NCBI RefSeq assembly: GCF_018598225.1
Contig: NZ_JAHESF010000058.1
Coordinates: forward strand, 1 to 33,679
Reading direction: 5' to 3'
Source: Chryseosolibacter histidinae
GTDB taxonomy: Bacteria > Bacteroidota > Bacteroidia > Cytophagales > Cyclobacteriaceae
Length of the DNA stretch: 33,679 bases
Position 1 is the first letter of the stretch. Every line of letters starts with the position of its first letter. Of the stretch, positions 1 through 33,679 are shown piece by piece. The position numbers and the translations under genes were made by a program. The notes below the pieces were generated by a model that ran no database searches, was not told the DNA's origin, and saw nothing but the letters and a program-made list of their open reading frames with translations.

Positions 1-1162
1 GTCCTACAATGCTGAGCTGGTTGAGGTTAAAGCCCAGAACGTTGAGCAGCACAATGCCGATGGCGAGCGAAAGCGGAATGGAGATCATCACGATGAGTGC
101 TGCGCGCTGACCCAGGGGCAGCAGTGTGATGCCAACCAGGAGTATGGCCAGGAGAAAATCTTTACCCAACCCGCTGAGGCGTTTGTTCACATTATCGGCC
201 TGGTCGAAATGCTGCACCAGGTCGATGTTGGCCGGAAGTTTCGACCTGAACTTCTCGATCACCGGCGCGTAAGCTTTTTGTGTTTGCGAGATATTCTCTC
301 CTGGCTTTTGTGCAGCCGTTACAAACACGCTCCGCCACCCGTTGAGGCGGGTAATATGTTTTTCTTCCTCGTAAGAGAAGTAAACGTCGGCGATGTCTGA
401 CAGGAAAATGTTCCTGCCGTTTGCTGAATACACAACGGTATTTCTGATCTCATCGAGGTCTGAGTAATTTCCGCTGGTCTTGATGTTGAACGATTTGTTG
501 CCCGCATCCACACTGCCACCGGGAATGTTGGCCACTTCACTTTGTACGCTGCCGAGCACAGCCTCCAGTGGCAAGCGCATCTGTGCCATCTTTTCAAGTT
601 GAAGGTCTGCCCGCACGATACGTTTCGGAAGTCCGTGGATCTCCACTTTTTTCAGCGACTTCACTTTTTCAAGCTCGTCCTGAAGGTCTTCGGCATATTT
701 CTTCAATTTTTCGCGTGAAGCATTTTCAGAGATCAGCGCGATCTGCACCACATTGACATCCGAAGGGATCACCTTGCGCACCTCGATGCTGGCAATATCT
801 TTAGGCAGCTCATTCCGCAGCGCATTTACTTCACGAACCAGCTCCTGGTATTTCTCTTCTACATCGCTCTCATATTTGTATTCAACGAACAACACGGCCA
901 CACCGTCGCTGATGGAGGTTTTTACACGCTTGATATTTTCGAGACCGGTGATCTCGCGTTCGAGCGGCTCCACCACAAGCTCTTCCATGTCTTTGGGGCT
1001 TGTGCCGGGATAAACCACCACGATGGGAAATTGGGGTGCATTCAGCTCCGGGTCTTCGGAACGTGGCATGTTGAGGATGGTGGTAACGCCCAGCGCTACG
1101 ATCATCAGGAAGATCACCAGGGTGAACTGGTAATTCTTCACGGCATATTCTGAAATTTTCAT
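1..1162 (-). CDS. RND efflux transporter permease subunit (partial, C-terminal part outside window)
   Basis: This is the inner-membrane proton-driven pump of a tripartite AcrB/MexB-like efflux system. Reading the minus strand from the ATG at 1162 gives an open frame of 387 codons that runs off the left edge without a stop. The protein starts MKISEYAVKNYQFTLVIF, which is the first transmembrane helix. The family-typical stretch PGTSPKDMEELVVEPLE of the periplasmic porter domain follows. The next membrane helices begin near residue 340 (LLAILLVGITLLPL), and the fragment ends within the transmembrane block at NLNQLSIVG. Full-length relatives have about 1000-1050 residues, so roughly 60% is missing. 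The gene lies 13 bp downstream of the adaptor gene and is the last visible gene of the operon. The substrate cannot be predicted. The family assignment is firm. Confidence 0.93.
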   Translation of the reverse strand, partial: MKISEYAVKNYQFTLVIFLMIVALGVTTILNMPRSEDPELNAPQFPIVVVYPGTSPKDMEELVVEPLEREITGLENIKRVKTSISDGVAVLFVEYKYESDVEEKYQELVREVNALRNELPKDIASIEVRKVIPSDVNVVQIALISENASREKLKKYAEDLQDELEKVKSLKKVEIHGLPKRIVRADLQLEKMAQMRLPLEAVLGSVQSEVANIPGGSVDAGNKSFNIKTSGNYSDLDEIRNTVVYSANGRNIFLSDIADVYFSYEEEKHITRLNGWRSVFVTAAQKPGENISQTQKAYAPVIEKFRSKLPANIDLVQHFDQADNVNKRLSGLGKDFLLAILLVGITLLPLGQRAALIVMISIPLSLAIGIVLLNVLGFNLNQLSIVG

Positions 1163-1175
1163 AAGCAGGCGTGTG

Positions 1176-2228
1176 TTATTGGTCGGTGATCCGGATGGGA
1201 GAGTTGTCGCGGAGGTAAGCGCTTCCGGCAATGATCAGCGCTTCCGCATTTTCAAGCCCGCTGCTTACCATCACATGGTCGTGGCTGATGCCGGTCACGG
1301 TCACCTTTGCCTTGCGCGCGGTTTTCAGATCGTCGGTGACAAACGCATAACCTGACTGTGCGTCGCCATCCAGCAGCGCATCGTAAGGGATGGACCATGC
1401 CTGTGCTGATTGCGTGGGCGTGATCACTGCTTTACCGAACATGCCCGTGGCGATGGAAGACGGAAGCTTACCGGTGAGCGTTAGCTCGATGGTAAAAGAG
1501 CCTGTAGAAGGATCGGTGCTCTCGGATTTTCTCGAGACAACAGCAGGGAATGTTTGACCATCCGCCGCGTCGGTTCGTACAATAGCTTTATCGTTAACAG
1601 CGATCTGCGACCACTCTTTGTCACTGACGCTGGTCTTCAACAGCCACTTGCCTTTGTTAGCGCCATTGGTCTGCACCACCGCCGTGCCCGACTGGATCAC
1701 CTGGCCTTCGCTGGCCAGCTTGCGCAGCACAAAGCCGTTGCTCAGCGCCCTGATCTCGGAGTAAGACCTGTTGAACTTGGCGGCCTCATATTGTTGCGTG
1801 GCCACATCAAGCCCGGTTTTTGCGTTTTGATATTGCTCCAACGTGGCAACGCTGTCGCGATAGAGATTGGATACCCTTGCATGGTCACGCTCCGCTTTTT
1901 CGAACGCCAGCTTGGCCTGCGATACCTGCGCGTTGATCTCCGTCAGGTTGAGGGTTGCCAGCAGCTGGCCTCTGCGCACAGCGTCGCCTTCTTTAACGAG
2001 GATCTTGTCGATCACGCCACCTGTTTTGAAAGAGAGAAAGGTTTCGTCATCGGTGGTAAACTGCCCGGAGGCCTGAACCTGTGCGCTCACTGTTTTTTTC
2101 TCCAGCTTCATCACCTTTACGGGGATCTGGTCGGTGTTGGTGATGGTGTTGTTTTTTCCTTCACTGCTGCTGCAGGCCTGCACGATCCAGGCGGTGAGCG
2201 GAAGCAGAACGATGAAAAGCTTTTTCAT
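1176..2228 (-). CDS. RND efflux periplasmic adaptor subunit (membrane fusion protein, lipoprotein)
   Basis: This 350-residue HlyD/AcrA-type adaptor would bridge the inner-membrane pump and the outer-membrane channel. The N-terminus MKKLFIVLLPLTAWIVQAC is a lipoprotein signal peptide with the acylated Cys at residue 19. Then come a barrel-sandwich half (KTGGVIDKILVKEGDAVRRG), an alpha-helical hairpin (about residues 95-150), the second lipoyl half (LSNGFVLRKLASEGQVI) and a beta-barrel domain. This is the usual order for the family, and the length is typical. It sits 23 bp after the channel gene and 13 bp before the pump gene, so the three are almost certainly one transcript. Confidence 0.93.
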   Translation of the reverse strand: MKKLFIVLLPLTAWIVQACSSSEGKNNTITNTDQIPVKVMKLEKKTVSAQVQASGQFTTDDETFLSFKTGGVIDKILVKEGDAVRRGQLLATLNLTEINAQVSQAKLAFEKAERDHARVSNLYRDSVATLEQYQNAKTGLDVATQQYEAAKFNRSYSEIRALSNGFVLRKLASEGQVIQSGTAVVQTNGANKGKWLLKTSVSDKEWSQIAVNDKAIVRTDAADGQTFPAVVSRKSESTDPSTGSFTIELTLTGKLPSSIATGMFGKAVITPTQSAQAWSIPYDALLDGDAQSGYAFVTDDLKTARKAKVTVTGISHDHVMVSSGLENAEALIIAGSAYLRDNSPIRITDQ

Positions 2229-2251
2229 ATCGGTTAAGTTTTTATGTTTGG

Positions 2252-3625
2252 TTATTGGTTGAGTTCGTAAGCGGCGGTCTCGCGCTCGTAGTTTGCTTTG
2301 GCGACGAGCACCCGGTACTGATCGATGGTGACCAGGAGCTGGGCGCTGGTGAGCTGGTTTCGCGCATCGATAGATTCGATGAAAGTGTTCACACCCTCTT
2401 TGTAACCACGTTCGATCAGGCGCTGATAACTTTCAGCGGCTTCGAGTTGCTTCAGTGCTGACTGGTAGCTCCGGTAGGCGGTCTCCACGGCGTTGCGCGA
2501 AATGCGGGCGCTCATGCCAAGCTGTTGCGAAACGAGAGACTGGTTCAGCTCGCTGTTCTTCACATCCAGTTGTGCACGGTTGATCTTGTGACGATTGGTG
2601 AACCCTGCGAACAACGGCACATCTACCTGGAACCCGAAGAGGAAGTACCGTGACTGGTCGTTGAACTTCCAGTCTTCATATTGTGAGCCCAGGTCTGCGA
2701 AACCGCTGAGCTTCGGCGCCCAGAAGAGCTTGTTCATCTTAAGCACATTTTGCTGCAGCGACACAGCTTCACGCAGCTGTTTTAGTTCTTCGCGTTGCTG
2801 AAAGGAAATTTCGTCAGTAATGAGCGCGGCAACGGAAGCAATATCATGGTTTGCCGGATGGTCCGCGATGACGGGTTCATCACCATTCCGGTTCAGCAGG
2901 AAATTGAAATAAAGCTTCGCATTGTCAGCCTGATTTTTTGCGTCGGTGATCTGCGCCTGGATGTTGTCGATTTCACTTTGTGAGCGCAGTATGTATGCCT
3001 GAAGCCCGCGGCCGTTGGAGAGCAGCGATTCATTTACGCGTTTGCTTTCCGCAGCCCGTGTAAGCGCGCTTTCATAGATGTTCACGGCTTCTGTAGCGCT
3101 CAGGTAATTGAAGTAAGCCACTTTGATATTGCGGATCAGCTCACGTTTATAAATATCCTGTTCGAACTCCTGCAGCATCACCTGTTGTTGCTGGATCTTC
3201 TTGTTGTAGATCAGGTCGGTGTTCACCAGGGGCATGGAAGCACGCACTTTGATGTCGTAGAAGTTGTTGGGTAAAAAATTCTGGTTCACATTTTCGATCT
3301 GCGGAAACTGGTCGCTGCCCGTGAGCTGGTTGAGTGACGCATAGACCGGGTTGAGCAGATCGCCCACCGGTAGAGAAATGTTCCTTCCACCATTGCCGCT
3401 CGTATAGTTGCCCTGGATGCCTACTGCCGGCGCAAACATGCCACTGGCGATCTTCAGCGAAAGCAGGGCTTTGTCTAGACTGATCTTTTTCTGCTGCAGC
3501 ACGATGTTGTTCTTCAGTCCCTCGCTGACGTAGTTGTCCAGCGCAGACTGGCCGTTTACGCCTGCTGCACCGAAAAAAACCAGGGCGAAGAGAGCCAGCC
3601 AGCGGTTAATAAATGGTGTTCTCAT
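2252..3625 (-). CDS. TolC-family outer membrane efflux protein
   Basis: This 457-residue protein is the outer-membrane exit duct of the efflux system. It has a signal peptide (hydrophobic LALFALVFFGAAG, residues 10-22) and the long heptad-rich helical sequences of the OEP family in two halves. The second half contains PKLSGFADLGSQY, the typical beta-strand entry, and QVDVPLFAGF, the family's conserved 'xxPLFxGxxxxxxI' region. The length fits the family. Its ATG lies 36 bp after the tetR stop, and this gap holds a second copy of the TetR operator sequence. The channel gene may therefore have its own repressor-controlled promoter as well as read-through from tetR. Confidence 0.93.
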   Translation of the reverse strand: MRTPFINRWLALFALVFFGAAGVNGQSALDNYVSEGLKNNIVLQQKKISLDKALLSLKIASGMFAPAVGIQGNYTSGNGGRNISLPVGDLLNPVYASLNQLTGSDQFPQIENVNQNFLPNNFYDIKVRASMPLVNTDLIYNKKIQQQQVMLQEFEQDIYKRELIRNIKVAYFNYLSATEAVNIYESALTRAAESKRVNESLLSNGRGLQAYILRSQSEIDNIQAQITDAKNQADNAKLYFNFLLNRNGDEPVIADHPANHDIASVAALITDEISFQQREELKQLREAVSLQQNVLKMNKLFWAPKLSGFADLGSQYEDWKFNDQSRYFLFGFQVDVPLFAGFTNRHKINRAQLDVKNSELNQSLVSQQLGMSARISRNAVETAYRSYQSALKQLEAAESYQRLIERGYKEGVNTFIESIDARNQLTSAQLLVTIDQYRVLVAKANYERETAAYELNQ

Positions 3626-3629
3626 AATG

Positions 3630-3644
3630 AACAGTGTTTAGTAA
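3630..3644 (-). promoter_or_regulatory. Secondary TetR operator in front of the channel gene
   Basis: The 15 bases AACAGTGTTTAGTAA (plus strand) are identical to 15 of the 21 bases in the palindrome upstream of tetR (4332-4346). The remaining half (3624-3629) is degenerate and runs into the start codon of the channel gene. A 15-bp exact match in precisely the two leader regions of one operon is unlikely by chance. A TetR dimer bound here would block initiation on, or transcription into, the channel gene. Binding itself is inferred. Confidence 0.72.
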
Positions 3645-3661
3645 AAGGTTAAAATTTTTTG

Positions 3662-4297
3662 TTATCGAATTTTTTCCAAAACTCCTGTGAAAGTTTCGAA
3701 GGTGTAAGTCATTAAAGAATCGACATCAGGTTTCACCTTGCTTGCTTCTGCGACATGGCCCAGGTGGCCGCTGATTCGCAGCGAACAAAGCCCGTGCATC
3801 GTAGACCAGATCGTGAATGACAGGCCGTGAGGTTCAAAACCCTGAAAATCCCCGGACTTCTGGCATTCAACTACCGTCTGAAATAAAACATCGTAGGCTC
3901 TGTCTCCTTCGTCCCAGCTATCGTCGGCGCAACTGGCAACATGATCGATCGGGTCTTTCATCACAAAGATCAGCTCATACATTTCCGGGTTTTCCATCGC
4001 AAATTGGATGTACGCCCTGCCCATGGCTATCAGCCGGCCGAACGGTTCGGGTATCGTATTGAGCGTTCCGAAATACGCCACCAGCATTTTAAAACCTTCC
4101 TGGTGGAGGGCATGCATGATCTCGTCTTTGTCTTTATAATAGAGGTACACCGTAGCGGGACTGTACTCGATCTTCTCTGCAATGTTCCGGATGGACGTTG
4201 CCTCGTATCCTTTCTCCATAAAGAGTTCTTTCGCCGCCATAAGGATCTCCTTCTTCAGTTCTTCTTTATGTCTTTCTTTCCGTTCAGCTACGCCCAT
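3662..4297 (-). CDS. TetR/AcrR family transcriptional regulator
   Basis: This 211-residue repressor has an N-terminal helix-turn-helix at about residues 15-60 (ILMAAKELFMEKGYEATSIR, then SPATVYLYYKDKDEIMHAL), the canonical TetR DNA-binding domain. The C-terminal half carries WSTMHGLCSLRISG, which resembles the WHG-type ligand-binding domain found in several TetR subfamilies. It is the first gene of the efflux operon. A 21-bp palindrome lies about 30 bp upstream of its start codon, which indicates autorepression and control of the pump genes. The inducer is unknown. The basic N-terminus (ERKERHKEELKK) is common in this subgroup. Confidence 0.92.
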   Translation of the reverse strand: MGVAERKERHKEELKKEILMAAKELFMEKGYEATSIRNIAEKIEYSPATVYLYYKDKDEIMHALHQEGFKMLVAYFGTLNTIPEPFGRLIAMGRAYIQFAMENPEMYELIFVMKDPIDHVASCADDSWDEGDRAYDVLFQTVVECQKSGDFQGFEPHGLSFTIWSTMHGLCSLRISGHLGHVAEASKVKPDVDSLMTYTFETFTGVLEKIR

Positions 4298-4325
4298 GTT
4301 GGTTTTAGTGATTTACAACGTAAAC

Positions 4326-4346
4326 TTACTAAACAGTGTTTAGTAA
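4326..4346. promoter_or_regulatory. TetR operator (perfect palindrome)
   Basis: Arms TTACTAAACA and TGTTTAGTAA flank a single central G, giving a perfect 21-bp inverted repeat. It lies 29-49 bp upstream of the tetR start codon, where the promoter is expected. Its length and symmetry are those of TetR-family operators, and a partial copy occurs upstream of the next gene (3630-3644). Confidence 0.82.
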
Positions 4347-4553
4347 TTGTATATGAAATCCCGTCTATATCGCTAACTCTTTGATTATCAGTAAATTTTT
4401 TTCTCCGTGGAGATTTTGAACGCTGCATGGCGAATTTCAGGGCATTTATTCTAATTTTATGAACAATTGGATACACTTAATGTCTTTTTAAACTGGATTC
4501 ATGGCTTCCTCGAGGAGTTTCACTAATTTCAGTATGTATAAAAGACCCAAAGC

Positions 4554-4793
4554 TTGCCACTAACGGAAGACGAAAAACTTAAAGAACGGATCCGGTACAA
4601 CACCGAGTTCATCAAGCTATTTACAATCGTCTTAATAGCAACAATGAGTGGTATGCTATCGATAGTGCTTGGAGGTGCAAAGCGCGGCCGTGAAATATTT
4701 TTAGCAGCAAGCGGAATATTAGTTGCTGTGGTTTGTATAGTGGCGATATATCAACTGAATCATGTCATTAAAAAACTAATAAACAATGGATAA
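4554..4793 (+). CDS. Small two-helix membrane protein of unknown function
   Basis: I do not recognise this family. The frame encodes 79 residues from a TTG start. No in-frame ATG precedes it, and the ATG at 4534 is out of frame and stops at once. A charged N-terminus (EDEKLKERIR) is followed by two hydrophobic segments (about residues 22-40 and 47-66) separated by the basic turn GGAKRGRE. A short basic tail (KKLIN) follows. Both termini are predicted to be on the same side of the membrane. The stop overlaps the start of the next small gene by 8 bp, which suggests translational coupling. The DNA is visibly AT-richer than its surroundings (24 of 60 G+C in 4621-4680 by hand count), a possible sign of recent acquisition. 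Confidence 0.6.
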   Translation: MPLTEDEKLKERIRYNTEFIKLFTIVLIATMSGMLSIVLGGAKRGREIFLAASGILVAVVCIVAIYQLNHVIKKLINNG

Positions 4794-4944
4794 CGAAGTT
4801 GTAGCATCAACCATTATCGTAGGGCTTACGCTCTTAGTAGTCATTCCGATGTTGCTTTTTTTGCGCCAGGTAAAAAAAGAAAGCGATCAGCTTGATAAGG
4901 AACAGGCTGCAAGAGAAAAATCCAAAGCGACTCTCGGGATCTGA
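4786..4944 (+). CDS. Small single-helix membrane protein of unknown function
   Basis: A 52-residue frame starts at an ATG lying inside the end of the preceding small gene and ends at TGA 4942-4944. The protein begins MDNEVVASTIIVGLTLLVVI. This gives a short acidic head, one transmembrane helix (about residues 6-26), then a highly charged tail (RQVKKESDQLDKEQAAREK). The head-helix-charged-tail plan and the coupling to the two-helix protein suggest that the two form a membrane complex. The last 58 bp overlap, on the opposite strand, the 3' end of the PadR gene. No family was recognised. The coding call rests on the overlap arrangement and the clean membrane-protein pattern. Confidence 0.5.
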   Translation: MDNEVVASTIIVGLTLLVVIPMLLFLRQVKKESDQLDKEQAAREKSKATLGI

Positions 4945-5243
4945 TTAAACATCTGTGTCCTCAAGGCATTCGCTTCTTCCAGCGCGCGTTTCCCTGCGGC
5001 GGTGAGTAAAAAGATCCGTTTCCTTCTCCCTCCACGCTCCTGCGTGGGGTCGCTCATCTGTGAGGTAACGAGGCCTTTTTCTTCCAGGCGGGTGAGCACG
5101 GCATGCACTGCGCTGATGTTCAGGCTTCGGCCGGCCTGACGTTCGATCTCGTCCATCACGGCTACGCCATAAGCCTTGTTGTACAATATGCCCACCGTGA
5201 GCAGCACAAGCTCTTCCAGTTCGCCTAAGTAAGTTCCTTTCAT
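4887..5243 (-). CDS. PadR family transcriptional regulator
   Basis: This is a winged-helix repressor of 118 residues. MKGTYLGELEELVLLTVGIL, the segment AYGVAVMDEIERQ, then ISAVHAVLTRLEEKGLVTSQ (recognition helix and following strand) and ERGGRRKRIFLLTAAGKRAL (wing) match the PadR N-terminal domain as seen in Bacteroidota. It begins 21 bp downstream of the FtsX permease gene on the same strand, and PadR regulators commonly accompany this permease type. Its last 11 or so residues (SLAACSLSS) look atypical and lie where the opposite-strand small gene overlaps. The original C-terminus may have been altered by whatever brought in the small genes. Confidence 0.88.
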   Translation of the reverse strand: MKGTYLGELEELVLLTVGILYNKAYGVAVMDEIERQAGRSLNISAVHAVLTRLEEKGLVTSQMSDPTQERGGRRKRIFLLTAAGKRALEEANALRTQMFNQIPRVALDFSLAACSLSS

Positions 5244-5264
5244 GGTTCGAAATATCCAATAATG

Positions 5265-7904
5265 TTATTCATTCTTCAACACTTCCGCAGGATTGCTTCT
5301 GGCGGCATGAAGCGCCTGGTAGCAGATGGTGACAAAAGCAATACCTATTGCGATGAGTGCAGCAACCAGGAATAAAGTAAAGTCGATGCTCACCTGGTAC
5401 GCAAAGCTCGAAAGCCACTGCTTCATGAGCAGGTAAGCCAGCGGGAAGGCCAGTATGTTGGCGATCAGTATCAGTACAAAGAAGCGCTTCGAGAACAGCA
5501 TAAAAATTTCAGAATCTGAGCTGCCAAGAACCTTGCGGATGCTCATCTCTTTTTTCCGTTGCTCAACAGTGAACGTAGAGAGTCCGAAGAGGCCGAGGCA
5601 CGCCACGAAGATGGAGAGGCATGAGAAGACCAGCGTGATCTTGCTCAGCTTGTTCTCGTTCTTGTAAAGGTTCTCCAGGTTGTTCTCCAGAAAGAAGTAC
5701 TCGAAAGGCCATCCGGGGATCTGTGTTTTCCATTTCTCCTGCAGCCATTCCAGGGTAGCGGGCACATCATTGCTTTTGATCCTCACGGCCAGGTACTTGA
5801 TGAACAGCTCAAATGCGCGTGGGTTGGTGTTCAGGTCCAGCACCAGGGGCCTGATGGGCTGATGCTTGGAAGTGAAGTTGAAGTCTTTGACCACACCCAC
5901 GATCTTCCGGTTGCTTCTGTTGCCGAAAGTCTTACCAATAGCGGCCTCGTTAGAGGTCCAGCCCATCTGGCGTACAAACTCTTCGTTCACCAGCAGCGCA
6001 AGGCTGTCGTCCGTAACGATATCTTCCGAATAATCGCGGCCAGCTGCCAGTGGAATGTTGAAAGTTTTCAGGAAATCGTGCCGTATGTTGAGCCGTGGGT
6101 AAGGCTTCGATTCAGTGAGGCCTTCTATCAGGTAGTTCCCCACCTGGTGTTTGGCGCCCAGCACTTCTTCGATCGCGGTTACGCTGATGGTGTTGGGATT
6201 CCGCAACAGCTCTGTTTTCAACGCTTCATAGTTGGTGCTTACCGGCGACCGCAGTACGGGTATCATGATCACGTTCTCTTTCGCGAAGCCGGCATCGCTT
6301 TTTCGCAGCATGTTCAGCTGATCCATGGCCACACCGGTGCCGATAAGCAGAATGATGGACAGGCTGAACTGCACTACTACCAGCACCTTGCGGAAGGCAG
6401 CGCCGCGCTCACGGCTGAGGTTCGACTTGAGTGCTGTAATAGGTTTGAATGAAGATAATACAAACGCGGGATACGCTCCCGACACAATACCGACGGTCAG
6501 CGGAAGTGCCATGAGCAGGCCGAGATAGAACGGCTGGAAGAGCACCATGGGCGAGATGTCTTTTTCAGCAAACGAGTTGAAGAACGGCAACGCGAACACC
6601 ACGATCAGCACAGCGATGGCAACAGAGAGCAGGCACAACAGTATGGACTCGAAGAGGAACTGTGTAACGAGCTGCATTTTCTGACTGCCCAATGTTTTGC
6701 GCATACCCACCTCCTTAGCGCGTTTCGCCGCCTGGGCCGTGCTCAGGTTCACGAAGTTGATACAGGCTATCAGCAATACGAACAAGGCGATGGACGCAAA
6801 CACATAGATGGTGGTGAGACTGCTGTTGGGCTGGATCTCATAATCCATGTGCGACTTCAGGTGAATGTCTGTGAGCGGAAACAATTCCAGTGTGATGTCG
6901 TTGCGCACGAATTCCGGGAAATACTTTTGAACGAAGGCCGGCATCGCAGCCTGAAGTGTGGTGGCGTCATGCCTGTCTTTCAGCAGAAGATAGGTCCAGC
7001 ACGGATTCCAGTACCAGCTCGGAGGCATGCTTCCATTGTAAAATTCTTTCAGGGTTTCGAACGATACGAGGAAATCGAACTGGAAGTGCGCATTGGCCGG
7101 AACATCTTTGAGAATACCTGTTACCAACAGGTTGGTGCTGCCCTGAAGCCTCAGGAATTTGCCCACTGCGTCTTCTCCTTTGAAATATTTTTGCGCCATA
7201 CTTTCCGTCAGCACAATGGAGTGGGTATGCGCAAGCGCGGTCTTTTTATCGCCCTTGACCAGGTCAAAGTCAAACACATCGAAGAATACGGAGTCGGTAA
7301 AGAAGAGCCTGGGCTCATTGAACTCCTTGATGTTGTCAGGTGTAGTGGTGGCCACGGCAATGGTCGGAGCCTGGAAATTGAAGAACCTCACGGCCTGCAC
7401 CACCTGGCCTTCATAATCGTTGCGCAGCGCCTCAGCAGTCGGGAAGGGAAGGCTTGCGGAACGTTCACCTACGCCATCACTTTCGAAGATCTCATGTACC
7501 CTGTAAATGCGGTCCGCCTTGGTGTGAAAGCGGTCGTAGCTGAATTCGTCGCGGATGTAAAAGCTGATGAGCAGGAAACACGCGATGCCGATAGCAAGTC
7601 CCAGCACATTCAGGAACGAATAGCCTTTTTGTTTGATGAATCCACGCCTGAAAACGGTGAAGTAGTTTTGATACATCATGACAGAACGATTAGTGTTTGA
7701 TCTTTTTGAACGTTTAATATTCTTCCACCGGAAAAACCGGAGCACATTCCAGATGAACTGAAGGTTGGCCAGGTACCGGTTGCCACTTTTGATGGCCCTG
7801 TAATAGAGCTCATGGGCATCGCCCTGGATCTCTTCCAGCAATGCGGGATTGCAGTACCACTCCAGAAAGCGGTCTGCCCATTTTGGCGGCGAGGCATTTA
7901 CCAT
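5265..7904 (-). CDS. FtsX-like ABC transporter permease with permease-prefix domain
   Basis: This 879-residue inner-membrane protein (from ATG 7904; a TTG two codons upstream is less likely) belongs to the MacB/FtsX-type permeases. The N-terminal 65 residues (PPKWADRFLEWYCNPALLEE and on) are the permease-prefix domain typical of Cytophagales. After a first helix (GYSFLNVLGLAIGIACFLLI) come a large periplasmic MacB-like domain, a three-helix FtsX domain with AKRAKEVGMRKTLGSQKMQL, a second helix plus periplasmic domain, and a second FtsX domain with RKKEMSIRKVLGSSDSEIF. No ATPase is encoded alongside. Such permeases work with a separately encoded ATPase or as mechanotransmission proteins. The product sits upstream of the PadR gene. 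The substrate is unknown. Confidence 0.9.
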   Translation of the reverse strand: MVNASPPKWADRFLEWYCNPALLEEIQGDAHELYYRAIKSGNRYLANLQFIWNVLRFFRWKNIKRSKRSNTNRSVMMYQNYFTVFRRGFIKQKGYSFLNVLGLAIGIACFLLISFYIRDEFSYDRFHTKADRIYRVHEIFESDGVGERSASLPFPTAEALRNDYEGQVVQAVRFFNFQAPTIAVATTTPDNIKEFNEPRLFFTDSVFFDVFDFDLVKGDKKTALAHTHSIVLTESMAQKYFKGEDAVGKFLRLQGSTNLLVTGILKDVPANAHFQFDFLVSFETLKEFYNGSMPPSWYWNPCWTYLLLKDRHDATTLQAAMPAFVQKYFPEFVRNDITLELFPLTDIHLKSHMDYEIQPNSSLTTIYVFASIALFVLLIACINFVNLSTAQAAKRAKEVGMRKTLGSQKMQLVTQFLFESILLCLLSVAIAVLIVVFALPFFNSFAEKDISPMVLFQPFYLGLLMALPLTVGIVSGAYPAFVLSSFKPITALKSNLSRERGAAFRKVLVVVQFSLSIILLIGTGVAMDQLNMLRKSDAGFAKENVIMIPVLRSPVSTNYEALKTELLRNPNTISVTAIEEVLGAKHQVGNYLIEGLTESKPYPRLNIRHDFLKTFNIPLAAGRDYSEDIVTDDSLALLVNEEFVRQMGWTSNEAAIGKTFGNRSNRKIVGVVKDFNFTSKHQPIRPLVLDLNTNPRAFELFIKYLAVRIKSNDVPATLEWLQEKWKTQIPGWPFEYFFLENNLENLYKNENKLSKITLVFSCLSIFVACLGLFGLSTFTVEQRKKEMSIRKVLGSSDSEIFMLFSKRFFVLILIANILAFPLAYLLMKQWLSSFAYQVSIDFTLFLVAALIAIGIAFVTICYQALHAARSNPAEVLKNE

Positions 7905-7933
7905 AAACAACTTCTACAAACGTGAAAGTAATG

Positions 7934-7948
7934 AATATGTTTCATATT
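7934..7948. promoter_or_regulatory. Possible PadR operator upstream of the permease gene
   Basis: Arms AATATG and CATATT flank TTT, giving an inverted repeat 30-44 bp upstream of the permease start codon, in the expected promoter zone. PadR repressors usually bind AT-rich dyads, and a padR gene is downstream in the same operon. The assignment is inferred from position and symmetry only. Confidence 0.4.
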
Positions 7949-8053
7949 TGTAGTAGGTAAACACGTACTGGAGCCTCAAAAACAGTCTTGTCAGGCTGAA
8001 CAGCAGCGAAATATTGCCGGAATATAAAACATGGGGAACCGAGGTGCCTTGAT

Positions 8054-8069
8054 TATTGTATATACAATA
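8054..8069. promoter_or_regulatory. 16-bp perfect palindrome upstream of the first pirin gene
   Basis: TATTGTATATACAATA is identical to its reverse complement. It ends 45 bp upstream of the chosen ATG of the pirin gene, at a position suited to an operator. Its core (TTGTATA..CAA) resembles TTGTATACCAA in the HxlR/DoxX spacer at 19395-19405, so the same redox regulator may act at both places. That link is inference. Confidence 0.5.
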
Positions 8070-8114
8070 GTTGCAAATGTTATTATCGAAGCATGGCAGT
8101 TAAACACGATAATC

Positions 8115-8969
8115 ATGGACAGGAACGGATTTCTTAAGAAAAGTATCACCACGCTGGCGGCAGCAGTAGGGGCCGCAAAGGTGACAAAGGCTGAAAAACA
8201 AGCGGAAATCGTTCAGCAAGTAGGATTCGAACATTTACCTTCATTGAACAATAAAACTATGAACAGCGTACTGCATAAAGCCAATACCCGCGGACATGCC
8301 AACCACGGCTGGCTCGATACCAACCACACTTTCAGCTTCGCTCATTATTATGATCCTGAAAGGATGAACTTCGGCGCGCTTCGTGTGTTGAACGACGACT
8401 TCGTTGACGGCGGCCAGGGCTTCGGCAGGCACCCGCACGATAACATGGAGATCATTTCCATACCACTGGCGGGCGACCTCGAGCACAAAGACAGTATGGG
8501 CAACGTTGCCGTGATCAGGCAGAACGACGTGCAGATCATGAGCGCCGGTACCGGTGTTTACCATTCGGAATACAATAAGAATCCCGACAGCAAAGTGAAT
8601 TTTCTGCAGATCTGGTTGTTCCCGAAAGAACGCAACATTACGCCGCGTTACGATCAGCGCACTTTCAAACCAGAAGACCGTGTGAACAAGCTGCAGCAGA
8701 TCGTATCGCCCGTGAAGGAAGACAACGGGGTATGGATCAACCAGGATGCCTGGTTCCACCTGGGAAACTTTAAGAAAGATTTCAAGACCGACTATACCAT
8801 CAACAAAAAAGGAAACGGCGTGTATGCGTTTGTCATAAACGGCGATGTGACCATCAATGGCCAGAAGCTGAACAAACGCGATGGCTTCGGTGTGTGGGAT
8901 ACCGATAAACTTTCCATCGCCGCCGACAGTGATGCGGAGGTATTGCTGATGGAAGTGCCCATGAATTAA
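8115..8969 (+). CDS. Pirin family protein, YhhW type, with N-terminal leader
   Basis: This 284-residue bicupin is related to quercetin 2,3-dioxygenase-type pirins. After about 48 extra residues the protein shows the YhhW hallmarks RGHANHGWLDTNHTFSFAHY, RHPHDNMEIISIPLAGDLEH and SAGTGVYHSEYN. The predicted metal ligands are His106, His108, His150 and Glu152. The leader MDRNGFLKKSITTLAAAVGA has a basic head and an alanine-rich core, like an export signal, which is unusual for a pirin. A start at the internal ATG 8259 would give a normal-length cytoplasmic YhhW. A start upstream of 8115 would translate through the palindrome at 8054-8069 and is unlikely. The gene heads a group of redox-related genes. 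Confidence 0.85.
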   Translation: MDRNGFLKKSITTLAAAVGAAKVTKAEKQAEIVQQVGFEHLPSLNNKTMNSVLHKANTRGHANHGWLDTNHTFSFAHYYDPERMNFGALRVLNDDFVDGGQGFGRHPHDNMEIISIPLAGDLEHKDSMGNVAVIRQNDVQIMSAGTGVYHSEYNKNPDSKVNFLQIWLFPKERNITPRYDQRTFKPEDRVNKLQQIVSPVKEDNGVWINQDAWFHLGNFKKDFKTDYTINKKGNGVYAFVINGDVTINGQKLNKRDGFGVWDTDKLSIAADSDAEVLLMEVPMN

Positions 8970-8970
8970 A

Positions 8971-9044
8971 AGCTATTAGTTTTCCAGCTGCGCGCTTAGA
9001 GGAAATACCATCTCGAAGCTAGTGGCTCATAGCTCGTAACTATT
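8971..9044. repeat. Heptanucleotide repeat element A (AGCTnnT units)
   Basis: The gap between the pirin stop and the next ATG is almost filled by degenerate 7-nt units. On the right are AGCTAGT (9017), GGCTCAT (9024), AGCTCGT (9031) and AACTATT (9038-9044), the last touching the ATG at 9045. On the left are AGCTATT (8971), AGCTGCG (8986) and others. Left units and reverse-complemented right units share AGCTAT and AGCT blocks, so an imperfect hairpin is possible. Confidence 0.6.
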
Positions 9045-9338
9045 ATGAACATACTCGTCATCGGGCGACATCCGGATATTCAACAGACCATCCTGCGTTT
9101 GCTCAACAACCAGCCAGGCTGGCGCGCAGCCGGTGCGTTAACGGATGAAGAAGCTGTTGACATCTTCGCCGCACAACCCTTCGATGTGGTGCTGATCGGC
9201 GGAGGTGTGGATGAATCTTCCGAGGCGAAGCTTGCTATCGAATTTAAACACCGGAAACCTGATGTGAAGATCGTCCGGCATTTTGGCGGCGGAAGCGGAT
9301 TGTTATTTGCAGAGGTCATGGAAGCAATGAAAAAATAA
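9045..9338 (+). CDS. Degenerate CheY-like receiver-fold protein lacking the phosphoacceptor
   Basis: This 97-residue protein has the alternating strand/helix pattern of a response-regulator receiver: MNILVIGRHPDIQQTIL, then PFDVVLIGGG, then DVKIVRHFGGGSG. The acidic pair after strand 1 is replaced by GRHP, and the Asp expected at the end of strand 3 is replaced by glycines. No conserved Thr/Lys pair is apparent. The protein is also shorter than the usual 120 residues. It is therefore unlikely to be phosphorylated and may act as a protein-interaction module. It lies between two pirin genes, 75 bp after the first (repeat element A) and 26 bp before the second, so co-transcription with the second pirin is likely. 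The family name is uncertain. Confidence 0.65.
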   Translation: MNILVIGRHPDIQQTILRLLNNQPGWRAAGALTDEEAVDIFAAQPFDVVLIGGGVDESSEAKLAIEFKHRKPDVKIVRHFGGGSGLLFAEVMEAMKK

Positions 9339-9364
9339 AATCTCTCAGGAGAGATTTAACTTTT

Positions 9365-10234
9365 ATGAAAAACAGAACCGTCACTCATTTGTTATATGCC
9401 CATCCTTACGATATGGGAGGAATGCCGATCCGTCAGCCGTTGCCTACCAACAATGTGCAGCAGGTGGATCCGTTTCTGCTACTGCATCATGCGGATGTGG
9501 CGGTGCCCGAACATCTTGAGCCCGCGCATGCGGGCGTAGGGCCACATCCTCATCGCGGATTTTCGCCGGTCACTTTTATTTTTAAAGGTGCCGTGCATCA
9601 TCGCGATAGCAGGGGCAATAACAGCGTCGTGTATGCCGGTGGCGCACAGTGGATGAATGCCGGCATGGGCGTTATACACAGCGAGAGACCTTCGAATGAT
9701 ATTCACGATATCGGCGGAAGACAGGAGATCATCCAGCTGTGGATCAATACACCTTCGAAGCACAAGATGGACCAGCCTGCTTATTATCCTGTGCAGGCCG
9801 ATGACGTGCCGAAATTTGTGAGCGATGACAAGCTTGCTGCGGTGAATGTGTTTGCAGGTGACGTGCTGGGCATCAAGGGGCCGGTACCTTCGTTGTCGCC
9901 TGTCAATGCAGCAACGATTGAAGTGAAGAAAGGTGCAAGATTGGCGATTCCCGTGCCGGCCGATTTCAATGCTTTTCTTTACCTGCTCGATGGACAGATC
10001 ACCCTTGACGGCTATGGGATCATCGATGGATTGAACGCCGCTGTCTTCGCCCGTGACGGTGAGGGCATAAGCTTCACTGCGCTGCAAGATACGAGGTTGC
10101 TGCTGATGAGCGGAAAACCCCTGGATGAGGAAGTGGTGTCTCACGGTCCGTTTGTAATGAATACCCAGACGCAGATACTGGAAGCCATGCGCGATTACCA
10201 GATGGGTAAGATGGGAATCTTAATCGAAGATTAA
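9365..10234 (+). CDS. Pirin family protein (canonical type)
   Basis: This 289-residue bicupin non-haem iron protein has the canonical pirin motifs PHPHRGFSPVTFIFKGAVHH and GGAQWMNAGMGVIHSE. The expected iron ligands are His61, His63, His105 and Glu107. Length and N-terminus fit the family, with the ATG shortly after the preceding stop. Pirins act as quercetinases or as redox-sensing cofactors of transcription regulators. The role here is unknown, but the neighbouring second pirin, nitroreductase and OsmC genes point to oxidative or electrophile stress. A large inverted heptanucleotide repeat follows the gene. Confidence 0.93.
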   Translation: MKNRTVTHLLYAHPYDMGGMPIRQPLPTNNVQQVDPFLLLHHADVAVPEHLEPAHAGVGPHPHRGFSPVTFIFKGAVHHRDSRGNNSVVYAGGAQWMNAGMGVIHSERPSNDIHDIGGRQEIIQLWINTPSKHKMDQPAYYPVQADDVPKFVSDDKLAAVNVFAGDVLGIKGPVPSLSPVNAATIEVKKGARLAIPVPADFNAFLYLLDGQITLDGYGIIDGLNAAVFARDGEGISFTALQDTRLLLMSGKPLDEEVVSHGPFVMNTQTQILEAMRDYQMGKMGILIED

Positions 10235-10238
10235 ATAG

Positions 10239-10360
10239 AGTCCATAGTCCATAGTCGATGGTCCATAGCCGGAAGGACTAATATCAAGTCGGAGTTTTAC
10301 CCTTGATAGTTCACACGGTGCGTCCATGGAGCATGGTCTATCGACTATGGACTATGCACC
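10239..10360. repeat. Heptanucleotide inverted repeat element B (AGTCCAT units)
   Basis: The left arm (10239-10273) consists of five 7-nt units on the theme AGTCCAT. The right arm (10326-10360) consists of five units on its reverse complement, ATGGACT. A 17-bp stretch, CATAGTCCATAGTCGAT (10243-10259), is matched perfectly by 10340-10356 on the other strand. The third unit of both arms carries the same variant (AGTCGAT), so the arms are in register. The element could form a long hairpin with a loop of about 50-80 nt between the pirin and nitroreductase genes. Confidence 0.85.
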
Positions 10361-10406
10361 TTTGACTTTTCTGTCTTACTTTTAGGTCAGCAACCGTAAG
10401 TTATTT

Positions 10407-11003
10407 ATGGAGGTGCCAAAAGCTATGCAAAAATCAGCGGAGTTTGAATCACCCATCCTGGAAGTGATCCAGATGCGGAGAAGCAGGAGGGCGTATGCCG
10501 ATAAGCCTGTGGAGCAGGATAAGATCCAGTCGCTTTTCGAAGCTGCGCGGTGGGCGCCCTCCAGTGTGAACGAGCAGCCCTGGCTGTACCTGTACGCCAC
10601 CAAAGATCAGCCAGAGCTATTGGGAAAAATTTTCGATGCCCTGAATGACAGCAATAAAGTATGGGCAGGAAATGCGCCGCTGCTGATCGTAAGCCTCGCG
10701 CGGAAAAACTTTATCCGCAACGATAGGCCTAATGAGTCGGCACGTTATGATCTCGGCGCCGCCAATGCTTTTCTTTCGCTGCAGGCCGCGCACCTTGGTC
10801 TCAACGTGCACCAGATAGGCGGATTTCATGCGGCAAAGGCCATCGAGAACCTGAACATTCCCGATTACTATGAACCCGTGGTGATCATGGCCATCGGTTA
10901 TCCCGGCGACGCAGCAAACCTGCCGGAGAACCTCAAGCTTCGCGAGCTGGCACCACGTGAGCGATACGTACAACAGGCGTTTGTGATGAACCAAACTTTC
11001 TAA
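10407..11003 (+). CDS. Nitroreductase family protein (FMN-dependent NAD(P)H oxidoreductase)
   Basis: This 198-residue flavoprotein would reduce nitroaromatics, quinones or similar electrophiles. The FMN-binding start MRRSRRAYADKPV (about residue 24 on) and the segment FEAARWAPSSVNEQPWLYLY are diagnostic. DLGAANAFLSLQAAHLGLNV and VVIMAIGYPGD are the conserved later parts. The ATG at 10407 gives about 20 residues before the flavin motif, normal for the family. The stop TAA shares its last base with the ATG of the OsmC gene (TAATG), so the two are translationally coupled. The physiological substrate is unknown. Confidence 0.92.
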   Translation: MEVPKAMQKSAEFESPILEVIQMRRSRRAYADKPVEQDKIQSLFEAARWAPSSVNEQPWLYLYATKDQPELLGKIFDALNDSNKVWAGNAPLLIVSLARKNFIRNDRPNESARYDLGAANAFLSLQAAHLGLNVHQIGGFHAAKAIENLNIPDYYEPVVIMAIGYPGDAANLPENLKLRELAPRERYVQQAFVMNQTF

Positions 11004-11407
11004 TGGAAACCGGAGCGAATATCAAATGGGCATCTGCCATCATTGGCGCCGAGCAGTACAAAACAGAGATGATCCTCGACAGCCACTCGCTGATCGCCGA
11101 TGAGCCTATTGATAACGGAGGCAAGGATCTCGGTCCATCGCCCAGCGATTTTTTGCGCATGTCGCTGGCATCCTGTACCGCCATAACACTGCGCATGTAT
11201 GCCAACCGCAAGGGTTTTGACGTAAGCCAGATAGAAGTAAAAGTGCGGATGGAAGAAGTTGAAAACAAAACTGTTTTTCACCGGCAGGTAAACATCACCG
11301 GCAACATCGATGAGCAACAACGCAAGCGTATGCTGCACATTGCCAACGCCTGTCCCATTCATAAGATCCTGACAAATCCCATCGAGGTGCAGACACAATT
11401 TACGTGA
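11003..11407 (+). CDS. OsmC family protein (peroxide/stress-related)
   Basis: This 134-residue OsmC/Ohr-fold protein contains GPSPSDFLRMSLASCTAITL with Cys58 and IANACPIHKIL with Cys117. The two cysteines correspond to the peroxidatic/resolving pair used by OsmC and Ohr thiol peroxidases to reduce organic hydroperoxides. It overlaps the nitroreductase stop by one base, so they are one operon. Together with the upstream pirins the context is detoxification of oxidants or electrophiles. The exact substrate is not determinable. The length matches the shorter OsmC subgroup common in Bacteroidota. Confidence 0.9.
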   Translation: METGANIKWASAIIGAEQYKTEMILDSHSLIADEPIDNGGKDLGPSPSDFLRMSLASCTAITLRMYANRKGFDVSQIEVKVRMEEVENKTVFHRQVNITGNIDEQQRKRMLHIANACPIHKILTNPIEVQTQFT

Positions 11408-11410
11408 GAG

Positions 11411-11548
11411 AGTCCACAGACGACAGTCCACGGTCCACAGCCGTGCGGTGTTGTTTCGATTATTTCGGCTTCACTGCAAAATTGCTTGTTGTGATGGTCT
11501 GTGAGATCGCAGTCTCGGCCGTGGTCTGTCGACCGTGGTCCGTGGACT
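11411..11548. repeat. Heptanucleotide inverted repeat element C (AGTCCAC units)
   Basis: The left arm (11411-11445) and right arm (11514-11548) each hold five 7-nt units. The left theme is AGTCCAC and the right theme its complement GTGGACT. Of 35 arm positions most pair, and many mismatches are A/G differences that would be G-U pairs in RNA. The element fills the gap between the convergent OsmC and histidine-kinase genes, and its right end overlaps the kinase stop codon. It could act as a bidirectional terminator-like hairpin. Unit order parallels element B, but the seventh base is C instead of T. Confidence 0.82.
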
Positions 11549-13439
11549 AATCCGCCAGCTGTAACGTAAACGACACTTCTGTTCCCTCACCAAGTTTGCT
11601 GCGGATGCCGAACGTGCCACCGTTGCGTTCAATGAATTCTTTGCAGAGCATGAGACCAAGCCCTGTTCCTTTTTCCTGCTGCGTGCCTTCTTTCGTAAAA
11701 TGTGCCGACGATCCCACCACGGTCTCGATCTCATCCAGCGACATGCCAATGCCTGTATCCTGAATGGTAATGCAGCAATGGCGCTCCTGCTTTGAGGTGG
11801 AGATCACCAGGTGGTCGCCTATTTTTGAAAATTTGATTCCGTTCTGGATCAGGTTCCGCAACACCAGCTGCACCTGGTCGGGGTCTGCCCATACAGACAG
11901 ATCGCTGGAGATCTCTTTATGAAGTGTAATGCTTTTACGGTGCGCGTTCTCTTCCATCAGCTTGCAGGCTTCGTCGATGCATGACCGTATATCGATCTTG
12001 CACTTCTCGGTCTTGATACCCTCCATCTGGCTGAGTGCCCAGTTCAGCAGGTTCTCCAGCGTTCGTTGCGTCACATTCAGGTTGGCCCTGAGCTTGTTGG
12101 AAACGGTGATCATTTCACCGGTGGTCATCAGCTGTTTGGTGAACAGCTCCAGCAAGATCTGAAGGTTCGAGACCGGGCCGCGCAGGTCATGGCTGATCAC
12201 AGAAAACAATTTTGTCTGAAGCTGGTTCAATTGCTGAAGCTTTTCTGCCTGCGCCTGAATTTCTTCTTTCTGTTGCTCGATGGCCACATTCTTCGTGGCA
12301 AGGTCGCGGTTGGCCTGTTGCTGAATATTGCGCAGTCGCACAAGGAAAAAGATCAGGGCCACTAGCAGCAAGATGCCACCGAGCAGGAATGCCAGGAACC
12401 AGCGCTGGCTTCGTACCTGTTGCTGGTGCAAGGTGTTCTCGCTTTCCAGGAGCTTGATGGTGTGCTCTTTTCCTTCAAGCTCATAGAGCGATTGCATTTC
12501 CTGGATCTGTCCGCTTTTTTCAGCGTTGTAAAGGCTGTCCTTATACTGGCTGACGAGCTGAAGGTGCTGGATGGCTTCTTGGTGCCGGTTTGTTTCGAGG
12601 CAAAGCTCGGCCATCAGGGCGTGCCCTTTGATGAGCCACGTCAGGTTGCCGAGCTCATGGTTGATGTTGATGGATCTTTTCAGCAGACGCTCAGCTTGCG
12701 TCATGTTTTTGAGAACGTGCTCGTTCTGCGCCGCCAGAAAACAGGTTACGCCCAAAGCCCTCCGGTTTTTTACCAGCGTATCCAGCTGCAGGCTCTTGAA
12801 TGCATATTCTCTGCTTCGTTTGAAATCTTTCTGCTCGAAATAGATCCGCGCCTTTCTTCCAAACAAAATGCTGATGCTCGTTGAGTCGCCTGTACTTTCA
12901 AACAAAGCGATGCCTTTATCCGCATACTGCAAGGCAGAGTCGAGCAGGCCTGTCTCCGCCAGCATGAATGACATCTCGCGGTACGTTGTTGCCAGCATAC
13001 GTTTATCATTTTCCTGCATGCCAAGCAATAACGACTGGTTCATCAGCTCGCGCGCCTTGCTGAAATTTCCAAGCTCCACAAGAGTGCGGGCCACAGACAG
13101 CAGACTTTCAGACCATTGTTTTTTATGTGGGGAGTTTTCGAAGATCTTCAACGCTTTAAAACCATATTCAGTGCTTAACCTGAAGTTTGCCTTCACCCAG
13201 TACGCTTTGGATAATACATAATAGGAGTAGCCTTCATAGTAGACATCGCCACGCTCTACGGCCATGTTCAATGCCTTTTTGCTTAACAGGATGGCGGTGT
13301 CGGGATGGCTGAGATAAACACTGTAAGCACGCGACGTCAGGCGGGATAATTCATTGCCGGGCTGATCCTTTTGTGCAAAGCCAGAAGAGCAAAAGAATGT
13401 GATAGCGATACAAGCCGTAAGGAACCGGACTCCCTTCAT
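11547..13439 (-). CDS. Sensor histidine kinase with periplasmic TPR repeats
   Basis: This 630-residue membrane kinase has a signal peptide (to about residue 22) and a periplasmic region of TPR-type helical repeats (about residues 30-320). Examples are the repeats around YYVLSKAYWVKANFRLSTEY and GRKARIYFEQKDFKRSREYA. A coiled segment, one transmembrane helix (about 347-367) and a coiled coil to about 410 follow. The HisKA domain has SVISHDLRGPVSNL (His417). The ATPase domain has the N-box LRNLIQNGIKF (about 528-537), DTGIGM (561-566) and GTGLGL (591-596), so it appears catalytically intact. No response regulator is adjacent, so the partner is elsewhere. This TPR-kinase design is common in Bacteroidota. 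Confidence 0.93.
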   Translation of the reverse strand: MKGVRFLTACIAITFFCSSGFAQKDQPGNELSRLTSRAYSVYLSHPDTAILLSKKALNMAVERGDVYYEGYSYYVLSKAYWVKANFRLSTEYGFKALKIFENSPHKKQWSESLLSVARTLVELGNFSKARELMNQSLLLGMQENDKRMLATTYREMSFMLAETGLLDSALQYADKGIALFESTGDSTSISILFGRKARIYFEQKDFKRSREYAFKSLQLDTLVKNRRALGVTCFLAAQNEHVLKNMTQAERLLKRSININHELGNLTWLIKGHALMAELCLETNRHQEAIQHLQLVSQYKDSLYNAEKSGQIQEMQSLYELEGKEHTIKLLESENTLHQQQVRSQRWFLAFLLGGILLLVALIFFLVRLRNIQQQANRDLATKNVAIEQQKEEIQAQAEKLQQLNQLQTKLFSVISHDLRGPVSNLQILLELFTKQLMTTGEMITVSNKLRANLNVTQRTLENLLNWALSQMEGIKTEKCKIDIRSCIDEACKLMEENAHRKSITLHKEISSDLSVWADPDQVQLVLRNLIQNGIKFSKIGDHLVISTSKQERHCCITIQDTGIGMSLDEIETVVGSSAHFTKEGTQQEKGTGLGLMLCKEFIERNGGTFGIRSKLGEGTEVSFTLQLAD

Positions 13440-13804
13440 TAACGCCGATTAAAGACGTGGTAAGGTCGAAAAAATTTCCCAGCCAGCCATGCGCTCCTGA
13501 TATTTTGTTTGCCATGCAGAATGCAGTAAAAAAATTCTGAAAAATGTAAATATTCCATACACGTGGCATGGATTTTACCGCTTCCCTGTAAGAGGCTTGT
13601 TCATCTGAATAAACCGGAGCCGTCGGGTTTGAAATTTGCAGGGAATAAGTCAGGAATCGTGGATTTGCGAAGTGAGAATGACAGGCTGTTGAGATCTATC
13701 CGTGGTTCCCTATCCACCCGCAACGCTGGCCAACCGTCTTTTTTTGACTAAAGTAACACTAAATATATTTCTTCTGTGTTCTTTAAACATAACCCTGGAC
13801 TCTT
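13440..13804. other. Divergent intergenic region between histidine kinase and TonB-type receptor genes
   Basis: These 365 bp hold no convincing gene. Close to the receptor gene there is a plausible promoter with TTTG at 13743-13746 and TATATTTC at 13764-13771, 17 bp apart, about 35 bp before the GTG start. No heptanucleotide repeat or RNA gene was recognised. A 62-codon open frame at 13563-13751 looks like chance. Confidence 0.5.
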
Positions 13805-16078
13805 GTGAAAAGATTCTACGCTCTATTGTTCATGTTTTGTCCTGCGGTGTTAATGGCGCAGACCGTGGCCATTCGCGGCATGGTGAAAGACCGTGAAGGT
13901 GAGCGGCTTCCTTCAGCCAATATAGTGATGCTGCCAGACAGTGTTGTTGTATCAACAGGAATAGACGGCGAATTTTCAACAACCCTGAAAAGGGGGACAA
14001 AACAAATGGGTATTTCCTATACAGGTTATTCCACACTGTGGATATCTCTCCATGCTGCGCACGACACCGCCGTAACTTTTGTGCTCACACCAAAAATAAA
14101 TCAGCTGCGTGAAGTGACAGTGGTGGCAAACCGTTATTCACACGAGGACCTTGTACAGTCTACCCGAACCGGTACCAACACGCTTACACAGAAAGACATC
14201 AACGCCATACCGGTGTTGCTTGGAGAAGCAGATCCTATTAAAACGCTGCAGCTACTTCCTGGCATTGTAAAAGGTGTGGAAGGCAGCGCCGATCTTTTTG
14301 TGCGCGGCGGTGCAGCGGACCAGAACCTTGTGTTGCTTGACGGCGCACCCATCTACAACACCAGTCACCTCTTTGGATTCCTCTCGGTATTCAACCCCGA
14401 TGCGCTTGATAATGTCGAGTCTATCAATGGCGGATTCCCGGCCGAGTACGGCGGACGTTTGTCATCGATCCTCAACGTGACCAGCAACCAAAACATCCCT
14501 GATAAGACCCATGTCTCCGGAGATATCGGGCTGATCGCTTCACGTTTATATGTTGAGCAGCCCATTGTGAAGAACAAGGCAAGCTTCTGGGTAGCCGGTC
14601 GCAGAACGTATATTGACCAGGTAGTGAAAGCCATCAAAGAAGAGCTTCCCTACTTCTTTTATGACCTTAACGGGAAGCTGATCTTCAAACCTTCGCCTGC
14701 CGACCATGTTGAGGTGAGTCACTACAGCGGAGAGGACATTCTTGATATTGTTCGCGACCGCAACAATGACGGTCACGGTTTTCTTTCTTCTTATGCATCT
14801 GGTAATGCCAGCCAGTCGTTGAACTGGCGTCACAATGCACAACAGTGGACCGGCGACCTTTCACTGATGCGCACCCAGTACCGGTACAAGATCCAGAATG
14901 CTTTCGATGACAACAGCCTTGCAGCCATGTCGAACATCGAAGACTATGGCGCACGGCTTACCTTCCAGACAGATTCCATTCGCCGTAAGGCCACCATCAA
15001 GGCTGGTCTCGAGTGGACGAGGCATATCATCAGTCCCAACGTCATCAATTCTCAGGGCTCCATCGCCGAGCTGCTGGAGAGTCGGGCCACATCAGGGAAG
15101 GTTGCGCATGAGGTTGCGGCCCACCTCGAGCAGGAGTGGTCATTGACAAACCGCTGGAAACTCAATGCCGGTTTCCGTGGATCGTTGGCCCTTGTTCATA
15201 ACAAGCAATACTTCGTGCCGGAGCCCCGCATCTCCGCGCGTTATGTACTGGCAGAAGACAGGGCTATCAAGCTGAGCTACTCGCGCATGTCGCAATACCT
15301 GCACCGCATCTCTAACTCTGCTATCTCTACGCCTACCGATATCTGGTATCCGGTGACGAGCCGCATCGAGCCACAGACCTCACACCAGGTGTCAGCGGCA
15401 TGGCAGCGGTTTGTAAGATCTGAAGATGTATTCATCAGCGTGGAGGGTTATTACAAACTGATGAACAGCCTGATCGGATACGAAGAAGGTACGAACCTGT
15501 TCTTCAATACCGATTTCGAGTCGAAGCTGATCCAGGGAAAGGGCCAGGCTTACGGACTGGAATTTCTGCTGCGCAAAGAGTCTGGAAAATTCACAGGCTG
15601 GATCAGTTACACCTTGTCGTGGTCGTGGCGTAAGTTCGGTGGCATCAACAACGGTGAATGGTTCCGTGCACGTTACGACCGCCGGCACAACGCTGCTATC
15701 GTGGGGCAATACACTTTTGCCAGGCGCTGGGCAGCCTCCTTTGTATGGGAATTTATTTCGGGCTCGAGGTTTACACCCGTCATCGGGCAATATGCCACGC
15801 TGGCGCCAACACTCACCGGCGTAGACCTGATCCCTATTTATTCAAAGATCAACGGTGTTAAACTTGCCGATGCGCACAGGCTCGACGTGGGCATCAAGTT
15901 CATGAGCAAGCCGGGCCATAGAATCCAATGGGAATGGTTTGCCGGCGCTTACAACGCTTACAACCGCGCCAGTCCCGTGGGCATCATGATCGAACAACGC
16001 AGAGACGGTTCGCTGCACTACACGCAACCTGGTCTCTTCGGTTTTCTTCCGTTTGTCAGCTATGGCTTTAAACTTTGA
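13805..16078 (+). CDS. TonB-dependent receptor with CarboxypepD_reg-like N-terminal domain
   Basis: This 757-residue outer-membrane receptor starts at a GTG at 13805, where a signal peptide begins directly (MKRFYALLFMFCPAVLMAQ). Residues about 20-105 form a carboxypeptidase-regulatory-like beta-sandwich. The TonB plug follows: NAIPVLLGEADPIKTLQLLP, then DLFVRGGAADQNLVLLDGAP and FPAEYGGRLSSILNV. The rest is beta-barrel, ending FLPFVSYGFKL with a C-terminal hydrophobic/aromatic beta-signal. It is followed 4 bp later by a DUF4249 lipoprotein gene, a pairing seen often in this phylum. By analogy with SusC/SusD the pair may import a nutrient, but the substrate is unknown. Confidence 0.92.
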   Translation: MKRFYALLFMFCPAVLMAQTVAIRGMVKDREGERLPSANIVMLPDSVVVSTGIDGEFSTTLKRGTKQMGISYTGYSTLWISLHAAHDTAVTFVLTPKINQLREVTVVANRYSHEDLVQSTRTGTNTLTQKDINAIPVLLGEADPIKTLQLLPGIVKGVEGSADLFVRGGAADQNLVLLDGAPIYNTSHLFGFLSVFNPDALDNVESINGGFPAEYGGRLSSILNVTSNQNIPDKTHVSGDIGLIASRLYVEQPIVKNKASFWVAGRRTYIDQVVKAIKEELPYFFYDLNGKLIFKPSPADHVEVSHYSGEDILDIVRDRNNDGHGFLSSYASGNASQSLNWRHNAQQWTGDLSLMRTQYRYKIQNAFDDNSLAAMSNIEDYGARLTFQTDSIRRKATIKAGLEWTRHIISPNVINSQGSIAELLESRATSGKVAHEVAAHLEQEWSLTNRWKLNAGFRGSLALVHNKQYFVPEPRISARYVLAEDRAIKLSYSRMSQYLHRISNSAISTPTDIWYPVTSRIEPQTSHQVSAAWQRFVRSEDVFISVEGYYKLMNSLIGYEEGTNLFFNTDFESKLIQGKGQAYGLEFLLRKESGKFTGWISYTLSWSWRKFGGINNGEWFRARYDRRHNAAIVGQYTFARRWAASFVWEFISGSRFTPVIGQYATLAPTLTGVDLIPIYSKINGVKLADAHRLDVGIKFMSKPGHRIQWEWFAGAYNAYNRASPVGIMIEQRRDGSLHYTQPGLFGFLPFVSYGFKL

Positions 16079-16082
16079 TTCC

Positions 16083-17003
16083 ATGAAATCAGGTACATAC
16101 CATCGATCTGTAGCGCAGCCGTTTGGGATAAGAAGATGTCTTGTGTTTTCGCGTGCCTGGCCGTGTCATTGGCTGCTGGTGCTGATCTCGGTGTCGTCCT
16201 GTATTCCTGACCCGCTTGAGGTACGGGGCATTCCTGAGGTCAAGTCACAGATCGTGGTTTCTTCGCAGATCGTTCCGGACCGAACGCTGGCCGTGCTGCT
16301 CACCAGAACCCTGGGCGCGTTGGATGCCAGCGATGAAACGGATCCTCAGGCGTTGCTTGACCAGATTGCCGTGAACGACGCCCTTGTCACCGTAACCGGG
16401 GCAGGAAGAAAAGACACGTTGGAGTTTCTCGGCAACGGCCTGTATGGGGGCGTGGTCATTCCTTTTCAGCCGGGCCGGAACTATACGTTGAAAGTTAACA
16501 GTGAAACGATGGGAGAGGTGAAAGCCACCACCATTGCCAAGCCGCAGGTAAGCTTCCGCACTATCAGGGCAGAACTTTATAACAGCGGTTACAACGATAC
16601 GCTGGCGCAGGTTACGTACGGGCTCAAAGATCCGATAGTGCAGAACTGGTATATGATCAATGTGCAGGAGGTTGAACGCGAAGATGTGATCGATAATCTT
16701 ATCAACCCCTGGGCCTACACCAGGCTGGTGAGCGACGAGGCCTTCAATGGTGGAGAATTTGACGAGCAGTTCAGGGTTTTTCCTAATGAGTACAGGACTG
16801 GCGACACCGTTGCCGTTTCACTTTCAAACATCAGCGAAGAGTATTACCGGTTCATGAAGCTGCGCATCGACAACCGCTTCAGCCTGGTTGAGTTTTTGGG
16901 TGAACCGATAAATTATCCTTCAAATGTTGAAGGTGGCAAAGGGTTTTTTAATCTTTACGTGCCCGATATACGTCTCTTTGTGCTTGAACGCCCCAGGGAC
17001 TAA
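16083..17003 (+). CDS. DUF4249 family lipoprotein
   Basis: This 306-residue protein, from the ATG at 16083, has an N-terminal hydrophobic segment WLLVLISVSSC with a lipobox and acylated Cys at residue 40. The lead before it is longer than usual (about 29 residues), so a later start is possible. The mature part begins with the DUF4249 pattern (DPLEVRGIPEVKSQIVVSSQ) followed by beta-rich sequence (GGVVIPFQPGRNYTLKV). It follows the TonB-type receptor by 4 bp and should be co-transcribed. DUF4249 proteins are usually encoded next to such receptors and are thought to be surface or periplasmic partners. Molecular function is unknown. Confidence 0.85.
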   Translation: MKSGTYHRSVAQPFGIRRCLVFSRAWPCHWLLVLISVSSCIPDPLEVRGIPEVKSQIVVSSQIVPDRTLAVLLTRTLGALDASDETDPQALLDQIAVNDALVTVTGAGRKDTLEFLGNGLYGGVVIPFQPGRNYTLKVNSETMGEVKATTIAKPQVSFRTIRAELYNSGYNDTLAQVTYGLKDPIVQNWYMINVQEVEREDVIDNLINPWAYTRLVSDEAFNGGEFDEQFRVFPNEYRTGDTVAVSLSNISEEYYRFMKLRIDNRFSLVEFLGEPINYPSNVEGGKGFFNLYVPDIRLFVLERPRD

Positions 17004-17034
17004 CAGGGGCACAGTCAAGGATCAAAAAAAATTT

Positions 17035-17475
17035 ATGGAACTTAGAAGTAAACGTGAAGAGCTGATCGAGCTCGCCAACAAACTGTTTGTTTATACAGAT
17101 TCACGCCAGTGGCAGCGGCTGCTGGGCGAGGTGTTTAAAGAGGAGGTGCTTTTTGACATGGCATCGGCAGGCGCCGGACCAGCCAAAACGCTCAGCGCCT
17201 CCGTTATTTGTGATATGTGGAACAATGGCTTTGCCGGTATCGACCAGGTTCACCATCAGTCAGGAAATTTTATTGTCGATTTTAAAAGCGACACCGAAGC
17301 AGCGATCTTTTGCTACGCCATTGCCAGCCATTATAAGCAGGCCGCAACGCAAGGTAAAACCCGTGAATTCATCGGCAGCTATGAGCTCCACGCAAGCCTC
17401 ACAGACCTGGGCTGGCGACTGGATGGCTTTAAATATAATTTGAAGTATATTAACGGTAACGTAGAATTGAAATAA
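17035..17475 (+). CDS. SnoaL-like (NTF2-fold) nuclear-transport-factor-like protein
   Basis: This 146-residue cytoplasmic protein starts at the ATG at 17035. Upstream in-frame starts would extend back into the DUF4249 gene. Features of the SnoaL/NTF2-like cone fold are the N-terminal helix REELIELANKLFVYTDSRQW, then LLGEVFKEEVLFDMAS, the strand-rich HHQSGNFIVDFKSDTEAAIF, and the end YELHASLTDLGWRLDGFKYN. Proteins of this fold include polyketide cyclases, dehydratases and simple ligand-binding proteins, so no reaction can be assigned. It lies 31 bp after the lipoprotein gene. Confidence 0.75.
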   Translation: MELRSKREELIELANKLFVYTDSRQWQRLLGEVFKEEVLFDMASAGAGPAKTLSASVICDMWNNGFAGIDQVHHQSGNFIVDFKSDTEAAIFCYAIASHYKQAATQGKTREFIGSYELHASLTDLGWRLDGFKYNLKYINGNVELK

Positions 17476-17529
17476 CCGGCGATAACGAAAGCCAGTAAAC
17501 AATATGACCAGCAATACCCTCAAAAACTT

Positions 17530-18273
17530 ATGGCCCTAGACAAAACCGGCGACCTGCGGCTGGCTGTTCTCATCGATGCTGATAATGTTCCCTATTCCAA
17601 TGTGAAGGGCATGATGGAAGAGATCGCCAAGTACGGCACACCCACTTTCAAACGCATTTATGGCGACTGGACAAAACCAACCACCTCGGGATGGAAGACG
17701 GTGCTGCTCCAGAATGCCATCACTCCCATTCAGCAATACAGCTACACCACCGGCAAAAATGCCACGGACTCCGCCATGATCATCGATGCCATGGATATCC
17801 TTTACTCCGGAAGGGTAGAGGGGTTTTGCATTGTATCCAGCGACAGCGATTTTACAAGGCTGGCCACACGGCTGAGGGAGGCGGGTATGAAAGTGATCGG
17901 CATCGGCGAGCGAAAAACACCCGAGCCTTTTATCACGGCGTGTGACAAATTCATCTACATCGAGATCCTGGCGGCAGACGACAGTGTAACAGAATCGAAA
18001 AGAAAAAAACAGGCTGACGAATCCCCGGCACAGCTCGACAAACGTGTGATCAAACTGATCAAGACCAGCATTAATGACCTTGCCGACGAAAGTGGCTGGG
18101 CGTTTCTCGGAGAGGTGGGCACGCTCATCCTCAAGAAGCAACCCAACTTCGACCCACGCAACTACGGATATAAAAAGCTTCTGCTCCTGATGAAAGCTAT
18201 CGACAGCATTGAGACCGACGAGCGCCAGAGCGAAAGTGGCAGAACACGCCATGTGTACGTGAAGGTGAAATAA
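17530..18273 (+). CDS. NYN domain putative ribonuclease with C-terminal OST-HTH/LOTUS domain
   Basis: This 247-residue protein combines an N-terminal NYN/PIN-like nuclease domain (about residues 8-145) with a C-terminal OST-HTH/LOTUS winged helix (about 165-245). The acidic active-site residues are visible: IDADN (Asp16, Asp18), ATDSAMIIDAMD (Asp80, Asp86) and SSDSDF (Asp105, Asp107). LOTUS features include VIKLIKTSINDLADESGWAF, DPRNYGYKKLLLLM and a final strand HVYVKVK. Known LOTUS domains bind RNA or protein partners, so an RNA-processing role is likely. The gene converges with the following minus-strand gene, with one base between stops. Confidence 0.88.
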   Translation: MALDKTGDLRLAVLIDADNVPYSNVKGMMEEIAKYGTPTFKRIYGDWTKPTTSGWKTVLLQNAITPIQQYSYTTGKNATDSAMIIDAMDILYSGRVEGFCIVSSDSDFTRLATRLREAGMKVIGIGERKTPEPFITACDKFIYIEILAADDSVTESKRKKQADESPAQLDKRVIKLIKTSINDLADESGWAFLGEVGTLILKKQPNFDPRNYGYKKLLLLMKAIDSIETDERQSESGRTRHVYVKVK

Positions 18274-18274
18274 G

Positions 18275-18928
18275 TTACTTCACTTTCTGGCTTTCGAAAA
18301 AGCGGTTGAGAAAAGAAGTGAGCTCCGCGGCGGTGAGGTAGTACATCACGTTATAGTGAGTTTCATTGAACTTTGTCAGGATGGTGTAATACTCGTCTTC
18401 ACTGAGTGAAAATCTTTTCATGAGCCCCGCCTTGGTTTCGGGGTTGTTCACCACCACATCGATATAAGTTTGTACCCTGAGGTTTTCATCGCGCCATCGC
18501 CCCGCTTTGATCTTGTCTTTCCGGGCCTTGGAATAATAGAACGGGATTCGGGCCTTCAGCCGCGCCGCGTTCTGATCGTCGAACAATCCTTCATAGGGGT
18601 TGTCGAGACGGGTGTCATCGATGGTGATCGTTTTAAGGAGCGTAGTGCGCTCGGCCATCCTGATCACGCTGGCTTCGTAGTCCGTCAGCGGATATTCAAG
18701 GCTTTCATAACCGAGCAATGAAAAGATGAGCGTATCCTGTTGCGTGGCCATCACGCTGAAGTTCCCTTGCGTGTCGGTAGTAGAACCGCGGCTTTTGTTT
18801 TTCACCTGTACACTGACATAAGGTAACGGACTGAAGGTGGCAGAATCGACTACGATCCCTTTGATGATCTCCTGCGCCTGAACTGCGCCTGCAAAGCAAA
18901 TGGCAAAGACAAGAATAAAATATTTCAC
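18275..18928 (-). CDS. Secreted protein with CarboxypepD_reg-like domain
   Basis: This 217-residue protein has a clear signal peptide (MKYFILVFAICFAGAVQAQ). It then has a CarboxypepD_reg-like beta-sandwich (about residues 22-100: IIKGIVVDSATFSPLPYVSV, GSTTDTQGNFSV, DTLIFSLLGYESLEY). The remaining 110 residues are not assigned to any family. They are rich in basic and aromatic residues (IPFYYSKARKDKIKAGRWRD) and contain helices near the C-terminus. No barrel is attached, unlike in TonB-type receptors. Free-standing versions are common in Bacteroidota and presumably periplasmic or surface-associated. Function unknown. Confidence 0.82.
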   Translation of the reverse strand: MKYFILVFAICFAGAVQAQEIIKGIVVDSATFSPLPYVSVQVKNKSRGSTTDTQGNFSVMATQQDTLIFSLLGYESLEYPLTDYEASVIRMAERTTLLKTITIDDTRLDNPYEGLFDDQNAARLKARIPFYYSKARKDKIKAGRWRDENLRVQTYIDVVVNNPETKAGLMKRFSLSEDEYYTILTKFNETHYNVMYYLTAAELTSFLNRFFESQKVK

Positions 18929-18987
18929 GCGTGGTATCCCATAGGTCAGTCTGAAAGTATCTGATAAACGATGCGGTGGGCAAAAAA

Positions 18988-19362
18988 TTATTTCTTCTTC
19001 CCTTTGAGGATCCGCTCCCGGTGCCGGTTGCCCCAGGTATAGAGCGCCAGCACCACCGGCTTCAGTGTTTTGCCGTATTCGGTAAGGCTGTACTCTACTG
19101 TGACGGGCGCGGTGGCATGTACCTGGCGTTTAACGAGCTCATTCATCTCCAGGTCCTTCAATTCTTTGGAGAGCATGCGCGCAGTCACAGCGCCGATCTC
19201 GCGCTGCAGCTCCTTGAAACGAAGCGGCCCATCGGTCAGCGCGTGGGTGATCTGCAGCTTCCATTTTCCTCCTACAATGTCAAGTGTATCGCGAATGGGC
19301 AGGTAGCTCTTTTTACATTCCTCTTTGTTGTGCGGGGCGATTCTGTGTATGGTATCCTTCAT
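18988..19362 (-). CDS. HxlR family transcriptional regulator
   Basis: This 124-residue winged-helix regulator starts at the ATG at 19362. A longer frame upstream would run through the operator region. The HxlR signature is complete: a Cys in the N-terminal segment (EECKKSYLPI, Cys16), DIVGGKWKLQITHALTDGPL, RFKELQREIGAVTARMLSKE, VEYSLTEYGKTLKPVVLALY and WGNRH. In characterised members (YodB, CatR, HypR) the N-terminal Cys senses quinones, diamide or disulfide stress. It is transcribed divergently from a DoxX gene, an arrangement reminiscent of CatR with its DoxX-family target CatD in Bacillus. A C-terminal KGKKK tail follows. Confidence 0.92.
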   Translation of the reverse strand: MKDTIHRIAPHNKEECKKSYLPIRDTLDIVGGKWKLQITHALTDGPLRFKELQREIGAVTARMLSKELKDLEMNELVKRQVHATAPVTVEYSLTEYGKTLKPVVLALYTWGNRHRERILKGKKK

Positions 19363-19378
19363 GTAACCGGTATCCGAT

Positions 19379-19405
19379 AGTATACTGATAACTTTTGTAT
19401 ACCAA
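19379..19405. promoter_or_regulatory. Putative HxlR operators in the hxlR-like/doxX-like divergent spacer
   Basis: Two GTATAC-centred sites lie between the divergent genes: AGTATACT (19379-19386, a perfect 8-bp palindrome) and TTGTATACCAA (19395-19405). Their centres are 17 bp apart. HxlR regulators usually control their divergent neighbour and themselves from such dyads. The second site also resembles the palindrome upstream of the first pirin (8054-8069). Confidence 0.5.
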
Positions 19406-19441
19406 TAACGCACAATTTTGCTTTCAGTTCAAAAAAACAAA

Positions 19442-19828
19442 ATGAAAAACATGAAAATAGCTGTTATTGTTGTGCGCATCGTTCTGGGATTGTTATTCCT
19501 GGTATCGGTGATCGGATTCGTTTTCAACCTCATGCCTCAACCCAAGCTGGAGCAAAATGCAATGCTTTTTATCACAGGCATGATGGCTTCCGGTTATTTG
19601 TTACCCCTGGTCAAAGGCGTTGAGTTTCTTTGTGCCGTGGCCTTCCTCACGGGCAGGTTCGTGCCGCTCGCCACGGTTGTGATCTTTCCCATCACTGTAA
19701 ATATCCTGTTGTTTCATGGTGTGCTGGCGCCGGATAACATGGTTGTTCCCGTCATCCTATTGCTCGGCAACCTTTTCCTGGCCTATGCATACCGCGCCAA
19801 GTTTGCGACGGTGCTCGCCGCACGGTAA
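19442..19828 (+). CDS. DoxX family membrane protein
   Basis: This 128-residue integral membrane protein has four hydrophobic segments (about residues 5-28, 43-60, 63-92 and 98-120) and the DoxX-like order of motifs IVVRIVLGLLFLVSVIGF, LVKGVEFLCAVAFLTGRFVP and ILLFHGVLAPDN. The ATG at 19442 is chosen because the upstream part (MLSVQKNK) is not hydrophobic and lies in the promoter region. DoxX proteins are associated with quinone or thiosulfate redox chemistry and with oxidant resistance. The divergent HxlR regulator supports a redox-responsive role. It converges with the cupin gene, with 3 bp between stops. Confidence 0.87.
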   Translation: MKNMKIAVIVVRIVLGLLFLVSVIGFVFNLMPQPKLEQNAMLFITGMMASGYLLPLVKGVEFLCAVAFLTGRFVPLATVVIFPITVNILLFHGVLAPDNMVVPVILLLGNLFLAYAYRAKFATVLAAR

Positions 19829-19831
19829 ATC

Positions 19832-20326
19832 TCAGGTGAGCATTTCAATGATGTCTTCAAAACCGGGGAACGCCGCCATGAGCGTTTTTCTTTCGGCCAG
19901 CTCGAAGTCCTGAAAGTCGAAGCCTGGAGCCACGGTGCAGCCTGACAGTGTGTAGCTGGCAGGCTGTTCTACTTTGGCCCCAAACCAGCAGTTGGCGGGA
20001 ATGATCACCTGGAGCGATTCCCCTCTGTCAACCCGGGGACCCAGCTTATGAACCGTGAGCGCGTGGCCATGCAGCACGTAGATCGTAAGCGTATCACCCG
20101 CATGGTAATGCCACAGCTCATCCGATTTGATGCGATGGAATACAGAGCGGTCTTGTGTGCGCAACAGGAAATAGATGGCCGTTGAAAAATGGCGGTCGCC
20201 ACCGAAGTTCGCGGGCAACGCTGCCGACGCGATCCTGCCCTTTGCCCTGTAAGTCTCCTTGTAGAAGCCACCTTCGGGATGTGCCCTGAGCTGTAAATGA
20301 TCTATCCAGAACTGCGCTGACTGCAT
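19832..20326 (-). CDS. Cupin domain protein (DUF985 / Cupin_5 family)
   Basis: This 164-residue protein starts at the ATG at 20326; 21 further in-frame codons upstream are not family-like. It shows the DUF985 pattern: FWIDHLQLRAHPEGGFYKET, then STAIYFLL, SVFHRIKSDELWHYHAGD and LSGCTVAPGFDFQDFELAER. These are a single cupin beta-barrel with conserved His residues, usually metal-binding or sugar-binding. Length agrees with the family. Structural members exist, but enzymatic function is not established. It is a stand-alone gene whose promoter must lie between it and the tRNA gene on the other strand. Confidence 0.9.
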   Translation of the reverse strand: MQSAQFWIDHLQLRAHPEGGFYKETYRAKGRIASAALPANFGGDRHFSTAIYFLLRTQDRSVFHRIKSDELWHYHAGDTLTIYVLHGHALTVHKLGPRVDRGESLQVIIPANCWFGAKVEQPASYTLSGCTVAPGFDFQDFELAERKTLMAAFPGFEDIIEMLT

Positions 20327-20445
20327 AAGCGGATGATATTTTTTGATCACCCGAAAGTTAAGAAAATAGAACCGCAGGTGCTGGCGCATTAAGAAAGATG
20401 TCGGGGAATTTCTATATTCACGCCAGCGTTCCAGCGCATCATCAA

Positions 20446-20520
20446 GGGTAATTAGCTCAGCTGGTTTAGAGCACTACCTCGACAAGGTAGGGGTCACAGG
20501 TTCGAATCCTGTATTACCCA
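20446..20520 (+). tRNA. tRNA-Val (anticodon GAC)
   Basis: The 75-nt sequence folds as a full cloverleaf. The acceptor stem is GGGTAAT (20446-20452) with ATTACCC (20513-20519) and discriminator A at 20520. The D arm contains TAGCTCAGCTGGTTTAGAGCA. The anticodon stem CTACC/GGTAG encloses the loop TCGACAA with anticodon GAC, and the T arm contains GGTTCGAATCC. GAC decodes the valine codon GUC. The CCA end is not encoded (CAA follows), so it must be added post-transcriptionally. The gene stands alone. Confidence 0.96.
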
Positions 20521-20689
20521 CAACTTCATCGGGCCATTTGCGGACAGTTCATTGGTTGAGCTTCCGTTTGCAATCGAGCTCATCATCATGTAACACTCAG
20601 TCCCTCCAAGCAAACAAGCAGGCATAGTTTTTTTCGGTAACAAGTCCGCCACGTTTTAGTCGCGACTGTTTAACTTGTTTCAACCCGGA

Positions 20690-21103
20690 ATGAAACCTGC
20701 GGATTCTAGGATATTTGCCGAAGAAATTGAATCTTCTTTATCCAACATTATCAATACTGCGGATGCCTTTGTTGCCATCGATTACAATTTTTGCTTTCTC
20801 TACCTCAATCAAAAGGCCGAAAAATTCTACAAAAAGAACCGCGCCGACCTCATCGGAATGAAAATAGAAGAGGTTTTTCCCGAGCACTGGAACTTCGGCC
20901 CGTTTAAGAACGCTATCCAGAGCGTTGTAGCCAGAAAATACGTGGAGATCAATTACAATTCACCCTTGGCCAATAACAGTTGGGTACAACTCACTGGCAG
21001 GCCGTTCGAGAACTACTACACCCTCACCTACCGTTCTATCGATCATAAGGAATCGCTCAGGAAGGAATTGCGCCGCGAAGTTGGGAAGACCAAACGCGCC
21101 TAG
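20690..21103 (+). CDS. Stand-alone PAS domain protein
   Basis: This 137-residue cytoplasmic protein starts at the ATG at 20690, with a TTG 15 bp upstream as an alternative. It consists of essentially one PAS domain: IINTADAFVAIDYNFCFLYL, NQKAEKFYKKNRADLIGMKI, EEVFPEHWNF and, near the end, FENYYTLTYRSIDHKE. A basic tail (RKELRREVGKTKRA) follows, where a kinase or cyclase would normally be attached. No output domain is present. It may sense a small ligand and signal through a partner, for example the adjacent two-component pair, with whose regulator gene it converges without a gap. That link is speculative. Confidence 0.75.
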   Translation: MKPADSRIFAEEIESSLSNIINTADAFVAIDYNFCFLYLNQKAEKFYKKNRADLIGMKIEEVFPEHWNFGPFKNAIQSVVARKYVEINYNSPLANNSWVQLTGRPFENYYTLTYRSIDHKESLRKELRREVGKTKRA

Positions 21104-21817
21104 CTATCCTACGGCAAAATGATAACCTACCCCTTTTATGGTGATGATCTCGATGGAAGGATCTTCTTTCAGGTAGTCACGTAATTTTGTGATGTAAACG
21201 TCCAGGTTCCTGGAGTTAAAAAAAGAGTCGTCGCCCCACAGGCGCATGAGGATATCTTTTCTGTTGGTGGTCCCGTTCCGGTTTTCAGACAGGATAGCCA
21301 GCAGGTTGGCTTCGCGATGCGAAAGTTTTCGAACCTGTGTGCCCGTCTTCAGCTCGTACCTGAGCATGTTGAACTCGTATCGCCCGATGGTAACGCATTC
21401 CTGCACAGGTGTGTTCTTTTGCTGCTGCCGAAGCTGGAGCAGGTTGTTGATGCGCACAATGAGCTCCTCCATGCTGAACGGCTTACGGATATAATCATTG
21501 CCGCCCGACTCGAATCCTTTCAGCAGGTCTTCGGTCTGCACCTTGGCGGTAACAAAGATGATCGGCACGTAAGGATTTACCTGACGGATATCTTTGGCGA
21601 TGGAGTAACCATCCCGGATGGGAAGCATGATGTCGAGCACACAGATGTCCGGTTTTGTTTTATCGAATGCGGCGGCCACCTGCTGCCCGTCACTGAGCAT
21701 CGTCACTTCGAAGTCGCGGCTTTCAAGGCTTTCCTTAACGATCCTTCCCAGGAACGGCTCGTCTTCCACGTAAAGTACTCTGGTCTTCATCCCGTTTATC
21801 GTTTTATCATCCGGCAT
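21104..21817 (-). CDS. OmpR-family response regulator (winged-helix)
   Basis: This response regulator has 237 residues from ATG 21817, or 228 from ATG 21790, where family similarity begins (MKTRVLYVEDEP). The receiver is intact: acidic pair EDE, phosphoacceptor in CVLDIMLP (Asp62 in the long form), VTAK and RKPF. The C-terminal winged helix (about residues 140-235) has the OmpR pattern (LSHREANLLAILSENRNG, LWGDDSFFNSRNLDVYITKL, IKGVGYHF). The longer start overlaps the kinase gene by 11 bp, so translation is probably coupled. The overall sequence is RprY-like. TTAAC repeats in the divergent promoter region (23439-23474) are candidate binding sites. Confidence 0.94.
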   Translation of the reverse strand: MPDDKTINGMKTRVLYVEDEPFLGRIVKESLESRDFEVTMLSDGQQVAAAFDKTKPDICVLDIMLPIRDGYSIAKDIRQVNPYVPIIFVTAKVQTEDLLKGFESGGNDYIRKPFSMEELIVRINNLLQLRQQQKNTPVQECVTIGRYEFNMLRYELKTGTQVRKLSHREANLLAILSENRNGTTNRKDILMRLWGDDSFFNSRNLDVYITKLRDYLKEDPSIEIITIKGVGYHFAVG

Positions 21818-23282
21818 TTTGCTCGGCCGGTAACGGCAGCGTTATCACAAAACAGGACCCTTTGCCCGGGGCACTGTCTACGGTGATCTCACCGTGGTGG
21901 CTTCTGACCACATGGGCCACGTAGTTGAGCCCGAGTCCGTAACCTTTGATGTTATGAACATCGCCGGCAGGTACCCTGAAAAATTTTTCGAAGATCTTTT
22001 TGTGGTACTCAGGTGAAATGCCGATGCCATTATCACGAACAGACAAAACAAGTTTCTTTGAGCGGTTGGCCAGCGAAATGTTGATGAGCGCGCCATCGCC
22101 GGTGTACTTCAGGGCATTGTCGATCAGGTTGTAGAGCACATTGGTGAGGTGTGCCAGGCTGCCGTCAAAGGTGAAGTCGGTACCTTCTTTCTGATAAGTG
22201 AGCTGCGTTTTTCGTTTTTCGAACACGAGCTTCATCGACGAGAGCACCTGCTGCACCAGTGCGTCGAGGTCGATCTTTTCAGTTTTGAGCTCCACACCAC
22301 GGTCTTCATACACGGCCGTCTTCAGGATCTTGTCCGTCATCAGGGTGAGGCGGTTCAGTTCGCTTTGCGCGATCTCGAGGTATTCGGTTGTGCGCTGGGG
22401 ATTGTCGAGGGCGTGAAAATTTTTCAGTGCTTCGAGGGCCACGCTCACGGTAGCTACCGGTGTTTTAAGCTCATGGGTAACATTGCTGATAAAATCGTTT
22501 TTGATCTGCATCAGCCTCTGTTGTGCCCGCTGGTTTTTGTACATGATGTAGAACGACGCCACGGTAAGCACCGTCAGGAAAATGGAGAACAGGATCTGCG
22601 GCGTGATCTCTTTCAGCAGCAGTCCTTCAATGCCTGTGAACGATACTGCGTAACGCGTCACGGGATTAAGACGCACCGCATCTGACGTGAACCGCGCAGG
22701 CTTCGGCCCGAAAAATTTGTCTATCCTGTCATCGGGACCGTGTCTGAAGGTGTGCACTTGAAAAGGCGCGGCGATGCCTGCGTTGGCCAGGGCCTCTTTA
22801 TAGTAAACTTCGATGCTGTCTACTTTGAGGGTATCGCTATCGAGCCGCAGAATGAACGTCCTGGGCTCTTTGTCTGTGCCCAGCTTGGCCACCAGTGGTC
22901 TGAGCATCCGCCCCACTGAATCGCGCTCAGCCCCCGATGCAAATATTTCGACCCTCGCGCCCCGCTCCGTCACCCGGATCTGATTGATGATACTGTCATA
23001 CCCAGGTTTCTCTTTCATCCTTACCGCCCCTTTGATATGGAGACCCCTGGGAAATGTATGTTCATATTTCCAAACGGAGTCGCCCTGAACAGGCAACAGG
23101 TTACGCTGGATCAGTGAATCCTGGAGTGCAAAGATGGTGGTTCTGAACAGCGCGGTTGTTTCCTTTCTGAAGTTTTCGGCGGCATCGCGATAGGTACTTC
23201 TTAACCAGAGCACCTGCAGCACCAGCAGCAACACAATGCTGCTCGCCATTAAAATAACCGTAACTGAATTTTTAGACCTCAT
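21807..23282 (-). CDS. Two-component sensor histidine kinase
   Basis: This 491-residue membrane kinase is paired with the downstream OmpR-type regulator. It has a transmembrane helix at about residues 7-27, a periplasmic sensor region of about 200 residues with no recognisable ligand domain, and a second helix at about 228-248. The HisKA domain follows with FISNVTHELKTPVATVSVAL (His270). The ATPase domain has the N-box NLIDNALKY (385-393), DNGIGI (417-422) and GYGLGL (447-452). All catalytic motifs are present. Its promoter region faces that of the GLPGLI/outer-membrane barrel genes, which suggests envelope sensing. The gene precedes and overlaps the regulator gene. Confidence 0.94.
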   Translation of the reverse strand: MRSKNSVTVILMASSIVLLLVLQVLWLRSTYRDAAENFRKETTALFRTTIFALQDSLIQRNLLPVQGDSVWKYEHTFPRGLHIKGAVRMKEKPGYDSIINQIRVTERGARVEIFASGAERDSVGRMLRPLVAKLGTDKEPRTFILRLDSDTLKVDSIEVYYKEALANAGIAAPFQVHTFRHGPDDRIDKFFGPKPARFTSDAVRLNPVTRYAVSFTGIEGLLLKEITPQILFSIFLTVLTVASFYIMYKNQRAQQRLMQIKNDFISNVTHELKTPVATVSVALEALKNFHALDNPQRTTEYLEIAQSELNRLTLMTDKILKTAVYEDRGVELKTEKIDLDALVQQVLSSMKLVFEKRKTQLTYQKEGTDFTFDGSLAHLTNVLYNLIDNALKYTGDGALINISLANRSKKLVLSVRDNGIGISPEYHKKIFEKFFRVPAGDVHNIKGYGLGLNYVAHVVRSHHGEITVDSAPGKGSCFVITLPLPAEQNAG

Positions 23283-23346
23283 CCTTCACATTTCAATTTA
23301 ACTTTCATTCAGATCTTAACTTCTCATCATTCTTCACTGCCTCAGT

Positions 23347-23401
23347 TCGTAGCGACTAAATCGTACTTCGTACCTCGTAAATCGTACTTCGCAATCGTAC
23401 C
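23347..23401. repeat. Heptanucleotide repeat element D (TCGTACT units)
   Basis: Eight units run without a break: TCGTAGC (23347), a divergent unit GACTAAA, TCGTACT (23361), TCGTACC (23368), TCGTAAA (23375), TCGTACT (23382), a 6-nt TCGCAA and TCGTACC (23395-23401). The 13-mer AAATCGTACTTCG recurs exactly 21 bp apart (23358 and 23379), that is three units. No facing inverted arm was found. It lies in the divergent region between the histidine kinase and GLPGLI genes. Confidence 0.8.
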
Positions 23402-23438
23402 TCAAAAGTACGCCCTTTTTGACATTACGGGTTCGCTT

Positions 23439-23474
23439 TTAACGTTAATTAACATTCCTTTCAGAACTATTAAC
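23439..23474. promoter_or_regulatory. TTAAC direct repeats, candidate response-regulator binding sites
   Basis: TTAAC occurs at 23439, 23449 and 23470, that is 10 and 21 bp apart and so on one face of the helix. The middle one sits in the palindrome GTTAATTAAC (23444-23453). OmpR/PhoB/PhoP regulators bind direct repeats with about 11-bp spacing, and an OmpR-family regulator is encoded by the divergent operon. A weak -7 box TACATTTA follows at 23497-23504, before the GLPGLI gene. Confidence 0.45.
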
Positions 23475-23522
23475 ACGCCCCGCACATCCCTAAGCGTACA
23501 TTTACTCCGGAACATTTAACCA

Positions 23523-24278
23523 ATGAAAATCTCATCTACTATGAAACGAATATTGATCCTCCTGGGTGTGCTGGTGTGTCTGGCAGCAGCGCAGGTTGTT
23601 TTGGGCCAGACCGAAGGCCACATTATTTATGAAGTAAAGGTCAACCTGCATCGCACCCTGCCGAAAGAGCGTGAGGAGATGAAGGCAATGATCCCTGAGT
23701 TCAGAACAAATCAGGATCAGCTTTTTTTCAACGCCAGCGAGTCGTTATACAAACCCGTTGAAGAAGACGAGGATGAGGATGCCGATATGGGTGGTGGAGG
23801 CATGCGCATGCGGATCATGCGGCCCAACAACATTATATACATTGATCAGAACACTTCGCGAAGAGTGATGGAGCAGGATTTTATGGGAAAGAAATACCTG
23901 ATCGAAGACTCTCTGAAGATCATGGCCTGGAAATTCGGCAGTGAAACCAAAGAAGTGAAAGGATATCTCTGCCGGCAGGCGATGTTCTATAACGAAGAAC
24001 GCAAGCAGAACGTAGTTGCCTGGTACACTGACAAGCTTCGGCCGTTCCTCGGTCCCGAGGGTTTCAATACACTTCCTGGCGCGGTGCTCGAAGTGAATGT
24101 CAACGATGGGGAAAGGATCATCTCTGCGAAGAGCATCACGCTGCGGGCGCTGAAGAAGAACGAGTTGAAAGTACCATCTGACGGCACGAAGATCACGCAG
24201 GAGGAGTTTCGCAAAAAAGTCAGCGAACAAATGGAACGCCGTCGTGCCGAAGGCGCCAATGTGATCATCCGCAATTAA
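23523..24278 (+). CDS. GLPGLI family protein with Gly/Arg insertion
   Basis: This secreted protein has 251 residues, or 245 if it starts at the second ATG (23541), which begins the signal peptide MKRILILLGVLVCLAAAQVV. The family signature appears as GPEGFNTLPGAVLEVNV (residues 177-193), preceded by the typical KEVKGYLCRQA and NVVAWYTDKL. GLPGLI proteins are restricted to Bacteroidota and often stand next to outer-membrane barrels. Function is unknown. Unusual here is an acidic run (residues 80-88) immediately followed by GGGGMRMRIMRP (90-101). The latter closely resembles the C-terminus of the barrel encoded next door. The C-terminal region is highly charged. Confidence 0.88.
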   Translation: MKISSTMKRILILLGVLVCLAAAQVVLGQTEGHIIYEVKVNLHRTLPKEREEMKAMIPEFRTNQDQLFFNASESLYKPVEEDEDEDADMGGGGMRMRIMRPNNIIYIDQNTSRRVMEQDFMGKKYLIEDSLKIMAWKFGSETKEVKGYLCRQAMFYNEERKQNVVAWYTDKLRPFLGPEGFNTLPGAVLEVNVNDGERIISAKSITLRALKKNELKVPSDGTKITQEEFRKKVSEQMERRRAEGANVIIRN

Positions 24279-24301
24279 AACAACCTTACACGCAAAGTCA
24301 T

Positions 24302-24394
24302 GGTTCCCGCTGATCGCGCAGATAAACGTAGAAATATTCTCTGCTGATTCGGCGAATTCCGAAGGTCATCCCAGCAGCGCGATCTGCGGGAACC
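24302..24394. repeat. Inverted intergenic repeat element E (ATCTGCGGGAA type)
   Basis: The left arm 24302-24319 and right arm 24377-24394 are inverted copies with one mismatch in 18 (GGTTCCCGC, one differing base, GATCGCGC). Between them further fragments such as GCAGATAAACG and CTGCTGATTCGGCG repeat the same words. This wording (CTGATCGCGCAGATAAACG / ATCTGCGGGAA) resembles an intergenic repeat seen in many Bacteroidota genomes. It lies between the GLPGLI and barrel genes and may terminate or attenuate transcription between them. Confidence 0.72.
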
Positions 24395-24436
24395 GGGAAA
24401 ACATCCGCGTAACAACTGTTAAGAATCTAGATACTG

Positions 24437-27226
24437 ATGAAAAAATTCTTACTCATTCTGTTTACAGCAGTGAGCATGGTAGCTACTGCCCAGAAATTCA
24501 CCATCAAAGGCCAGCTCACCGATACGCTCAATGCGCCGTTGCCCTCGGCCACAGTGCTTCTGCTCAACCCCAAAGATTCGTCGCTGGTGAATTTCGGCGC
24601 CGGTGATGCGCAGGGAAACTTTTTGATCAGGAATGTGAGTCCTGGCGAGCATCTTTTTAAAGTTACCTTCCTCGGCTTCAGGCCCTACACAAAAAAGATC
24701 AGCACACCTGATAACGGTACCGTTATTGACCTTGGCAGGATCAGGATGCAATCTGCGAGCAGCGAGCTGGAAGCGGTGGAGATCGCAGGCGAAAGAGCAC
24801 CCGTAACCGTCAAGCAGGATACCATCGAGTTCAACGCAGGTTCGTTCAAAACGAAACAGAACGCCGTAGTGGAAGACCTGTTGAAGAAACTGCCGGGTGT
24901 GGAAGTAGACAGCGATGGAAAGATCACCGCGCAGGGCGAGCAGGTGAGGCGTGTGATGGTGGATGGGAAGAACTTCTTCGGCTCCGATCCCAAGCTTGCC
25001 ACAAGAAACCTTCCTGCCGACGTAGTGGATAAAGTGCAGGTGTATGACAAAAAATCAGACCAGGCCGTGTTCTCCGGTATCGACGATGGACAGCGTGAGA
25101 AGACCATCAACCTTTCGCTGAAACCTGAAAAGCGGAATGGCGCGTTCGGTACACTGATGGCTGGCGCCGGAACCGATGACCGTTTCCAGGTACGTGCAAA
25201 CCTCAATCGCTTCAGCAAGGGAAGGCAGCTGTCGTTTCTCGGCATGGGCAACAACGTCAACGAGCAGGGTTTCTCCATGGACGACTACATGAATTTCACG
25301 GGAGGTTCACAACAGATGGCTGCGGGAGGCCCTGTGAGGATGCAGATCAGCAGCGACAACAATAACAATAGTGTTCCGCTGAACCTGGGCGGAAGGGCCA
25401 ACGGCATCATGACCAACTATGCCGGAGGTGTTAACCTGAACAACGAGTTCAATAAAAAAACAGAATTGAACGGAAATTACTTCTATAATTATCTCGATCA
25501 TGCCAAGGATCAGACCACGCTTCGGCAGAATTTTTTACCCGATGGCAATTTTACTTTCAACCAGAACAGCCGGCAGCGCAACTCGAACTCGAACCACCGC
25601 GCCAACTTTACGCTCGATCATCAGCTCGATTCAGCCAATTCGCTGAAGCTGACGGGCAACGTCACGTATAACCAGACCGATGCAGAGACCACCAGCACCA
25701 GCGAGAACATCACGCCTGGCAATGTTGTGCAGAACGAAAGTCAACGGCTCACACTTTCTACCGGCGACAACACTACGCTGAACTCCACGCTGCTGTGGCG
25801 TCATAAGTTCAGAAAGAAGGGTAGAACCTTTTCAACCAACCTGCAATTGGGCGTCAGCCAGAACGAACGCGAGGGGCTGCTCGATGCCGTGAACAATTTC
25901 TATGGTGATGATCCAAGGGAGGAGATCCTGAAACAAACCAGCCTGCAGACCACAGATTACAAAAGTTACAGTGGAACATTCTCTTACACAGAGCCATTGG
26001 GAGGGCGCAAATACCTCGAAGCCAATTATAACTTCAGGCAGAACCTGAACGACGTGCGCAAAACTGTATACGATGTGAATGCAGACCAGTCTGTCTTCAA
26101 TGAGAATCTCAGCAACAGCTATACCAGCGACTACCAGTATCACCGCGCGGGACTTAACTTCAGGATGAACAAAAGCAAATACAACGTAGTGGTTGGTGGA
26201 AGTGTTCAGCGCACGTATCTGGAAGGCGACCTCATTACCAGGGATGTTAAGATCGACAGGTCGTACCAGAATGTGCTTCCCGCCGTGCGGTTCAACTATG
26301 ATTTTTCCAACACGCGGCACCTGCGCTTCGACTACGAAACCTCCGTTCAGGAGCCAACCATCCAGCAGCTGCAGCCTGTGATCGACAATAGCGATCCCCT
26401 GAACCTCTATGTGGGCAACCCCCAGCTACGGCCCACCTATTCTCAAAGCTGGCGATTGAACTTCACCACCTTTGATCCGGCAACGTTCATCAGCTTCTTC
26501 ACCTTTGTGAATGTGGACTACACTACCAACGCCATCACCAACGCACAAAATATCGATAGCAACCTGGTGCGCACCACAACGCCGGTGAACGTAGACAACA
26601 GCATGAGCGTAAGTGGAAATGCCAACTTCAGCTTCCCCATTCAAAAGCTCAAGAGTCGCTTTAGCCTGGGGGGCGATTACAGGAATCAGCGGAGCATCAA
26701 CCTGCTCAACGAAGCTGCCAATACCATTCACCAGAAGACGCTGGGCGGAAACCTTCGTTATAACTACCGGTACAACGACATCTTCGACCTGAGCCTGAGC
26801 GCAGACCTCGATCATCAGCTCACCAGCTATGAGTTCAACCAGCCGGATCAGACGTTCATCAATAGCACCTATACGGCGGAGTCTAACCTTACGCTTCTGA
26901 AAAATTACCAGGTGAGCACCAGCTTCGAGTACCTCGAGTACGAGAACCGTAGCACAAACTTCAGCCAGGCCATACCGTTGCTGAACCTCTCCGTTTCAAG
27001 GTTCGTGTTGAAGAACAAGGCCGGCGAGCTGAAGCTTGCGGTGAACAACCTGCTCGACAAAGCACTGGGCATCAGCCAAACGGCAAGCATCAATTACCTC
27101 GAACGCCAAACCACCAACTCACTGGGCAGATATTTTATGCTCAGCTTCACCTACGCCCTCAACAAGCAGCTGAATCCCATGGGGATGAGAAGGGGTGGTG
27201 GAATGATCAGGATTATGAGGCCTTAA
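24437..27226 (+). CDS. Outer membrane beta-barrel protein with CarboxypepD_reg-like domain (TonB-receptor-related)
   Basis: This 929-residue outer-membrane protein has a signal peptide (MKKFLLILFTAVSMVATAQ) and a CarboxypepD_reg-like domain (about residues 20-110). A plug-like section follows: DTIEFNAGSFKTKQNAVVED, LLKKLPGVEVDSDGKITAQG, VMVDGKNFFGSDPK. A long barrel of the OMP_b-brl_3 type ends GRYFMLSFTYALNKQL. After this last strand comes a glycine/arginine extension finishing GGGMIRIMRP, so the usual C-terminal aromatic beta-signal is not at the very end. The upstream GLPGLI gene carries almost the same motif. No TonB box was identified with confidence. The pair is likely controlled by the divergent two-component system. 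Confidence 0.9.
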   Translation: MKKFLLILFTAVSMVATAQKFTIKGQLTDTLNAPLPSATVLLLNPKDSSLVNFGAGDAQGNFLIRNVSPGEHLFKVTFLGFRPYTKKISTPDNGTVIDLGRIRMQSASSELEAVEIAGERAPVTVKQDTIEFNAGSFKTKQNAVVEDLLKKLPGVEVDSDGKITAQGEQVRRVMVDGKNFFGSDPKLATRNLPADVVDKVQVYDKKSDQAVFSGIDDGQREKTINLSLKPEKRNGAFGTLMAGAGTDDRFQVRANLNRFSKGRQLSFLGMGNNVNEQGFSMDDYMNFTGGSQQMAAGGPVRMQISSDNNNNSVPLNLGGRANGIMTNYAGGVNLNNEFNKKTELNGNYFYNYLDHAKDQTTLRQNFLPDGNFTFNQNSRQRNSNSNHRANFTLDHQLDSANSLKLTGNVTYNQTDAETTSTSENITPGNVVQNESQRLTLSTGDNTTLNSTLLWRHKFRKKGRTFSTNLQLGVSQNEREGLLDAVNNFYGDDPREEILKQTSLQTTDYKSYSGTFSYTEPLGGRKYLEANYNFRQNLNDVRKTVYDVNADQSVFNENLSNSYTSDYQYHRAGLNFRMNKSKYNVVVGGSVQRTYLEGDLITRDVKIDRSYQNVLPAVRFNYDFSNTRHLRFDYETSVQEPTIQQLQPVIDNSDPLNLYVGNPQLRPTYSQSWRLNFTTFDPATFISFFTFVNVDYTTNAITNAQNIDSNLVRTTTPVNVDNSMSVSGNANFSFPIQKLKSRFSLGGDYRNQRSINLLNEAANTIHQKTLGGNLRYNYRYNDIFDLSLSADLDHQLTSYEFNQPDQTFINSTYTAESNLTLLKNYQVSTSFEYLEYENRSTNFSQAIPLLNLSVSRFVLKNKAGELKLAVNNLLDKALGISQTASINYLERQTTNSLGRYFMLSFTYALNKQLNPMGMRRGGGMIRIMRP

Positions 27227-27236
27227 TTAAAAAAGA

Positions 27237-27439
27237 AGTCAGAAGCCAGGAGTCAGGAGCCAGAATGGTGGTGTTAACGGTAAGTGTGCTGCTCGTAGGT
27301 TTAGGTTAACCAGCCAGGAAATGGCCAGCAAGCATCTTCCATGGCATCCCGCAGTCACTTTCTTAAGACACCGGTACGATGAATCTCACGCCGTACCCTC
27401 CTGACTCCTTGCTCCTGACTTCCGGCTTCTAGCTCCTTG
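27237..27439. repeat. Heptanucleotide inverted repeat element F (AGTCAGG units)
   Basis: The left arm (27237-27264) consists of four units: AGTCAGA, AGCCAGG, AGTCAGG and AGCCAGA. The right arm (27398-27439) consists of six units on the complementary theme CTCCTGA (CTCCTTG, CTTCCGG, CTTCTAG and so on). About 27 bp of the arms pair with few mismatches (27237-27263 against 27408-27434). The intervening 130 bp hold no gene. The element fills the gap between the barrel and glycerophosphodiesterase genes. Confidence 0.8.
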
Positions 27440-27471
27440 CTCCCCTCCCGAACGAGGACTATCTTCGCCTC

Positions 27472-28398
27472 ATGAAATTCTCCTTTACTATCTTCCTTAT
27501 TTCCGCCATCTTCATCCAGGTGAATGCACAAACTCCTTCCAAACCCATTTATATTCCCAAGTTTGATCTGCAGGGCCATCGTGGTGCCCGCGGGTTGAAG
27601 CCTGAGAATACCATTCCGGCATTCCTTGTTGCGCTCGATACCGGCGTTACTACACTCGAGCTGGACCTGGCCGTGACCAAAGACAAACAGCTCGTTGTTT
27701 CGCATGAGCCGTGGATGTCTGCCGCTATTTGTTCTGAACCCGACGGCACACCTGTCACAGCGCGTGAGGAAAAAAAATTCAACATCTTTCAGATGTCGTA
27801 TGATGAAGTAAAGCAGTTCGATTGTGGCTCGCGTGGGAACCCAAAATTTCCGGAGCAGCAAAAAATGAAGGTTTACAAGCCGCTGCTGTCAGACGTTATT
27901 GCAGCCGTGGAAGATCACATCAGGAACCGTACACAATACGAGGTTGACTATAACATCGAGATCAAAAGCTCTCCAGAGGGCGACAACAAATTCCATCCTT
28001 CACCTCAGGAATTCTCTGACCTGGCGTATAACCTGATCGATCAATACCTGCCGTGGGAGCGGGTGGTGATCCAATCGTTTGATTTTCGCGTGCTGAAATA
28101 CTGGCATGAGAAATACCCCGCAGTGCGGCTGGCAGCGCTGGTGGAGAACACCAAAACAGTGTCAAGCAACCTCGAGCAGCTGGGCTTCACACCTTCCGTA
28201 TACAGCCCCTATTTTAAATTGATCTCCGCTGAGGATGTTCAGTACCTGCACCAGCACAAGGTCAGGGTCATTCCCTGGACGGTGAACGAAACCGACGACA
28301 TCAAAAAGATGCGGCACATGGGTGTGGATGGATTGATCACCGATTACCCTAACAAGGCCGCCCAGCTTGGCCTCGGCATCAAACGCCCCAAAAACTAA
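27472..28398 (+). CDS. Glycerophosphodiester phosphodiesterase family protein (secreted)
   Basis: This 308-residue GDPD-family enzyme would hydrolyse glycerophosphodiesters to glycerol-3-phosphate and an alcohol. It has a signal peptide (MKFSFTIFLISAIFIQVNAQ) and the diagnostic active-site motif QGHRGARGLKPENTIPAF (His36, Arg37, Glu45). TLELDLAVTKD (metal ligands Glu63 and Asp65) and VVSHEP (His78, catalytic) follow. Later family blocks NIEIKSSPEG, VVIQSFDFRVL, VIPWTVNETDDIKKM and GVDGLITDYPN are all present, so it should be active in the periplasm. It is flanked by repeat elements F and G and is probably monocistronic. Confidence 0.94.
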   Translation: MKFSFTIFLISAIFIQVNAQTPSKPIYIPKFDLQGHRGARGLKPENTIPAFLVALDTGVTTLELDLAVTKDKQLVVSHEPWMSAAICSEPDGTPVTAREEKKFNIFQMSYDEVKQFDCGSRGNPKFPEQQKMKVYKPLLSDVIAAVEDHIRNRTQYEVDYNIEIKSSPEGDNKFHPSPQEFSDLAYNLIDQYLPWERVVIQSFDFRVLKYWHEKYPAVRLAALVENTKTVSSNLEQLGFTPSVYSPYFKLISAEDVQYLHQHKVRVIPWTVNETDDIKKMRHMGVDGLITDYPNKAAQLGLGIKRPKN

Positions 28399-28404
28399 TT
28401 TCAG

Positions 28405-28432
28405 ACTTTAAACTTCAAACTTTAAACTTTTC
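28405..28432. repeat. Heptanucleotide repeat element G (ACTTTAA units)
   Basis: Four consecutive 7-nt units occur: ACTTTAA (28405), ACTTCAA (28412), ACTTTAA (28419) and ACTTTTC (28426-28432). They lie directly before the -7 box of the kinase promoter. No facing inverted arm was found. Confidence 0.65.
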
Positions 28433-28434
28433 CC

Positions 28435-28442
28435 TATCCTTG
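28435..28442 (+). promoter_or_regulatory. Promoter -7 box of the PfkB kinase gene
   Basis: TATCCTTG matches the Bacteroidota -7 consensus TAnnTTTG with one change. It predicts a transcript start near 28449 and a leader of about 15 nt before the ATG at 28464. This supports that ATG over the upstream TTG at 28452. No good -33 box is visible; repeat element G occupies its place. Confidence 0.55.
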
Positions 28443-28463
28443 CGGTGAAAATTGGCAGGTTCC

Positions 28464-29462
28464 ATGACTAAAAAATACGACGTATACGGCGTTGGTAACG
28501 CGATAGTAGATATAGTAACGGAAGTTGATATCGACTTTTTTACCAAGAACCAGATCGAAAAAGGTGTGATGACCCTGGTGGATGAAAAACGCCAGGATCA
28601 GCTCATGAAGGCTATCGATATGAAACGGAGCCGCATGGCCAGCGGAGGTTCTGCTGCCAACTCGATGATCGGCGTAAGCCAGTTCGGGGGCCACAGCTTT
28701 TACTCATGCCTCGTGGCCAATGACGACCTGGGTAAATTTTTTCTGGAAGACCTCCGGCGCAACGGTGTGGATACCAATCTCAGATATGAGAACTGTCCTT
28801 CGGGTATCACGGGCAAATGCCTGGTGATGACAACCCCCGATGCCGAGCGCACCCTGAACACTTTTCTGGGCATCAGCTCTAACCTGTCGCCGCAGCACCT
28901 CGACGAAGAGGCCATCAAGAATTCATCGTACCTCTACCTTGAAGGGTACCTTGTAACAAGTCCCAACGGACTCGAGGCCATGAAGGAAGCCAAAAAGATT
29001 GCCGAGCGCAATAACGTGAGAACCACGCTTACATTTTCCGATCCCAGCATGGTGAGGTACTTCTCCAAGCAGATGGAAGAGATCGTAGGCGCCAGCGTTG
29101 ACATGCTCTTCTGTAACGAAGAAGAAGCCATGATCTATACCGGCACCAGTACCCTCCAGGACGCGCGCGAAAAGCTCAAAGGGGTGGCCAAACATTTTGC
29201 CATCACCCTGGGGGCCAATGGCGCACTGATCTATGACGGCGATACGTTCATCAGCATCGAGCCCTACAAAGTGAGGGCCCTGGATACCAACGGGGCGGGT
29301 GATATGTTCTCTGGTGCCTTTTTATATGGTATCACCCACGGCCACAGCTACGCCGAAGCGGGCAAGCTGGCGTCACTGGCCTCGTCACGGGTAGTAGCCC
29401 AGTTCGGGCCCCGGCTCGAACCCCAACAGGTAAAACAAGTACTCGGAGATCTAATAGCGTAG
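28464..29462 (+). CDS. Adenosine kinase-like PfkB family carbohydrate/nucleoside kinase
   Basis: This 332-residue cytosolic ribokinase-fold enzyme starts VYGVGNAIVDIVTEVD and shows RMASGGSAANSMIGVSQFGG (substrate-binding glycines), SCLVANDDLGKFF and NGVDTN. The PfkB signature is ALDTNGAGDMFSGAF, where the Asp of GAGD is the catalytic base. Sequence and length are those of the Bacteroidota proteins usually named adenosine kinase, which would phosphorylate adenosine to AMP. Another nucleoside or sugar cannot be excluded from motifs alone. The ATG at 28464 fits the promoter just upstream. Confidence 0.9.
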   Translation: MTKKYDVYGVGNAIVDIVTEVDIDFFTKNQIEKGVMTLVDEKRQDQLMKAIDMKRSRMASGGSAANSMIGVSQFGGHSFYSCLVANDDLGKFFLEDLRRNGVDTNLRYENCPSGITGKCLVMTTPDAERTLNTFLGISSNLSPQHLDEEAIKNSSYLYLEGYLVTSPNGLEAMKEAKKIAERNNVRTTLTFSDPSMVRYFSKQMEEIVGASVDMLFCNEEEAMIYTGTSTLQDAREKLKGVAKHFAITLGANGALIYDGDTFISIEPYKVRALDTNGAGDMFSGAFLYGITHGHSYAEAGKLASLASSRVVAQFGPRLEPQQVKQVLGDLIA

Positions 29463-29474
29463 ATCAGGATTTAG

Positions 29475-29625
29475 ACCAGGATTTATAGGATTGCCTTGAT
29501 TTGCAGGATTTTTTTAAAGGTCGTTAAATCCTCAAATTCTGTCTGGAAATCGGCATTTAATCCTGTAAAATCATGTGAATCTGGCAAATCCTGGTCATAA
29601 TCCCGAAAATCCTGTAAATCCTGGT
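29475..29625. repeat. Word-built inverted intergenic repeat element H (CAGGATTTA type)
   Basis: The gap between the kinase gene and rpmH is filled by repeats of CAGGATTTA on the left and its complement AAATCCTG on the right. The best arms are 29475-29492 and 29608-29625, 18 bp with one mismatch. Units recur about every 9-12 nt, so this is not a heptad element. Further copies extend to about 29648 and one stray AAATCCTG lies before rnpA (29964). Similar AAATCCTG repeats are common between genes in this phylum. Confidence 0.72.
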
Positions 29626-29655
29626 TGTAAATAAGGGAAATCCTGGTCATCTTTG
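29624..29655 (+). promoter_or_regulatory. Promoter of rpmH
   Basis: GTTG at 29624-29627 and CATCTTTG at 29648-29655, 20 bp apart, fit the Bacteroidota TTTG / TAnnTTTG promoter. The predicted transcript start is near 29662, giving a short rpmH leader. The -33 box lies at the edge of repeat element H. Confidence 0.6.
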
Positions 29656-29658
29656 CAG

Positions 29659-29675
29659 CCCTTAATTTTTAAGGG
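29659..29675 (+). promoter_or_regulatory. Hairpin at the 5' end of the rpmH transcript
   Basis: CCCTTAA and TTAAGGG form a perfect 7-bp stem with a TTT loop, directly downstream of the predicted start point and 15 bp before the rpmH ATG. It could stabilise the message or restrict initiation. No function is demonstrated. Confidence 0.5.
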
Positions 29676-29690
29676 TAAACTCATATTGTT

Positions 29691-29852
29691 ATGAAACGTA
29701 CCTTTCAACCTTCCAAGAGAAAGAGAAAAAACAAGCACGGATTCCGTGAAAGAATGGCTACGGCTAACGGCCGCCGGGTATTGGCTTCACGCAGAAGAAA
29801 AGGCAGAAAGAAACTGACGGTTTCTGACGAAAGAACTTTAAAGCACAGATAA
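29691..29852 (+). CDS. rpmH: 50S ribosomal protein L34
   Basis: This small gene encodes 53 residues. It begins [20 protein letters not shown] and continues with [20 protein letters not shown], which is L34 throughout. L34 is a very basic protein of the large ribosomal subunit. Bacteroidota L34 often has this slightly extended C-terminus ([12 protein letters not shown]) compared with the 46-residue E. coli protein. As in most bacteria it is followed by the RNase P protein gene, here after 122 bp that contain a hairpin. Confidence 0.98.
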
Positions 29853-29859
29853 GATCTGA

Positions 29860-29876
29860 CTGTGGCCTGACCACAG
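29860..29876 (+). terminator. Hairpin between rpmH and rnpA (possible attenuator/terminator)
   Basis: CTGTGG and CCACAG pair around the loop CCTGA, 7 bp after the rpmH stop. Only a weak T-rich stretch follows, so a partial terminator or processing site is more likely than a strong terminator. It could lower rnpA expression relative to rpmH. Confidence 0.4.
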
Positions 29877-29974
29877 AAAGTCTTCATTTCTTACTTGCCT
29901 CAGGTTTTTTTGCAGAATCAGGGTAATTTCGTTCGACATTATCCTGTCAATCCTTCAATTCTAAAATCCTGTTT

Positions 29975-30337
29975 GTGAGGCTCCGCAAGGAAGAAAGACT
30001 TAATAAAGAAAAGCTTATACAGGAACTCTTTACCGGGGGTTCCTCTTTTTATTTTTTTCCCTTCAAAGTTTTTGTCATGCACAATCCTGAGGGAGATCCT
30101 CCGTTTCATCAGGTATTGTTTTCTGTTTCCAGGAGAAATTTCAAGAGAGCGGTAGACCGAAACCTTATAAAACGAAGGATGAGAGAGGCCTTCAGGCAAA
30201 ATAAGGCCGCCATGCCCGCTTCGAAAAAGTTGGTGATTGCTTATATTTATAGTGCAAAAGAAATCCTAACCTTTGCACAAATTCAGGAACGATTAATTAA
30301 GACGTTTAACCGTTTTGATCATGTGGAGAAGATTTAA
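29975..30337 (+). CDS. rnpA: Ribonuclease P protein component
   Basis: This 120-residue basic protein binds RNase P RNA and assists 5' maturation of tRNA precursors. The RNR signature region is clear: LFSVSRRNFKRAVDRNLIKR followed by RMREAFRQNK. The N-terminal RLRKEERLNKEKLIQELFTG is the usual start of the family. The start codon is GTG (29975); no ATG exists upstream in frame within a sensible distance. The 3' end overlaps the next gene's ATG (30321) by 17 bp, so rnpA and the S41 protease gene are translationally linked. Position after rpmH is the classical one. Confidence 0.96.
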   Translation: MRLRKEERLNKEKLIQELFTGGSSFYFFPFKVFVMHNPEGDPPFHQVLFSVSRRNFKRAVDRNLIKRRMREAFRQNKAAMPASKKLVIAYIYSAKEILTFAQIQERLIKTFNRFDHVEKI

Positions 30338-31979
30338 ATGGCCTGTATTACTGGCCCTGTTGACTGTTGTAACCGTTGCCTTCCGTCAGCCTGTTGAAAA
30401 GTATTTCGACATCGCTAAGAGCCTCGACATTTTTACCACCCTTTTTAAAGAAGTCAACGCTTACTATGTTGACGATGTAGATCCGCAAAAGCTTATCCGC
30501 AAAGGTATCGACGGAATGCTCCAGTCGCTCGATCCGTATACCGACTATATCCCCGAAAGCGAGATCGAATCGTTCCGGATCACCACCACCGGCCAGTACG
30601 GCGGCATTGGCGCGCTCATTGGCGTGGTTAACAAAAAGACTGTGGTCACTCATCCTTACCGAAGCTTTCCCGCTTTCAAGTCTGGCATCAGGGTGGGCGA
30701 TGAGATCATCTCCGTGAACGGTAAGAACATGCAGGGAAAATCCACCACCGATATCAGCGCCATGCTGAAAGGCCAGCCAAGATCGGAAGTGGAGATCACC
30801 GTAAAACGCCGGGGCAACAAAGAAGACCTCACTTTTAAGATCAAACGTGAGAAGATTAGCATCAGCAACGTACCCTATTACAACCTCGTCGATCCCGAGA
30901 TCGGATACATCAAGCTTGACGATTTTACACCGGGCGCTTCACGCGAAGTGGCCGATGCACTCACGGAGCTGAAAGAAAAAGGTGCCAAGAAGATCATTCT
31001 CGACCTGCGGGATAATCCGGGCGGGCTGCTTCACGAAGCCGTGAACATTGTGAGCCTCTTCATACCCAAAGGCATGGAAGTAGTGTCTACAAAAGGTAAG
31101 GTGGAGGAATGGAACAAGAAGTATAACACACTGAATAATCCACTCGATACAGAGATCCCCATGGTGGTGCTCACCAGCGGTGGAAGCGCCTCTGCTTCAG
31201 AGATCGTAGCCGGCGCCTTGCAGGATTATGACAGGGCTGTGCTGGTGGGTGAAAAAACTTTTGGAAAAGGATTGGTGCAAACCACGCGGCCGCTTTCTTA
31301 CAATGCGCAGCTGAAAGTAACTACCGCCAAATATTATATCCCCAGTGGCCGTTGCATCCAGGCCCTCGATTACGCCCACCGCAAGGAAGACGGCACCGTG
31401 GAGAAGTTTGCAGACTCACTGAAGATGGAATTCAAGACCAAGAATGGCCGCAAAGTATTCAACGGCGCCGGCCTCGATCCTGATGTTGAAATTCAGAACG
31501 ATCTGCTCGGTCCCGTGGCCGAAGCCCTTGCCAACAGCGGCCTCATCTTCGAATATGCCTCTGAATTTTGTGCAGCCAATCCTACGCAGCCTGACCTGAA
31601 AACGTTCAAGCTGACCGACGCACAGTATCAGCAATTTGCCGATTGGGTGAAGGCACAGAAATTCCAGTACACCACCCAGCTTGAAAGAAGCACCAAAGAG
31701 CTGGTGGATGCCGCGCGCAAAGAGAAATTTTACCCCGAGCTCGAAGCAGAGCTCAATAGCCTGAGAAATAAGATCGAGGCCAACAAATCGCACGACCTGC
31801 TCCGCTTCAAAGCCGAGATCGCCGATATGCTGGAAGAACAGATCGCCTTTCATTACGCCCTCACGCAGGGACAGGCTGAGGTCTCTATAGCACGCGACCG
31901 CGAGATCCAGGAAGCGAAAAAAGTTTTGAACGACCCGCTTCTCTACAAGAAAACACTTGAGCCACAGGAATGGCATTGA
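30321..31979 (+). CDS. S41 family C-terminal processing peptidase (CtpA/Prc type)
   Basis: This 552-residue secreted or membrane-anchored serine protease starts at ATG 30321. It has an N-terminal signal/anchor helix (WPVLLALLTVVTVAF) and a PDZ domain (about residues 92-165: GQYGGIGALIGVV, SGIRVGDEIISVNGKNM). The S41 catalytic core (about 190-330) follows. LTSGGSASASEIVAGAL and GEKTFGKGLVQTT supply the catalytic dyad, Ser291 and Lys316, which are 25 residues apart as expected. About 200 further residues form a helical C-terminal domain. Family members trim C-termini of periplasmic proteins. Its start overlaps rnpA and its stop overlaps tsaB by 10 bp. Confidence 0.95.
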   Translation: MWRRFKWPVLLALLTVVTVAFRQPVEKYFDIAKSLDIFTTLFKEVNAYYVDDVDPQKLIRKGIDGMLQSLDPYTDYIPESEIESFRITTTGQYGGIGALIGVVNKKTVVTHPYRSFPAFKSGIRVGDEIISVNGKNMQGKSTTDISAMLKGQPRSEVEITVKRRGNKEDLTFKIKREKISISNVPYYNLVDPEIGYIKLDDFTPGASREVADALTELKEKGAKKIILDLRDNPGGLLHEAVNIVSLFIPKGMEVVSTKGKVEEWNKKYNTLNNPLDTEIPMVVLTSGGSASASEIVAGALQDYDRAVLVGEKTFGKGLVQTTRPLSYNAQLKVTTAKYYIPSGRCIQALDYAHRKEDGTVEKFADSLKMEFKTKNGRKVFNGAGLDPDVEIQNDLLGPVAEALANSGLIFEYASEFCAANPTQPDLKTFKLTDAQYQQFADWVKAQKFQYTTQLERSTKELVDAARKEKFYPELEAELNSLRNKIEANKSHDLLRFKAEIADMLEEQIAFHYALTQGQAEVSIARDREIQEAKKVLNDPLLYKKTLEPQEWH

Positions 31980-32656
31980 TCCTAAGCCTTGAAACGTCGG
32001 CTTCCAGCTGTGCCGTAGCCTTGCATCATGAAAAAGCACTGGTCTCCACGTTGGAGGTCAACGAGCCTCAGGCGCACGCGTCGAAGCTTGCCTCGCTGAT
32101 CCATGACGTTTTTAAAGAAAGTGGATTTCACATCCGTCAGCTCAACGCGGTGGCCGTGTCTGCCGGCCCGGGCTCGTACACAGGGCTCCGCATCGGAACC
32201 TCAACCGCCAAGGGCATCTGCTACGCCTACAACATTCCCCTGATAGCAGTCAATACACTCGATGTGCTGGCAGTTAGTTTCCTGGAGCAGCACGATGGAA
32301 AAAAGGGATTGCTTTGCCCCATGATCGACGCCAAAAGAATGGAAGTATACTGCCAGGTAATGGATAGCGGGCTCAATATAGTGCAGGCCGTGGAGGCGAA
32401 AGTGGTCGACGAGACAAGCTTCAGTGAACTTTTAAAAGATCATGAGATGTTCTTCTTTGGCGACGGTGCGGCCAAGTGCAGCGCAGTGATCACACACAGC
32501 AATGCCGTTTTTGTGGACCACATCCGTCCTGAAGCCTCCATGCTTGGCAGGATGGCCTCTGAAAAATTTGAGAAAAAGGAGTTTGAAGACCTGGTGGCTT
32601 TTACACCTTTTTATTTGAAAGATTTTGTTGCCAAAAAAGCAGGGTCAGTTTTTTAA
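31970..32656 (+). CDS. tsaB: tRNA threonylcarbamoyladenosine biosynthesis protein TsaB
   Basis: This 228-residue cytoplasmic protein of the ASKHA fold partners TsaD and TsaE in making the t6A37 modification of ANN-decoding tRNAs. Characteristic pieces are LILSLETSASSCAVALHHE, the His-containing EPQAHASKLASLIHDVF, VSAGPGSYTGLRIGTSTAKG and MIDAKRMEVYCQVMD. The ATG lies within the last codons of the S41 protease gene, so the genes are translationally coupled. Length matches the family, and the C-terminal tail ends KPFYL-like (TPFYLKDFVAKKA), as in homologues. Confidence 0.95.
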   Translation: MALILSLETSASSCAVALHHEKALVSTLEVNEPQAHASKLASLIHDVFKESGFHIRQLNAVAVSAGPGSYTGLRIGTSTAKGICYAYNIPLIAVNTLDVLAVSFLEQHDGKKGLLCPMIDAKRMEVYCQVMDSGLNIVQAVEAKVVDETSFSELLKDHEMFFFGDGAAKCSAVITHSNAVFVDHIRPEASMLGRMASEKFEKKEFEDLVAFTPFYLKDFVAKKAGSVF

Positions 32657-32677
32657 AACAGCTGTAAAGATTCTTCC

Positions 32678-33196
32678 ATGGAAACCGAGAAAGAAATAGT
32701 CAACCGTGTTGCCAGCAGTTCATTGGTTACGTTCGACCTCGAAGAATATTATCAGCCGGGTGAGCGGGTTTTAATAGATATTTCCGACCAGCTGTTCCAG
32801 GGATTGATCCTGAGAGAAAAAGATTTCAGAAATTTTATTCGCGCAACGGACTGGTCGCAGTACAAAAATAAATTTGTGGCCATCACGTGTTCTGCCGATG
32901 CAATTATTCCGAATTGGGCGTATATGCTTCTCACTTCTGCGCTTCAACCTTTCGCGAAGACAATAGTATTTGGCACACTGGAAGATCTGGAAACGAAAAT
33001 TTTTTTCGAGCAGCTTTCGAAGATCGACTGGCAGCAATTCAGCGATAAAAAAATTGTTGTGAAGGGATGCAGCAAAGTAAATGTTCCTGCTGCTGTTTAT
33101 GTGGAAGCAACACGTTTGCTAATGCCCTGTGCATCAAGCATTATGTTCGGTGAACCTTGCAGTACAGTTCCTGTGTACAAAAAACCGAAGGCCTGA
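32678..33196 (+). CDS. DUF2480 family protein
   Basis: This 172-residue cytoplasmic protein belongs to DUF2480, known only from Bacteroidota. The family's conserved blocks are present: EIVNRVASSSLVTFDLEEYY, ISDQLFQGLILREKDFRNFI, CSADAIIPNWAYMLLTSALQ and VVKGCSK. It ends SSIMFGEPCSTVPVYKK. Three conserved cysteines (CSAD, KGCSK, EPCST) could bind a metal or act in redox chemistry, but no function is known. It follows tsaB by 21 bp and is probably the last gene of the rpmH-rnpA-protease-tsaB run. Confidence 0.92.
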   Translation: METEKEIVNRVASSSLVTFDLEEYYQPGERVLIDISDQLFQGLILREKDFRNFIRATDWSQYKNKFVAITCSADAIIPNWAYMLLTSALQPFAKTIVFGTLEDLETKIFFEQLSKIDWQQFSDKKIVVKGCSKVNVPAAVYVEATRLLMPCASSIMFGEPCSTVPVYKKPKA

Positions 33197-33242
33197 TCGG
33201 CGTACGCTGATCTAAATTGTGGATAATTATTTCAATCTTTTA
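33197..33242. other. Start of the 483-bp gene-free stretch before the leader
   Basis: Between the DUF2480 stop and P1 there is a short AT-rich stretch without a recognisable terminator or gene. The whole gene-free stretch 33197-33679 holds the two promoters and the structured leader described separately. Confidence 0.4.
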
Positions 33243-33273
33243 TTTGCGTCGTCTCAATCCGTTTATACATTTG
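33243..33273 (+). promoter_or_regulatory. Upstream promoter (P1) of the right-edge non-coding transcript
   Basis: TTTG at 33243-33246 and TACATTTG at 33266-33273 are separated by 19 bp, an exact match to the Bacteroidota promoter consensus. The second promoter lies exactly 100 bp downstream in the same orientation. No coding start follows within the window. Confidence 0.7.
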
Positions 33274-33341
33274 TGACCCTTTTGGACGGAGAGGGAAAGA
33301 AATCAAAAAAACTTACTGAGAATTAAAAAAGCCGACTGAAA

Positions 33342-33373
33342 GTTGCAAAGAATAAAACGATCACTTACCTTTG
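33342..33373 (+). promoter_or_regulatory. Downstream promoter (P2) of the right-edge non-coding transcript
   Basis: GTTG at 33342-33345 and TACCTTTG at 33366-33373 are 20 bp apart. The -7 box followed by CACTCCC is typical of strong Bacteroidota promoters for stable RNA and housekeeping genes. The predicted start is near 33380. Confidence 0.7.
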
Positions 33374-33379
33374 CACTCC

Positions 33380-33679
33380 CAAATCGGAAATAAGAGCAGA
33401 AACCGGAAGGGTTTCTCTCCAAGAGACGCAGAGAATAAGCGTCAGTTTCTTGAAAGACTAGGTTGAAAAACCACTATGATTTTAACCGGGTTTCCGGAGC
33501 GAATCAAACGTTCTTTGAATGGATGATAATTGATAGCGGACCCATGAATACTGAGAGGTGTTTATGAGTCAAATTCTGAAAGGAAAGTTTCAGTCGCGAG
33601 ACTGAGACAGGACACAAGAAAAATCGGGAGCCATGAGAATAGATCGATAGAGGTCTATTCGGAAAAAAGGTATCAAACA
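33380..33679 (+). ncRNA. Structured non-coding leader, probably of an rRNA operon (16S begins beyond the edge)
   Basis: About 300 bp after P2 contain no open frame of note but several stems. GAAACC/GGTTTC lies at 33399-33415. TCAGTC/GACTGA closes a GCGA tetraloop at 33590-33605. GAATAGA/TCTATTC lies at 33637-33660. GTTCTTTGAA (near 33511) resembles the boxA antitermination sequence of rRNA leaders. The window ends GGTATCAAACA, compatible with the bases that precede 16S rRNA in this group. The 16S gene itself is not in the window, so this is an inference. Another structured leader or small RNA remains possible. Confidence 0.55.

Follow-up and report, generated by a model that had tools for sequence, protein, structure and literature searches.

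Facing pairs of degenerate heptad arrays, often directly behind stop codons, recur in the genome of Chryseosolibacter histidinae and hint at a heptad-reading protein

The genome of Chryseosolibacter histidinae seems to contain hundreds of doublets in which two blocks of roughly four degenerate 7-nt units (heptads) face each other, often directly behind a stop codon; the families of units vary from one species to another. The pattern hints at an undescribed protein able to recognise 7-letter arrays and perhaps involved in ending transcripts. The stretch analysed, a contig of 33,679 nt (hereafter the window), contains six intergenic gaps that a sequence-only reading had parsed into tandem heptads. 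That observation proved real in part, and its interpretation is partly supported. Our tentative explanation, to which we would give a little less than an even chance, is that the gaps hold REPIN-like dispersed doublets with putative protein-read heptad ends, kept as terminator-like elements at gene 3' ends.

The period of 7 claimed for the six gaps is real. Scoring the best lag-7 match count in 21 positions against 500 dinucleotide shuffles gave 18/21 for the gaps at 10235-10406 and 28399-28451, 17/21 for 27227-27471, and 16/21 for 11408-11546 and 23283-23522, with 0/500 shuffles reaching the score in each; the gap at 8970-9044 scored 13/21 (p=0.006). The remaining seven gaps tested in the window lacked period 7 (p 0.36-0.98). 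A sample of 833,679 bases, about 10% of the 8.04-Mb genome (contig C45 1-400 kb, C56 1-220 kb, C11 1-180 kb, and the window), contained 169 runs with at least 19/28 lag-7 matches, against 0-10 runs at lags 4-6 and 8-13 and 1-15 at each other lag up to 30 that is not a multiple of 7; lags 14, 21 and 28 gave 79, 53 and 21 runs. An intergenic excess at lag 7, which the earlier reading had named as its check, is thus present, and its observation that no array was noticed inside coding sequence also stands for the most part, with 165 of the 169 runs lying mostly outside genes as called by a purpose-written codon-score script.

The further claim that each gap has its own unit was not borne out: a few families recur genome-wide and the unit is specific to the family, not to the locus, the arrays at 10239 and 11411 being two states of one family (A). 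With hand-seeded family models, trained on the same 834 kb in which the arms were counted, we obtained 252 de-overlapped arms in 833,679 bases, 243 of them intergenic, which extrapolates to about 2,400 in the genome. Many arms consist of four 7-nt units in direct succession, all from one family, and on the inward-reading strand the unit has the form RGTNNNN. The four-unit preference is clear in families A (42/64 arms), C (21/36), D (21/26) and E (16/29); family I has 4/7, and four-unit arms are rarer in B (16/46), F (10/28) and G (4/16), where the preference is weak or absent. An earlier set of 283 arms, in which the near-palindromic family B was double-counted and which the 252 arms correct, underlies the figures below on unit likeness, constrained unit positions and commonest units, variant units and their indices, the 14 unit features, partner pairing, spacer relatives and structure, outer-end A-runs, target-site duplication, gaps of at least 150 nt and intrinsic terminators.

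The elements of the window are the following:

8970..9044, minus strand: weak AG-heptads (AGTTACG AGCTATG AGCCACT AGCTTCG), read by eye and covered by no family model
10239..10266, plus strand: family A arm of 4 units (AGTCCAT AGTCCAT AGTCGAT GGTCCAT), variant unit at index 3, score 31.6, starting 4 nt after the pirin gene's stop codon (gene end 10234)
10333..10353, minus strand: family A partner arm with 3 or more units, score 28.2, variant at index 2
10239..10353, no strand: the complete family A doublet, 115 nt, in a gap of 172 nt (57 nt without the element)
11411..11438, plus strand: family A arm of 4 units, variant at index 2, score 30.7, 3 nt behind the OsmC stop codon
11521..11548, minus strand: family A partner arm of 4 units, variant at index 3, score 29.1, sharing 2 nt with the stop codon of the convergent gene for a histidine kinase
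23361..23395, minus strand: family D array (RGTACGA / TTTACGA) of 5 units, score 31.0, in a divergent gap away from any stop codon, no partner arm detected
27237..27264, plus strand: family E arm (AGTCAGA AGCCAGG AGTCAGG AGCCAGA), score 32.0, 10 nt after the outer-membrane protein gene's stop codon
27400..27427, minus strand: family E partner arm of 4 units, score 33.3
27237..27427, no strand: the complete family E doublet, 191 nt, in a gap of 245 nt (54 nt without the element)
28401..28428, minus strand: family B array (AGTTTAA AGTTTGA AGTTTAA AGTCTGA), score 33.8, also readable on the plus strand as ACTTTAA, set 2 nt beyond the stop codon of the GDPD gene
29463..29623, no strand: element of similar layout with 9-nt units (AGGATTTNN ... 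AAATCCTNN), arms read by eye

What had been taken for single arrays at 10239-10353, 11411-11548 and 27237-27427 proved to be arrays paired in inverted orientation, with fixed polarity; the 23361 and 28401 arrays fall outside this plan of a pair behind a stop codon. Read on the minus strand, the 28401 array has its inner end towards the stop, opposite to the usual polarity. The element with 9-nt units begins a few nucleotides from a stop codon (29462), and 0/300 shuffles matched it at lag 9. At the Rfam gathering threshold, tRNA was the sole known family in the window.

Across the sample, neighbouring arms less than 250 nt apart were oriented +- in 74 cases, ++ in 11, -- in 11 and -+ in 2, and 65 of the 74 convergent neighbours belonged to one family. 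Spacers measured 63-109 nt in family C, mostly 74-96 nt in A, and 5-39 nt in F and in five of six D elements. No relative at E 1e-3 turned up for 53 of 59 spacers within the 834 kb covered, roughly 10% of the genome. This agrees with the earlier view that the gaps are not copies of one ordinary mobile element. Transposon copies were rejected, the spacers being mostly unique in this sample, and the related internal sequence expected of a MITE was likewise lacking in most copies. A few family A elements share a common core; when family A elements were oriented by their variant units, the spacers failed to align in a whole-element alignment. Spacer structure resembled that of control pieces from other intergenic DNA (mean z -0.47/-0.59 for 33 spacers and -0.45/-0.21 for 40 controls, with 7 below -2 in each set), and target-site duplication gave a weak signal in 67 elements (mean best match 2.37 vs 1.99 shuffled, p=0.03).

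The position of the arms at gene ends is distinctive. Among 136 arms facing a gene 3' end, 85 had their outer end -10 to +15 nt from the stop codon, against 10/106 outer ends facing a 5' end, 3/136 inner ends facing a 3' end and 88/2052 (4%) under random placement. Arms occur in 133 of 419 gaps of 30-1500 nt, namely in 36/72 convergent, 73/258 co-directional and 24/89 divergent gaps; the contrast is smaller among gaps of at least 150 nt (17/34, 66/155 and 24/74), and the convergent excess is partly due to gap length. The earlier reading had dismissed a pure terminator role because the gaps are of all three orientations. That dismissal is weakened, since arms abut stop codons and occupy half of the convergent gaps, a share whose contrast shrinks at 150 nt and above. 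By a crude prediction, intrinsic terminators were fewer where arms are present, both at convergent gene ends (8/66 with arms vs 20/70 without, p=0.02) and in the pooled set (15/136 vs 50/236, p=0.016); the co-directional difference was not significant (7/70 vs 30/166, p=0.17). The arms themselves were rejected as intrinsic terminators, with no T-run excess behind them and AAAA at 5.8% of 155 outer ends vs 6.6%. All that the outer ends show is a bias towards A over their final few bases.

Within arms, the units follow unusual regularities. Family A (246 units) has C at position 4 (1.00), G at position 2 (0.98) and A at position 6 (0.98), with A/G at position 1 and C/T at position 7. Four-unit arms carry exactly one variant unit in 38/48 cases in family A (expected 23.0), 19/27 in C (expected 11.6) and 19/24 in D (expected 10.8). 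Among 14 unit features, picked after inspection of the arms, four were too regular (A position 5 under two definitions, C position 5 and D position 2), four were clumped by arm (A position 7, E position 4, B position 6 and F position 5) and six were neither. In 10 of the 19 paired family A elements one arm has its single variant at index 2 and the other at index 3; one had equal indices, two combined index 3 with 1, and six had none or two variants in an arm (10 vs 1, p=0.012). The two ends of a family A doublet are therefore distinguishable. This index rule was found in family A only, being absent in C and not clear in G351, a genome from another family of the order.

Among the small number of syntenic gaps that could be compared, elements differed by presence or absence or by a switch of family. 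The family A doublet at 10239..10353 is missing from the 63-nt gap of the congener G002, and the family E doublet at 27237..27427 from the corresponding gaps, which measure 69 nt in G001 and 84 nt in G002; the 84-nt gap holds, as read by eye, a hairpin and a T-run. Where the window has the 28401 array, G001 has a different heptad array. Without their elements, these two gaps of the window would measure 57 and 54 nt, as compared with 63 nt and 84/69 nt in the congeners. The lengths suggest that element and spacer arrived together and led us to reject the spacer as ancestral intergenic DNA. The family A pattern has 694 matches here (overlaps counted), 0 and 1 in two congeners, and is present in 17 of 148 genomes of the order, the source genome included. 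In G351, 12/12 two-armed loci were convergent (4 of them chosen knowing the polarity), 4/6 arms in three loci adjoin the stop of a long frame, and 22/28 arms had one variant, a figure biased by picking loci with a pattern that permits a variant unit. Across 148 genomes of the phylum, 108 matched four tandem AGTNNNN units, with a backwards control often equal or higher. The matches listed are heptads of many units, so period 7, not AGT, is the feature found in many genomes. A further genome, G336, has a long perfect AGTCCAT array. The lag-7 excess in G168 and G248 is modest (15 and 18 runs vs at most 9 at lags 4-6 and 8-14), and one locus compared between them shows two 7-nt indels along with indels of different lengths.

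Our comparison with known systems draws on the parts of the cited reports available to us. The basic layout is already known from the GGGAATC repeats of Xanthomonas, which have a degenerate 7-nt unit with a four-unit mode, are 89-93% intergenic, lie on average 28 nt from the upstream ORF, form 70 and 75 convergent pairs, are rare in divergent gaps and differ between related species (PMC4692102). The four-unit mode (here in A, C, D and E), the convergent pairs and the 3'-proximal, intergenic position are shared with the present doublets. Xanthomonas GGGAATC and Nostoc GGGGA(C/T)T, however, were studied as one G-rich unit in each genome and are read as G-quadruplexes (PMC4692102), whereas this genome has several families without G-tracts, the one-variant rule, distinguishable family A ends and patchy sharing across genera. 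As to the earlier statement that no locus-specific set like this was known from Bacteroidota, heptamer arrays had been noted in Bacteroidetes (PMC4679880), and the paired architecture was found neither in the available part of that report nor, for Bacteroidota, in the literature searched. Those TAACTGA repeats, intergenic heptamer arrays that include five Bacteroidetes, are mixed with other heptamers and show 7-nt indels between strains; they differ in being an exact heptamer and, in the Beggiatoaceae genome, in lying mostly upstream of start codons with only one indirect repeat (PMC4679880). REPINs and BIMEs are extragenic, occur in several families of many copies and have short, conserved, inverted ends flanking a spacer that is less conserved and has a preferred length (PMC3116915), and a REP is a short palindrome tagged GTAG or CGTC (PMC3733652). 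Inverted ends are likewise usual here (74 +- vs 2 -+, with 22 tandem), but the ends are heptad arrays and the spacers are mostly unshared. The atypical flanking structures of the Bacteroidetes TnpAREP subclass 2.6, dispersed structured copies near a Y1 gene, offer another likeness (PMC6006769); the heptad arms were not found systematically beside the Y1 genes examined. A link to RAYT (Y1 HUH) genes was not found, as 20 stretches with 23 Y1 domains had two lag-7 arrays within 1 kb, one of them AT-rich, and 29 IS200-like loci (93 kb) had five. In the source genome, one of four Y1 matches has a family D pair about 0.5 kb away. No transposase could be tied to the arms at the Y1 and IS200-like loci examined.

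We propose that each arm is an array of binding sites for a protein whose subunits would contact 7 bp each and which would need about four contiguous sites. A biochemical precedent may be seen in the ribbon-helix-helix ParB protein omega of pSM19035, whose parS consists of contiguous non-palindromic 7-bp sites bound by one dimer each and which needs four or more such adjoining sites to be fully active (PMC9499535, in the part available). The omega sites are plasmid centromere and operators of sequence WATCACW, and the likeness is a functional analogy only. The doublets would have been spread by some enzyme or copying process, and those behind a stop codon may be retained as factor-dependent, bidirectional 3'-end or terminator-like elements that sometimes replace intrinsic terminators.

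Alternatively, the host may have evolved bidirectional protein roadblocks or factor-dependent terminators, selected independently at each gene end and never mobile. The stop-codon position, fewer predicted intrinsic terminators, mostly unique spacers and the scarcity of decayed intermediates in the family A score distribution (71 arms at a score of 16 and 61 at 22) speak for such sites; the abundance of family A here against its near absence in the congeners and patchiness in distant genera, the gaps larger by about one element (172 vs 63 nt; 245 vs 84 and 69 nt) and the distinguishable family A ends speak against them, and we regard this origin as unlikely, if worth serious attention. Templated addition is quite improbable. 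In that scheme a telomerase-like or retron-like enzyme would use a short RNA template to add 7-nt units to 3' ends while DNA is being repaired or inserted; its errors would give the degenerate positions, and 3' extension of both ends the inward polarity. The fixed period, the purine-rich strand polarity inward, the mostly unique spacers and units resembling independent draws from the family spectrum would fit, but neither one variant unit per arm nor opposite indices at the two ends is predicted.

Slipped-strand repeats that later drifted are highly unlikely, despite the two 7-nt indels in the G168/G248 locus, the perfect array of G336 and the closer likeness of family B units within arms (0.82 vs 0.75). 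Adjacent units are no closer than units of other arms in A (.769/.764), C (.747/.744), D (.769/.807) and F (.753/.760), which argues against slippage, as do the fixed polarity, number and site of the arms; units of E and G are slightly closer within arms. The earlier exclusion of simple slippage therefore holds for A, C, D and F, and family B may contain some. A structural role, also suggested earlier, is not favoured, and RNA or cruciform hairpins under selection for arm-arm pairing are very unlikely. Polarity does make the arms complementary, partner arms of family A agree in their position 7 C/T state (p=0.001) and the five family E pairs give p=0.016 in one of three registers, but in C, D, F and B true partner arms match each other no more closely than shuffled arms do, 9 of the 74 convergent neighbours belong to different families, and the opposite indices of family A variants break in-register pairing. 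G-quadruplexes, as proposed for Xanthomonas and Nostoc, have next to no chance of accounting for these arms. The repeats of those genera share the convergent, 3'-proximal layout with four-unit arms (PMC4692102), but the commonest units listed for the eight families contain no run of three G, so the number of units per arm cannot be explained here by a need for four G-tracts; judged by sequence, this reading is already refuted for these families.

If the doublets are protein-read ends as we propose, they might belong to a class of gene 3'-end elements that spans the phylum and has escaped recognition until now. In this class, paired convergent four-heptad arrays would be read by a cooperative protein contacting 7 bp per subunit and would work as bidirectional factor-dependent terminators or insulators, the reader and its unit family being replaced jointly inside a genus in the manner of a recognition code; the Xanthomonas (GGGAATC) and Nostoc (GGGGAYT) repeats would then be members, not G-quadruplex devices. 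We think this broader reading rather doubtful. Without G-tracts, the G-quadruplex account of the four-unit rule falls for this genome, and the same families open the idea of a protein reader to direct testing. Syntenic gaps that have switched family can serve as a natural experiment in how bacteria replace gene ends. With arms in 133 of 419 gaps and about 2,400 arms by extrapolation, the putative reader could touch a large share of the transcripts.

Period 7, which the sequence-only reading had claimed for six gaps of the window, exceeded dinucleotide shuffles in all of them: the lag-7 score was reached by none of 500 shuffles in five gaps, and the gap at 8970-9044 gave p=0.006. In the seven other window gaps tested in this way, period 7 did not rise beyond the shuffled level. 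The genome of Chryseosolibacter histidinae comprises 8.04 Mb in 122 contigs, the window being contig C76; a search with one protein placed Ohtaekwangia koreensis nearest among named isolates, beside uncultured relatives, the genome itself being perhaps absent from that search. Using a threshold of at least 19/28 matches, we counted 169 lag-7 runs in 833,679 sampled bases of this genome (parts of contigs C45, C56 and C11, and the window), with 0-10 runs for each of the control lags 4-6 and 8-13, and 79, 53 and 21 runs at lags 14, 21 and 28. The intergenic placement was borne out, with 165 of the 169 lag-7 runs lying mostly outside called genes. Of C56:1-220000, only 64% is called coding, compared with 81-83% in the sampled parts of C45 and C11, which may be an artefact of the gene caller. 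The heptad arrays are real, widespread and rule-bound.

The private unit proposed for each gap gave way to a few unit families, each recurring at many loci, which we described with hand-seeded and then refined weight matrices.

Heptad unit families and their consensus units
Family A: RGTCCAY
Family B: RGTTTAA
Family C: RGTTRCC
Family D: RGTACGA
Family E: AGTMAGG
Family F: RGTAWTC
Family G: AGTAGGC
Family I: AGATMTG

Weight matrices from two further seeds, H and J, produced no clear family. At score 20, the reversed-sequence control contained no match for families A, C, D, E, F, G and I, and 28 vs 83 for family B, whose units are AT-rich and near-palindromic. With overlaps removed and the family B threshold raised, the final set comprises 252 arms (runs of units) in the sampled bases, 243 of them intergenic. 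In two other genomes, G133 and G168 (stretches L143, L145 and L191), arrays carry AGT every seventh base with a nearly free triplet (for example AGTAGAC AGTAGGC AGTGAGC AGTTAGC), constant and variable positions being set apart more sharply there than in the window genome. A long perfect AGTCCAT array in another genome (G336:C13:77463-77546; 12 units in the overlapping matches listed) differs from the degenerate four-unit arms and hints that there are true slippage arrays of this unit as well.

Exactly four units make up 42/64 arms of family A, 21/26 of D, 21/36 of C, 16/29 of E and 4/7 of I, and less frequently those of B (16/46), F (10/28) and G (4/16). Of neighbouring arms separated by less than 250 nt, 74 pairs are convergent, 22 tandem and 2 divergent; the convergent neighbours share their family in 65/74 cases, and the 9 mixed-family pairs keep the polarity. 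The spacer within these doublets measures 63-109 nt in family C (13 pairs), 66-198 nt in A (18 pairs; 74-96 nt in 12), 9-39 nt in F (11 pairs) and 5-26 nt in 5/6 pairs of D. Its GC content (0.447) is about the intergenic level, its structure is no greater than in other intergenic DNA, and for 53/59 pairs it has no relative within the sampled DNA. A few family A doublets have a common core containing CCGGTATCC or CCGTCATCC (C45:5040-5293, C56:24971-25175); this core, which has relatives at other places in the genome, is a second repeat family inside the heptad arms.

The contention that the arms are not simple slippage products held for families A, C, D and F, in which adjacent units are no closer than units of different arms; in B they are more alike (0.82 vs 0.75 across arms), in E and G slightly so. 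Family A has near-fixed positions G2, C4 and A6 and two-state positions 1 (A/G) and 7 (C/T). Among 14 unit features, picked after the arms had been inspected, four are much more regular inside four-unit arms than expected. In 38/48 such arms of family A, a GTCGA unit occurs exactly once, almost always as unit 2 or 3 (23.0 arms expected from column shuffles), with the same outcome under a wider definition; exactly one RGTTACC occurs in 19/27 arms of family C (11.6 expected) and exactly one non-RG unit in 19/24 of family D (10.8 expected). Position 7 of A, 4 of E, 6 of B and 5 of F cluster by arm, in the manner of subfamilies; the remaining six features are neither too regular nor clustered. Across the two arms of 19 family A elements, the indices of the variant unit are opposite in 10, equal in 1, and 3 and 1 in 2, while 6 elements have none or two variants in one arm; the tendency to opposite indices was not seen in family C. 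The C/T state at position 7 of family A agrees across both arms (p=0.001, 16 elements).

Where the outer end of an arm faces a gene 3' end, 85/136 arms start at -10..+15 nt around the end of the stop codon, compared with 3/136 inner ends facing a 3' end, 10/106 outer ends facing a 5' end and 88/2052 random placements; in several arms a TAG stop supplies the AG with which the first unit opens. Arms occupy 36/72 convergent, 73/258 co-directional and 24/89 divergent gaps. This contrast shrinks when only gaps of 150 nt or more are counted (17/34, 66/155 and 24/74, respectively), so part of it is gap length. Intrinsic terminators are predicted at 15/136 gene ends with arms and 50/236 without (p=0.016), that is, at 8/66 vs 20/70 convergent ends and, not significantly, 7/70 vs 30/166 co-directional ends. 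No T-run was found at the arms.

A 21-position family A pattern (one mismatch allowed, overlapping matches counted) has 694 matches in this genome, 0 and 1 in two congeners, and 26, 15, 5, 2, 2 and 1 in six other genera among 59 genomes searched, this one included; many of the 26, in genome G026, are the variant unit AGTCGGC. It is present in 17/148 genomes drawn from the order (again including this one). In G351, from another family of the order, 28 arms were examined in 16 loci: the two-armed loci are convergent in 12/12 cases, four of them picked with prior knowledge of convergence, and 4/6 arms in three loci lie directly at the stop of a long frame. In the congeners G001 and G002, part of the synteny around the window persists. 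The OMP-GDPD gap, which spans 245 nt in this genome (191 nt of element and a remainder of 54), lacks the doublet in G002 (84 nt, with a hairpin then eight T, as read by eye) and in G001 (69 nt); the promoter-like TATCTTCG ahead of GDPD is shared by this genome and G002. Between pirin and nitroreductase, the gap measures 172 nt here (element 115, remainder 57) vs 63 nt in G002. On the 3' side of GDPD stand AAACTTT heptads here and other heptads in G001; none were seen in G002. Between G168 and G248, whose DNA is about 90% identical, arrays are few (15 in 600 kb and 18 in 560 kb, with control lags up to 9). In the few aligned loci, read by eye, arms are replaced by another family, two single-unit 7-nt indels lie beside other indels, and one doublet has substitutions solely at tolerated positions.

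At 29463-29623 of the window, a similarly laid-out element with a 9-nt unit (AGGATTTNN / AAATCCTNN) starts behind a stop codon, and a similar AGGATT string adjoins heptads at C56:76839-76972; heptads may belong to a broader class of elements. An imperfect palindrome at 24279-24436 (GTTCCCGCTGATCGCGCAGA ... CTGCGCGATCTGCGGGAAC) is perhaps another dispersed element. The Porph-OMP gap is just 32 nt in G001 and 22 nt in G002.

The closest description (PMC4692102) concerns GGGAATC repeats in Xanthomonas and GGGGAYT repeats in Nostoc, read there as G-quadruplexes whose function was not found. As here, the Xanthomonas repeats mostly have four units, lie near the upstream ORF and form convergent pairs (70 and 75 in two genomes). 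Unlike them, the present families contain no G-tracts, which calls for a different cause of the four-unit rule. Heptamers as such had already been observed in Bacteroidetes, as TAACTGA repeats (PMC4679880); for paired heptad arms in Bacteroidota, no account was found in the open-licence library searched, outside which most subscription papers fall. A putative reader would step 7 bp over about four contiguous sites, sense orientation and tolerate two-state positions. By analogy, it could be of the omega kind, an RHH protein of plasmid pSM19035 that places one dimer per 7-bp site and is fully active only with four or more contiguous sites (PMC9499535); omega covers only the first of these properties, the 7-bp steps over four sites.

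Dispersal on the model of REPINs (PMC3116915) is suggested by the doublet layout, the two distinguishable ends in family A, the patchy spread and the gaps larger than in congeners. The mostly unshared spacers, a weak target-site duplication signal and the missing link to Y1 transposase domains (of the RAYT type), beside which heptad arms were not systematically found, indicate no particular mover. One family D doublet (stretch L111, C63:12373-15603) has a Y1-transposase-like match, in a 287-aa frame, at a distance of about 0.5 kb; none of the other three Y1 matches of the genome has such a neighbour. The arms might instead be regulatory sites that evolved in the host at gene ends and were never mobile, which we regard as rather unlikely. 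The gap-length effect raised our estimate for such host sites slightly and lowered that for REPIN-like doublets by a similarly small step, other estimates being unchanged.

REPIN-like doublets whose heptad ends are read by a protein and which have been kept at gene 3' ends are the best explanation, one to which we give a little short of an even chance. A present role at gene 3' ends is suggested by the position at stop codons, the fewer predicted intrinsic terminators and the hairpin, terminator-like, that the empty gap of G002 contains; as the elements have no T-run, termination there would have to be factor-dependent.
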